From Heterodera schachtii (Eukaryota > Nematoda > Chromadorea > Rhabditida > Heteroderidae), in the NCBI GenBank assembly GCA_023374025.1, contig SIJG01000013.1, positions 1,124,602 through 1,188,601 of the forward strand: DNA of 64,000 nt, given 5' to 3'. Positions within the stretch are counted from its first letter, which is position 1, and every line of letters begins with the position of its first letter. Below are positions 1 to 64,000 of the stretch, piece after piece. The notes under the pieces are model-generated. The model was not told where the DNA came from, ran no database searches, and worked only from the letters and a program-made list of their open reading frames with translations. The position numbers and the translations under genes were made by a program.

Positions 1-273
1 TCGTTGAGTAGTGCAATTGCTTGGAATTCCTTGGTTGCCTCCTTAAAAAAATAATGAAAAACTTTAAATCTAGGATATTTATCAATAAATAATCTTGGTA
101 ACTTACGGGAAACCCAATTTTAACCGATGTGGCAATCAATGATCCGATCGGGCCAGTGAGTTTTAGCATTGTTGCAGTTAACGCTGCAACTTTGTTGAGC
201 TCCTTCAACAGGTCAACGCATGGTCCGGATGCAGTTGCCAGTGCCGCCGACAAGTCCTTTACTTGCGATATAA
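1..273 (-). CDS. 3' part of an unrecognised multi-exon gene (exons 107-273 and 1-41)
   Basis: Two minus-strand exons join in frame. The upstream exon (273 down to 107) follows a TTTTAG acceptor and ends at a GTAAGT donor; the next exon starts at 41 after an AAG acceptor and runs off the window edge. The 55 codons of the first exon encode a helical, Ala/Leu/Val-rich stretch ending in GPIGSLIATSVKIGFP, and the second continues EATKEFQAIALLN. Exon composition is clearly more GC-rich than the flanks. I do not recognise the family; the text resembles nematode proteins with amphipathic helices, but no function is assigned. The 5' exons were not identified with confidence; a possible one lies near 1019-1124. 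Confidence 0.6.
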
Positions 274-1018
274 CTAAAAGACACAAAAATTTGCTTAAAG
301 ATATTTAATTTTTATTTATTTTAAATATTCCATCGATGAAAAGCCTCCACATAAATGGAGTGCCAAAAAGAGAAATTTAAGAAAAGTGAGTGCCAAAAGG
401 GAAAACCCAAAAAAAAGGAAGGCAAGCAAAACGTGCAAAATAAGCTAAAACTAGGGCAAAATAATTAAGTTTATTTTGCTTAATTTTGAATTTCAACGCA
501 AGAGCCAACCAAAAACAGTGAGAATTAATAAATTAATATTACCATCCAGACGCCCAAAATGTACTGTAGTTAGCAGGAGCAATGCAGTGAAGATGATCTG
601 GAAAGTTTACAAATTGAGGAGAAGGTTCTTGGCCCTGGCAGAATCATTTTTGAAAATCTCTGGCAAAAACTATTTCCTCGGATTTTGAATGCCACTCAAA
701 AAATCCTACAGGTTTCATGCTGAATGGAGCTGCGCACAGCCAAACAGCAGATCAACCTTTTCGCGATTAAGGAATAAATGCCCTTAAAATTGGATTAAAT
801 TAAATTTAAAACATTATTAAATTCCCGATTAAATATTTTTATCATTATACAATACATACTGAGATTTGGCATTAAATAGAAAATATTTTTGTGAATCTGA
901 TCATTTGGGATAAATGCGAGTGAAAAGATATTCTTGGAATCACAGGACTGGACATGATCGATGTGTTTATCCTTCTTACAAAGCCGCCACTCCGCTACAA
1001 ATCGGCGATGGCCACAAA

Positions 1019-1124
1019 TAAATGAGGGCCATACGATGAACATTTGGTGTGACTGGTGACTCAGCCAGCCATATTTCTTGAGCTTTTGCTCATTTCGACC
1101 AATCGTCTTCTCAAAATCATCCAT
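1019..1124 (-). other. Possible minus-strand exon, not recognised
   Basis: A GC-richer stretch reads on the minus strand as MDDFEKTIGRNEQKLKKYGW and continues to a possible GTAGCG donor. It follows the sequence AG at its upstream edge and could be a 5' exon of the gene at 1-273, but no intron phase can be checked because the exons between are unknown. Treat as a lead only. Confidence 0.2.
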
Positions 1125-2548
1125 CTGGACCAGTCGTCAGCTGTTTTAATTAATGACAAAACATTTGTTCTGCCTGGCCCAATATTGGTCCCCTGGGGCG
1201 CAAAATCTTGAATAAGCCAATATGTGACAAATCTCCAACAAGTTAAAAATAAAAAATAAATTGAGGAAAAGCAATTGGCCATTTTTTCTATAAAATTATT
1301 AACCAACAACTCTTCCAATCCAACAATAAAATGTCAATTTATTTAATACTTTTGTTAGAATTTAATTTGGGTAAAAAATAGTTCGACAAATAATACAGAA
1401 TATTTAAATAGTGTTCATACAGAAAATGGCACAATTAACTCAATTATAAACTCATTTTCTGGCGACTCTCTTCTAGCGCTAATTAGTCCTTAATTATTCT
1501 TTTAGCAGTAATTAGTCTTCATTATACACTTTAGTTTCGAGCTTCCGGCCCTCAATTCTTCGAGAGGGTTAAGCCTTGAAAATTTTTAATCCCCCCGTAA
1601 TTAAGACTTTCTTGGTTTTTCTCATTTCATTTTTAAAGGCGTCAAAAATTTCAAAAATTTCAAAATTTTCAAAATTTTTCATAAACTTTGTTAATTTTTG
1701 TAAATTTTTGGAAATTTGCCGAGTTTATCTAAGATCACATGCCCATTTGTTTTTTTTAATCAATTTTTCGCAAATTAATTTAATTATATAATTGATGACA
1801 AGAGTTTAATTTACCTTTTCCCCAACATGTTCACATTCACATTTCTCCTAGTTCAACAAAATTTCACCACATTTTTTGTATCAACACCACGACATTTTAC
1901 TTTTTTGTTCTATTCTCTCCCTGCTCTTTTCCTTTTCATTCATATCCATTTTAATTGATCAAACCAATTAATTAATTCATTAATTCTTGCTAATTACCCC
2001 CACCTCTCTCAATGTTTCTCTCAAATTTCTCCCATTACGCATTCATTTGGAGATTTGGAAATGCATTTTCAAACAGAACACACAACATATTCATATTATG
2101 TTTGTTTTAAATGTATATTGACTGTCAATTTTAATAATTAAATGCAGAAAAATTGAGGTAAAAAGGCAAAAAATTTATCGAAAATTAATTAATAATTAAA
2201 TTGCTTCAAAACCCATGAATTTTAATCATTTGGTAGGGATCGAATTTGTATTGATTTCATAATTTGTTAATGGTTTAATAAATTTTCAAAAAATTAATTT
2301 TTTTGTCAATACTTAAGATTTTTTTGTACATATAAATTCAGTCAGTAATTTCCCGAGGCACTAAATTTTAAAATGTTTTGTTTAATTTAACAAATTTGAG
2401 CGACATAATTTCCATATTTTACAATAATTTTGAAATTTTTCAACGATTTTAAACGGTACTTCAAAATAAAATATTAGCTTTAAACCAAAGATTAAAAAAC
2501 ATTAAGTTTTTCGGGAGGCTGAACATTGTTGTTATCAATCATTTGGCT

Positions 2549-2704
2549 ATGCTGAAAAGTGATCTCGAGCAAATTCATCATTTGTGCTTCTCGACAAGCA
2601 AAAAGGTGGAGAGGGAGGGGAGGACTTCGAGACTGGCAGTGACGGGCGGTGGTACACTCTCGACGAATAAGCGGATTTTTACAGATTTGTCAGTCATTAG
2701 ATAA
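2549..2704 (+). other. Possible small coding exon, unrecognised
   Basis: An ATG at 2549 opens 51 codons ending in TAA at 2702. The peptide begins MLKSDLEQIHHLCFSTSKK and its composition (Arg, Thr, Ser, Gly) and base composition are unlike the surrounding AT-rich DNA. The frame stays open upstream of the ATG for about 30 more codons. It could be a terminal exon or chance. No homologue is recognised. Confidence 0.2.
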
Positions 2705-3375
2705 AGCCCAAACGGGGGTGAGAGATTAAGCCTTTTTCAAAACATTTGAGTTTCGTCCCCCCCCCCAAAAAAAATATAGCCCTTTTTTAGTCTGAAAAGA
2801 GGAATTTATTTATAATTAAAATTGAGCTAACATCCGTAAGCCGATTTTTTTCGCGATTTTTTTTAATTTTAAAAATTTTGTCAATTTTTATTAAAATGTT
2901 TCCTGGAAATTTTATTGAATTTAACCCTTTCTATAATTAAAGGGATACTCCCCGGTACAGGACTAACTTAACCTGAAATATTTCAACGCTTATTAGTTTT
3001 AAAAAAAATTTCGAAATTCTGAGTTTTCCATTATTTTATTTATGTATATTTTTTTGCAAAATTAATTCATAAATATTTTTTCTTTTGGTCAATCATTTTT
3101 TAATATAGATCAATCGCTTTTGATTTAAGCTCACTGACACACATATATTTTTTTGATCAGGTCACCTCCTTGAACAATTTTCTATCACCAACCTGTCCAC
3201 CAAATATTGATTGGTCGCATTTCTGCTGATCAGTCATTTCTAATCACTTCAAATTACCTAGGAAGCCTTTGTTTTGGAGTACTTAAACATTTTATGGATG
3301 CATTTTTCTCTCCTTGCGGTGCTTCAATAGATTCGATAGTTTCCTTGTCAATTTTCTATGTTTGTATTGTGCAAA

Positions 3376-3855
3376 CAAAATTCCTTTCTCCATTCCTTCC
3401 ACGCTCTTTTTTTTACCTTTCCCTCTGCTTCTTTGTATCTTCCTATATCTCTCTTTTGCCTCTTTTTCTCTACTTTCCCTCAATCTCTCTTTGTCTGTCT
3501 GTCTCTTTTCTCTCTTTTGCCTCTTTTTCTCTTCCTTCCCTCAATCTCTCTTTGTCTCTGTCTGTCTGTCTCTCCCAATTCATCTGTACTTATAAACTGC
3601 TCTTTTTCCCTTCCTAACTGGTTCTTTCTCTCTATATATATGCAGTCGCTCTCTCTATTCGTTTTTCTTTTTCCCTTTTCTCCTTGCTTCTCTCCCTGTC
3701 CTTTTTTCTCTTTTCGTCTCCCTTTCCCTCTCTTTCTTTTCCTCTCCCCACTTTTTCTCACTTTTTCTTTCCCACACTCCTCTTTTTCACCTACTCTTTC
3801 CTATTTTCTCTTTTTCTTTTCCTCTAACTCCCTCTCTCGCTCTCTCTCCATTTTA
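3376..3855. repeat. Polypyrimidine tract of CTTT/CTCT repeats
   Basis: About 480 bases of almost pure C/T on the plus strand, with internal tandem duplication of a unit reading CTTTTGCCTC...CCCTCAATCTCTCTTTGTCTG. The long open frames across it are compositional artefacts with no start context or splice sites. Confidence 0.85.
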
Positions 3856-4783
3856 TATCAATTAACATAAAATATTTACAGAAGCAAAAAGCCAACCACT
3901 ATAAAGCTTTTTCTGTCTGGCAGTCAGTTAGTTACACATATGTCTCTATGCCCTCCCCCTTTTCCTCACTATTTTGTTTCAATTAAAAAACGCTCTCTCT
4001 CCGCCAGCGAATGCTTTTGGTTGCCATTTGTGCTGTCCCTCGGGGGATGTCGGCTAAATTTTTTAAAAATTCAATTCAAAAATGTTTGCTTGGATTCCTT
4101 TTCATTTCCAGTTTTCATCCTTTAATTTATTCAGTAATTTTTCATTCAATTATATTTCTATTAATTTTTACTTTAAAACGTCCAAAAATTAATTTGAATA
4201 ATATTTTTTCCATTTAATTTTATTATTTAAAAAAAAAATTCGAAGGGCGAAGCGGCCTGGTTGGGATTTGGCCCTATTATTAAACGGGGATATCTTCGAG
4301 TTCTGGGGGTCCATGCCGGGTTTTGTCCTGTTTTTGCAAGTGTCGGGTTTTTTTAATTAATTTTTTGCTGTGCTGTCTCTTTTCAAACTTACTTTTAAAA
4401 ATTAAAAATTGGTTAAATTTTTTCAAAGATTTTAACAAAATCCGTTTTTTTTTTGCATGTTAATCAAATTTTTAAAATAAATTTAATAAAATATTTCTCA
4501 AATAAATAATTAAGCATTCCCTAAACAAAACACTTTTGTTTTTTCTTCTCTCTTCAATTCAAACTCATTAAAATTGATTCTTTTTGCTGTCAATCAAATT
4601 GCATTTTGTCACTCACCTAATTGGGTTACCTTTATCAAATGTTTAGATAAGGTATATTTGATTCACTTAAATTTAATTGCCCTCTTAATTAATATTTCCG
4701 ATTGTAATTAAATTAAAAATAAATTATAAATTTTTTTGACAGTTTTTCATTTATTCAATGCATTTTTATTTGTACTGCTCGAA

Positions 4784-7700
4784 ATGCCTCAGCCCTCAGC
4801 TCCACCACTGATCGAACTGATTCAACTACAAACGGTCAATCACCACAATAAGGCAGCTCCATCAGCAGAAGTCAGAATTATTTCTGAATTCTGTAGTTTG
4901 GCATTACTGTAACCGTACTACTTTCGAAACTTATGAAAATATGAAATTAAAAACGTAAAAATTCCCAATTTTCCGCCCAATTTTTTTCAAAATTTTTTAT
5001 TTTTCATAATATTTTCATGTTGCTTGAAAAAAACAAAATAATCAAGACCATTGGAGTGTAAAGTTCAAAAAATTTTAATAAATTTAAATATTTTTTTGGT
5101 TTCAATTTCCATTTTTTAGATGAAGCACAATTACCATGATGGCACTACCAATGCGTACGCGTCGTCCCCGGTGCCGACAATTAGTACATGTTCAGCACCT
5201 CCACCACCGGCGGTGCCAATGTCGTACATGAACCCGAAACAACAGCATCAACATTATCAATGCTATCAGCACCAGCAGCAGGAACCACTTATGGGTGCAA
5301 AAAAAAAATTATTTATTTATTTACTATTTAAAAATCAAAAGCCGACTCAAATTGTTATGTGCCCAAATTGTTTTTGCTTTTCAAACAGGCTCAAACATTA
5401 GAAATGCCCTTGTTTTCAGGGTGTCCTTGAAAAATATAGTATTTTTTTGGCCAAGGCTCGAGACAAAATTATTTAAATCTATAAAAATCCAAAACCGACT
5501 CAATTGTATGTGCCCAAACTGTTTAGCTTTTCAAGACGGGCTTAAGTGTTAGAAATTCTCTTGTTTTAAGGATGTCCTTGAAAATGTAGCATTTTTTGTC
5601 CAAGACTCGACACAGAGTTAATTACTGTACTTAATTACAGATGGCTACGGTATGCCGTCCCAGTGGTGCCAATGGCAAACAATGATCGTAACAATGTGAG
5701 AAGCTTTTGTGCCGCATTATGTCGTTGCCATTTGAAAAATGTGGGCATGTTCTGCATTGCATTCGTGGAGTTTTGCATTTCTGGTCAGTTCCAGAGAGCA
5801 TTCATTCATTGATCAGAAGCGAAAGTGATCAGAAAAGCCCCTCTCTATTAGCCGGGAAGCAAATCTGATCACTCGGTCTCTTGATCCAAATTGATCACTT
5901 TTTTGGACTGCGGATTGATCACTGGTATTTTTCTTTGTTGTGATCAGATTTGTGCATATTTTATTAGTAATAAAGCCCCAATGACGTAGCAACTTGATAC
6001 TAATTTTAACTGATCAAAAAAAATTTTCAGCCTTTTGTCGCTGTTAATAACACCCATTATGGTTTTGGTTGATCAGCCAACATTTTTTGGATGCCTTAAG
6101 ACCAAATCGCTGATCAGTAACCGAAATTGAAAAATAATATTACCGTATTTCATAAAATGGAGCCTCCGGGGCTTTATTTTTGGTCCCCCTCAGAAGGGGG
6201 GGGGCTTTATTTCAGGGGTGGATCTGATTTAGGGGAGCTGTATTTTAGAAAATATGATACCTACCTTCCTCCGACGGTCCCTAGAATTTTTTAGATTTTT
6301 TTGAAAATTTTCCCCAAATTTTTCACAGCCCTTTGCTGTCTACCGGTCTCTGGTGCCTGTTGGAAACTGCCGACTTTTGTCCTTTTTATTCCGCCCTGTG
6401 GACCGCCGCACTGTGCACAGTGACCAGTTTGGTTGGCATTGTGGCCGCAAAAGTTGGCACACCGACGCATTGGCACGTGGCCAATTTGGTGCTTTCATTG
6501 GTCTCCATTGTGTTGTGCATTGGTTGCGCAATAATCTCGCACAGGTGGCAGCTGGGAGCGCTCATTCCCCCCCCCCCCGCTCTCCATTAAAAGAAATTTT
6601 CATTAAAAATTTTAGAAATTTTTTTTTTTAAAATACCAAGAAAAAAATTTTTTTAATTTTTTCGTGCGATTTTTTCAAAATTTTATCAAGTTACTAACTT
6701 TTTACAAAAAAGTTTCCAATTTTTCTCAGATTTTTTCGTCTTCCTTTTTGCCAAATTTGTACTCAATGCTGTGTCCTTGACTCATGCCAAGGGCGTCCTC
6801 GGAAATTGTGACTTACTTACTCTAGCATAATTAAATATGCACACAAGAAACCCCAATATCTTAGACTTTTCCCAACCCATAACCTTGAAAATTGTCTTCA
6901 CATTTATGGGGTACTTAATTTTTGTCCTTGAAATTTGGCCCAACTCAAGAATTGCTTCTTTTTCATGGTAATGTTAATTTTTATGGCCCCCATTGAACTG
7001 CAATCAATAGAGCCATTATTGAATCGAAATTTTGCCAAAAAAAATATAATAAATTTCAAAAAAATGTGCCATCATTTTCAGGAACTGGCAATTGACCGGC
7101 CTTTACAAAGGCATTCATAATCCAATCTCGCGCCGTGACCGTTTCTATTGCTTGATTGGTGAATATGACATGGACCGGATGAAGCACAGTCAAAAGCAGC
7201 ACAAAGCATATTTCAATGAGGCAGAAGTTTTATTGGGATATTAAAATTAGAAAAAAAAAAGAAATTTCTGATCAAATAGTTTCAAGATTCTGATGTCTAA
7301 TCACTTTGACAGGATCTTGGGCTTTAACATAAAAAGTAGAGACATTTGATCAATTCCTTCAAAATTATAGTGCCAGATCACTTTGGCATTACAAAAAGTG
7401 ACGATCAAATTAGTTCAAAAATTTTTTTTGATTGTCTGATTATTTTGATCAATCAAAATTTGCTTTACAATTTTTCAAACTCCAATCAATTGATCAACAC
7501 AATTACTCATTTTTTATCTCTGATCACTTTCAACTGATCAGTTTGTCTAATCTACTCTTTTTGTACAGTGTCTGTTCAAAGTCAAATTGGGCATCGCCAT
7601 TATGACAGCGCAGCTGATCTTTGTCATTCTCTTGGGTAAATATGATGCCGGATTATGCAACATAAATATTAAAGAAATTTTTCGAAAATTTTTTAATTTT

Positions 7701-7801
7701 TGAAAAATTTAAAATAATTTTCTGAAATTTAAGCCATTCTCTTCATCCTAAGTGCCATTTTCTGTGTGCGAAAGATCATCATCGCGGCAAGAAAGCGATA
7801 G
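4784..7801 (+). CDS. Multi-span membrane protein with Gln/His-rich N-terminus, unrecognised
   Basis: Exons 4784-4870, 5120-5294, 5616-5783, 6295 (or 6329)-6544, 7082-7226, 7569-7635 and 7734-7801 join in phase to about 319 codons ending in TAG. Exon 1 encodes MPQPSAPPLIELIQLQTVNH; exon 2 is Pro-, Gln- and His-rich (HQHYQCYQHQQQ) and probably cytosolic. Exon 3 holds a first hydrophobic segment (VGMFCIAFVEFCIS), the fourth two more (LWTAALCTVTSLVGIVAA and LVLSLVSIVLCIGCAIIS), and the last two a strong one (LGIAIMTAQLIFVILLAILF) followed by a basic tail RKIIIAARKR. The layout is that of a four-pass membrane protein with cytosolic ends. The acceptor of exon 4 is uncertain: 6295 keeps phase, whereas 6329 looks better as a site but does not. 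I do not recognise the family. Confidence 0.65.
5328..5634. repeat. Tandem duplication (about 153 bp) inside intron 2
   Basis: Two diverged copies start near 5328 and 5481, aligned by the shared CCGACTCAA at 5342 and 5495, and share further blocks (TGTGCCCAAA, TGTCCTTGAAAA, CAAG.CTCGA). The right copy supplies one of the candidate acceptors of exon 3 of the membrane-protein gene. Confidence 0.75.
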
Positions 7802-8554
7802 CTCAAAAATTGTTGAATTGCAGTTGATAATAAGCCAATGCCTTACACTTGAGAAAATCTGAGGCCTCCCCAAATTCTTTGGAAATTAAAAAAACCAACG
7901 CAAGCCTAAGAAAATTCAAATTCCAAAATAATTTCTTAGGCCCTAAAATTAATAAAATTCCTCATTTTCGGACCTTGAAAATTTTAGGAGGCCTTGGAAA
8001 TTTTGAACATCCTCATTAATCATTTTAACTGTCCTCTGACGACGATCTCTTCCCTAAATTCCTTTTCTATCATTCTTTAATTAATTTTTAATTTTATTTT
8101 TGTATCCATTATATCTTTATTTGTATGGTAAGATGAAATATAAGACTGAACACCATAAGCGAATGTTATACGGTAGTACCGTAATCAAACGGCCGTATTT
8201 TTCTTTTTTGATTTTTGTTCAAAAATTAAAATAATAATTTTTGTGTGTAAATCATAATTAAAAATTCAAAAGAATTGTGTGAGCAAATCAATGTCATTTT
8301 TAAGGACAAATAAACAACATTTAAGGACAGGTTTAAAAAACAAATAAATAATAGGAGCAATTAAACAGTTTTTAAGCACAGGAAGAACAGAAAAAGAAAG
8401 ATACGGTCAATTATAATTAATTTTTAAGTACAGATTAAGAGAGGAAAAATACATAAAACTTTTTAAGGACAGATTAAGGACGCGTAATTTGGTTTTTTAA
8501 GGACAGACCCAATAAAAATTTACCCAAAAATCAATCAATGTTGTGCTTTTGTGG
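7802..8554. other. Spacer between two convergent genes
   Basis: The spacer between the 3' ends of the membrane-protein gene (+) and ethanolamine kinase (-). It is AT-rich with repeated short phrases of the type TTTTTAAGGACAGA around 8300-8510. No gene is seen. Confidence 0.6.
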
Positions 8555-11500
8555 CTAATTATTTTTAGCAATGCCTAATGAGGTCATAAGCCGAGTGCAG
8601 TAACGATGGCGTGTGATCGCGTAAAGCATGTAATCAAATTGAATCGCGGATTTTGCTGCCTGATGGATGGCCCACAGAGTCCAGAAAAAATGAGCTGCCT
8701 GTAAAGTGATAGAAAAAGCATTAAAAGTAATTAGAAAACAAGGACGCCATGAGAGAACACTGGGCCAGACGTTAGAGTGAATATAATGCACGAGAGAGTA
8801 CATGGCCAGACGTTAGATGGGTATGCCAATGAGAGAGTATATGATCAGATGTTTGGTAATGAAAAGAGTACAGGAGATCAGACGTTAAAGTAAACGATAG
8901 ACACCGAGATAGAGAGACAGATAGACAGACAGAGGGAGACAGAGAGAGAGACAAGGCGGAGAGAGACAGTGAGAGAGAGAGAGAGGGAAAGGGGGAGGAG
9001 AGATCATGGTCAGACGGTTAGAGTGAGTATAATGCAATGAGAGAGTACATGGCCAGACGTTAGATGGGTATGCCAATGCGAGAGTATATGATCAGATGTT
9101 TGGTAATGAAAAGAGTGCAGGATCAGACGTTAAAGTAATCGATAGACACCGAGATAGAGAGACAGATAGACAGACAGAGGGAGACAGAGAGAGAGAGAGA
9201 GATAAGGCGGAGAGAGACAGTGAGAGAGAGAGAGGGGGGGAAAGGGGGAGGAGAGATCATGGTCAGACGGTTAGAGTGAGTAAAATGCAACGAGAAAGTT
9301 CATGATCAGACCGTTAGAGTAAATGTGAAAAGCCGAAAAGGAACAAAAAAAACAATGAACAGTTACACTATTTGGTTGTGCTTATGAATGTACCGCTTCA
9401 AAGTGCCGAATTTTGCACAACATTTTGTCCATTTCACACTCTTCCTCAATTGGTTGGCCAAAATGGACAAAATAACGGCGCAGAAAATGCCGACGTTCGT
9501 CTTCAGTGGCCGAATTCATTCCATAATCGGGACACTCATCAACACCTGAAAAACCATTACGTATTCATTTAAATTATTAAAATAAATTTTTAATTAATTT
9601 CAATTTTCTTGAATTTCAATTTGGCATTTGGCCCTCGGATTTTGTGGCAGTTCAGTTCCCGGCCCTGCCCCTGAACTTTTTTTTTTAATTTTGAAATATT
9701 GATTTCAAAAAATGTTAATTTTTTTGAAAATTTTAACTAAATTTTGAAAATCAATTTAGTGACTTTTTTTAATTTTATGATGAATTACAAGTTTTTTGAA
9801 GAGTTTTTCCAAAAAAAAAACCGTTGAAAAATTTTCTGAAAATTTTTTCTTGAAATTTCTTATTAAATTTCGCATTTAAAAAAAAATTCGGGAGACGGAA
9901 ACGTAGTGCACCCAATTTTGTGTGCACAACCTGCGTACTCGCAAAAGTGATTTGCAATGTCGAACAGTTGGTAGTTTTGGCCCGCATATTCGTAGTCAAT
10001 GAAATGGACATCGCCAGTGCCTTCCTCGTCGATAAGGACTAAATTGGGCAATTAATTAATTTTTATCTCTAAAACTCGAGAAATCGATCCTTAGCTTTTT
10101 GGGTAATTAATCAATTGATTAATTAATGAATGGGTCGAGATTTAAAACTCTTTTGGGATCAAATTTCATTGAGTTTTGGTTTCATAATCCAAAGAGATTA
10201 CCCAATTGATCACCAAAAATTATCGAAAACAGTTTAACCTTTGAATTGTCCCTTTGACTAGACCGACCGTAATTAACCTAATTAAGCTTTGTTCAAATGT
10301 TCCCAAAAGCCTAATCACATTTTTTATGTATTGATCACTAGGCAAAAATTGATCAATCGTAGTTTAGCTTTATTAAATGACAAAAAAAATATTATTCAAT
10401 TAACATATATAATTAATATAAAATGAGAATTTGTTTTTGTCTTACTGTTAAAAGGTAGCAAATCGTTGTGCGCAAACACCACCAACGGCGATTCAGCAGT
10501 TTTCAATGCTTTGATTAGCTGATTTAGCTGATCAGACAAAGAAGAGACTTAAAAAAGGGATTTTATTTATTTTTTAATTTTAATTTTTTACCATTAAAAT
10601 TTTGATCGAAATTTTGCTGCATTTCGGCCTGTCCAAATTGAGTTGGCAAATCGGCCAACCATTGCTGGCATTTGGCATCAAACATTGGCACTTGTGCCGA
10701 GTCCGGGCCCAGCGGAATTTTGTGCATTCGTGCCATTTTTTGGCAAATTTTTCTTAAATTTTAACGATCACAGGTGTTACCCTAATTAATGACATTTAGC
10801 AATACCGTACCCATCCATTCAAGGCACAATTACAGTATGAAAGTATTTTTAAATTTTCAATTTGGCTGCACTTACTCTATAATGTGCGGCTCGCGCACAC
10901 TTTTCATGTCCAAAACATTGCCGGGCAAAAAGCTGCACGCAAACCCGTTGATGAACCGCGCGTGCACCGCTGGTCCAAGTCCGGCCTGGTGAAGCCGTAC
11001 AAAGTTGGCCATCTCCGAGTCACTGACAATTTTTTAAAATCAATAAGGGCTGAAATATTTTCAGCAGGATATGGAATGAATTAGTTGAAAATTGGTTGAT
11101 TTTCTTCCTTTTAGTATCCCTGCAAAGTTTGGTGAGGTTCTGATCATTTTTCAAAAAATTATGGGGGACAAATTTTTCAAAATTGGAAACCCCAAAAAAT
11201 TTTTAATGAAACCCTATGGGAACGAAAATTAATTATAAAGAAGTATTGTTCTCAGCTGTTATCCTGCTAATAAAATTTGGTACATTTACGAACACTTTCT
11301 TAAAAATATTTATGAATTTAATAGCAAAAAAATAATAATGAAAAACTCAGAATTTCGAAAAAAAAAAATTTTTTAAACCCAATAAGCGTTGAAATATTTT
11401 CTGGTTGAGTTAGTTCTGTACCGGGGAGTAGGGCCTATAAAATTTGGTGCGATTTTATTAATTATAGAAAGGGTTAAATTCAATAAAACTTTTCAAAATA

Positions 11501-12618
11501 TAAGCCTAAAAAATAAGCATAGTTAAAAATTTCAATTTGCATTAATTTTTTTTCTTAATTTCTCAAAAAAATCTAAATTAATTTTGCAAAAAAAAATAAT
11601 AAATAAAATAATGGAAACTCTCAGATTTCGATTAAGCAAAATAAATGTGATGAAAAAGATTAAAATTTTGGGAGTTGTGGTATTAAACTCCTAATTTTGT
11701 TGTCATAAAAGTTCGTACATTTTTTTAAATTTTCAATTAAATTCAGTTTTTTTTTTTTGAAAAAATTCTGTTTTACTTGAAATGAATGGGCCTTCCGAAT
11801 TCGAATTTATAAAAAATAATAATTTTAATTTAATTAAAATATGCCAAATATTTTATTTTATTTTTTAATCACCGGTCAATGATTTGCTCAGTGTTGGCCC
11901 CATACAAACGGATGACCATTTTGTCTTTGCTGTCCGTGTGGGTGAGGCAGAAAATTTTGTTCGTGATCCCATTCGTGTAAATCTTTAAAATTTGGGGAAT
12001 TAAATTTGTAAGCATTTTTTATTCCAAGCGTTGTCATAGCAAAACGGAAAAAAAATAATTTTTGAAAATTACGCTTAGACTTAAGCATGGACTAGGCTTA
12101 GGCTAGGCCTAGGCTTCAATTTCCACAATTTGTAAAACTAAAAATAAAAAATTTGTTTTTTTACGTTTTGCTGCCATTTGCCCATTCTAGGCACCAAAAA
12201 ATTAGAAATTTTTCAGAAATTGTCCATAAGTTATGGCATTTTGTCCAATTTTCAGTTGCCTAATGACAATGGTAAGTGATATGCAATTAGCTAATTAGCT
12301 AATAATCCCTTTTAATTGCTTTTTATCGGTGCCAAATTTTTAATTAATTAATTCTACCGGTGACCATTTTTTATTATTAAACTTTTTCATCTTTTCACTC
12401 CAGCTGTTGTTGTTGTTGTTGTTTACCTCAATGTCAAATCCATTTTTGTTCTGAAGCCATTCCGGTCGGATTTCGGCCAAAAGAAATGCAATTTTTGCAG
12501 CAAAAATGGAATTGTCCGCACAAATGTCCAAATGTCCTTCGCGCACCGAATTGTGCGGAATTGCCACGTCAATGAATGGCGGCGACGACGGCACTTTTTC
12601 TTTTTCTGTTTGTGTCAT
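8555..12618 (-). CDS. Ethanolamine kinase (choline/ethanolamine kinase family)
   Basis: Catalyses ATP-dependent phosphorylation of ethanolamine, first step of the CDP-ethanolamine route to phosphatidylethanolamine; cytosolic. Eight exons join without a phase conflict: 12427-12618, 11873-11982, 10876-11022, 10592-10752, 10446-10547, 9931-10038, 9394-9545, 8555-8698, giving 371 aa, a usual length. Motifs: YTNGITNK (66-73, nucleotide-binding loop), Brenner-type catalytic motif HNDLLPFN (230-237, Asp232), metal-binding Asp252 in HFIDYEYAG, then FDIANHFCEYAGVD, and near the C-terminus HFFWTLWAIHQA. The HNDLL form, rather than HNDxQEGN, favours ethanolamine over choline as substrate (family knowledge). 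The start is the ATG at 12618. The last intron (8699-9393) is bloated by a 247-bp tandem repeat. Confidence 0.93.
8760..9325. repeat. Tandem repeat of about 247 bp with GA-rich core, in the last intron of ethanolamine kinase
   Basis: Two nearly complete copies plus partial ends. The phrase CATGGCCAGACGTTAGATGG starts at 8801 and again at 9048 (period 247), with a third, diverged CATGATCAGA at 9301. Each unit contains a long GAGA/GACAGA tract. Open frames across it are low-complexity artefacts. Confidence 0.9.
12074..12117 (+). repeat. Degenerate TTAGGC-like repeats in an intron
   Basis: The stretch contains ACTAGGC, TTAGGC, TAGGCC and TAGGCT in tandem. TTAGGC is the telomere unit of many nematodes; this short, degenerate run lies in intron 1 of ethanolamine kinase. 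It could be an interstitial telomere-like seed or chance. Confidence 0.4.
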
Positions 12619-14074
12619 GGCACCAATATATATATTTTTAATTTGGGATTAAAATTCGCTGAAATTATTTATTTAATTATATTTTGAAATATTTTTCAAT
12701 ATTATCTAATTGCCAAGCAGAGAATGTTGATTTTTCATGTCCAAAGATTCTGCGGATTTTCGGCTATGTGACAAATAAAAATTTTCAGGCTTTATCGAGG
12801 ATTTTTACAAAATAATTAATCCGGAAACCCTGGTTTGGGCCAGAAGGAATAAAATAAATAAATAAATAATTGGCCAATTAAATAATAATTCCCCCGCGCT
12901 TTTGCTCCCGGCTTTCGCTCGCTCTCCGATAACTGCCCGCTCAACTGACTCCCTATCGAGAGAATGCTAATGATCCCGATTGAATTGTTGGACTTATGGA
13001 ACGGAAAATGGAATGGGAGAGAACGGAGATATGTGATGTGAGAAAGAGATCAAATGGATGTGATAAATTGAGCTTTACAGTATTTATAAAATAAATCGAA
13101 GCTCGATTATCATGAAAGTAATTTTTTTTTTAATTTTGGGATTAAAATTTGATGAATTAGTATTTTTTTGTATACTTAGAAATACATATATTTTCACAAT
13201 ATATGCAATGGCAAAATCTAATAAGGATAACCCTTAGAAAATGAGGATATTTCACGTGCAAAGATTATGCGGATTTTAGTGTGCCAAAAATATATATTAG
13301 GCTTAAAGCGAGGGTATTTCCAGTAATTTTAATCCGGAAACCCTGGTTTACAAAATCCCACACCATGCATCATCTGTTCAGCCTAAAGATTTTGCTGATT
13401 TTAATGGATTTAGCGAGGATTTTTCCAAAAATTTAATCAGAAAGCCTGGTTTTACCATAAATCCTCACCATCCTTCATTTAAAAGTTATTTAATGGATAA
13501 TTTGAGAGTATTTAAAAAAATAAATCAAATCGATGATGGTGGTTCCATCCATTAGTGAAATAATTATTGTGTAATTGCCCTAAATGGTCCGTCCCCCATT
13601 TTATCGACGGTTTGTGGTGGGTTTAATCTCACCACCACCAACCACACATTCCTTCATCTTTTGCCTTCCATATATTTGTGTGTGTGTTGTGTGTATACAT
13701 ACATATACATCATCATCATCATCATATCATCATCATCATCAGCCAATTTATCGACCGACGGACGGACAAAAAAAAAACGGCAGAAAAAAAGTGTTTCAAA
13801 AAATAGTAAAAATTTGAAAAATAAATAAATAATTATAAAATTTAAAAGGAAAAATAAAAATAAAAATGAATAATGATGCTAAATTATGACTACCAAATAA
13901 TAAAAAAGTGTTCCCAAAAATAGTAAAAATTTGAAAAATAATTATGAAATTTAAAGGGAATAAAATTAATAAAATGAAAAATGATGCTAAATTACGACTA
14001 CCAAATAATAATGACAGGGAAAAAAAGCACATAATCGAAGAGATTAAATTTTTTTAAAAATGTGGCATCATAAA

Positions 14075-14218
14075 AGGGATATGTCGTAATGCCGATTTCT
14101 GATTGCCGAATTCCGGCGCAATTTTTGGGCTCGGACTATCCGATTGCCGATTTCCGGCAATTTTTGGGCTTGGAATGTCAATTTCCAAAATCTTTTGAGG
14201 GCGTCGGCACATATCCCT
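14075..14218. mobile_element. Short inverted-repeat element (MITE-like), about 144 bp
   Basis: The left end reads AGGGATATGTCG and the right end CGGCACATATCCCT, so the outer ten bases are inverted repeats. Internally, two copies of a GCCGATTTCxG phrase and TTTTTGGGCTxGGA occur. No target duplication is obvious, so the element class is not assigned. Confidence 0.4.
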
Positions 14219-14420
14219 GTTAATAAGTGCTGCTCAAGACTGAAACATTCATTTTCCTATAATCAACAGCGATGCATAATTCGAGAAATATATGAGACTT
14301 TAGGTCCAATTACTTAGAAGTAGAAAAAGAAAGCATTTTCGAGAATATCTAGACCAAAAAAATAACGGGAAATTTCTCACAAATCGGGGAGTCAAGAAAC
14401 CCTTGAGAGCAGCACTTTTA

Positions 14421-14790
14421 CGTGCCATGTCGTTTTCGCGCCGGGTCGTTTTCGCGCCACCCTAGTTTTTGAACTATAACTTTTTTCATTGCCAACCAAA
14501 TCCAACTTTCTTGATATCATTCGATAGCCCTACGTATCCTCTATTAGCCTGCAAAATTCCAAAAATTTTTGTTAATTTTGAACAAACTTATGACCAAGAG
14601 TACATCAGAAACCAGGTTTTTCAGCTTTTTTAGCCATAACTTTTTTGAACCTTAACGAAATTTTTCGCAATTTTGCAGGCTAATAGAGCATGTGAAGGGC
14701 TTTCGAATAATACCAAGAAAGTTAGATTTAGTTGACAATGAAAAAATTTATAGTTCAAAAACTGGGCTGGCGCGAAAACGACCCCGACGC
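14421..14790. mobile_element. Foldback (MULE-like) element, 370 bp, with 9-bp target duplication
   Basis: Long terminal inverted repeats: the left arm contains TCGTTTTCGCGCCACCCTAG then TTTTTGAACTATAA, and the right arm contains TTATAGTTCAAAAACTGGG then CTGGCGCGAAAACGA. The motif CGTTTTCGCGCC is repeated in tandem in the left end. The element is bounded by the 9-base direct repeat GCACTTTTA at 14412-14420 and 14791-14799. A 9-bp duplication is the hallmark of Mutator-like elements; no transposase is encoded. Confidence 0.8.
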
Positions 14791-15256
14791 GCACTTTTAA
14801 CCCGATTGATGCTTTGCTTTCACTTAGAATTGAGAAAAAATTATCGTTTTTGCATTTTATCGGATTTTTTGGCTTCAACTCTCTCTCTTTGTCTCTCTCT
14901 CGCTCTCTTCTCTCTCTCTCCTCTCGCTCTCTCTCTGTCTCTCTCTCTCTCTATGCTCTCTCTCTCTCCCAAGGGGTTGGAAATTCAAAGTTTCAATTCA
15001 AGTAACTCAATTTTTCCATTTTTCGAGAAATTCAGAATTTCGTAGTTTCTTGGGCAAAAAATTAATTGGAATGAGGATTATAAAGGGTGGGTACAAAAAA
15101 TATATATCCAAAATTAAACAAATATACAAAAAATTAATGATAATTTTGGACACGCTTTTACACATAGGTATGCTGTAGATTTTCGATCACTTTCTCTCTC
15201 TCCATTTTCTTTTTGCTCTATGCTCGTATTGATTGATCGGTTGGTCTTGTGATCAA

Positions 15257-18200
15257 TCAACGAGACCCTGATCGAGAACGGCTTGCGCTCCGATAGCGTA
15301 TTGGCGGACTCTTTGACGAACTGCCGCCGCCATTTGGTGGCATGTGCCGACTGTGGTGAATAAAAATAAAATATAAATTAAGAAATTTCTTACATTTAAA
15401 ATATTTAAATGTATAAGAAACTGTACTTAATCATTTTTGATAACTTGAAACAAAAAAAAGTCAATCGAAATAACAAATTCTAAAATATTTTCCAGGAAAT
15501 CTAGGTTTTTCGTGCCTAACCTGGACCTGATTTTTTTTCATATTAAAAATTTCAAAAAAATGGCCTGGACTTGAACCTGGATCCAGAGGTACATGTCGAA
15601 CTCTAATAATATCCCTTATTTTATCATAAATTCTTCTTTAAATAATTAATTGTTACCCTTAAAATTAAAATTTTTGCGTAAAATTTCAAAGAAAATTTGT
15701 CGAAAAATTCCATATTTTCCAGCAATTCATTTTTTCAACAAATTTCTTATGAAAAATATAAAAACTTACTATGGGCCGCCGCCTCGCGTGACCGAATAAT
15801 CTATACGGACCTTCATTCCATCAATCACCACATCGGCCATGTTATCTTTGGCCTGGAAAATTGATGATCAAATTGTTCATTTTCAAATAACTCGGGGAAA
15901 AAATATTGTTTTAAAATGTTTATTTCCTAACTCGGGGAAAAATTAAATTTTTTGAAATTTTGGCCTAATATAAAATGGAAAATTTGGGGGAGGGCAAAAA
16001 AAATAGAAATTCTCAGAGCGGCTTCCGAAAAACGCAAAATATGTAGTCCAAAATATGTAGAAAAAGCCTGAAATTTGTAAATAAAGGTCCCTACTTTTTG
16101 AAAAACTACCGTAATTTGTTTCAAGAGGAGGGGGGCTCAATTAGAGGGATAAAAATATTTTATTAAATAATCGAAAAATTTGTGGGAGGGGCAAAATATG
16201 TAGTCCAAAATATGTAGAAAAATCCGAAATATGTAAATAAAGGCCCCTACTTTTTGAAAAATTACGGTAATTCGTTTGAAAAGGAGGGGCTCAATTAGAG
16301 GGACAAATAAATTTGTATTAAAAAAAATTTTAATATTTAAATTTTCTTACGCGAGCGGCCTCCTTGGTGTTGGTGAAGTAGACGAAGCCAAACCCACGAG
16401 ATCGGCCCGAATAGCGATCATAGACAATCTGCACAGAGTCGACCTCACCCCAACGGCCAAACAACTGTTTGAGGTCGCGCTCACTGGTATGCTAAAATGC
16501 GCAAAATTTTAAAATGCCATTTTTTTGATGTTTTTGTGGCATTTTTCAAAAATTAAAAAAATTCTGCGTCGGGAGGCGGCACTTTTTAATTAGAATTCCT
16601 TTAAAAAATCACAAAATCCGGAGGCGGGGAAATTGAAAAGTTTCCCAATTTTTCTTTAATTTTTATAAAATTTTGGCTTTCTATTTGGGGGTCGGCATTT
16701 TGAAATTGGAACTTGGGGTTTCTGTGGGGGAGGCGGCACTTTTTTAATTAGAGTTACTATAAAAAAAAATTGTGAAAAATGCCGCAAAACCCGAAGGCGG
16801 GGAAATTGAAAATTTTCCCAATTTTTCTTTAATTTTTATAAAATTTTGGGTTTCTATTTGGGGGTCGGCATTTTTGAAATTGGAATTTCTATGCGAAAAA
16901 AATGTTAGAAAATGCCGCAAAATCCGGGGGGGGGGGGGGGGGAGGGAATTAAATTTGAACGAAATTTATTCCAATTTTCCCTTAATTTTTGTAAAATTTT
17001 GGGTTTTTGCGTGAATTTCTATGCGAAAAAAATGTTAGAAAATGCCGCAAATTCCCACTGACCAAGCTCATGCCAAAGACGCCAAGGCATGGGCATGGCT
17101 CCGGATTGTCGCGTCCATCATAAAAGCGTCGTGATCCGCCATAATAAAAGTTGCCATTTCCATTGCCTTTGCCACCGCCACGGGATGAAAAGCCACCACG
17201 GTCACGTGAACGGCTTAAAAAAATAAATTTAAATTAGTTGTCTATTATTTAAATTAGACAATTTTTAATTTTAATAAAAATTATTTTTATTTTTTGTAGT
17301 ATGTAAAAACAATTTCTTTCATTTCAGGCTTGATTTGATTATAAAAATTGTTATGTTTTAACAAAACAAATCCATTAATTTAGTTAAATTTAAATTCTTA
17401 ACATTAATTTTTTTTTAGTAAGTAAAATAAAATTTTATATATTTTTTTTTATAAATTATTTATTTTATTTTAATTTTAATTTTTTAAAAACAAGTAAATA
17501 AAATAAAGTTTTATATATTTTTTAACGAACAATCCAATTAAGTTTTTTAATATTAAATTTCTAAATTTCTAATAAATAAAGTAAAAATTTTATAATACTT
17601 TATTATTAAAATTTAGTTTCTATATTGACCAATAACTTTTTATAACAAAGGCGAGTCTCAGCTTTTCCCTTTGAACTGATCATTGATCAATTGATGGAAA
17701 AAAATCTTTTTTTTAATTGCTTTAATCAGTTGAGCAATTAGTTTTTCCTCATTTTAAAGAGTGATTTTTACCTTCACACAGATATTTTTTGAATTGATTT
17801 GAGCTTGATTTTTTGACAAATTTATTTGGGGGAATTTTTTTCTGTTTGTTTTGTGAATTCATTTTTCCCACATTGGACACACACAAACAAAATTTTTTGG
17901 ATTTGCTGTTGTATTTGAGGTATTTGAGCACTTAATTATATTAAAAAATATTGCAAATTTGTATTTAAATTGTTGCGTTTTTTGCAAAATTTAATTTTAA
18001 AAATGCCAACGACACCTTCGTCCTCCTCCTCCGGCATTGCGTCTGGTCGAGACAACATCACGTCGTGGTGAGGGGCTAAAAAATTTATAATAATTTACTT
18101 AATTGTGAAAAGAAAAATTCAAAAATGGTAGCCGAAGTTCGGTCGATTCCTTCGTCAGTTATTAAATAAATTTACGAAATTTTTTTAATAAAAATATCGG

Positions 18201-18619
18201 ACAAAAGACAAACATAGACAAATTATCTATGGACAAAGGACCCACAGTGACAAAGGATCTACAAATTGAAGATTCAAATGAAGCTGGGAACTTAGTCATT
18301 ATATGCATTTTTGTCCAAGCTTTTGAATTTTAATCTATCATTTATTTATTTGAGGATCCTTTGTCTCTTTGAGTCCTTTGTCTGTGTGGTTGGATGCTTT
18401 GTCTGTGGGTCCTTTTGACCGGACACCGTTCAGTCAATTCTCGGACCTATAGGTATGTGAACGGGACCGACTGGGGCTGCATTTTGTCCTTTTCCGTTTT
18501 TTGTGGCATTCGTCGCCCGCGGGGCTGTAATCCTAAAAAAATAATAATTTTAATTGAATTTATTTATAATTAATATTAAATCATTTTACCCGAGTTCGCT
18601 TGTTGTATTCACGTCCCAT
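15257..18619 (-). CDS. tra2: Transformer-2-like SR splicing factor (RSP-8 type)
   Basis: Nuclear SR-related protein that binds exonic enhancers through one RRM and recruits the splicing machinery through RS segments. Seven exons join in phase: 18590-18619, 18447-18532, 18016-18075, 17063-17213, 16351-16491, 15770-15852, 15257-15350, for 214 aa. N-terminal Arg/Ser stretch (SPSRSRSHTYS), a Gly-rich spacer, then the RRM: RNP2 LGVFGMSL (102-109), linker HTSERDLKQLFGRWGEVDSV, and RNP1 RGFGFVYF (141-148). After the RRM comes VRIDYSVTRGGGPYRHMPP and a short C-terminal RS tail RYRSASRSRSGSR. This order (RS1-RRM-RS2, with the NPEPCPCLGVFG lead-in) is characteristic of Tra2. The start is the ATG at 18619. 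Introns contain duplicated repeats at 16570-17040 and a CTGGACC-type repeat near 15490-15600. Confidence 0.93.
15486..15600. repeat. Dispersed CCAGGAAAxC / CTGGACCTGG repeat, small copy
   Basis: Within the last intron of the transformer-2-like gene, phrases CCAGGAAATCTAGGTTTTTCG, CCTGGACCTGA and CCTGGACTTGAACCTGGATCCAG recur. The same vocabulary makes up the larger block at 21640-22125 in an intron of the next gene. Confidence 0.6.
16567..17045. repeat. Tandemly repeated intron segment (about 172 bp, three diverged copies) with poly-G run
   Basis: The phrase GGCGGGGAAATTGAAAA is at about 16623 and again at about 16795. Each is followed by CCCAATTTTTCTTTAATTTTTATAAAATTTTGG and TCTATTTGGGGGTCGGCATTTT. 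A third, shorter, diverged copy follows a run of G at 16926-16942. It lies in the intron between the two RRM exons of the transformer-2-like gene. Confidence 0.75.
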
Positions 18620-20117
18620 TTTTGAATATTGATGTTCAAATTAGTGTTGCTTTGAGCTATCAAAACAAAATAAATTACCTATAAGTTTCAAGGAAGGCAT
18701 TCATTTATGAGAAATTATGTATAAAAGCCGAAAAAGAAAATTGAAAAAACGCCGAAATTTTTATTTTTGTAAATCCTAGAAAAATTTTTTCACTTTAAAA
18801 TTTTGTATATAGAAATTTTTTGGATAAAAAAAATGGGCGAAAATTTTTTTAAAAAATGCCAACAATTTATTTTACAGCCTCTATTGAATAAATATTTAAT
18901 ATTTTTTCAATATTTGCTATAATAAATGCCATTTAAAAAGAGAGAGAGAGAGAGAGAGGGAAAGGAGAATTGGCAAAAACCAAATGAAAATCTCTTCATT
19001 TCTGGCCCAATTTATGCATTGTCAAACCCACCTTCTTTCTTCCCACTAGAAATGCCACATTTCTCCACGTATGCCACGCCACGCTTTCGGCCTGCGCAAG
19101 GCTCTCGCGCAATCATTCTTCTGCCATCTCTTCTCATCCTCCATCCCCCCGGGGTTCAGCCACCTCTCATCCAACTCACCCCCCCCCCCCCGCCCCCGCC
19201 GCAGGGGCCTAGCTTTTGCCAAGCCCCCGAATTTATGCCATGGCCATCATATTATTATAGCGTATCATATCACATGCTTTGGCTGTTGGCAAAATGAAAT
19301 GGCCGCCTTGAAAGGGCCAAATTGTAAATGAAAAATGAAAAAAATCGTAAAATTGTGCAAATTTTCGACGAATTTAAAATACTTGTTGCGTTTCAATCAG
19401 AAATCGAATAAGGGGCAAACCCATATATGGGTTTTTACAGACACGTAGCCTGTAACCGGGTTTTTTCGACCGACACGGGTTTTATGGACAACGGCCTATT
19501 TTGCCAGTCAGTAAGTCTGTGCCCCGTATAGATGATAAGTTCAGCCCCCTAACCCCGTCCTTTTTCCATTGAAAAAATGAATTAATCGATTGATTATACT
19601 TTTCAATTTGGTCCATCCGGGTCTGATAACTTTTTAGAAAAGTTAGGTGTGACCAAAATTTATGCAAAAAATTAATGGAAAAACTTAGTGATTATCATTG
19701 CGCCTTACTAGCCTGTCTTAAGCCACCTGTTGTTATCCCTTTATTGCCTCTGATCATTTTTAGCAAAGTTTGTGTGATCAAATTTCGCTGAAAAAATTAT
19801 TGTGTCAGTTTTATTTCTTTCTTTAAAAAATGTTTTTGAATCCTTTAAAAATATATATTTGAGCGATTAATAATTAACAAAATTATATGTAAAATATTTA
19901 TCCAACAATTAACACGAAAAATTTCGACACATACAAACATTGGCTCTGCTGCTGATGTCCAACCAAACAAATCAATGAATGAGCAAAAACCAACAAAAAA
20001 AAAAGCACGCACAATACCAATGAAAAAAAATCTGACAATTCATAGGGCAATAAAAATTCTTTTTTTTTTCCTTGTTCAATGTAATTACCAATAATTAATG
20101 GGGATGGGAGAGAGGGG
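18620..20117. other. Spacer between the transformer-2-like gene and ZC3H15
   Basis: Holds a GA microsatellite at 18939-18960, a GC-richer pyrimidine patch at about 19060-19260 with a poly-C run, and otherwise AT-rich DNA. The GC-rich patch has open frames but no convincing exon signals. No gene is called. Both flanking genes are on the minus strand; the distance is large for a nematode operon. Confidence 0.5.
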
Positions 20118-21214
20118 TCATTTCTGTCCGTCTCCACCTCCACCTTGAACACCACCATCATTATCATCATCATCCGTCGATGAATTTGACTCCAACAAAT
20201 CGTCGTCGTCGTCGTCCACCATGCCCGCCTCGTCTTGGAACAGTTCAGCATCAAAAACGACCACTTTGCCCGTCGTTGTTGTGGTTGCTGATGATGATTG
20301 TACATTTTGGGCACCTCCCGCCGCTGTGTCATCATCCGCCTCGTCGTCCAGCTTCAAGTCCTGGAAGGTCCCCTCGTCAATTTCGAACGCGTGCATTTGT
20401 TCATCCTGTGATGCCAAAAAAAGAAAATAAGCGGGGTTAAATGCACGGCATTATACATTATTTTATGGAAAAGTTTCATGGATAGATAGACAATCAATTG
20501 ATAGACTTTTAATCGCCCAAAAATTAGCAAAACGAAAAACACTAAGAAAAACTTAACAAAACGTTGTAAAAAAATTTTAAAATTTTTCTATTCCCTTGAC
20601 ATAAATTTAAGAATTAAAAAAATTCTCAAAAATTCCTATAGGATCTAAAAAGAATTTCTAATTTTTTTTTTTATGGAAAAAATTAAAAAAGAGTTGCAGC
20701 CAAGCGGAATTGAACCGTGGACTTTGAACCAAATCCAAGTGGCTCTGTCGGAACAAATGTTGCAAAAAAGGCGTGAGTTCGAGACCCCTTGACTGCGCAC
20801 AATTTATTATTCAAGAAAAAAGTTTAATTTTATTTTTTACCGTTTCTCCCTCCTCTTGTTCCTCCCGTTCGTACTGGGCCACCTGATTTGCTTCGTCATC
20901 ATCCTCCCCGTTTTGTTCAGCGATCAGTTCCGGGTTGAACGTGAAGAGGTCTCGGCCAGAGAGGCCAGCCTAGCGAGAAAAAATTGGAATATTAAAAAAA
21001 AAATTAAAAAAAAAAAGCAAAAAATTCAACCAGGATTTCGGCTTGGAGGGGATATCGACCCCAAGCGACGACTTTATTTATTTATTTGCTTTTCATTGCA
21101 TTTTATACGGGTTCCGTTTAAAAAAAAAAATTTTTTTTTTTTCTTGGAGAACAGGTGAAGGGTGGTCCGTCCGCTTATTACTAGCGTTTTGTCTCACAAC
21201 CTCCTGCCGTCCAC

Positions 21215-21266
<52 letters not shown>

Positions 21267-24200
21267 GCAAAAGCCTTTAAAAAAATTTTGAAAAAATTTT
21301 TTTTTTCAAGGTCCATGCCCACCTGTTTTCCGCTTTTGAATGTGGCCAATTTGTTCTTGTCACTTTGGCGTTGTGCTTGCCGTTTCTCGTGCATTTTCTT
21401 CTTTTTCCATGCCAGGAATGTGTCCAGCGTTACTTTGGTCAAATTTTGGTCCAACAGTTTGGACCTCTGGAAAATTTTTTTTTGCAATTTTTCAGACTTT
21501 TTATAATTTTGTAAAACTATTTAATTTAATTTTTCAGTTTTTTGGATTTTTAAATCCATAAAAAATAAGTTTTTTTTTGGGGGGTCCTAGAAAGATATTT
21601 TGATTTCTTTCTTGAAATGAGGGTAATAATTAGAGATCGGTATTTTGAAAAAAGCCTGGACCTGGACCTGGATTCCATGTTGGACCTGGACCTGGATTTC
21701 CTGGACAAAAATCCAGGAAAATCCAGGTCCAGGAAAAATCCAGGCTCATCGAGACCTGGATCCAGGCCTGGACCTGGATTTTTTGAAACTCATTTTAAAA
21801 ATCAAAAAAATGTTTGAAAAAATTAATTATTTGCTTAGAAACATTTAAAAATATCTAATTTACAATAATAATGTTTCTTTAAATATAATTGATCATTTTT
21901 GAAAAGTCGAAAAAACATCGGCCACTTGAAATAATAAATTCTAAAATTTTGTCCAGGAAAATCCAGGTTTTTTCGTGTTTTGCCTGGACCTGGATTTTTT
22001 TTCACATTTGACCTGGACCTGGATTTTCTGGACAAAAATCCAGGAAAATCCAGGTCCAGGAAAAACCCAGGTTGCCGAAAAATGACCTGGACCTGGATCC
22101 AGGAAAAATCCAGGCCTGGATTAATAATAATAATAGTGACGATGGTGCCACTCCCGTTTTTTTTATAAAATTTTTTATTCGTGAAAATGATCCAAAATTT
22201 TCTGCTTAAATTTGTATAGAATGAGCGTTATGGTTTGTTAAAATCGGAAAATTGGGTAAATTTTGGATATTTTTAAAGAAATACCCAATTAAAATGTAAA
22301 AAAAAAAAAAAAAAATCCATTTTACCTCCGTTTCAATGAATTCTTCCAGCGTGATTCTGGTCAGCCGATTCTGCTCCTCCATTTTCTTTTTGTCCTTCTT
22401 CAGAATGTAGCCGGGAGGCAGGGCATGCCTATGAAAGAATTTTTTTTAGAAATTTTTAAAAATTTCCGCAAAAAACGGACCTGTAGATGCACGTGTCGCC
22501 GTTTGGGCATTCCCAAAACCATCCGTATTTGCTGTTCTCCACTTAAATTTTTTTCAGCAATTAGAGTCCGAAATTTTGCAAAAAGTCGACGGGATAGGAA
22601 AATCCCGGCGATCCCATCCGGGTTCTAGTCGTAAAAAACATAAAAATTGCGGAACAAATTCCGAATCTCATTTAAATTCGAGTTGTTTTTCAATAAAAAA
22701 ACTTTAGCATTTTTTTGGAAAAAATTTAGAAAAAAAAATCGCAAGGAAATTTTTCTTGGTAGTATGGCACCCAATTGACCCACCCGTGCAAAAAGCGGTA
22801 AGTTTTTTTTGAAATTTTAAAAAACCCTGACCCCCCTCATTCACTTCACTTCCCTCACCTGCTTCGAGGAAATATTTGCAGAGAATGTCCGTTTGGTTGG
22901 GCCTTTTCCGGTCCTTTTCACCATGCTTTTTCTCCGCAACATCTTGCAGCGTTTTTTCGTCCCAATTTTCATTGGTCTCTAAATTTAAAAAAAAAAATTT
23001 TCAAGGCCTAATGGTTGAACAATGGAAACTATTTGAAACAAAAAAGTTTGAGCATCGACCGAATATTCAGTCAACAAATTGTTTAAATTAGACCCCCTTC
23101 AAAATTTAAAAAAAAACTCAAAGTTAAAAAAACGAACCGTCCTTTTTATCGCCCAAATCCCTGCTGTCCACGTACAAATTCTTTTTCATCGTCTTTTGCT
23201 GTATGGACAGGTCATGGCTGAACTTGCATTTGTTGCTGGAAATTGGGGAAAAAATTCAAAATTTTGTAATTTACACAAAAAAAAAAAATCCAGATTTGTT
23301 TGAGTCTGATAATGAGCCCGAAATTTGGTGTTTTTGGCCAGGAAAACGCCAAAAAATTCCAAACATTGACAATGAGATAAAAAAATGTTTGTATGAATTA
23401 CCCCTTTGTGCAAAGGCCTTGCTTAAAGAAAACGCAGAGAACCGACTTGGGGTCCACATCTTAAAACAAAAAATTAAAAAAAAAAATGAACGACGATACA
23501 TTTTTACGAGAAATGTCACAGAAATTTGTGAAAATATTGCGCAAAACCCATTAAATTGTAAAGGAAATTGGCAAATGGATGCAAACAATGGTCCCAATTT
23601 TTTTTTTTTCAAGAAATTTTTTAGGGGTTATACGAGGCGCGGAGCAAGAATCGTGCCTTCTTTTTGCTCATTTTCGAACCCCGAACCCGAATATTTTTTG
23701 AATTTAACATTCTTACAATTAGCAATATTTGCAAAAAATGAAAATTTTAATTCGAAAAAATGTTCGAGTCCGAGTTCATCTAGGTTCGAGTCCGAAATTG
23801 AGCCAAAAGAAGCCTTTGTTTCTTGCTCCGTGCCTCAGATTACCACTAGAATAATCCTCTTGAAAAAAAATTTCAGGAGCAATGTTCTCAACCATTGCCC
23901 ATGTTTGGAATGCATTCCGCGCCCCAAAATATTTCATCAAATCCGTAATCCGTAATGGTCTGTCTGTCCTTGCTTTATTTGTGTGTGCTCTCAAGTACCT
24001 GCGCTCACTTTTTGCTGTGTTGCTTGCACAACTGGCTTGAAAATTTTGTTTATGTCCTTCAGGTCTTCATCCTCTTGCTTCTTCTTCGGCGTGAACTGCT
24101 TGGAGGGCGCGCCCATAATCTGAGAAATTTCCGTTATTTTTTTGAAATTTTTTTCATAATTTTGGGGTACATTTTTCTCCATTTGTGCCCTCAATTTTTT

Positions 24201-24293
24201 GTTTTTCATGCCAAATGTGCGGTCTTCAAGGACTTTCTGTTTTTTCTTCTCCTCCGCCTTTTTGCTTGTTTTAGGCGCGTTTTTTGGAGGCAT
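20118..24293 (-). CDS. ZC3H15: CCCH zinc-finger protein ZC3H15 / DRG family-regulatory protein 1
   Basis: Binds and stabilises the GTPase DRG1 in family members; cytosolic, ribosome-linked. Nine exons join in phase: 23999-24293, 23402-23459, 23138-23235, 22859-22978, 22481-22541, 22326-22428, 21323-21466, 20841-20969, 20118-20405, giving 431 aa, close to the usual length. The N-terminus MPPKNAPKTSKKAEEKKK and RTFGMKNKK match the family. Finger 1 is C107-x7-C115-x5-C121-x3-H125; finger 2 is C184...C202-x5-C208-x3-H212 within [20 protein letters not shown]. The conserved ITLEEF / VTLDTFLAWKKKK segment follows, and the tail is Asp/Glu-rich, as in the family. The start is the ATG at 24293. It is divergent from the transporter gene starting at 24810 (about 0.5 kb apart), so the two may share a promoter region. 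Confidence 0.94.
20693..20799 (+). pseudogene. tRNA-Ser-like relic (tRNA pseudogene or SINE head)
   Basis: Starts GTTGCAGCCAAGCGG, which fits a class II tRNA 5' end with A box (AGCCAAGCGG), and contains GAGTTCGAGACC, a good B box, then CTGCGCA, which pairs in part with the start. The anticodon stem (GGACTT / AAATCC) is imperfect and the length, 107 bases, exceeds a tRNA-Ser. It lies in the last intron of ZC3H15, antisense to that gene. Best read as a decayed tRNA or tRNA-derived SINE. Confidence 0.45.
21215..21262. repeat. Poly-A run in an intron of ZC3H15
   Basis: An uninterrupted A run of more than 40 bases on the plus strand, in the intron between exons 7 and 8. It produces spurious poly-Lys and poly-Phe frames. 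Confidence 0.9.
21640..22125. repeat. CTGGACCTGGA foldback minisatellite, two blocks
   Basis: In the intron between exons 6 and 7 of ZC3H15, short units CCTGGACCTGGATTT and their complements AATCCAGGTCCAGG alternate in two blocks (about 21655-21785 and 21950-22120), separated by AT-rich DNA. Because units occur in both orientations, each block can fold back. The same phrases occur near 15490-15600. Confidence 0.8.
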
Positions 24294-24809
24294 TTTTATA
24301 CGCAAAAAATTTCTGATGGAATTAATTAAGGAATATCTATAAAATTATTAGGTATATTAGTTATACGTATTTAGGCTTTTTATAGATAGCAAGCGATAAA
24401 CCAAAGGGAAAGTGACTCCATTGATTTGTGAAAAATTAAATTGGATTGCAATTTTTAAATTTAAATGATGTGTTGGCGTAATGTTATAATTCCCCAAAAA
24501 ATTTGTTTTTTTATTCGATTTGATAAATGGAAAGTTTCTTGGATAGCTGAGAAAATTTAAAAATGTCGGCGACTAACATTCCTTGTCAGGCAGTAAATTC
24601 AGTGGCGCTTATCGGCACTTTCATGCTTTGCGAAATAATATTAGAGAGATTAAATATATTTGATGCTCTTCGGGATTTGAATCCCTGTAATTCAACACTG
24701 GCTTGATGCCAATCCCGAATTCCGACTTTTTCAAAATTCCCGGCTATTAGGAAAACCATTTTTTAATTTATCATTTAAGACCAGTTATTTCTTTTGCCTT
24801 ATTTTGAAA
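24294..24809. promoter_or_regulatory. Divergent intergenic region (ZC3H15 / FLVCR-like)
   Basis: About 516 bases between two start codons pointing away from each other. Both promoters must lie here unless there are upstream non-coding exons. No specific site was recognised. Confidence 0.4.
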
Positions 24810-27800
24810 ATGTCTGCGAAATTAGAAACAACCAGTCCAGATGGGGCTAAAGTCAGCATCAACATCCATGACAGAAATGAAGAAAAAGCCTTGATCAACT
24901 CCAAGGCTGTCCATGTGAGGCTGTTTAAATTCAGGGGTTTGGAAAATTTTGAAAAATCAAAGAAACCTGACACTCAAACGGATTGTTATGTATTTTTTTG
25001 TGTCTCATTATTGGAAATTTCAAAATTAGATATACCTTGAATCCCGTACTTTATGGGGTATTTTGGTCCCGAAATCCGGGGTTTTCTCAAAAATCCAATG
25101 ATTTTCGAAAAAAAAATAAAATAAAAATCTGAATTAAGGTTATTGACCCTGCCGAGGCGGCCAACTCACTTGGCACTTTCAAGGAGCAAGAACCGGCCGC
25201 CCAGCGAATTGCTTTACGGTTAAAACACCATAAATTTTTCAATTTTATTTTTTTTCGAAAAATTTTTGAATTTTTCAGGACATACCCTCGTCGTTGGGCT
25301 GTGCTTGCTGTGGTGGCATTGTTGAACTGCTTCAACACAATGATTTGGATTGCCTTTTCACCGATTTCCAACCATGTTTCCAATTTTTATGGCGAGGTTT
25401 GCATTTTTTTTTTCCAAAATTTTTTTTCCCAATTTAAAATTTTGGCTCACAAATAATGTCATAATTATCACCGATGCCATCTCGTTACCAAAGTGAAAAA
25501 CCCCTAACCTAAATCCAAACGAAATCGAAATTCTAAAAATTTGTTTTTTCGACTTTTTCCCATCACGGCCTACGCTCTTGTAAAAAAAAAAAAATAAATA
25601 AAAAAATAGTGCAATTTTTTACTTTTAGAAAGATTCCGCCACTTATTTCTCTGGAATTTTCATTTTTGTGACCATACCAGTGGGCCTTGTTGCGATGTGG
25701 TCGGGCGGACGGTTTGGTGAGCCGAAAATTTTTTTTTATAAGAAATTAACTCAAAAAATATTTTTTAGGCCTCAGATCATCCATTTTGGTTGCAGCATGG
25801 GCCAATGGGATTGGAGCTGCAATTCGTTTGGCCAGGTCAGCCGTCTGGGGTTCGAATTAGCCCATGAAAAATGTCGGTCCGTCAAAATTCAAAAAATATC
25901 GTATTTTCGCTGCTGATGGGCACCCCGGTAAAATTTACGCCATTTGGGAGATTTTTGGCTCAAAATGACAATTTGGGTGATTTTTTATGCCAATTTTTCA
26001 AAAAAATGAATTAGTGGGTGCAATTCACCCCCCCCCCCCCCCCTCTGAAATTCTTTGAAAATTTATAAAAAAAATATTTTTTTAATTTAAAAAAATTCGG
26101 GGCGCGAGGCTTTATAGCCCGTTTGTGTGTCGTAAAAATTTTTTAAACAGTACCGATAGCAATGAAAAAATGGGTTTTCCATTTTCACCCCAATTTTTCA
26201 GTTCGTTTTTGCCCGATTCGCTGATCCACCTCCGTTTCCCGGTTGGCATCACTGGCCAAGGCGTGGCCGCGTTGGCCTACCCGTTCATCATGTTTTTGCC
26301 CACCAAAGTTGCTGCTGTTTGGTTCCCGGACACGGAGCGCACATTGGCAACAACAATTGGGGTAAAAATGGGGAAAATAAATAGGAAAAAGGCAAGACCA
26401 ATAAAACTTTCACTTTTTTTTATCAGAGATTTGTTCCATTAAAATTTTTTAAATTGAAATTAGGAAAATTTTTTTAAAAATTCAATAATTCACCATAAAA
26501 TTTCTAATAAAAAATTAGAGAAATTTTCAAGTTATCTTATAAAAAATATTTTTATAAGGCTTTTCTTGAAAAAATTCTGTTTGAAAATTCAAAAAAAAAA
26601 AAAAAAATTTTTAGAAGGTGGAACGACTTGCTCCGTAATTTTTTTTTTTTTAATTTCATTTTTTGTCCAGGTGATGGCAAATCCGTTGGGTGTGTTGGTT
26701 GCCAATTTGGTCAGTGGTTAATTGGCAATTAATTATTCGATCCATTTTTTCCCATTTTTAATTCATTTAGGTCAGTCCAATGCTCGTGGAAAGTTGTGAG
26801 CAGGTAAAATTTTCTTACCTTTTATGTCTTTGCAAATTATTAAAATGATTTTTGTTTGGATTTGAACTTTATTTGTCTATCCTTCCAAAATTTTAATTAA
26901 AATTTACCAAATTTTAGAAAATTTATACAATTCTTGCCAATCCAATTTTTTTTTTCACTTAGCTGTCGGTGCTCAACCTTTTGCTCTCCATTCCGAGCAG
27001 TTAGTCTGACCGCATTCGCCACCTTTGCCATCACTGTAAAATAAAATGTTTTTTATATTAATTATTTAAATTTTTTAACTATTTTTTAGAGTTCCGAGCC
27101 AAAAATTCCGCCAACAGTCAGCGCAAGCCAAAAGAATTACCCATTCTTTCGAGGTTCGACAAAAAAAAAAAAATTTTTTTTTACTAACATAATGCCAATC
27201 TTTTTTCTATTATTTTAGGCATCAAAGAATGCATTACAAATCCACAGTATTGGGTGCTGATGTTTGTGATGGGCGGAGGTTTGCTGATTTTATTTAAATT
27301 TTATGCAAAATTTGCAAAAAAATTTAGGAAATTTTTTTCATAGAAAATTTCAAAAAAAAAAATTGGAAAAATTTGAAACAACCTGCTCCGCCAAAAAAAA
27401 AAACCATGACCCGAAGTACCGAAAAACGGTGTTTTCAATTTTTATTCCCGTTATCTCCCGGGCCATCATCAAGTTCGGTCAGTTCATTTCAAAATTTCGT
27501 CACGGCTCTAACTTTTGGGGCCCCAATTCCTCTAAAAATTTAAATAACTCTCCGACAGTAATTTTTAAATTTACATTTTTCCTAGGCATCGGCATGTTCA
27601 ACACGCTGTACACTCTGATGCAACAGTTGTTGTGTCCGTCCGGCTATTCCAACATGTTCAGTGGCACCGCGGCCGCTCTGCTGATCACTGGCGGTGTTGT
27701 GGGCGCAACGGGGGCGAGTAAGTGGGGCCTATTGGGAAACGACCAAAAAATGCAATAAAACTAGAAAAAAGGACTGACCCAATTTTTTTTTACCAATGGG

Positions 27801-30710
27801 TTGAATGCTTTACACGGGCACATTCAATTTTCCCCAACCTTCCCCCCCCCCCCAAAAAAAACTGAATTTTTTTTCTAAATTCCTAATTTTGAAGTTTTAT
27901 GAATTTTTTTGAGCTTTTGAATATAATAAAATACACATTTTTTCAATAGAATTTCTCTTTTTTTTTTTTTTACTATTTTCAAAATTAAACCCCAACTATT
28001 AAATTATACACAATTTTAAAAAAAATTTCCAAAAGTCGCTGAGAAAATTTTTTTTTTTTTTTTTTAGTTGAATTCATAAACTAGCATATTTTTTTCTATA
28101 GAATTTCTTTGGAAAAAAAAAATTATTTTTACTATTTTCAAAGAACCGTAATTATTAAATATATTCACAATTTTTTCTTTGCAGGTATTTTTGTTGACCG
28201 TACCAAATTCTACGAGGAGACAATGAAGGTGTCAATGGGACTTGCGGTTGTCTTCGGTCTTGCGTTCTTACAGGTGCATTAGTACCACTATAAATAATTC
28301 AAAAAATCAACAAACAAAAAAAAATCAGACAGTCGCCGGCGAAGGGGGGGGGGTGTGGAAATTCCTGAAAAACGTTCCCGATTTTCTTTTAAAAAAATCA
28401 TTAAAAATTCCAAAAATTTCCTCAACATGGCGATTCCATCAGCTAAAAAAACCCGCAAAATATACCTTTATTGGTACAAAAAAAAACATTCGCTCCTCCT
28501 CCCTTTTCATATTGCAATAAAAAATGTTTCATTTTTCGGAAAAAACATTAAAAAAAAATTTTTTTTTTTTTTTAAACAAACGGCAATGTCTTTCTTTGCT
28601 CTCCGATTCAGAATTAATTTTTTAATAACATTTTTTAATGTGAATTTTTCCTTCAGTTTGTGCTCCATGTTGGCATGAAACCGTGGTTGTTGGTGACCTG
28701 CTTCATTTTTGGCGTGTTCGGCTTGGCTGCCTACCCCGTGGGACTTCAACTGTCAGCAGTCAGTTACTAATCCAAAAATTGAAAAATTGAATTGCCAGGC
28801 CCACCGAAAGCGGAAAGATTTTTTTTTTATCAAAAAGAGGGGCAAATTATAAAAAAAAATTTGGTTCCATATTTGAAAATTCATTAGTCCTCAGACCCCA
28901 TCGATTGTAAATACGTAAAATTTCAATGTTAACGAAATGTATCAAAAAAAATTGTACAAAATATTTCAAAAATTTCCCATTTTTCCCATTCGTAAATTTA
29001 ATCTTTTTTTTTTGTGTGAGTCGATTAACCTAAATTTATCGACCAAGTGTTCACTTATAATGTCATTTTCTCTCTCATCCGTTCAAATCCAAAAATTGAA
29101 TTGCCAGGCCCACCGAAATCGGAAAGACTTTTTTTTTTTTTTTTTTGTCAAAAAGAGGGTCAAATTTATAGGTTTTTTGGTGCCATATTTGAAAATTTAC
29201 TATCCTTTTAAGTCCCTAAAATTTCACTTTTGCGCAAATTTAAAAAAAATTCCCGGTTTTCCCATTTAGTAGAACTTTTATATTTTTTGGCGACTCAATT
29301 AATCGACAATTTTCGACCAAAATTCTCACATTTTATGACGATTTACTACCACAAATTACTGACATTTTCTCTCTCTCTTTATCCGTTCAAGGAGTGCACT
29401 TTCCCCGTTTCTGAGACAACGTCGACCGGCCTGGTGGTGATCAGTGGCCAGATTCAGACCATCATCTATTTGGCACTGATGCGCACATTGGCACGCCCAC
29501 TGCAACCGTTGTACCGAAAGAACGAAGTGAGTGAATGAATAGGGTTTAATCAAATTTTTTTTTTTTTTTTTTTTGTAATGTAAGTCCAATTATGGGAAAG
29601 TCTTGAAAATAAAGCGACACATTGTTGGCATGAAGGGGTTCAGTTCAAAATCCCTGATATACTACCCCCCCCCAAAGTTTAGTTTTTTTTTTTTTAATTT
29701 CAAACTTATTGTTAGAAATTTTTCAGAAAATTTTAAATAATTTTTCCAGCGATTTTTTAAGGAATTTTATAAGAGATTACTGTTCTTTCAAAAATTTCAA
29801 AAAAAAAAAATAGCTGAATATTTTTTCAAAAAATTTTTCGGCAAAATTTCTGTTTGACAATTTTTTCGAAAAAATTTTCGGGGGTGGCGGGAAATAATTT
29901 ATTCCTCAACATTTCTGGCTCTAACCACCACTACCACCACCACCACAAGGTGTGCACGTTGGTTCGCGCTGCTGCGATTGAACTGTTGAAGGAACCGCCG
30001 CAGACCTGTGGCCACGGCACATTGTCCCAAGCGGAACAGACCGTCGAGCCCTACGATTACACAATGGCCGTCATTGTGAGTTTTCTATTAGAATGGACAT
30101 GTGTTGCTATTTCCGGGATCTGTTCCGTCACAAATTTTGAAGTTAACAACAGTTTTTGTTGAAATTTGCATGCTAATATTGGAGATGAACACTTTGAGCT
30201 CTCGAATGATATAAAATGATTAAAAATTATGGTTGATTTAGAACAAAGTTAGGTATATAGTCTTATATTGTTTGGTCTCATTGTCAGATTTTTTTTTTAA
30301 TTTCATTAAAACAATTTGAACTTTCCAGCGATTTTTTGAAAAATTCACTGAGAAATCTTCCATAATTTTTTTCTTGGAATTTTCTTATAAAAAATTAAAT
30401 CGGATTTTTTTTTCGTGAAAAATCTCTATTTTGAAAAATTTAAAAAAAAGAAAAAAATTAAGTTCAGCACCAACGCCAACAATAATTAGCATTTTCGTGC
30501 CCAATTCATTCATTCATTTATTAGGCCATGTCCGTGGTTGCCACATTGGCTGTCCTTGTGCTCATCCTGGTGTTCCGTCCAAAGCTCAGGCGTTTGGAGG
30601 TGGAGAGTGGCGGCATTCGCCTGCTGGACACGACGGCGACTGACAGCAAAAAGGAGGGGGCGCCGGAGGAAGGGAAGGCGCGCGCGCTTTTTATTTATTA
30701 TTTGATATAA
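24810..30710 (+). CDS. FLVCR-type major facilitator superfamily transporter (one apparent frameshift)
   Basis: Membrane transporter of the FLVCR/SLC49 group; animal relatives carry heme, choline or ethanolamine. Seventeen exons: 24810-24914, 25139-25218, 25279-25396, 25629-25716, 25769-25835, 26202-26361, 26671-26709, 26771-26803, 26963-27035, 27090-27153, 27219-27278, 27586-27717, 28185-28273, 28657-28758, 29392-29526, 29950-30075, 30525-30710; about 551 aa. Motifs: RRWAVLAVVALLNCFNTMIW (TM1), AVWFPDTERTLATTIG, then ANPLGVLVANLVSPMLV, LCPSGYSNMFSGTAAALLI, FVDRTK, AYPVGLQ and ECTFPVSE, in family order. The cytosolic tail is charged. Exon 9 is 73 bases where phase 0 at both ends requires a multiple of three; the frame changes near 26996, between LSVLNLLLSIP and AVSLTAFATFAIT. 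This is a sequencing error or a real one-base insertion that would inactivate the gene. Confidence 0.9.
28770..29270. repeat. Tandem duplication (about 320 bp) in the intron before exon 15 of the transporter
   Basis: The phrase TTGAATTGCCAGGCCCACCG occurs at about 28787 and 29097, each followed by A-G-rich text, a poly-T run, TCAAAAAGAGGG, CCATATTTGAAAAT and a similar AT-rich tail. Two copies, moderately diverged. Confidence 0.75.
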
Positions 30711-32684
30711 TAGGGATTTGAAATATATATATAAATATTACTAATATATTTAATACGAAAAATTCCAAGAAAAAATTATTTTTAGCAAAGTTATTGTTTT
30801 TTGAATATGGCCCCCAAATGGATAAAAATGAGCACATTTTGTTTCAGAAAAATTGGTCGATTTTTAACAAAGATATTGTTTGTTAAATATGAGTGCCAAT
30901 GTGGGGGAAATGGCGTTTTACGCACATTTTTTGGTCCACGTTACAATTTGTCAAAAATGGCACTTCAGGAATTGGGCTGGTGAAGTTTTAACATATCCGC
31001 CGATTTGGCACCCAGTGACTATCACTTGTTTGAGTCCTCATCCAATGCCCTTGCAGGCAAAAAAAACTCGAAAATGCCACGGCACTCCAAAATTGGCTTG
31101 ATAGCAATTGCTAAAATATTGAAAATTTGTTGTTGTTTTCTTTAATGATGATTGTTTAACCTTATAATTTTTTAATTTTAGTCATCCATAATTTTTGTGA
31201 AAGCGAACAGAAAGGCACAATTATTCATCTTTTTCATTTGAAATTAAAAATAAAAATTGAATATTTTAGCGGATATATTTTTTTCAGTGAAAATTTCTTA
31301 CAGTATTTCCATATTTAAAAAATTTCAATTTTCACCAATTTTATAAAGTTTTAAGTTTTCATTAATTGGTATGGCTAAAAATACACACCTAATTGAATGA
31401 AAAACAACAATTTTCCCGCATCCATTATTAATAATTCCATCAGAAATAGGCTGCTTTCATACGTAAGCAAATTTTGTTTTTGCTTTCTTAATTTGGAATT
31501 GGTGAGAATTTTCTGTAGATTCTATTAATCAGTGGAATTTTATTTCTTCAGAAACTCTGTTTTTTGTTGGAAATATATTTTATAAATGTATATTTTCAAG
31601 AAAAAAATATGAATGAGGAACTAAGCTTAGGATTTTTGGAAATTTTTACTAATTTTTATAGAGTTTATCCAAAATCAAAATTAACTAATAAAAATCCCAT
31701 ATTATTTTTTTCCAATTGCTTGGCATATAAATTAGCGAAAACGCAATTTCATTTGCCAAATTTGGCATCTCAAAGAAAGCTTTAAGCATTTTGCCAAATG
31801 AGTGATTGGCATTTTATGTGTGTGGGATAATTTATTTTGGTTTACCTTGTTTCATAAAAATTAGTAAAAGCCATAATGCCAAAATTTCACTGCATTTATC
31901 ATCTACGTTAATTAAATCACTTTGCCAAATTTGGCATCTCGAAAAATGCTTTACGCATTTTGCCAAATGAGTGATTGGCATTTTATGTTTGTGGGATAAT
32001 TTAATTTTGGTTATTGAAAGGAAAGCAAATTTGTAATTGCCATTTACTCATTTATTAAACTCAATTCCATTTAATTCATAATAATAATAATTTCATAATA
32101 AAATTACATAAAATATCCATTTTATAAGTGATTTTTTTTTGCAATTAAATTGAATTATGGAAAAGTAAAAAATATGTAAGTTCAAAATTTTCTCCTGTAA
32201 TTAAGAAGAGATTTTTGAAATAATTTTTATTTTATTTTCTATTATTAGGTTTTAGATTGGCCAAAAAAGGTATTAAATTAATTTTGTTTAAATGAAGATT
32301 TTCAAAAATGGTGGGCATAAATAATTTGGTTTTTTAAAGTAAAAAAGTCAAACTTTTATTGCGAAAAATTCTTGATTTGTTTCTTTTCCTTTAATCACTC
32401 AATTTTTGGGAATGGTTTTTTGTAAGCAATTTTAATTCAGGAAAACTAAAAATTAAATTTGCCAAATTTTCTTCTGCAAAAATTGAGAGAATTTTGAAAT
32501 AGTTTTTCTATTTCTATTCAGTTCCGAACTTTAGTTTGGCAAAAAAAAAAAAAAATTCTTAAATGCTTTTTAAAAATGAAAATTCTTCGAAATGAGGGAA
32601 AAATAATTTGAATTTTATTAAAATAATTGAATATTTTTGATTCAAAAACAAATTTCTTCCTAAAAACTCCAACTTTAGCTAAGA

Positions 32685-33542
32685 CATTTCTATTTATTTT
32701 ACGGACAAAAAAATATCTTTTAGGGAGAGTTATGTTGAATTTTCTAAGTTTTCCGGAGAAATTAAGGGCCATAAGGCTTAAACCGCCTCTAACATTTGAC
32801 CAACCGAATCAAACTGACAGCAAACAACATTAAAATAATGTTCAGACATCCTATAAGTATTTTCTATTCACTTTATGCAAGAAAAAAGTCATTAAACACA
32901 AAATTTTTGTGGGCGAAAAAATGTGAAAATCTGGGTAAATTCGTAAAAAAATTTCTAGGGGGTTGGTAAAAATTTTTCTTGGAAGATGAATATGATGAAC
33001 AGAAAGAGCACAAAATTCTCTACAAAATGGCCTTTGGATGAGGACTTTACGCCGCGTCTCCGCTGAGGGGCGTTTGGATAAACACGAATGTCGTAAAAAG
33101 TAAGCAAAATGGCTTAAAAATGGTCATTTTTTGGGTTGTCGATATTAAACCAAACGCCCCTCAGCGGAGACGCGGCGTAAAGTCCTCATCCAAAGGCCAT
33201 TTTGTAGAGAATTTTGTGCTCTTTCTGTTCATCATATTCATCTTCCAAGAAAAATTTTTACCAACCCCCTAGAAATTTTTTTACGAATTTACCCAGATTT
33301 TCACATTTTTTCGCCCACAAAAATTTTGTGTTTAATGACTTTTTTCTTGCATAAAGTGAATAGAAAATGCTTATAGGATGTCTGAACATTATTTTAATGT
33401 TGTTTGCTGTCAGTTTGATTCGGTTGGTCAAATGTTAGAGGCGGTTTAAGCCTTATGGCCCTTAATTTCTCCGGAAAACTTAGAAAATTCAACATAACTC
33501 TCCCTAAAAGATATTTTTTTGTCCGTAAAATAAATAGAAATG
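32685..33542. repeat. Near-perfect 393-bp inverted repeat with 72-bp loop
   Basis: Left arm 32685-33077 and right arm 33150-33542 are reverse complements over their full length as far as I can follow by eye, with one mismatch noticed (GTATTTTC against GCATTTTC near 32856 and 33370). The loop is 33078-33149. Arms begin CATTTCTATTTATTTTACGG and end GGGGCGTTTGG. No obvious target duplication and no open frame are present. A transcript through it would form a long double-stranded RNA. Confidence 0.92.
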
Positions 33543-33628
33543 TGTAAAAAGATTTGTTCTTTCTTATTTAACTTGTTTTATCAGCTTCTTTTTCGTAGTT
33601 GTTGAGATTTTGTCCGTTTTTCACATGT

Positions 33629-33829
33629 GTCCCTATTCTAATGCAACACCCCATTTTTGGAAAAAAATTCGTAAATCTTTTTTCCGTCGTCATTTCGTCT
33701 TCTCAATTTTAGAATCTTAATATTTTCAGAATTGCTATATACAGTTAAAATTTCAAATCGATTGGTTTATGGAAAGTTGTCAAACTCCCAAAAAATAGGG
33801 TGTCCCTATTCTAATGCAACACAGTGTAC
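33629..33829. repeat. Direct repeat TGTCCCTATTCTAATGCAAC, possible Tc1/mariner-type end
   Basis: The 20-base phrase occurs near 33630 and 33803, both times followed by AC. The second copy runs into ACAGTGTA, so read from the other strand it starts TACACTGTGTTGCATTAG, which has the look of a Tc1/mariner terminal repeat at a TA target. The opposite end was not found, so this may be a truncated relic. Confidence 0.4.
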
Positions 33830-35224
33830 AAAGCGAAATGATTTTTCATTTTATTGAGACAAATTTGACATTTCCTTTAATTCGTGCTAATAATAATTAT
33901 TTTTATCTAGCAATTTTATTTGAACATCCCTCAATTAGTGTGTAAATAATCATTTGCTCATAATTATCCCTTTTAAATTAGTGTGATAAATATTAGTTGT
34001 TGCAATTTAATTACCGCTTTAATTTACATGTAAAAATTTTTAAGAATTGCCCAATGTTCCCACAGATTTATTGATCACCATTTTCTTGACACAAAATTTT
34101 GTACCTTTTTCATCAAAATTAATAAAAGTCAGACTTCCAGTAGAGTGTGAGCACTTTTATTATTTAATTTAATTTAATTCTATTTTTTAATATTTAAAAA
34201 TTCTCATTTTTTGAATAAATAATTTTTTTTTAATTTTCATTCATTGCTATGGCTAAAAATATACATCTAATTGAATGATAAACAATTTTTTCCCATTATT
34301 AAAATAACCTTCATACGTCAGCAAATTTTGTTTTGCTTTCTTAATTTGGAATTGTGAGAATTTTCTGTAGATTTATGTCTTCATTATTACCAGTATTATT
34401 TTATTGCGATTGCTTGTAATAAAAAAAGCGAAAACTCATTTTTCATTTTGCTAAATTTGGCACTCGAAGAAAAAGGTATAAGAATTTTGCCCAATGAATG
34501 AATGGCATTTTATGTGTGTGGGATAATTTAATTTTGTTTATATAAAGGGAGGCAATTGAAAAATTGGCATTTACTCTTTTATTAAACTCAATTTCATTTA
34601 ATTTATGATAAAAAAAAATTCATTTCCCTAATAAAATTGCACAAAATATTCATTTATTTGTAAGTGATTTTTTGCAATTAAATTAATTTCTGAAAAAGGA
34701 AAAATTTAAATTTTAAAAATAGTCTTCTGAATAATAAGAGAATTTTGAAATATTTTTCTTTTTCTATTCAGTTGTTCGTCCGTGTTCATGCTCTCAATTA
34801 GTGTGTTAATAATAATCATTTGCCATAACTTTTGTCCGTAATTATCTAAATATTATTTGGTGCAATTAAATTACCGCTTTAATTTACACGTAAAAAACTT
34901 TAAGAATTGCCACATGTTCCCACAGATTTATTGATCACAATTTAATTGACACAGAATTTTGTACCTTTTTTCATAAAAACTAATAAAGTCAAAATTCCAG
35001 CAGAGTGTGCGCACTTTTATCATTTAAATTAATTAAAATTTTTTGAATATTTCAAAATTCTCATTATATGAATTAAATAATTTTTTCCAAAAAAGTAAAA
35101 ATCTGAAAATCTGCAGTTTAATTTCAAAAAAAAAATCCTGTAATACCCCTTCAAAAACATCAATATAAGCAAAAATTCTCCGATATCTAAACACCAAATA
35201 TCATTTTCACCTTAATACCCATTT

Positions 35225-35520
35225 CAATTCACTAATTAATTCATTGTCCCGGATTTTGCGCCCTCTTTAAAAAAGGTCCGGTTCCTATTGATATCCATTT
35301 TAAATAATTAATTCATGCATTAATTAATTATCCCTGATTTTAGCGCACTCATTAAAATGTCCGGTTCCTATTAATATCCATTTTAATTAATTCATTAATT
35401 AATTGTCCCTGATTTTAGCGCTTTCTTTAAAAATGTCCGGTTTCAATTAATATCCATTTTAATTAATTAATTGTCCCTGATTTTAGCGCACTCATTAAAA
35501 ATGTCCGGTTCCTATTTTGT
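35225..35520 (+). repeat. Tandem repeat (4 units, about 70-90 bp) ending on the receptor start codon
   Basis: Four successive units read TGTCCCTGATTTTAGCGC, then a short variable part, TTAAAAATGTCCGGTTCC and TATTAATATCCATTTTAATT. In the last unit the ATGTCCGGTTCC is the start of the receptor coding region (MSGS). Earlier units keep or lose the ATG. Confidence 0.8.
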
Positions 35521-37530
35521 TTTGGCCGAATTTATTTTGGCCATCATTTTCCACTCGGTTGCAATTGTGCAAATCTTCCTAATCCTTCGCTCAAATGTGC
35601 GCAAGAATATTTCGTTGTTCTTCATGGCACTGTTGGTCAATTGGTTGTGTGCCGCACTTTTGCTGTTACCATATGAAATTCATGCAATCATTGTTTGGCG
35701 CCCAACGGAAGGTGATCAATGATCAGTGAAATAAGCATAAAAATCTTAAAGATCATCATAGAAAATGAAAATGCTAATTAGTCATTAAAACACCTCAATT
35801 TGCGTGAAAAATATTTATTTTTTTTAATTTTTTTATATAATTGATTATATAATTTGACAAAAATTAGTTTAAAAGATCCTATTTTTTGTGTCCAATTTTA
35901 AAATTGATCTTAAAATTTCCAAGTTTGAAAAGACATCATTAAAGCATTAAAAAAAGAAAATGCTAATTAGGCAATAAAACTCCTCAATTTAAGTGTAAAA
36001 TTTTTCAATTTTGTAAATTCATTTATATAATTTAACAAAAATTAGTTTAAATAAACCTAGGTTTTGCTAACAATTTTAAAATTACAAACTGTGGAACCGT
36101 TTAATTATAATTTTTATCCATTTCTTAGGTACGCTTTACAATGGTGCCACACTTTTCTCCATTGCGCTTCCGGCACATTTGCTGCTCTCGATCATCCCAA
36201 TGTCCGTGTTCTTCTTGACCATTGACCGAATTTGCATCATACGCTTTGGACACAATTATGGCTATCAGATCAAGCGAGTGTTGAAGACTGTCCTTTCTTA
36301 GCGCTTTGTCGGTTGGCATTCTGTTCAACTTCATCGGAATGCTTTCGGCAATGCCAGTGCCAACCAAGACGGGTAGGTCAGGATGGGGATTTAAGCATTC
36401 GGGTTGCGGCATCTGCCCCAATTTTCGTGATTCTTCACAGTGTTTGATATCCCGTGGCAATTTGAACGGTGCCATTCCCGAACCTCCCGCGTCTTTTTTC
36501 CAATTTAAAATACAAAAATTAATTATTTAATAAAAATATATTCTAAATTTGATTTTTTTTTTTTTACATCTTGGCCCTAATAATATTCTTTTTTTAATCA
36601 TTAGAATGTGAAATTTTCGGCTGCATTCTTGGCACTTCCGTCCAATTGTACCTCGGATGGCGCGCCTTTTGTGCCATTTTGAACACAATCAGTGGCATTT
36701 CGTTTTTTGTCGTTTTTTACCGGTCCAACCGTAAAATGGCTTCAACAGCAAAAATGCTAAACAATGTTGGACAGTTGCAAATTCGTCGTGCCAATCGCGC
36801 GGTATTTCATAAAGAAATTTCCTGAAAAATTAAAAATATTATTAAAATTTATTTAGAATAATTTGCTGACATCCGTTGCAATTATCAGTGAATTGTTTCT
36901 CTCATTTTTGCCGCATTTTCTTCCATTTATTTGGGAAAGAGTAAGTAGAAATATATTTCTCCTTAATTATTTAAAAATACATATATTTTTCATTGTAATA
37001 AATGAAATTATTCGTGTTTAATTTTATCAATTTATATTAAATACATATTAAATAAATGTAAAAAAAACTTTTGTTAATTTCATTTGAATTTTAAATTTAT
37101 AAAGTATAATTGCTTTATTTTATAATATGATTTATAATTATCTTATTGATTGTTTTAAATAAAATATTTATTTTCCATTTTTAAAATGATTTTTTCGCAG
37201 ATTTTTGGTGCCGGCTCATCGCTTGGCACAGGCCCTTTGTCCGAGTTGATGAGCTCGATCGAAGCATTGTTGTTCTCCTCCATATATTCACACATGTTTT
37301 CGGCACGGGACGACACTTCAGTGCATGGCACGGGAGGAACATTACAACAGCAACAACAGCCATACCGTATGGAGGTGAATTACCGTATCAAGAATATGGA
37401 ACGAAGACGGTCGGACCGTGTGGTACCAATGGCACCGGGACAACATCAGCCGGCACAAATCCCGGTCCTCGAAGTTACGCCAGTTGAGAATGGAAACGGC
37501 AGGCCTGGGACATCGATGGCACGCTACTGA
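35501..37530 (+). CDS. Nematode-type seven-transmembrane receptor, probably frameshifted
   Basis: Exons: 35501-35711, 36129-36372, 36441-about 36490, 36605-36801, 36857-36940, 37201-37530. Hydrophobic segments in order: [20 protein letters not shown] (TM1), [20 protein letters not shown] (TM2), [20 protein letters not shown] (TM3, with a DRI motif in the DRY position), [13 protein letters not shown] (TM4), then [31 protein letters not shown] and [19 protein letters not shown]. The cytosolic tail is Gln-rich and ends MARY. The layout matches nematode serpentine (chemosensory-type) receptors; the subfamily is not assigned. Exon 2 meets an in-frame TAG at 36299 and resumes one base out of frame at SALSVGILF, so one extra base is present. 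The exon 3 to exon 4 junction is also not in phase with GT donors. It is either a pseudogene or affected by sequence errors. Confidence 0.75.
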
Positions 37531-37802
37531 GAACAAGCGAGAAATATGGAGATGAATTACAATTTCAAATAAATGTGTTGTGTGATTTTGTCCTTTTTTT
37601 CTGAAATTGTCCTGATTCGGATGGATTCGTATTTCTAACACATTTTATTTCAAAAATTTATACTAATTTGATTAAAACAAAAGCTTTTGTTAAATCTGTT
37701 TTTTAAATAATTTATAATATGCTCATTAAACCAAAATCTAGAAAAAATAGTCAAGTTTAACAAAAAAATTTTTTAAATGTTTTTCATAAATTACTCAAAA
37801 AC

Positions 37803-38926
37803 GGTGTGTGGACATTTCGCCAACTGGACATCTCGCCAACTGACACTTCTCCAACTGACATCTCGCCAACTAAGCCAAATTCAGACGTTTCGCCAACTCA
37901 CCCAAAAAATGACATTTTGCCAACTAAGCCAAATTCGGACGTTTCGCCAACTAAGCTAAATTCGGACGTTTCGCCAACTGACATTTCGCCAACTAAACTA
38001 AAATAAATTTTTTAGTCATATATTGATTTAATGATAATAAAAATTATATAAATGTGTATATGCTCTCTTAAAAATTCAGAGCAGTGAATTTTCTATTTCT
38101 TCGGACAGAGAATCAGAATCCTGTGTACATTTCGGTAAAAACTCAACTCGTTTTCGGCCAACTCGTTTTTGTATCGACTCGTTTTTGGCCCAACTCGTTT
38201 TTATTACTCCAACTTCAGGATGTAATAAAAAAAATTTTCTTCAAAAAAAACTAAGTTCGAAAAGAAAGTTAGAAAATTCGGATTTTAAAATTTCCTAAAT
38301 TTTGGTCTTAAGCTATTAAAACCACTTAAAATGACATAAAAAGTTTTCCCGAATTAAAATAGGTCAAAAAATTTTGAAATTTAACCGATTTGGCCTAGAT
38401 TTTCGTGTGTTTCGACCCAAAAAAAGAGTTGGGCCAAAAACGAGTCGATACAAAAACGAGTTGGCCGAAAACGAGTTGAATGTCGTCCGTACATTTCATG
38501 TCAGAACAGAACCGAATGAATTGTTTTTTTGCCGGGCCGATGATACGTAGGGATTCTGATTCTCTCATCAAAGAAATACAGTCACTGCGATGAATTGATA
38601 AGTGATATGATAAGCAGAAAAATCACTGAGAGCCCTGGTTTTCATAGATACACATTTGTATTAAATTATATTACTATTCTAGTGCAAAAATTTTTTTTTA
38701 GAGTAGTTGGCAAAATTAGTTGGCGAAACGTTCAATTTTGGGTGAGTTGGCGAAACGTCCGAATTCGGCTTAGTTGGCGAGATATCCAGTTGGCGAATTG
38801 TCAGTTGGCGAGACGACTAGTTGGCGAAAGGTCAGTTGGCGAAATGTCATAATTATGGTTAGTTGGCGAAACGTCCGAATTTGGCTTAGTTGGCGAAATG
38901 TCCAGTTGGCAAAATGTCGTCGTGCC
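37803..38926. mobile_element. Foldback (MULE-like) element, 1124 bp, with 9-bp target duplication
   Basis: Bounded by the direct repeat CTCAAAAAC at 37794-37802 and 38927-38935. Ends are GG...CC; the terminal arms are made of many copies of a TTCGCCAACT / AGTTGGCGAA motif spaced by GACATTTCGCC and TCGGACG phrases, in opposite orientation on the two sides. Inner arm text (TTCGGACAGAGAATCAGAATCC and its complement) continues the inverted repeat. A second element sits in the loop. No transposase is present. Confidence 0.88.
38134..38488. mobile_element. Nested foldback element, 355 bp, with 9-bp target duplication
   Basis: Inserted in the loop of the larger element and bounded by GTACATTTC at 38125-38133 and 38489-38497. 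The inverted ends consist of an ACTCGTTTTCGGCCAACTCG-like series on the left and CGAGTTGGCCGAAAACGAG on the right. It starts GG and ends CC like its host element, so both probably belong to the same superfamily. Confidence 0.85.
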
Positions 38927-39089
38927 CTCAAAAACTGTCAAATTTAAAAAAACAATTATTTTTATGCACAATTTTTAGGGGAATTTGTGTTAAGGCTGGC
39001 ATTCAACATACGCAGCTTTCATGTTGCACAAATGAAATCAGACTTCTTTCTGCACAACATAATTCAAATGATTGTGTCGACTAGAGGGC

Positions 39090-39660
39090 GTGATTTTGAG
39101 AAAATACGGATCAGGATCAGGATTACGGACTAAAAATCCGGAAAACCCGTACTCCCTAAAAATCCGTATCCAGGAAACAATGCAGATCCGTATCGGAGCA
39201 GGACAAAACGTCGTCGGCCGAATTTTTGGACCATAACTTTTTTCTTTTCTCAACCAAATTAAACATTCTTGTTATTATTCGAAAGCATTTGAAAAACGCT
39301 ATTAAATAGCAAATTTTCAAAAAATTTTTATTCATGCACAATTTTAAATTTTAAATAATACGGACGAAATAAACGGCCGTATTCTGTCTTTGCCGAATTG
39401 ACCAAATTACATTTTGATTTTTGGGAGTTTTTTTTTTACATATTTGTACAAAACTCAGACAAATTTAAAAAATATATATATATTATTTAAAAACGATAAA
39501 CAATATGATTTGGTTAGTTAATTAATTTTATTTTGCAAATTTATGTTATTAAAAAGCAGCAAAATTAAATTATTTATGCAATTTTTATAAAAAAAAATAA
39601 TTCAACAAAATAAATTCTTGGTCTTAATAATAAAAAAAAAGAATGAATTGGATAATTTAT
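39090..39660. other. Repeat-rich flank with segment duplicated at 40080-40450
   Basis: Includes a CCGTATC/GGATCAGG minisatellite-like patch (39100-39205) and a stretch (about 39290-39540) whose phrases TTTTGCCGAATTGACCAAATT, TTTTTGGGAGTTTTTTTT and ATATTTGTACAAAACTCAGA recur at about 40310-40440 and, more diverged, near 46165 and 47575. This is the duplicated downstream flank of the helix-turn-helix gene family. Confidence 0.6.
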
Positions 39661-39880
39661 TCATTTTAAAATTAATTGTTTCTTCCATTTACTAGTTGTG
39701 TATTGGCTAATTCCAATTTTCTTGCAAATTTCGGCATAGTTTTGGTACCATTCTTTTTTCGAATAATTTCTTTTTTGTTTATATTCATTTTTCATTTCAA
39801 TATATTTCTGTACAATTTCTAATTTTTCTTCATCAGTTTTATTTCTTTTCTGATTAAGCCCTAATTCTTTAATCCTAATA
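39661..39880 (-). pseudogene. 5'-truncated copy of the secreted helix-turn-helix family
   Basis: An open minus-strand frame without a start: IRIKELGLNQKRNKTDEEKL, then a complete second repeat with EWYQNYAEICKKIGIS and SKWKKQL, ending in TGA at 39661. The signal peptide and first repeat are missing, and there is a stop where the third repeat would begin. Confidence 0.8.
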
Positions 39881-40448
39881 AATGAATTAATCGTGTATTA
39901 TTTTAACAATTTATTTTAAATAAATATTAAATAACTGTAACTGATATTTCGTTAATTCATATTAATTTTCAATTTATAAAATAGAATTGCTTTATTTTTA
40001 TAATATGATTTACAATTGTCTTATTAATTGTTTTAAATAAAATATTTATTTCCATTTATAGAATGATTTTCGCAGATTTTTGGACGCTATTAAACAGCAA
40101 ATTTTCAAAAATTTTTATTCATTCACAAAAAATCAGGGCAAAAAATTTTTTAAAGACATTTTTAAATTTGAAATAATACGGACGAAATGGCATATCCACT
40201 CGTACGAAAACGGCCGTACGAAAATGGCCTGGCCCCCCGGAAACAGGGATACGCCCAACCCATCCCCGCCTGGGACGGGGCTGAAAATACGCCCTTAAAA
40301 ATCAATCTTTTGCCGAATTGACCAAATTACATTTAGATTTTTGGGAGTTTTTTTTACATATTTGTACAAAACTCAGACAAATTTAAAAAAATTATATTAT
40401 TTATAATGATAAACATATTTGTCGATATGATTTGGTTAGTTAATCAAT

Positions 40449-41145
40449 TTCTCTCATGCAAAATTTCAAAAAATTTCGTTAAATTTCAAAAAAGTTATGT
40501 TAAAGCATCATAACTTTTTTTCTCAGCTGGCTAAATTCGAAATCCTTACATTTTAGAAGCTGTTAATAATCTGTTTCTAACCGATTGTAGAACATTTAAA
40601 AAAGTTACAACATGAATACTGCACAAAAGTCTGAATTTTTGCATATTTTTACTTATAACTTTTTTACATGTCGGTATATCTTTGTGTTTTTTGGAAAGCC
40701 AATAGAGCTTGTTAAGAGCTTTCGAATGACAGGAAATTTGTTGGATTTGGTCAACAAAGAAAACAGTTATGATGCTCTAAACTTGTCTCAGACTAAACCG
40801 GCCAGACTGAACTGTCCGATTCCGCATAAATTTGACTAAGTTTGAAAAAAATCATTTTTGAATAATTTTGAATAATTTATTCTATTCTGCTGATGATCAA
40901 AATTGTAATGAAAGTAGGGAAAAATAAATATTTTTGATCAGTAGGATAAAAATGTTTATTTAATCGTGGAATTACTTTATTTTTTTTATTTAATTACTTA
41001 CAATCTTCTTAAAATTATTTATTCTGAGAAAACATATTAAATATATATGTATTTGCCATGAATGATATGCTGTCAAATTAAATAATAAATTCATTTTTTT
41101 AATATTTTAAATTTAATTTATTTTTTAGAATATCTTATCTTTACA
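40449..41145 (+). promoter_or_regulatory. 5' flank, type 1, of the secreted helix-turn-helix family
   Basis: The last roughly 260 bases before the ATG (from GATGATCAAAATTGTAATG at 40893) are conserved before other family starts: again at 43530-43787, at 62445-62692 and, on the minus strand, at 57563-57840. Shared blocks are GAAAGTAGGGAAAAATAAAT, GATAAAAATGTTTATTTAAT, TATTTATTCTGA, a TATATGTATTTGC phrase and TTTTTAGAA(T)ATCTTATCTTTACA just before the ATG. The conserved TTTTAG some 17-19 bases upstream of ATG could be a trans-splice acceptor. The upstream part (40449-40860) is duplicated at 42543-42792 plus 43400-43500. Confidence 0.6.
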
Positions 41146-41697
41146 ATGAAATTATGGCTATTATTTGTTTTAATTATATTTTTGATCATCAAATTTGATC
41201 AAATTAAAACAGAAAAGAAAAAATTGCAACAAAAATCATTTGATGAAATATTTGGAGAAAAATGGGAAGAAAAAGAAGAAGAAAAACGAAATGAACTCAA
41301 AAAACGAGAAATAATTAGAACATTCAACAAAATAAAAGAGAAAATAAAGGGAAAAGGAAGAAAATATTCGACAAAAGAATGGAATAAAATTGAAAGAAAA
41401 ATAGCGAAAAAATTTTGGACAAATCGCCAAGATATTTATAAATGGATTAAAGAACTTGGTCTTCACCAAAATATAAATAAATGTTACAAATCGAAAACTG
41501 ATGAAGAAAAATTTGAAATTGTGCAAAAATTCATTAAAATGACAAATGAATACAAACAAAACAGAAAATATTCTAAAAATGAATGGCAACAAAATTATAA
41601 AGAAATTTGCAAGAAAATTGGAGTTTGTTGGGGAACAATTGAGAAATGGAAGAAACAATTTGGCATAAGCAATAAAAGAATAACGGAGGAAGAATAA
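41146..41697 (+). CDS. Secreted helix-turn-helix family protein, copy A (lost third repeat)
   Basis: Single exon, 183 aa. Signal peptide-like start MKLWLLFVLIIFLIIKFDQI, then the family linker KKLQQKSFDEIFGEKWEEKE, then a basic segment. Repeat 1 has RKIAKKFWTNRQDIYKWIKE (84-106); repeat 2 has ICKKIGVCWGTIEKWKKQFG (152-174). The frame stops at EEE, where relatives have a Lys codon; the DNA beyond (to about 41832) still encodes a diverged third repeat with a second in-frame stop, so the protein is truncated by nonsense mutation. N-terminal 160 residues match the gene at 46413-47090 essentially exactly. Expression cannot be judged from sequence. The function is unknown; helix-turn-helix similarity is by eye. 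Confidence 0.75.
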   Translation: MKLWLLFVLIIFLIIKFDQIKTEKKKLQQKSFDEIFGEKWEEKEEEKRNELKKREIIRTFNKIKEKIKGKGRKYSTKEWNKIERKIAKKFWTNRQDIYKWIKELGLHQNINKCYKSKTDEEKFEIVQKFIKMTNEYKQNRKYSKNEWQQNYKEICKKIGVCWGTIEKWKKQFGISNKRITEEE

Positions 41698-42002
41698 ATG
41701 GAAAAAATGAAAATTTATTGGAAAATAAAAAGTGAAAATCCAAAAATGAGTGAAAAAGAAATTGCTGAAAAGATATAAGTTCCAATACGAAATATTCAAA
41801 GATGGAAAGCCAAATTTGGAGAAGCGCACTAATGGAGAAGAAATGAAAATCAAAAAAATGGGATAAGAAAGTGTCGAAAATTCAGAAATCGTAATTTATG
41901 AAATTTTAAACGACTAAAAACTCAAAAGGAACCAAACAATTTTTTTCGCTAATTTTTGGAAAATTTGCGAGCTTTTCATAAAAATCCAATTGCCTTCTAA
42001 AA

Positions 42003-42405
42003 TTGAAATTTTTCTTTTCCAAATTTGGTGGCTTTCCAGCTGTAAATGTTCTTCGCCGAAGTGTTTATCATTTTGGCAATTTTCCGATCACTAATTTTTG
42101 GACATTCTCTTTTTATTTGCCAATATATTTTCATTTTTTCCATTTTTTCTTTTTCCGTTATAAATTTTTACAACGAATGTCAAATTGTGTCTTCCATTTC
42201 ATAATTGTTCCATAACTTACTCCGATTTTCATAAAAATTTCGGCATAATTTTGTTGCCATTCTTCGCTTGAATATTTTCTTTTTTGTTTAAATTCGTTTT
42301 TTCATTTCAATGAATTTTTGTACAATTTCTAATTTTTGTTCATCAGTTTTTGATTTATAGCTTTTATGATTTGTTGATTAAGTCTCAATTCTTTAATCCA
42401 TTTTT
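42003..42405 (-). pseudogene. Decayed fragment of the secreted helix-turn-helix family
   Basis: On the minus strand, recognisable family text from WIKELRLNQ, through EWQQNYAEIFMKIGVSYGTI and IYWQIKRECPKISDRKIAKM to the end of a third repeat, broken by frameshifts and stops. The signal peptide and first repeat are absent. Confidence 0.75.
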
Positions 42406-42542
42406 GAATGGCTAATGAATGATATCAAGATAACTTTATTTTGTTCGTTCTGAGAAAGCTTTAATCAAAATTTTCATCATCAAAAATTATTTTTGGTCTA
42501 TGAAAATTTTTAGTTAAAAATTATTTTTATTTTCTTGTTTCT

Positions 42543-43805
42543 ATCTCATGCAAAATTTCAAAAAATTTCGTTAAATTTCAAAAAAGTTATGTTAAAGCAT
42601 CATAACTTTTTTTCTCAGCTGGCTAAATTCGAAATCCTTACATTTTAGAAGCTGTTGATAATCTGTTTCTAACCGAATGTAGAACATTTAAAAAAGTTAC
42701 AACATGAATACTGCACAAAAGTCTGATTTTGCATATTTTCACTTAGAACAGAAAATTTGTTGGATTTGGTCAACAAAGAAAACAGTTATGATTAGGGCTT
42801 CCATTTTTAGGCAAATGCCTAAAATTTTTGCGCACTTAATACGCATAGATAAGCACGAAAAAAGCATTTTCCGCTTGGTTTGGGGTGTCTATGATGAGTT
42901 TTATAATGCCTATTTTTGCCTATTTTGGACTTTTTGTGCTTAATGCCTAAATGCCTATTTTTGTGCCTATTTCGCCATTTTTGGCGCCTTTTTCAAGATT
43001 TTCTTTAAAAATTCTTAACAAAATGCAACAAAAATGAAACTTACACCCCTAAGAATCGACCCGAAAATTTTTCAAAAAATACACCCCCTAAGAATTGAAA
43101 AAATTTTCAGAAAAATTGATCCGCAAAATTCATTATTTTTTCTTAATAAAAATTTTTGGATTAAAAAATGTCCTTATTCGAAAAAACTTTAAAACAATTG
43201 AAATATAAGCAAAATTAAGTTTTTTGATTAAGTTTTTACGTGATTTGCTACCTAAAAAGCATTAATAAAAAATTGTTTTTTGCCTATTTTTGTGCCTATT
43301 TGGGGATTTTTGTGCCTATTTAATGCCTATTTTGCGATTTTTTTATGCCTTTTTAGGTGCCTATTTCGCGATTTTTTGTGCCTAAAAATGGAAGCCCTAG
43401 TTATGATGCTCTAAACTTGTCTCAGACTAAACCGGCCAGACTGAACTGTCCGATTCCGCATAAATTTGACTAAGTTTGAAAAAAAATCATTTTTGAATAA
43501 TTTTTGAATAATTTTATTCTACTCTGCTGATGATCAAAATTGTAATGAAAGTAGGGAAAAATAAATATTTTTGATCAGTAGGATAAAAATGTTTATTTAA
43601 TCGTGGAATTACTTTATTTTTTTTATTTAATTACTTACAATCTTCTTAAAATTATTTATTCTGAGAAAACATATTAAATATATATGTATTTGCCATGAAT
43701 GATATGCTGTCAAATTAAATAATAAATTCATTTTTTTTAATATTTTAAATTTAATTTATTTTTTAGAATATCTTATCTTTACAATGAAATTATGGCTATT
43801 ATTTT
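42543..43805 (+). repeat. Duplicate of the 40449-41160 flank, truncated after the first codons and split by a transposon
   Basis: The sequence from TCTCATGCAAAATTTC to ATGAAATTATGGCTATTATTTT repeats 40449-41165, with an internal deletion of about 90 bases near 42735 and an inserted element at 42793-43399. It breaks off 22 bases into the family coding region and joins a different family flank (43806 on). Confidence 0.85.
42793..43399. mobile_element. Non-autonomous hAT-like element, 607 bp, 8-bp target duplication
   Basis: Terminal inverted repeats TAGGGCTTCCATTTTTAGGC and GCCTAAAAATGGAAGCCCTA are perfect over 20 bases. The element is flanked by GTTATGAT at 42785-42792 and 43400-43407. The uninterrupted paralogue at about 40760-40775 reads AACAGTTATGATGCTCT and shows the empty site with a single copy. 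The interior is full of TGCCTATTT(TTG) subterminal repeats in both orientations, and no transposase frame is present. An 8-bp duplication and a YAGGG end fit the hAT superfamily. Confidence 0.93.
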
Positions 43806-44503
43806 AAAGCTGAAAATTAATTTGTTTTGTCGTCGCATTTTTCATTCCTATTTAGTGATTTAAAAAAAAAGAAAATTTTATAAAATTCAATTTATGTGTT
43901 TAACCGTAAATATTGCTTTTTTTTAAATTTTCAATAATTCCTTATATTCTTCATTGTGAATTTCTGTTAAATTTTTAATTTGTTTTTCATCTTTTTATCG
44001 TATTATTAGTTTAATCCAAGGCCGATGAGATCGGCGAGAATTGTTTGTGAGATGAGACAACGTAAATTGCTTAAATAATGGCCAGCCAATCGTTGTTCAA
44101 ACTGCGAATGTTTGGCACAAAAATTGGCCAAATTTGATCAGGCCAAAATTTCCCAAAATGGCTGATCATTAATTTCATTCTAAAACAATTTTTGGCCATC
44201 ATTTTTTAATATTCCCTTTTTATTTTTCATTAAATTTTTTAATTCTTATTTTTCAAATGTGTTCTGATTTTTCACATTTGTCCTGAGTATATGAATTCTG
44301 TATGATTTTTTGGATGCAAATTAATGTAAAATATTTCTTATTTTTGATGAAAACATTTATTGGTAATTGTCATTACTTTTTTGATTGTCCTGACTTTTTG
44401 TAACCAATCCAATGAAATAAATTTTCATTTTCTTTATTTATTAAATAATATAGCAAAAATTTAATAATTCCATCATCAGTAATAATTAACAAGCTAATTG
44501 AAA
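43806..44503 (+). promoter_or_regulatory. 5' flank, type 2, of the secreted helix-turn-helix family
   Basis: About 700 bases nearly identical to 58352-59049, ending directly at an ATGAAATCATTTG start in both places. A diverged part also precedes the fragment at 61261. It carries the phrase CCAAGGCCGATGAGATCGGC and no feature I can name. It differs entirely from the type 1 flank. Confidence 0.6.
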
Positions 44504-45171
44504 ATGAAATCATTTGTTTTATTATTTTTAATAATTTTTTTGTCCAACAAAATTGATAAAAAGCAGGTCAGAAAAGAAAAACTTCAACAAAATTCATTTG
44601 ATGAAATATTTGGACAAAAATGGGAAGAAAAAGAAGAAGAAAATTTGAAAGAAAAAAAATAATTGTAAAATTTTATAAAATAAAAGAGAAAATTAAGCAA
44701 AAAGGAAGAAAACACTCAAAGAATGAATGGAATAAAATTAATTCAAAAATAGCGAAAAAATTGGGGACAAATCGTAAAAACATTTATGAATGGATTAAAG
44801 AATTGGGGCTTAATCAAAGAATCTATAAATGCTATAAATTAAAAACTGATGAAGAAAAATTTGAAATTGTGCAAAAATTCATTAAAATGACAAATGAATA
44901 CAAACAAAACAGAAAATATTCTAAAAATGAATGGCAACAAAATTATAAAGAAATTTGCAAGAAAATTGGAGTTAGCCGTTCAGTAATTGAAAAATGGAAG
45001 AGAAAATTTGGGATTTACACTAGAAGAATAATGGAGAAAGAAAAAATGGAAAAAATGAAAATTTATTGGAAAATTAAAAAAGAAAATCCAAAAATTAGTG
45101 ACAAAGAAATTGCAAAAAGATTGAAAATTCACCAAAATAGCATTTCAAAATGGAAGAAACAAACAATGTAA
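44504..45171 (+). pseudogene. Secreted helix-turn-helix family, copy C (frameshifted)
   Basis: Opens with MKSFVLLFLIIFLSNKI and the linker LQQNSFDEIFGQKWEEKEEE, then a deletion near 44640-44660 shifts the frame and gives a TAA. The other frame continues to 45171 with all three repeats intact: SKIAKKLGTNRKNIYEWIKE, ICKKIGVSRSVIEKWKRKFG and KEIAKRLKIHQNSISKWKKQ. A shortened product could start inside the second frame but would lack the signal peptide. The 3' part is the source of the C-terminal half of the gene at 46413-47090. Confidence 0.85.
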
Positions 45172-45244
45172 AGATGAAAATATTTATTACGAATCAAGAA
45201 TTTATTTTGTTGAATTATTATTTTTTTTTTATTAAAATTGCATA

Positions 45245-45385
45245 AATAATTTAATTTGGTTGCACAAAAGTCTGAATTTTTGCATATTTTTACTTATAAC
45301 TTTTTTACATGTCGGTATATCTTTGTGTTTTTTGGAAAGCCAATAGAGCTTGTTAAGAGCTTTCGAATGACAGGAAATTATTTGG
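45245..45385 (+). repeat. Third copy of a flank segment
   Basis: The stretch GCACAAAAGTCTGAATTTTT through GACAGGAAAT repeats 40620-40738 closely. It marks another rearrangement joint between gene-family flanks. Confidence 0.8.
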
Positions 45386-45429
45386 TTGCACTTTTTTCAT
45401 CAAAAAAATTAATATAAATAAGATATATT

Positions 45430-45749
45430 CTAAATTATCCGAATTGATGAACTCGTTCGAAGTTATGTTATTTTCTTCCATATATTCGCACAAGTTTTAG
45501 GCACGGGACGACACTTCAATGCATGGCACGGGAGGAACATTTAATAATAATGCCGCACAACAACAACAGCAACAACAGCCATACGGTATGGAGATGAATT
45601 ACCGTATCAAGAATATGGAACAAAGACGGTCTAATCGTGTGGACCCAATGGCACCGGGACAAAATCAGCCGGCACAAATCCCGGTCCTCGAAGTTACGCC
45701 AGTTGAGAATGTAAACGGCAGGCCCGGAACATCGATGGCACGCTACTGA
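45430..45749 (+). pseudogene. Duplicated last exon of the seven-transmembrane receptor
   Basis: Close match to the last exon of the receptor gene (37231-37530), including the Gln-rich tract, [23 protein letters not shown] and the terminal MARY with stop at 45749. A TTTAGGCACGGG replaces TTTTCGGCACGGG, giving a stop or shift, and the upstream exons are missing, so this is a partial copy. Confidence 0.88.
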
Positions 45750-45960
45750 GATGAAACGAGAAATTTTGAGATGAATTACTTTCAAACAAATTCTGATTTG
45801 TCCTTTTTTTCAGAAATTTTAAGCACAATTTTGGAGGGAATTTGTTATTAAAATTGAAAAATATTAGAAAAGCTTACCCTGTCGCCGTTCCCCGTTTATC
45901 CGACCCCCGGAAACAGGGACACCCGAAACCCATCCCCGCTTGGAACGGGGCTGAAAATAC

Positions 45961-46152
45961 GGTGATGTGACTTTTGCGGCGCTGACTTTTGCGGCGCTGA
46001 CATTTGCGGCGCCCAGCCAAAGCGACACTTGCGGCGCCGACTTTTTTTGGCACTTCAATAATTAATGCTCAAAAATTAAATCTCGAACACCCTTTTGTTT
46101 TCCTTATGGTCATAAGAAATTCTTTTCAAAAATTAATAACGAACCACTGATC
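45961..46152. mobile_element. Short insertion with GCGGCGC repeats, about 192 bp
   Basis: Lies between GAAAATAC at 45953-45960 and 46153-46160. The paralogous sequence at about 40286-40300 (GGGGCTGAAAATACGCCCTT) has one copy and no insert, so this is an empty site. The insert starts GGTGATGTGACTTTTGCGGC and contains four TTGCGGCGC(C/T)GAC units. Only one end has a repeat structure, so it may be a truncated member of the same GG-ended class as the foldback elements. Confidence 0.65.
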
Positions 46153-46412
46153 GAAAATACGCCCCCCTAAAAATAAGTTTTTTGCCGAATCGACCAAATG
46201 ACATTTGATTTTTAGGGACCTATGTTTAAAAATTAAAAATGTTAGTAAAAGTCCTTTATCTCATATGATTGACTATTTGAGTTAATTAGTTTTATTTTGC
46301 ATATTTAGGTAATTTAAAAAGCAACCAAATTAAATTATTTATGCAATTTTAATAAAAAAAAAATAATAATTCAACAAAATAAATTCTTGATTCGTAATAA
46401 ATATTTTCATCT

Positions 46413-47090
46413 TTACATTGTTTGTTTCTTCCATTTTGAAATGCTATTTTGGTGAATTTTCAATATTTTTGCAATTTCTTTGTCACTAATTTTTGGATTT
46501 TCTTTTTTAATTTTCCAATAAATTTTCATTTTTTCCATTTTTTCTTTCTCCATTATTCTTCTAGTGTAAATCCCAAATTTTCTCTTCCATTTTTCAATTA
46601 CTGAACGGCTAACTCCAATTTTCTTGCAAATTTCTTTATAATTTTGTTGCCATTCATTTTTAGAATATTTTCTGTTTTGTTTGTATTCATTTGTCATTTT
46701 AATGAATTTTTGCACAATTTCAAATTTTTCTTCATCAGTTTTCGATTTGTAACATTTATTTATATTTTGGTGAAGACCAAGTTCTTTAATCCATTTATAA
46801 ATATCTTGGCGATTTGTCCAAAATTTTTTCGCTATTTTTCTTTCAATTTTATTCCATTCTTTTGTCGAATATTTTCTTCCTTTTCCCTTTATTTTCTCTT
46901 TTATTTTGTTGAATGTTCTAATTATTTCTCGTTTTTTGAGTTCATTTCGTTTTTCTTCTTCTTTTTCTTCCCATTTTTCTCCAAATATTTCATCAAATGA
47001 TTTTTGTTGCAATTTTTTCTTTTCTGTTTTAATTTGATCAAATTTGATGATCAAAAATATAATTAAAACAAATAATAGCCATAATTTCAT
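46413..47090 (-). CDS. Secreted helix-turn-helix family protein, copy D (intact, mosaic)
   Basis: Single exon, 225 aa, ATG at 47090. Signal peptide-like MKLWLLFVLIIFLIIKFDQI, linker KKLQQKSFDEIFGEKWEEKE, basic segment, then three repeats: RKIAKKFWTNRQDIYKWIKE (84-106), ICKKIGVSRSVIEKWKRKFG (152-174) and KEIAKILKIHQNSISKWKKQ (204-223). Each repeat ends in a W(K/I)K motif typical of the recognition helix end in transposase-like and Pipsqueak-like helix-turn-helix folds. The first about 160 residues equal copy A (41146) and the rest equals copy C (to 45171), including the 3' flank. It keeps only about 40 bases of the conserved 5' flank. The function is unknown; it is predicted to be secreted and strongly basic. 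Confidence 0.8.
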   Translation of the reverse strand: MKLWLLFVLIIFLIIKFDQIKTEKKKLQQKSFDEIFGEKWEEKEEEKRNELKKREIIRTFNKIKEKIKGKGRKYSTKEWNKIERKIAKKFWTNRQDIYKWIKELGLHQNINKCYKSKTDEEKFEIVQKFIKMTNEYKQNRKYSKNEWQQNYKEICKKIGVSRSVIEKWKRKFGIYTRRIMEKEKMEKMKIYWKIKKENPKISDKEIAKILKIHQNSISKWKKQTM

Positions 47091-47926
47091 TGTAAAGATA
47101 AGATATTTCTAAAAAATAAATTAAAAAAGTGCAGAGATACTGTATAGGAAATAGACAATCAGCAAAAGAAAAACTAAAGAAGGAACCTGAGCGATGCCAC
47201 ATTTCGATCAGCCACTCATTTCCCGCCATCATTGCCCCCCTCCCCTCCCAAAATGCCAACGGTGATTTAAGCAATGCTTCCCAAGTGCGCCACTTTTGGA
47301 CAATCAAATCTCAAATTTAAAATTTTGTTTTTTTTTCAAAGATTTGTCCTTATTTAAAGTAGGCAAAAAGGCCCTTGTTTCCAAGATTATTTAAAATGTC
47401 ATTAATTCAATAGTCAATAGGAGGAATAGGGAAGTTAAATTTTTTAAATATTTTTCATAAATTATTCTAAAACTATTAAAAATACGCCCCTAATATGGCC
47501 TCGACGACCAAAATGAAAATGGTTAATTTGTCCTTTTTTCTTGAATTATTTGATAGGTATTTTAAGACATTGAGTTTATGCAAAACTCAGACAAAATACA
47601 AAAAAAAAAATCCTATTTTTTAAAGACAATAATAATACTCGCGGAAAATTCGATATGATTTGGTTAATAATTAGTCTTTTTACAAAATTTATGCAATTTA
47701 AAAAGAAAACAAATAAAATTATTTCTGCAATTAAATAAATATCTGAATAAATCAAATTTTGGTTTTTAATAAAAATAAATTTCAAAATTTCAAATATTCA
47801 ACTCCAAATTGTTTTTTCCATCTTCAAATATTACTTATAATTTCATCAATCTTTTTGGGTTTTTTTATATTTTCCATTAAATTTTCATTTTTCTTTTATT
47901 TTTCTTCATGCGTTATTCTTTTCTTT
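47091..47926. other. Spacer between family copies
   Basis: About 47120-47310 is a GC-richer stretch not seen elsewhere in the window (CTCCCCTCCCAAAATGCC); the rest resembles the duplicated 3' flank of the family (ACTCAGACAAA, GATATGATTTGGTTA near 47585-47670). No gene is called. Confidence 0.5.
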
Positions 47927-48445
47927 CTAAATGCCAAATTGTTTCTTCCATTTTGTAATTGTTCCACGGCTTACTCCAATTTTCTTTGAAATTTCGGCAT
48001 AATTTTGTTGCCATTCGATGTGCGAATATTTTCTTTTTTCTTTATATTCATTTGTCATTTCAATGAATTTTTTCACAATTTCTATTTTTTCTTCGTCAGT
48101 TGTTAATTTATAGCTTTTAGGTTTTTGTTTGTAAAGGCCCAATTCTTTAATCCATTCATAAATATATTGGCGATTTGTTCCCAATTTTTTTGCTATTTTC
48201 AAATTAATTTTATTCCATTCTTTCGATGAATATTTTCTTCCTTTTTGCTTAATTTTCTCTTTTATTTTATAATATTTTCCAATAATTTCTCTTTTATTCT
48301 GTTCATTTCGTTGTTTTTCTTCTTTTTCTTCCCATTTTTCTCCAAATATTTCGGCAAATGACTTTTGTTGCAGCTTTTTCTCTTTTGTTCCAACTTTTGT
48401 AATTTCAACAATTAAATATAAAAATACAAATAAGTGCAATTTCAT
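47927..48445 (-). CDS. Secreted helix-turn-helix family protein, copy E (two repeats)
   Basis: Single exon, 172 aa from the ATG at 48445: MKLHLFVFLYLIVEITKVGT signal peptide-like start, linker KKLQQKSFAEIFGEKWEEKE, repeat 1 with KIAKKLGTNRQYIYEWIKEL, repeat 2 with EISKKIGVSRGTITKWKKQF, then stop directly after QFGI. Beyond the stop the family text (KNNA..., EKMK) continues with further stops and a shift, so the third repeat has been lost, independently of copy A, at a different site. The product is otherwise intact. Confidence 0.75.
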   Translation of the reverse strand: MKLHLFVFLYLIVEITKVGTKEKKLQQKSFAEIFGEKWEEKEEKQRNEQNKREIIGKYYKIKEKIKQKGRKYSSKEWNKINLKIAKKLGTNRQYIYEWIKELGLYKQKPKSYKLTTDEEKIEIVKKFIEMTNEYKEKRKYSHIEWQQNYAEISKKIGVSRGTITKWKKQFGI

Positions 48446-48827
48446 ATTTCTCAATGATAAAGCTTGATAAAATTATTAATTTGCAAAAATAAATAAATTA
48501 CTAATGTAATAACTTAACGAGCGAAATTTTAAAAATTAAAATTTTTCGATGAATTTAGGAAATGAGTTCAAACGCTAAGCATTACCCATTAAAAATGAAA
48601 AGCTTTGCATTGATCAAAACCAGGACAAAAATAAGCAAAAACAGGACAATTTATGATTAAATATTTCAAATATTTTATTAATTTTCTCAAGATAAACATA
48701 TTTTTTTTTGAAAAAATTAATCGTATTTCGTCATAACTTCAAATCTGCCGGAAGAGTCGGTATCAAAGGTGAGTAAATGCTGTCCAACTCATTTATTGTC
48801 AAGCTAATTAATAAGTTTGCCATTTCT

Positions 48828-48905
48828 GATCTCGCCGAAATTAGCAAGAAAATTGGCCTAATTTATGATATAATTAGGAAATTGAAGAAATAATTTGGTA
48901 TTGAA
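48828..48905 (+). pseudogene. Short fragment of a family repeat
   Basis: Plus-strand DNA encodes EISKKIGLIYDIIRKLKK then a stop and FGI, the core of repeat 2, with no other family sequence on either side. Confidence 0.6.
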
Positions 48906-49079
48906 AAAAAAAAATTAAAATTAAATGAAAAAATACAAAAATGAGTGATCATAATATGCCAAATGTTTAAAAATAACAAAAATTTATTTTTTAGGTTTTA
49001 TTTTGCAAAACTTTTTTTAAATTGTTCTCATTTTATTAAAGTATAATACGTAATAAGAGAAATTAATGAATCTTCCAAA

Positions 49080-49610
49080 ATTTCTTCTCCAAATTATTTC
49101 TTATGGTTAGAAATACTCTTTCTATAATTTTCATAATTTGAGCAATTTCTTTGTCACTCTTTTTGAATTTTTTTTTTTATTTTGCCAATATTTTTTCATT
49201 TTTTCGATTTTTTTCTTTCTCAGTAATTCTTTGAACACTTAATCCGAGCTTTTCCTTCCATTTCTTGGCTTACTCCAATTTTCTTACAAATTTCTTTATA
49301 ATTTGGTCCCATTCTTTTCTTGAATATTTTCTTTTTTCTTTATATTCATTTGTCATTTCAATGAATTTTTGTACAAATTTTTTCTTTATCATTTGTTAAT
49401 TTATAGTTTTTATTTATTTTTTGATTTAATCCCAATTCTTTAATCCATTTATAAATTTTGGCACGATTTGTCCCCATTTTTTTTTGCGATTTTTGTTCAA
49501 TTTTATTCCATTCTTTTTTTGAATGTTTTCTTCTATTTTTATTATTTTTTTTCCAATAATTTCTCTTTTTTCTTCCAAATTTCTTCCATTTTTCATCTCA
49601 TTTTTAATTC
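49080..49610 (-). pseudogene. Heavily decayed copy of the secreted helix-turn-helix family
   Basis: On the minus strand, scattered family phrases (KNKWKKSRKNIRRKHSKKEW, WIKELGLNQKI, NEYKEKRKYS, KEICKKIG) persist in order, but frames are broken many times and the ends are degraded. Confidence 0.7.
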
Positions 49611-50499
49611 CTATAAATTCTCAAAAATCTCAAAATACGTAAATATTAAAAAACAAATGTAATTTCTGTTTTATGAATTTTGAAATATTTCAATCAAAAT
49701 TTTTAAATAATTAATTGATAAAAATATTTCTTTCCCAAAATATGGGCGAAAATGTGGCAAAAATGAGAATAACAATTCACTGACAATTGCGATAATTGCA
49801 ACGGATGTCTCAGGTCCTCGCTTTTATTTACAGTTACATTAAATGAATATGCAGTCCAAAAAATTAAGGCAATATGCAAATGGAAAAAAAAACACCAAAA
49901 AAGCATCAACAAATATTTAGTGGACCAAATTTATTGTCACCACTTAATTTTAAAAAAAACTATTTTAATTTAATTAATAATTTAATTAATTAGCATAATG
50001 AACAAGGACCAAATAGCAAAAAATAAATTGTGACACATAGCCAAACATGGACACATTGTGAAGAAAAACACAACAAATTGATGATAATATTTATTCCATC
50101 CTCTTTCCATTTTTATAAAATTGCTTTCTAAAACATTTTTATTAATTATAAAATACTAATGGAAATATCGGCAAAAAAAAATTATTGTTTAGGGTATCGG
50201 GTTACAAAAAGTTCAGTTGTATCAGAAGGGGACATCGCGTCACATTACAGTACAACACCATATGATACCGCACATCACATCAACAGCACCGGTCTCCTAC
50301 CGTATAATTTAATCGAATTCTCCTGATGCCCAATGTAATTAAGACAAAACTGACTGAAAATTCGATATCATTCAATTAGTTAATCCGTTTTTTCAATATT
50401 TATGCAATTTAAAAGCAACAAAATTAAATTATTAGACAATTTAAATAATATATCTCAACAAATTATATTCATGTTTCTTTACAAAAAATTCATACACTT
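49611..50499. other. AT-rich spacer
   Basis: No gene, RNA or element recognised. The part after about 50350 (GAAAATTCGATATCATTCAAT, TATGCAATTTAAAAGCAACA) is a diverged copy of the family's 3' flank. Confidence 0.5.
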
Positions 50500-50840
50500 T
50501 CAAGAATGAATGATTTATTCATCTCCAAATTGTTTCTTCCATTTGTTAATTGTTTCATAGCTTACACCAATTTTCTTACAAATTTCTTCATTAATTTGCT
50601 CCCATTCTTTTGGCGAATATTTTCTTTTTTGTTTAAATTCATTTTTCATTTTTATGAATCTTTGTACAATTTCAAGTTTTCTTCATTGGTTTTTGATTTA
50701 CTTCGTTTTCTTCCCATTTTTACCAAATATTTTCTTAAAAGATGTCTTTTGCAGCTTTTTCTTTTATGATCCGATATAATTAGTATTAATTAGGACGATC
50801 GCAAATATAATTAAAATGAATCAAACAAATGCCTTTCATT
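50500..50840 (-). pseudogene. Internally deleted copy of the secreted helix-turn-helix family
   Basis: The minus strand starts near 50840 with ATGAAAGGCATTTG and a family-like hydrophobic leader with a frameshift, keeps the linker text KKKLQKTSFKKIFGKNGKKT, then jumps to the segment before repeat 2 (KSKTNEEN, RFIKMKNEFKQKRKYS) and ends around WKKQFGDE. The whole of repeat 1 is deleted. Confidence 0.75.
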
Positions 50841-51484
50841 TTCAATTGGTTATAAATATTTTGAAATTAATACAAATTTATGATGGAAATGAATGAAGAA
50901 ATAAGAATTTATTGCTTAAGATTAATTCTAAAAATTCAGAACAATTACCAATGATTATTTAATGCAAAAATAATTATTATTTTACATTAATTTACAACTA
51001 AAAACGCATATACAATTAATATACACAGGATAAATGTAAAAATCAGCACACATTTGAAAAATATCAAAATAATTTTGTTTTAAATATAAAATTTTTATTT
51101 TAACCGGCAGTGCCATCCGGAAACGTCGGGCCCGGATCGGATCATTTGTTTGTGGGGTTCGTTTGAATTTTGGCGTTATGTCGAACAAATAAATAAAACA
51201 CATAAATAATGACAATAATAATTAAAATAAAAAATGGTTTAATTTATAAATGAAAGTTTGTTTAAGTTATTAATAATTTATCCACGATTAAAGAAATCAT
51301 CAACCAATATCTCCAATATATTTAGCTATTTCATTCGTTTAAAGATTTATCCATAATTAATGAAATCATCAACAATTTATCTGAAATATCACCAATATTT
51401 TTATTTCTCACTTATTTATTTAATTTTGATAATTTCATTCGTTTTTCCTCTTATTTTTTCCGATCGCTAATTAACCGTCGCTAA
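50841..51484. other. Spacer downstream of the GH43 gene
   Basis: AT-rich apart from a GC-richer patch at 51110-51180 of unknown nature. No gene is called. Confidence 0.5.
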
Positions 51485-53468
51485 TCAAACGGTTGGCCAC
51501 TGCGCATTGTCCCATTTAATTTGTCTCAGGCCAAGTTTGGCCAAACCGTTGGCATTTTTGTCATAGTAATGGTACACCAATATATCCTTGCCATCAGCGG
51601 TGGTCATTACGCTTTGCCCTCCAGGTCCAATTTCTGCTCCATTAGCGCCCAACAAAAGGCTGCCGCCCCCTTGGGTCATTAGGGTGCCGTTGCGGTCCTT
51701 GAACGGTCCGCTTGGGCTGTTGGCACGGCCAACTCGGATTGTATAGGTGGAGGAAAGGCCGGCACAGCAGCGGTCGAATGAGACAAACAAATAGTACCAA
51801 TTGCCTGAATGAGTGGGGGTTGGTCATTGTCCTTGTTTCTGATTTTATCATTAATTACGGAGAATCGATGCCATTAAAAATGAAAAATTTAGAAATTTAG
51901 TCGGTTAAAAAATGCACCAATTGCAAAATTTCATACCGGCATTAGTGCCTAAAAGGGCACATGCCACTGAAAATGGCATTTAGCATTGCATTTTTTCTTA
52001 ATTGCCTTTCTTGAAGAGAAACGGTGCCTCCACAGCGTGATCCGGTACATTCGGTCTTGTTGCAAGGTGGATCGGCTTCTGTTTCGGGTTCAGCAGAGCA
52101 CCAGTCTTCGGGTTCAGCTCAACTTGGAAAATGCCCATCCAAAAAGAGCCGTATTGCAGCCAAAATTGCTTTGTACTCGGGTCAACAAACAAATTTGGGT
52201 CGATGGCATTGAAGTTGTCTTTTTCGTTGGATTCAAGTATCTAAAGGATTACGGAGTAAGGCAGGGTCTGGGAATCTAGATTTTTTGACATAATTGGATC
52301 AGGATTTGCATACAGTAAAATCCAATGAAAATGGTTAAATTCGGAAAAAATATTCCAATGTAATTCACTAGATTATAATGAAGCCTTTCTGGGTTCTGAA
52401 TCTTCTACAATCAGTTTGAGATCATGATATCCAGTAATTTTCATGCAAATAAAACTTAAATCTAATTCGGGAGACAAGATTGAATTCCATGATACGTTAT
52501 TTTCAAGGGATCATTCTCTGGATATATACTAATCTAAACAGGATGTTGCCACTCTCGACGACTTACCCGTCCTAAATCTTGCCAAGTGCCGGGCCGACCA
52601 CTGCTACTCACTGCCCGTCCAATCACCGCGGTATGAGTGAGCTTTTGCTGAGGACTCATTAATGTGCCGTCAACTGGCACGCAGTAGAATAGCCAATATT
52701 TCTTATCCTTGCCCTCGCCGTACGGCCCCGAAACGTCGGGTGCCCAAAATTCGTTGTTTCTTGCCAACCTTTACAAATTTGTTCATGATGATTTGAATGA
52801 GGGGATTTCGGATTGTGCCAAACTCGATGCTCGTGTTTTACAAATTTTAAAAATTTAATAGATTAAAATGAATAACTTTTATTCTAATGCCATAAAAAAT
52901 TCAAACTTTTTTTATTATTTTGTAAATTTATAAAATGTTTAACATTTTTCCATTTCTTTGTCCAAAGATATTTTAGGTTAACCAGGAAGGAGGCTACCAA
53001 TTTTCCAAAAATATTATTTTTTAAATTTTCTTTTCCAAATATTTCCTTGGATTCTTGGAACCGTAAGTCGAGTCCGAACCTGGCATTATTACGCTCAAAA
53101 AAGCACTCACTTATTGGCCCAGCCCAATCCTTTTGGAAAAACGGCACTGTTACGTGTCCAAAAAGCCATGTCCTTAGAAACGCGAGCCTCCATGCCATTG
53201 TGAGTGGAGTACACCACAAAAGAGCGGTCCGCCAATTGGATCATGGTCGGATCATGGGCAATATAGTCGCCCGAAAGTGGCAAACCTGGGGATTTATACA
53301 TAAATTATGTGTCAATAAATTCGAATTTCTCAAATTTGAAAATGTCGATTGCTTCTTAGTTTTAAATTCAGAAAACCCACTGTCACTCTCAGAAAATTGG
53401 GGGGCCATTATTGACCAGCAAATTAAAAATTGAGTGGCAATGCTGACACATTTATTAAATAAGTTCAT
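51485..53468 (-). CDS. Secreted GH43 arabinanase-like glycoside hydrolase
   Basis: Predicted to cleave alpha-1,5-arabinan side chains of plant pectin, outside the cell. Five exons join in phase: 53387-53468, 53111-53285, 52567-52768, 52006-52240, 51485-51804, giving 337 aa. The N-terminus [20 protein letters not shown] is a signal peptide. GH43 five-blade features: general base Asp39 in [16 protein letters not shown] (94-), pKa-modulating Asp167 in [17 protein letters not shown], general acid Glu224 in HAVEAPFLF, then [30 protein letters not shown], and HYYD near the C-terminus. All three catalytic residues are present. The family is mainly bacterial and fungal; candidates in plant-parasitic nematodes are explained by horizontal transfer (known), and the introns here show it is nuclear and not contamination. 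The last intron has a GC donor. The start ATG gives the shortest complete signal peptide. Confidence 0.93.
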
Positions 53469-54283
53469 TTTGCTATACAATATTATTTAATGGCAAATAC
53501 CGGTCAATTAGCTCAAATTTAAGAACATGTTTCCGTGAAAAGTTTCGTTTAATTATTCTTAAATTATTTTTAAAGAAAAATCTTAAAGGAACTTTTAAGA
53601 AGTAGTTAAAAAATAAAAATTATAATAAATTTGAGGGACGAATTTTAAGTTTTTTGGGCCTTCAATTTTTAGTTTTTTTATTAAACTAAATCGACGTTAA
53701 TTCTGCGGACAAAAAATGATTATGCTTCGTTTAAATACAAAAAATTTCAACAAAGAAAAAAAAAAGATTTTTAAATTGTTTAACCCAAACAATTATTTGC
53801 ACAGCATTTGTTTTAGCAGACATAAAGTTTTTAAATTTTTGCCCTTTACCAAATAATAAATTTAGTCCCGGTCTTTATGGTTTAATTGGGAAATATGAAA
53901 CACTTTGATGAAAATTAGATGAATTTGTTGAAAATTTATTTCCATTTTTGAAATAACTGGTAGCTGAGCAAATTTGGTTATGACTTTGTTCAAAACACCA
54001 AAATTTTGGCCTCCTTAATATCATTTTGGACAGGTCTAACTGTTCTTTATTAGCCATTAAATTAAAATTGTAACCCGGTTCGAACCGGTTGTCTATCGAG
54101 TTGTCTAAATATGCCTTAATTTGTTTCTAAGGTGAAAATTCTGATAATTTATTTAAAATTTAAAAAATCAACAGAAAATCTATTAGAAAAATTTCCTACC
54201 TTTATTGTGATGAGATTTGCCTTTGTGCTGAATTCAGAGATTTTTAAAATGAATTTTTATTTTTCAATTGGTAAAAAATAATT
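53469..54283. other. AT-rich spacer upstream of the GH43 gene
   Basis: Presumed to hold the GH43 promoter. A palindrome ACCGGTTCGAACCGGT-like lies at about 54073-54091. No gene is recognised. Confidence 0.5.
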
Positions 54284-54859
54284 TCAGTTAAGGAAAATTG
54301 GCTTATATTTGCCAGATGGAATCATTAAATTTTTGATTTGGCCATTTTTGGTAAAAAACCAATCAGAAAATATTTTTGGATTAAATATTTCCGCGCATTT
54401 TCCCCCTTTATTGCTCACTTTGTGTTTCTTGGACCGCTTCTGTTCACCATCATTCATCATCACCAAGTTCGTGGTATTTGGCGGCATTGACATTTGCTGT
54501 TTTCCTATGCCATTACCATTTTCAAACTTTGGCATTAGTGACGACAATTCAATGCCATTTTTTAACTTCCCAATAGTGCCGTTTTGGGTTTTTGGAAAAT
54601 TGAACTTTTCAAAAATCGGCATGCGTGCCAACAATTCTATGCCATTTTGCAAATGCCCTGCTGTGCCATTTTGTGCCAATGCAAGTTTTGTGCCGTTCCC
54701 ATTTTGGTTTGTGCCAAATGCGCCCGTAATCGGGGCCATCGCCGCAAGTGTACCAACCACGGCATTTGACAGTTTTCGAATGTATCCAACATTTGTGGCA
54801 CCATCACCATTTTCATCAGCAGCTTCATTATCTAAGTTATTTGATGTTAAAAAACTCAA
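54284..54859 (-). CDS. Unrecognised Asn/Gly-rich protein, probable terminal exon
   Basis: Open minus-strand frame of 191 codons ending at 54284, with GC-richer composition than the surroundings. There is no ATG at its 5' end; several AG acceptors lie there (for example before AATGAAGCTGCTGATG), so it is probably a last exon. A possible first exon, ATGTCAACATTGTCTGG, begins at 55186 and meets a GTAGGT donor, but phase was not confirmed. The protein has a hydrophobic patch (VVGTLAAMAPITGAFG), then two related units of about 26 residues, QNGTAGHLQNGIELLARMP and QNGTIGKLKNGIELSSLMP, then a basic cluster KRSKKHKVSNKGGK that could be a nuclear localisation signal. The family is not recognised. Confidence 0.6.
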   Translation of the reverse strand: MSFLTSNNLDNEAADENGDGATNVGYIRKLSNAVVGTLAAMAPITGAFGTNQNGNGTKLALAQNGTAGHLQNGIELLARMPIFEKFNFPKTQNGTIGKLKNGIELSSLMPKFENGNGIGKQQMSMPPNTTNLVMMNDGEQKRSKKHKVSNKGGKCAEIFNPKIFSDWFFTKNGQIKNLMIPSGKYKPIFLN

Positions 54860-56848
54860 AAAATATCCAAATTTTCTAAAAATTTGACGAAGCCGAAAAA
54901 TATCAAAAATAAATTAAATAAAAATATATTTAAAATTTCTTCGGTTTTAATTATTAAATTAGGTTTGTAATTTATAATGTTTCTCCGAAGTTTTTTTTAA
55001 CAGTTCTTTTGGTCAAAAGTTTTGAAAAAAAATTCTTTTTTTAATTAAATAGTCAGTGGAAATTCTTTTTTGATTTTTTTTTAAATATTTCAAAAAATAA
55101 ACAAAATTTCTTGACTATATTGCAGATAAATGTATTAGGTAATTTGTTGTGGCACCTACACAACTCCCACCAGACAATGTTGACATAAAAATGAAGGCAG
55201 TAATATTGGTAATAAAATTCATTTTTGCTTCATAATTTAAATTTTTTAATTAAAAATATTTTGTTGATATTTATAATAGTGTATTTTCGTAAAAAATAAT
55301 GAAATGGATACAGGAAAAAAGGCATTTAATGAAATCATTTAATTGGCGTTTTAATAGCGGAAGTCATCCATTTTCTTCCTCATCTTGGCCAACACATGCG
55401 CACTTAATTTCCGGAAAAATATAAATAATAATAATCAATTCATTCAAAATATTTTTTAATTAATTTATGCATTTTAAAATTTTAATTTTGGATAAAAGTT
55501 CATTTTGTTTTTTATCAATATTTTTCAAGAGGCAAAAGTCACAATCTCGACTCCTTAAAAGTCCCGGGTTTATTTGGGTCTTGGTTCCGAGTCACTAGAG
55601 TATCGGGAAATTTTCGATATCGAGCATCACTAATTATTAGAACTGAGCGGGACCGGGACTGGTACTTAAAAAAACGTACAAATGAGTACCTAAGTCCATG
55701 TTTTTTCCCGGTCTTTTCAACTCGAAAAGTGCCGGTCCCGGTTTTTGTCAAAATTCCCGGTCCTAATATTTAGTAAAGCTGCTCAGCTCTAATAAATATT
55801 AACCAAGCTCCCTGATCCCCGTCGGCAAAGGGGCCAGGTCTTTGAAACTGAAAATGCCTTATTCCTAAGATTTTTTTTAAAAATTGGCTTTAAAACGAAA
55901 AAATTGGTCATTTTTGGTGAAATTCTGTTAATAAAATGCACTTAAATTTTCAAAATTTCTTCCCGCGGCGCCTACACCGGCACAGCCGGCCCAATAAATT
56001 TTCCAAAATTGCTGTTTTTCACTCTAAATGCTGAATTTTTGAAAATTTGCAGTAGGTAGCCCTGTTTGTAATTGTTTCACCATTTTAAAAAGCCGTTTTT
56101 TCAAAAAAAAAATCTTAATTTTGGTGGCAAAATCTTCATTTTAACCTTGTTTGTCCCTATTTTGAAAAAAAAAAACTCTTGGAAGCCCTGCGTAATAAAC
56201 TTGCTGGATTCGTCGGGACAACAAGGGTTCGGATTCGTCCTTGAATGGCAAGGACGTCCTGGAAATTAGGCCTTCTCATTTGAAAATTTGAAAATATTTT
56301 TTTAGAAAAAAGTAAAAATGTCGTCGTAAAAATAAATAATAATAATCAATGAATAATTCATTAATTCTCAAAATGTTTTTCATTTTTTCTTCATTAATTC
56401 ATTTTTGAACATTGAGGAAAATTGACAATGTTTTTTATTCATGAAAAATGATAAAAGATTACGGTTTTCTGAAAATTTCACTCATCAACAGCACAATAAT
56501 AATAAGATAAGAATAATCTCTTCTTTTTCAATGAATTTTTTAGACAATTTTAATTCAAAAAAATTTTAAGGGAATGCTGAGTGTTAAATTGTCGGGGGTT
56601 CCAGGACCCCGGTCGAGGAATTGCCGAAAATTTGTTTAAATAAAAATTCCAATTTTTTAAAAGTGGTGAGGGCTCAACGGAATTTCTTAAAATCAACCGT
56701 TTTCAATTCTCAAATATTTGTTCCCCAAAGAGTTTCTTCCAATTATCAATATTCTGTTACCGTATTTACTGAATTAGAACCCCGGGGGTTACTAATTCAG
56801 TAAATACGGTAAATAAAATTGAAAAAGAAATCCAAAAACTACAATAAA
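54860..56848. other. Spacer with GGACCGG-type palindromic patch
   Basis: Mostly AT-rich. At about 55540-55770 there are repeated, inverted CCCGGTCC / GGACCGGG and GTACT/AGTAC phrases resembling a small foldback repeat. At about 56757-56818 a short inverted repeat ACCGTATTTACTGAATTAG / CTAATTCAGTAAATACGGT occurs. No gene is recognised. Confidence 0.55.
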
Positions 56849-57562
56849 TTACTTTTCTTCTTCTGCTGTTCTCTGAAACATTTCTTCTCCAAATTGTTTC
56901 TTCCATTTTAAAATGCTATTTCGACTAATTTTCAATGTTTTTGCAATTTCTCTTTCATTCATTTTTGGATTTTCTCTTTTTATTTGCCAATAAATTTTCA
57001 TTTTTTCCATTTTTTCTTTATCAGTTATTCTTTTACTGCTTATGCCAAATTGTTTCTTCCATTTGGTAATTACGAATTGGCTTACTCCAATTTTCTTTGA
57101 AATTTCGGCATAATTTTGTTGCCATTCGATGTGCGAATATTTTCTTTTTTGTTTATATTCATTTTTCATTTCAATAAATTTTTTGACAATTTCCATTTTT
57201 TCTTCATCAGTCTTTGATTTGTAGCATTTCTTTTGGTTAAGCCCCAATTCTTTTATCCATTTTTGAATTTTATTACTATTTGTCCCCAATTTTTTCGCAA
57301 TTTTCGCATTGATTTTACTCCATTCATTGGCTGAATATTTTCTTCCTTTTTCATTTATTTTCTCTTTTATTTTAAAATATTTTTTTATTGTTTCTCGTTT
57401 TTTAAGTTCATTTCGTTTTTCTTCTTCTTTTTCTTCCCATTTTTCTCCAAATATTTCATCAAATGACTTTTGTTGCAATTTTTTATCCATTGACTCAACA
57501 TAATTAATATTAATTATGATGATCAAAAATAAAATTAAAGAAAATATTAGGCAATATTTCAT
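56849..57562 (-). CDS. Secreted helix-turn-helix family protein, copy H (intact, longest)
   Basis: Single exon, 237 aa, ATG at 57562. Signal peptide-like MKYCLIFSLILFLIIIININ with likely cleavage around YVES, linker KKLQQKSFDEIFGEKWEEKE, a Lys/Glu-rich segment, then three repeats: 86-108 (AKIAKKLGTNSNKIQKWIKE), 152-174 (AEISKKIGVSQFVITKWKKQ) and 204-224 (REIAKTLKISRNSILKWKKQ). Repeats 1 and 2 are preceded by a KYSxxEW lead-in. It ends EEMFQRTAEEEK. The type 1 conserved 5' flank is present upstream. No cysteine framework and no enzyme motif are seen. This is the best reference copy of the family; a nucleic-acid-binding role is inferred from repeat form only. Confidence 0.82.
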   Translation of the reverse strand: MKYCLIFSLILFLIIIININYVESMDKKLQQKSFDEIFGEKWEEKEEEKRNELKKRETIKKYFKIKEKINEKGRKYSANEWSKINAKIAKKLGTNSNKIQKWIKELGLNQKKCYKSKTDEEKMEIVKKFIEMKNEYKQKRKYSHIEWQQNYAEISKKIGVSQFVITKWKKQFGISSKRITDKEKMEKMKIYWQIKRENPKMNEREIAKTLKISRNSILKWKKQFGEEMFQRTAEEEK

Positions 57563-57840
57563 TGTAAAGATGAGATATTTCTAAAAACAAATTAAATTTA
57601 AAACATAAAAAAGGAATTTATTATTTTAATTTGAGAGCATATTATTCATGGCAATTCTATATATAATTAAAATATATTTTTCTCACGAATTATTTAATAA
57701 TCTTTTAATAAGATTGTAAATTAAAGAAAAAATAAAGTAATTCCACGATTAAATAAACATTTTTATCCTACTGAAAAATATTTTTTTATTCCCTACTTTC
57801 ATTGCAAATTTTGATTACAAAAGTAGAGTAGAATTATAAT
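57563..57840 (-). promoter_or_regulatory. Type 1 5' flank of copy H
   Basis: The reverse complement of this stretch repeats the block before copy A: GTAGGGAATAAAA, GATAAAAATGTTTATTTAAT, the TATTTAATTATATATAG phrase and TTTTTAGAAATATCTCATCTTTACA before the ATG. Confidence 0.6.
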
Positions 57841-58351
57841 TATTTTAAATTAATTAATAAACACGGAATATATTGCTGCTGGTGATTTTCAATTTATTTT
57901 TTAAAATTTTATTTTCATGCCAAGTATTTTAAATACACATAAACCTCATATTACATATCGTTCAAATAAGTTCAGAATGTCGCTTAGTACATCAATGTTT
58001 AATGGACTAATAAATAGAGAAAGGCAAAACAACTTTTTCTTATGAAAAAATTGTTTCATCGGAGATCAACCTTTAAGTTATATTAATTAACAAGGTGCAT
58101 TTTGCCAATAACGTATAAAACAACGCTGTTTTAAAATTTCTTTTGGCGGGAAATATCATTTGGGCGCGAGTCCAACGCAATAATTATTTGTAATTTTTTT
58201 TTTTGTCAATCAGATAAATTAATAATTTCATTTTTTGTTTTTTTGTTTTGGCACTTTTATAAACCCAGAATTTTTTAACTGAAAGTTTAAAAATATAAAT
58301 TTAATTAAATGAATTTTTAAATTCTTTTTTTGTAAAAATTACCAAAATTTT
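57841..58351. other. AT-rich spacer
   Basis: No feature recognised between the two oppositely oriented family flanks. Confidence 0.5.
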
Positions 58352-59049
58352 AAAGCTGAAAATTAATTTATTTTTTCATCGCATTTTTCATTCCTATTTG
58401 TGATTTAAAAAAAAGAAGAAAATTTTATAAAATTCAATTTATGTGTTTAACCGTAAATATTGCTTTTTTTTAAATTTTCAATAATTCCTTATATTCTTCA
58501 TTGTGAATTTCTGTTAAATTTTTAATTTGTTTTTCATCTTTTTATCGTATTATTAGTTTAATCCAAGGCCGATGAGATCGGCGAGAATTGTTTGTGAGAT
58601 GAGACAACGTAAATTGCTTAAATAATGGCCATCCAATCGTTGTTCAAACTGCAAATGTTTGGCTCAAAATTGGCCAAATTTGATCAGGCCAAAATTTCCC
58701 AAAATGGCTGATCATTAATTTCATTCTAAAACAATTTTTGACAATCATTTTTTAATATTCCCTTTTTATTTTTCATTAAATTTTTTAATTCTTATTTTTC
58801 AAATGTGTTCTGATTTTTCACATTTGTCCTGTGTATATGAATTCTGTATGATTTTTTGGATGCAAATTAATGTAAAATATTTCTTATTTTTGATGAAAAC
58901 ATTTATTGGTAATTGTCATTACTTTTTTGATTGTCCTGACTTTTTGTAACCAATCCAATGAAATAAATTTTCATTTTCTTTATGTATTAAATAATATAGC
59001 AAAAATTTAATAATTCCATCATCAGTAATAATTAACAAGCTAATTAAAA
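58352..59049 (+). promoter_or_regulatory. Type 2 5' flank of copy I
   Basis: Near-identical to 43806-44503 (shared from TTTTAAAGCTGAAAATTAAT to the start codon). The close match over about 700 bases shows that flank and gene were duplicated together and recently compared with other copies. Confidence 0.65.
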
Positions 59050-59671
59050 ATGAAATCATTTGTTTTATTATTTTTAATAATTTTTTTTGTCCAACAAAAT
59101 TGATAAAAAGCAGGTCAGAAAAGAAAAACTTCAACAAAATTCATTTGATGAAATATTTGGACAAAAATGGGAAGAAAAAGAGAAAATTAAGCAAAAAGGA
59201 AAAAACACTCAAAGAATGAATGGAATAAAATTAATTCAAAAATAGCTAAAAAATTGGGGACAAATCGAACGAAAATTTATAAATGGATTAAAGAATTGGG
59301 CCTTAATCAAAGAATCTATAAATGCTATAAATTAAAACCTGATGAAGAAAAAATTGGAATTATACAAAAATTCATTGAAATGACAAATGAATACAAACAA
59401 AAACGGAAAATATTCAAAAAATGAATGGGACCAAAATTATGCCGAAATTGGTAGGAAAATTGGAGTTGGCTATGGAACAATTGGTAAATGGAAGAAAGAA
59501 TTGGGCATTAGCAAGAAAATGATAACTGAGGAAGAAAAAATGGAAAAAGTGAAAATTTTTTTGAAAATAAAAAGCAAAAATCCGAAAATGAGTGATCGGA
59601 AAATTGCCAAAATGATGGAAATTAATAGAAAGAGCATTTCAAATTGGAAGAAACAATTTAAGATGAAATGA
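59050..59671 (+). pseudogene. Secreted helix-turn-helix family, copy I (frameshifted, deleted)
   Basis: Starts MKSFVLLFLIIFFVQQN then stops because of one extra T relative to copy C. The segment between linker and repeat 1 is deleted (EEKEKIKQKGK), with more shifts. The 3' part from about 59387 is open and encodes EIGRKIGVGYGTIGKWKKEL and KIAKMMEINRKSISNWKKQF before the stop at 59671. Repeats are recognisable but no full-length product is possible. Confidence 0.85.
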
Positions 59672-61260
59672 CAGAAGAAATGAAGAAGAATATGAGTGAT
59701 TGCTTGATTTTCAATTTGAAAATGTTTTTTGTGATAAATTGCATTTACCAATTTTTTAATTTTTTTTTTTTTTGAAAAATATTATGCTTTTTTAAAAATC
59801 CGAGTCCTAATTCCTAAACCGTAATTTTAATTTCCCAATCGGTTTCACCGATCCTCGAGAATTTTGTCCGTCTCCGATGGCTTGGGGATAAATTTCGAAA
59901 TTTTAATTTTTTGTCAGTAATTTTGAAAAAAATTTCAATTATAAAATGTTCTGAATTTTTTTTATTTGTACAGGTTTTGTAATTCTATCCAACGCATTAA
60001 TAATGATGTATTTTTTTGTTTTTGTCAATTACCAATTAGAATTTCTAATTTTTATCTTAAATTATGCATTTAAAAATATTTTTGGAGAATTGATAAATTA
60101 CTAAAATTGCATTGTAACGACAAAGTTGTGCGGCCATTTTTTGCGTTTGTTAAATTTTTTTCGAAATTGAAAAATTCCGCAGTTTCCTGCGCGGGATACT
60201 CACAATCTTTAAATGCCGTATTAATGGGATTAATCCCGTGGGATAAAAAAACATTGGTGAACAAATTTTAGAGGATTGAAGTTTTGCTTCATAAATATTC
60301 GGATAAAATTGCCTAGTATTCTTTCATTCAACAAACTAAGACTAATCTTTTGTTTATTTAATTAATTTTATTCGTAAGTGATTTTATTTTAAATCAGTTT
60401 TAAACAATTGCTTTATTTAAAGAAAAAGATAAAAATTATGATTTAAAAGTGATTTTATTATTTTTTAAAACAAAATTATGCCGAAATTTGTGTAGCCCTG
60501 TTTAGCTTGGTTTGGGGCTTCTACAACAGAATTATAAGTGTCAGTAGTGATACAGTATTTAAAAAACTGTAGCTTTAAGTACTGTAGCACAAACAGTCAA
60601 ATTGTTCTAGTAGAAATAGCTTCAAAAACATTAAAATTAACATTTCAACACATTATCATTCTACCGAATCGCGCTCATTTTTTGTTTTTATTGGCGATTT
60701 TTTTTAAATCCCTGAACATTTATAAAATTCAATTTTATGTTGTGCCTGAATATTTCATATTTTATAATATTATATAAACTTCTTTGCTTCTCAAAAAAAT
60801 AAAAGAATTTTTTTTTTTTTAGATTTTATATGAATTTTTTTAACCATGAATTTTTTTAACTCTTAAAAATAAAATACAATTTAATTCAGTGAATTTCTTG
60901 ATTGTTTTTTTTGCGAATTATAAAAATTTTAAACTTGAAAATTAATTTGTTTTATCTTCGCATATTTTCATTCCTTTCTGTGTTCAATTTAGATTTGAAT
61001 TTGGTCAAAAATTTAATCTTTAAAAGCCATTTAACAATAATTATTCTTTTTAATTAACTAAAATATTTCTGCTTTTGGATTAAATAATTAATTGGTAATT
61101 GTCCTGATTTTTTCATTTGTACTGACTTTTTATAATCAATAGAAAGGAATAAATTCTCATTTTCTTCATTCATTAAATAATATAGCAAAAAATAAAAAAT
61201 AAAATCTCTAATCTCCGTCATCAAATTGTATAATGAAAAAAAATTTATTGCCAATTCAAA
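59672..61260. other. AT-rich spacer
   Basis: No gene recognised. The last part (about 61080-61260) is a diverged type 2 family flank (TAATTGTCCTGATTTTTTCA, AATAATATAGCAAAAA). Confidence 0.5.
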
Positions 61261-61308
61261 ATGAAATCATATATTTTATTATTTTTAATAACACTGTTTC
61301 TACTTTAA
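61261..61308 (+). pseudogene. Signal-peptide fragment of the secreted helix-turn-helix family
   Basis: ATGAAATCATATATTTTATT and following bases encode MKSYILLFLITLFLL and then stop. No further family sequence follows; an inverted-repeat element begins within a few dozen bases. Confidence 0.65.
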
Positions 61309-61339
61309 GCAAATTTCTCGTAGTTTTTTTTCCGCGGTT

Positions 61340-61965
61340 TTTGAGTCAATTTAAAAAAATGAAGAGAAATAGGCGTCGCCGGGAAAAAAATTTAAAATTT
61401 AAATGCAATTTTTAACAGATTTTTTTTGCGGTTTTTAGCCAATTTTTTAAGGAAAATAGGGTTTTGGGTGCCGGCGGTGCCGATAGGCGCCGCCGGGGAA
61501 AATTTTTGAAATTTTAGTGCACTTTGTTAATAGATTTAGTCCAAAAATGACAATATTTACAACCCACTGGACCACGCATTTGAGTAAGTGAATGAAGCAA
61601 AAAGTAAGATTTTGGATATTAATTCGCATCAAAAAACATTTCTTTCAAAAATTATCATTTAAAATCTAAATTTCTCTGTGAATCCAAAAAATAAGACTAA
61701 AATAAGGACAAAGAGCTTAAAGGTCAAAGTTCTCAATTTCCCCCGGCGGCGCCTATTGGCACCGACGGATCCTAAAAATCTTTTTTTTTTATTTCTCAAA
61801 ATTGCAAAATTTGGATGTTTTTGTGGACAACCTGTTAACAAATCACACAATTCACATTAAAAATTTTCCCGGCGGCGCCTATCGGCACCGCAGGCCCCTT
61901 ATTCCCCGAAAGTTCTTGGAAAAAGCGCCGCAAAAAAATCAACTTCGATTTTTCATGTTCAGAAT
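61340..61965. repeat. Inverted-repeat element with GGCGCCGCCGG arms
   Basis: The left arm (about 61360-61540) carries GCGTCGCCGGG and then GGTGCCGATAGGCGCCGCCG followed by GGGAAAATTTTTGAA; the right arm (about 61730-61960) carries CCCCGGCGGCGCCTATTGGC and then TTTTCCCGGCGGCGCCTATC followed by GGCACCG. Two spaced GC-rich cores on each side are mirrored, so the block can fold back. No target duplication was found. Confidence 0.65.
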
Positions 61966-62154
61966 TTCACCAAATGCTTATTTCAAACAAAAAATTGCTC
62001 AAATTGGTCATGGACAGTCAAAAATACAATTTTTGAAAAATTTAAAAGTGTTTTGAATAAATTTGTAAAAATGAGGCTTTTTGCATGCCAAATGAGGCTT
62101 TGGAAAATTTTCATCTGCCAGCCCTGCTTTTAACGGACTGTCATTGCAGATAAA

Positions 62155-62370
62155 ATGAAATTATGCCTGTTCTTCATTTTTATTATATTTTTGATCGCCT
62201 TAATTAACATTAATTATGTTGGATGAGAAACGAAAAAAATGAATCAAAAATGATTTGATGAAATATTTGGACAAAAATGGGAAGAAAAAGAAGAAGAAAA
62301 TTTGGAAGAACAGAAAAGAAGAGAAATAATTGGCAAATTCATAAAATCAAAGAAAAAAAAAGTAAAATAA
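62155..62370 (+). pseudogene. Decayed 5' fragment of the secreted helix-turn-helix family
   Basis: MKLCLFFIFIIFLIALININ leader, then in-frame stops inside the linker where relatives have VGTEKK and QQKSF, then FDEIFGQKWEEKEEENLEEQ and a truncated basic segment ending in TAA at 62370. No repeats remain. Confidence 0.8.
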
Positions 62371-62444
62371 CAAAAAAATTTAGGACAAACATTAATTATG
62401 GGCATTTGTAAATAAAAAAAATTTTTAGCTTATATTTATACTCT

Positions 62445-62692
62445 ACTGAACATCAAAATTGCAATGAAAGTAGGGAAAAATAAATATTTCAGTAGGATAA
62501 AAATGTTTATTTAATCGTCGAATTATTATTATTTTTTATTTAATAAAATCTTCTTTAAATTATTTATTCTGATAAAATATATCAATTGTATATGTATTTG
62601 CGATGAATAATATGCTGTTAAATTAAAATAATAAATTCATTTTTTAATATTTTAAATTTAATTTGTTTTTAGAAATATATATCATCTTTAAA
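62445..62692 (+). promoter_or_regulatory. Type 1 5' flank of copy K
   Basis: Matches the conserved block before copy A (GCAATGAAAGTAGGGAAAAA, GATAAAAATGTTTATTTAAT, TTTTTAGAAATATATATCAT before the ATG). Confidence 0.6.
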
Positions 62693-63367
62693 ATGAAATT
62701 TAGCCTAATTTTACTTTTGATCGTCCTAATTAATATTAATTATGTTGGAACAGAAAAGAAAAAATTACAACAAAAATCCTTTGATGAAATATTTGGAGAA
62801 AAATGGGAAGAAAAAGAAGGAGAAAAACGAAATGAAGAGAAAAAAGAGAAATATTGAAAAATATTATAAAATAAAAGAGAAAATAAAGGAAAAAGGAAGA
62901 AAATATTCAAAAAAAGAATGGAATAAAATTAATTCAAAAATAGCAAAAAAATTGAGGACAAATAGCAAATATATTTATAAATTTTTGGCCTACATAAATA
63001 CAAATCAAAAAGTGATGAACAAAAATTAGAAATTGTTCAAGAATTTATTGCAATGAAAAATGAATATAAGCAAAAAGGAAAATACTCGCAAAATGAATGG
63101 CAACAAAATTATGCCGAAATTTGTAAGAAAATTGGCACAAGTTATGATATAATTAGAAAATGGAAAAAACAATTTGGTATTCGATGTAAAAAAATAACGG
63201 ATGAAGAAAAAAAGGAAAAAATGAAAATTTATTGGCAAATAAAAAGAGAAAATCCGAAAATGAGTGAACGGGAAATTGCAAAAATTGTGAACACTTCTCA
63301 ACAGAATATTTCCAATTGGAAGAAGCAATTTGGAGAAGAAAAAATTTATTCTGTTCTGATGTCATAA
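62693..63367 (+). pseudogene. Secreted helix-turn-helix family, copy K (frameshifted)
   Basis: Starts MKFSLILLLIVLININYVGT and linker KKLQQKSFDEIFGEKWEEKE, then shifts after EEKKEKY (stop at 62857). Repeat 1 continues in a second frame (SKIAKKLRTNSKYIY) and that frame breaks again. Repeats 2 and 3 are open to 63367: EICKKIGTSYDIIRKWKKQF and REIAKIVNTSQQNISNWKKQ. Two small indels separate the three frames, so the gene is broken unless these are sequence errors. Confidence 0.85.
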
Positions 63368-64000
63368 AAAATCGCAGCACTTTCATTTTTTGAAAAAATA
63401 TTATTCACCTGTTGAAATTAGTACGAAGCATTTTTTTCTGAGATTTTTCGTTTTTTTTGTGTTGTTTTTGCTACAATATTTGTTAACTTATATAAATTTG
63501 AATTATTACGCTTCTTCTTATTTTGAAATTCACGGAAAAATTGAAATAAGGAAAATCTGTCCAATAAAACTCTTTTTTAAATATTCTAGCAGTGTTCAAT
63601 TAAAAAGCAACCCAAAACAACCATTGATTTTTTTCGTTAAAATAGTAAAATTTGAATGAATCATAAAATGTTGGTGACTTATTATTAAAAGATTTTAATC
63701 TTATTTTTTTCGAAATGTCAAAAAAATATTGCAAATTTATCAATAGAGAATTTCAGATAAATGAAAAAAAACAGGATATTATCTCATTGATAAAATCAAA
63801 AATATTATATTATGCAAAAAAATAAACGAAATTACGTAAATTGATAACAATTAATAATTAAAATGGATTTAAGAATTAGGAATAAATAAAATTAAATTAA
63901 TTATAGAAATTAAAAACAGATAATTCAAATTTGAAACTTTTTTTGTTTAAAAAATAATCCTGGAAAATTGTTTATTACTTTTCCGGAGGTCAGAGAGACA
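63368..64000. other. AT-rich end of window
   Basis: No gene recognised. One open frame at 63390-63659 encodes a hydrophobic leader but lacks family features and is probably chance. Confidence 0.5.

Follow-up and report, generated by a model that had tools for sequence, protein, structure and literature searches.

Amplified families of secreted proteins in plant parasites include SPRYSEC, HYP and the WY-repeat effectors. The gene family described in this article, known here from sequence only, is like these in its predicted signal peptide, in its birth-and-death islands and in the combination of a conserved scaffold with a variable surface, and unlike them in that it is built of helix-turn-helix (HTH) modules. 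A closer counterpart may exist among nematode genes. The most striking expansions in Globodera pallida are those of SPRY genes (299) and HM147943-like genes (295, or 474 in a companion paper) (PMC4213498, PMC4054857), and Heterodera schachtii has 3,094 ADI82807-like genes, a family that its authors call exceptionally large and of unclear formation (PMC9582021). Compared by description only, the HM147943/ADI82807-like family and ours are alike in that both belong to cyst nematodes and are very large, clustered and divergent, the former being the published non-SPRY family of fitting size; the parts of its published description available to us contain no HTH architecture or recognition-helix variability. 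By elimination and size, the two may well be the same family. If this identification is right, the analysis provides a fold, an architecture and an evolutionary mode for a family that ranks among the largest and least explained reported from cyst nematodes. What is new here is the triple-HTH architecture and the diversified recognition helices; signal-bearing proteins with hypervariable recognition helices on HTH modules are unusual. Names assigned automatically, such as "Transposase" or "dorsal gland", may be wrong for these genes, and annotation may miss them where repeats are masked.

Copies in the window and in the genome

The window, a stretch of 64,000 nucleotides of H. schachtii contig SIJG01000013.1, contains 12 separate family copies between positions 39,634 and 63,340, five on the plus strand and seven on the minus strand, as detected by tblastn with 27 intact family proteins as queries (Table 1); the reversed window, searched with the same 27 proteins as a control, yielded no match. 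A 5' stub raises the total to 13. The original prediction, which had counted at least 14 copies on both strands, is confirmed as an observation. Two copies, encoding the proteins P0001 and P0002, are intact as the DNA stands. The GH43 gene that had been placed inside the cluster is indeed there, with four exon-like pieces matching PF04616, of which the first only passes the cut-off alone. Segmental duplications are also present within the window.

Table 1. Family copies and the neighbouring GH43 gene in the window
Feature	Position	Strand
Fragment surrounding the second HTH unit	39,634-39,930	-
Prematurely stopped copy; open frame of 183 aa with two HTH units	41,146-41,865	+
Frame-broken fragment with HTH units two and three	42,003-42,454	-
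5' stub of 73 bases, a perfect match to the start of the 41,146 copy	43,732-43,804	+
Copy with signal/linker part and HTH part out of frame with each other	44,498-45,171	+
Intact copy P0001, 225 aa, mosaic	46,413-47,090	-
Copy without third HTH unit; open frame of 175 aa spans signal peptide, linker and the other two HTH units	47,912-48,454	-
Broken copy with HTH units one and two	49,108-49,597	-
Broken copy with N-terminal part and second HTH unit	50,494-50,835	-
GH43 glycosidase gene, non-member neighbour between family copies; at least 4 exon-like pieces	51,485-53,304	-
Intact copy P0002, 237 aa; signal-peptide-like N-terminus, SFDEIFGEKW linker, three HTH units	56,849-57,562	-
HTH units of P0002	residues ~57-105, 119-172, 181-225	
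Broken copy; two frames carry HTH units	59,044-59,671	+
Linker-region fragment	62,206-62,508	+
Broken copy; signal/linker part in one frame, HTH units two and three in another	62,648-63,367	+

The H. schachtii genome (178.49 Mb searched) contains hundreds of copies of this family, most of them broken. Arrays of TTAGGC occur in the interior of at least one of its contigs. The linker motif occurs at 880 places, compared to 0 in the control, and the WKKQFG-motif, which can be present twice in one copy, has 1,380 matches compared to 15. Clustering is apparent among the 100 listed of the 880 linker-motif places as well as among the best 150 search hits, and zero copies were found in 13 ten-kilobase stretches, whose positions were chosen by hand and which are too few for so clustered a family. 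Of 20 motif copies that were sampled, 2 run the full length; among the 150 best-scoring copies, a set biased toward intact ones, 99 have no stop. When copies are compared in pairs, similarity stretches no more than 50 bases upstream of the start in 338 of 465 pairs and no more than 50 bases past the end in 368, while in 71 pairs it reaches at least 200 bases upstream; in most pairs, therefore, the coding part has been kept while the flanks decayed.

Signal, linker and HTH units

A hydrophobic stretch at the N-terminus is followed by V, I, G, T or L at position 22 and S, T or A at position 24 in 26 of the 27 intact copies and in 18 of 20 further intact copies (44 of 47 overall; the remaining three have P), which corresponds to the -3/-1 pattern seen where signal peptides are cleaved. 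The secretion signal claimed in the original prediction is thus borne out as a signal-peptide-like N-terminus, and members of the family very probably enter the secretory pathway. The predicted linker, SFDEIFGEKWEEKE, is likewise conserved across the aligned intact copies. The run of invariant codons in the linker is reached by 234 of 10,000 shuffles in set 1, by 0 in set 2 and by 7,496 for the codons shared between them, and since it is significant in one set only we claim no nucleotide-level function for it.

The three HTH repeats, formerly judged by eye, are recognised by profiles and by structure prediction. HTH_23, HTH_28 and HTH_Tnp_1 exceed the curated Pfam cut-offs in both P0001 and P0002 (PF13384, 34.7 and 33.2 bits with a cut-off of 24.6; PF13518, 33.3 and 27.9 bits, cut-off 25; PF01527, 27.2 and 34.4 bits, cut-off 24.1), and HTH_23 and HTH_28 are matched by 16 of 16 proteins of one family alignment (E<=0.001). 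Further HTH-type models above cut-off are MerR_1 in P0002 and HTH_3, YdaS and Terminase_5 in P0004; because several such models pass, we leave the HTH subfamily broad. AlphaFold2 predicts three three-helix units in the whole protein (mean pLDDT 76, pTM 0.33) and, for repeat 2 alone (pLDDT 84, pTM 0.69), helices at residues 4-23, 29-43 and 47-57. Fold comparison of the whole model returned CENP-B, Brinker, Myb and Mos1 among its matches, mostly over residues 176-235 and reflecting a common arrangement only, and the best match of repeat 2 was a designed protein. RicF, found in PDB sequence searches with E values of 0.0049 and 0.046, was treated as a chance match. The family is thus like the homeodomain-like HTH families of Pfam (HTH_23, HTH_28, HTH_Tnp_1) in its above-cut-off matches and predicted three-helix fold, and unlike them in having three units in tandem after a signal-like N-terminus, with no catalytic domain seen.

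A first protein search with P0002 alone as the query gave nothing at E<=0.001. A profile of 16 Heterodera sequences, in contrast, finds Globodera proteins with E values down to 1.7e-33; a profile search with six Globodera proteins already in its query gave 336 matches, and the 120 listed, these six included, are all from Globodera (119 from G. rostochiensis and 1 from G. pallida). HM147943 does not appear among those 120. Many of those listed are automatically named "Transposase", others "Helix-turn-helix domain-containing" or "Uncharacterized" (e.g., A0A914HP64). The G. rostochiensis relatives mostly share the signal-like N-terminus, the FDEIFGE linker, the HTH units and the variable recognition-helix starts. 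They differ in an acidic IEPNSTDQ-type repeat spacer, in WW within the linker, in a T that nearly always precedes the conserved I/L, and in having two HTH units in 77 of the 120 listed, a motif count that may miss some. Judged by these similarities, it is a cyst-nematode gene family common to Heterodera and Globodera.

The names given to the relatives, together with HTH_Tnp_1 above its cut-off, raise the question of whether the genes are fragments or domesticated pieces of a transposase, an alternative already considered in the original prediction. We regard it as very improbable. PF01527 is indeed matched, as that alternative would have it, but over 25-36 residues of the HTH part only, and the families listed for the window proteins, five in number, include no catalytic transposase domain (DDE or other). 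The 16 alignment members reach E<=0.001 with 18 families, each of HTH type or related to it (YdaS, Terminase_5), and a catalytic domain for transposition is not one of them. Moreover, the layout of signal, linker and HTH units is conserved in both genera. A scan of NCBIfam produced sub-threshold matches only, many of them to the HTH parts of transposases, and the HTH may descend anciently from a transposase.

Selection, variability and exchange of modules

The intact copies are under purifying selection, with a median dN/dS of 0.42 over 351 pairs of 27 distinct intact copies. Twelve positions in the recognition helices have a mean entropy of 2.07 bits, compared to 0.87 bits over residues 45-228 (the twelve included), an excess that 0 of 100,000 permutations reach, and pN/pS in this first set is 1.02 at the twelve positions and 0.44 elsewhere. 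These positions were chosen after viewing the first 30 loci, and the first-set analysis is consequently partly circular; the independent checks are 20 further copies, selected for being stop-free, and the comparison with Globodera. In the further copies the entropies are 2.02 and 0.79 bits (again 0 of 100,000 permutations) and pN/pS is 0.93 versus 0.40; in Globodera, too, two of these helix-start positions are the most variable of 20.

These values bear on the notion of selfish or passive amplification, by which a repeat family would have been spread by segmental duplication with most copies functionless for the worm. The scarcity of full-length copies and the duplications in the window agree with it, as does the tendency of integration and transposition genes to border duplication islands in H. 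schachtii (PMC9582021). We nevertheless consider it improbable, given the dN/dS ratio, a site variability that follows structural role, the stop-free majority of the best hits (which favour intact copies), and the coding parts preserved between decayed flanks, similarity extending well upstream in a minority of pairs.

One face of helix 2, with positions chosen from the first intact set and then checked on new copies, is as variable as the recognition helix, and tryptophans are conserved across intact copies. Both observations, and the apparent destination of the protein in the secretory pathway, would suit a protein-binding scaffold in which tandem three-helix modules derived from HTH units hold their partners via helix 2 and the first part of helix 3, much as the WY-repeat effectors of Phytophthora consist of tandem three-helix modules. 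Such a scaffold is a serious but rather doubtful contender: HTH profiles score above cut-off, and a recognition helix that ends in the conserved, basic WKKQF suits nucleic acid, as does a pI of 9.5-10.1 for the mature protein.

When the 46,413 copy is compared in 60-base windows, most of its 5' part is identical to the 41,146 copy, and most of its 3' part, except for one base, to the 44,504 copy. Intact itself, it is a mosaic of these two neighbours, both broken, being either a recombinant or the donor to both. Across 47 copies, Mantel r between modules ranges from -0.07 to 0.07, as shuffling predicts. Interleaved within-module correlations are weak in R1 and R2 (equalled in 33 and 41 of 500 permutations, respectively), and the halves of R1-R3 are uncorrelated with each other; the argument for shuffling therefore relies on the signal region, R3 and the mosaic in the window.

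Possible sites and modes of action

The original prediction put forward the hypothesis that the cluster encodes secreted parasitism proteins that enter host nuclei; indirect evidence points both ways, more of it against than for. Made in the pharyngeal glands and injected, the proteins would pass into host nuclei and bind host DNA there through their HTH units, and their diversification would follow host targets or immune receptors. The signal-peptide pattern combined with the HTH fold, the birth-and-death family with its variable surface and the neighbouring GH43 gene all fit this model. The H. avenae namesake of the HM147943-like family is called dorsal-gland-specific, a figure legend indicates J2 expression of the G. 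pallida genes (PMC4054857), and one such gene is counted among effectors in a Globodera comparison (PMC6555003). On the other hand, in situ tests of G. pallida members, few in number and not selected by HM147943 similarity, gave digestive-system signal in some cases and gland signal in none (PMC4054857), and the H. schachtii gland effectorome of 717 loci, in the part of its description available to us, leaves no room for a family of such size, its five largest families together making up 19% (PMC11309470). Nor is the dorsal-gland motif ATGCCA enriched in the upstream-500 regions of 28 copies: there are 6 sites in 5 of them, compared to 4.6 expected from shuffles and 9.6 expected from the density in 13 stretches of the genome. 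This motif is carried by 77% of 101 G. rostochiensis dorsal-gland effectors (PMC4901422), although it is not required of all of them (PMC10946958). Action in the host nucleus is on balance an unlikely reading, albeit one to be taken seriously.

The best explanation as a whole, to which we would give an even chance, is a shuffled repertoire of secreted triple-HTH proteins with male or gut secretion and extracellular binding. These are small, lysine-rich and very probably secretory proteins, with three tandem HTH modules in the aligned intact H. schachtii copies, and the family evolves by massive duplication and the death of most copies, by substitutions in the residues that open the recognition helices, and by recombination that exchanges parts between copies. 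Duplication, loss, helix-start substitution and recombination, as supported here, yield a changing genomic repertoire of three-part binding surfaces. Males and/or the gut would secrete the products no less than feeding glands, and the products would bind nucleic acid, or a partner touched by the same helices, outside the producing cell. A bolder version, which we think quite improbable, is a secreted DNA-reading repertoire, with recognition helices diversified and recombined across hundreds of loci, largely male-made and acting in another cell, be it of mate, gamete or host. It would parallel, in secreted form, diversified nuclear DNA binders such as KRAB zinc fingers, and genetic conflict might be what drives it. 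The shuffled repertoire predicts that natural copies with different recognition helices should bind different things. As for males, some G. pallida HM147943-like genes are male-only (PMC4213498, PMC4054857), and 860 of the 2,881 male-specific genes of H. schachtii are ADI82807-like (PMC9582021).

Family architecture and predicted fold

Our results support a family of lysine-rich proteins with a signal-like N-terminus, a predicted triple helix-turn-helix (HTH) arrangement, constraint combined with variable helix starts, and mosaicism. Along the protein, the signal-like N-terminus is followed by a linker, SFDEIFGEKWEEKE, and then by three repeats (R1, R2 and R3). The N-terminus consists of a hydrophobic run with V, I, G, T or L at position 22 and S, T or A at position 24 in 44 of 47 intact copies (26/27 in a first set, 18/20 in a second), the remaining three having P at 24. 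By sequence, the first 24 residues resemble a cleaved signal peptide, and the proteins would be secreted. The mature protein contains 24% lysine and has a pI of 9.5-10.1. A TTTTAG-type splice acceptor was seen by eye about 20 bases upstream of the ATG in about half of 28 intact copies, compatible with either a 5' intron or trans-splicing.

The Pfam families HTH_23, HTH_28 and HTH_Tnp_1 scored above cut-offs in both intact window proteins, and HTH_23 and HTH_28 matched 16/16 members of the family alignment; with the N-terminal pattern, these matches bear out the original prediction of a secretion-signal-like N-terminus joined to a linker and three repeats. Structure prediction, set beforehand as the check on three HTH units, agreed: AlphaFold2 with five window sequences as input placed helices in three groups, at residues 2-71, 78-91 and 96-105, at 119-139, 144-158 and 162-172, and at 181-197, 203-210 and 214-236 (pLDDT 76, pTM 0.33). 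Repeat 2 modelled alone reached pLDDT 84 and pTM 0.69, and structure searches returned weak matches. We infer that the proteins bind DNA.

Copies in the window and in the genome

The window search detected 12 family copies at 39,634-63,340, 5 on the plus and 7 on the minus strand, two of them intact, and zero matches in the reversed window used as control. The predicted occurrence on both strands is thus confirmed, while the predicted count of at least 14 falls to 12 copies and one additional 5' stub. The GH43 gene expected in the cluster was found among the family copies, and on the same contig past the window, which spans C13:1,124,602-1,188,601, more copies occur at C13:1,190,715, 1,213,191 and 1,220,350.

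Features in the window
Feature	Position	Strand	Remarks
Intact copy	46,413-47,090	minus	
Intact copy	56,849-57,562	minus	
Broken copy (41,146 copy)	41146-41865	plus	
Broken copy (44,504 copy)	44498-45171	plus	
5' stub	43,732		73 bases, identical
GH43 gene	51,485-53,304		at least 4 exon-like pieces
Segmental duplicates	43862-44470 / 58409-59014		93-99% identical, spacing ~14,546 bases
Non-family repeat pieces	40452-40851, 42544-42730, 43399-43485, 45261-45385		98-100% identical
Open frame	27303-27755	plus	151 aa; sub-threshold Pfam Prim-pol 4 match, E 0.0093

The segmental duplicates are located upstream of plus-strand family copies. Inverted repeats (659 nt at 95% and 653 nt at 91%) lie between the opposite-strand 41,146, 44,504 and 46,413 copies, and could favour inversion or gene conversion. 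The non-family pieces scattered among the copies possibly represent an undescribed mobile or duplicated element.

In the genome (178,491,932 bases, 356 contigs), the linker motif with up to two mismatches occurs 880 times versus 0 in the control, and the WKKQFG motif, of which two are possible per copy, 1,380 times versus 15. Decay was sampled from every fifth of the first 100 linker matches listed; of these 20 copies, a sample biased towards well-kept copies because all are exact motif matches on contigs C1-C7, 14 have an in-frame start codon, 7 have a start plus at least 150 codons beyond the motif and 2 are full-length. Since 99 of the best 150 protein matches are also stop-free, there are probably about 100 or more intact genes amid many dead copies.

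Selection and shuffling between copies

Among 27 distinct intact copies, including both window copies (the first set), median pairwise dN/dS is 0.42 (351 pairs). Upstream similarity ends within 50 bases of the start in 338/465 pairs and reaches at least 200 bases in 71. Mean entropy at 12 recognition-helix-start positions is 2.07 bits versus 0.87 for residues 45-228, an excess reached in 0/100,000 permutations, and pN/pS is 1.02 at these positions versus 0.44 elsewhere (1.88 in repeat 2). The second set, 20 further intact copies selected as stop-free, gave 2.02 versus 0.79 (0/100,000 permutations) and 0.93 versus 0.40 (repeat 2, 1.37). Because R1 and R3 helix starts stand at 0.75-0.80, strict positive selection is suggested for R2 only. 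One helix 2 face, chosen after the first set, is equally variable (1.09, and 0.97 in the second set). Among 20 positions compared in 231 recognition helices, taken from 120 database matches, entropy is highest two and three residues ahead of the conserved I/L (3.37 and 3.05); in these proteins the residue directly before it is nearly always T, unlike in H. schachtii.

In 60-base windows, the 46,413 copy is identical to the 41,146 copy across most of its 5' part and, with a single base excepted, to the 44,504 copy across most of its 3' part, with one stretch common to all three; the two neighbours are each broken elsewhere. The 46,413 copy is either a recombinant or the sequence donor to both. 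When the 47 intact copies are compared module by module (signal region, R1, R2, R3), the distances in one module show no correlation with those in another (Mantel r -0.07 to 0.07). Within modules, interleaved columns correlate at 0.57, 0.15, 0.13 and 0.28, respectively, but module halves do so in the signal region alone (0.44, against 0.06, 0.04 and -0.07 in R1-R3). Fine-scale recombination predicts such a pattern, and a star-like tree would account for part of it. Two other intact copies ~5 kb apart (L019, C82:353188; L027, C82:358253) are alike in their N-terminal and C-terminal stretches and 70 bases upstream, with differing middles, and are likely another mosaic.

Relatives and a candidate published family

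A 16-sequence profile search (7,979 candidates scored) found six Globodera rostochiensis proteins, with E down to 1.7e-33, and a ten-sequence profile including those six matched 336 proteins at E<=0.001. The 120 matches listed comprise 119 from G. rostochiensis and 1 from G. pallida; a hydrophobic stretch at the N-terminus is present in 97, an FDEIF-type linker in 105 and both in 89. Database names among them are mostly "Transposase" or "Uncharacterized", more rarely "Helix-turn-helix domain-containing", "Homeobox domain-containing" or "Secreted protein". These relatives differ in an extra spacer of 0 to 13 IEPNS-type repeats; the common form contains an N-x-S/T sequon, and repeat number varies between paralogues.

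The original hypothesis that family proteins enter host nuclei is possible, though less likely: the dorsal-gland promoter motif ATGCCA is not enriched upstream of the family copies, and the gland record, to judge by its summary, does not accommodate the family. A search by title and the start of abstracts, covering papers outside subscription, found no published description of this architecture.

With at least 119 G. rostochiensis members, the family should show up in G. pallida. The families reported at that size there, in the accessible text, are SPRY and HM147943-like, so the present family is likely the HM147943-like one, a candidate match by size. This link is hard to square with a count of 2,669 secreted genes, except if the majority of copies are broken or wrongly modelled. 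The accessible text of PMC4054857 and PMC4213498 gives 474 HM147943-like genes in G. pallida, or 295 in the companion paper, with male-exclusive expression of some copies, J2 expression according to a legend, and, in few in situ tests, signal in the digestive system for some and in glands for none. H. schachtii has 3,094 ADI82807.1-like genes, and 860 of its 2,881 male-specific genes belong to this group, in the accessible part of PMC9582021; as that text refers to the G. pallida family, ADI82807.1 would be the protein of HM147943.1. The present proteins may accordingly have a male or gut site.
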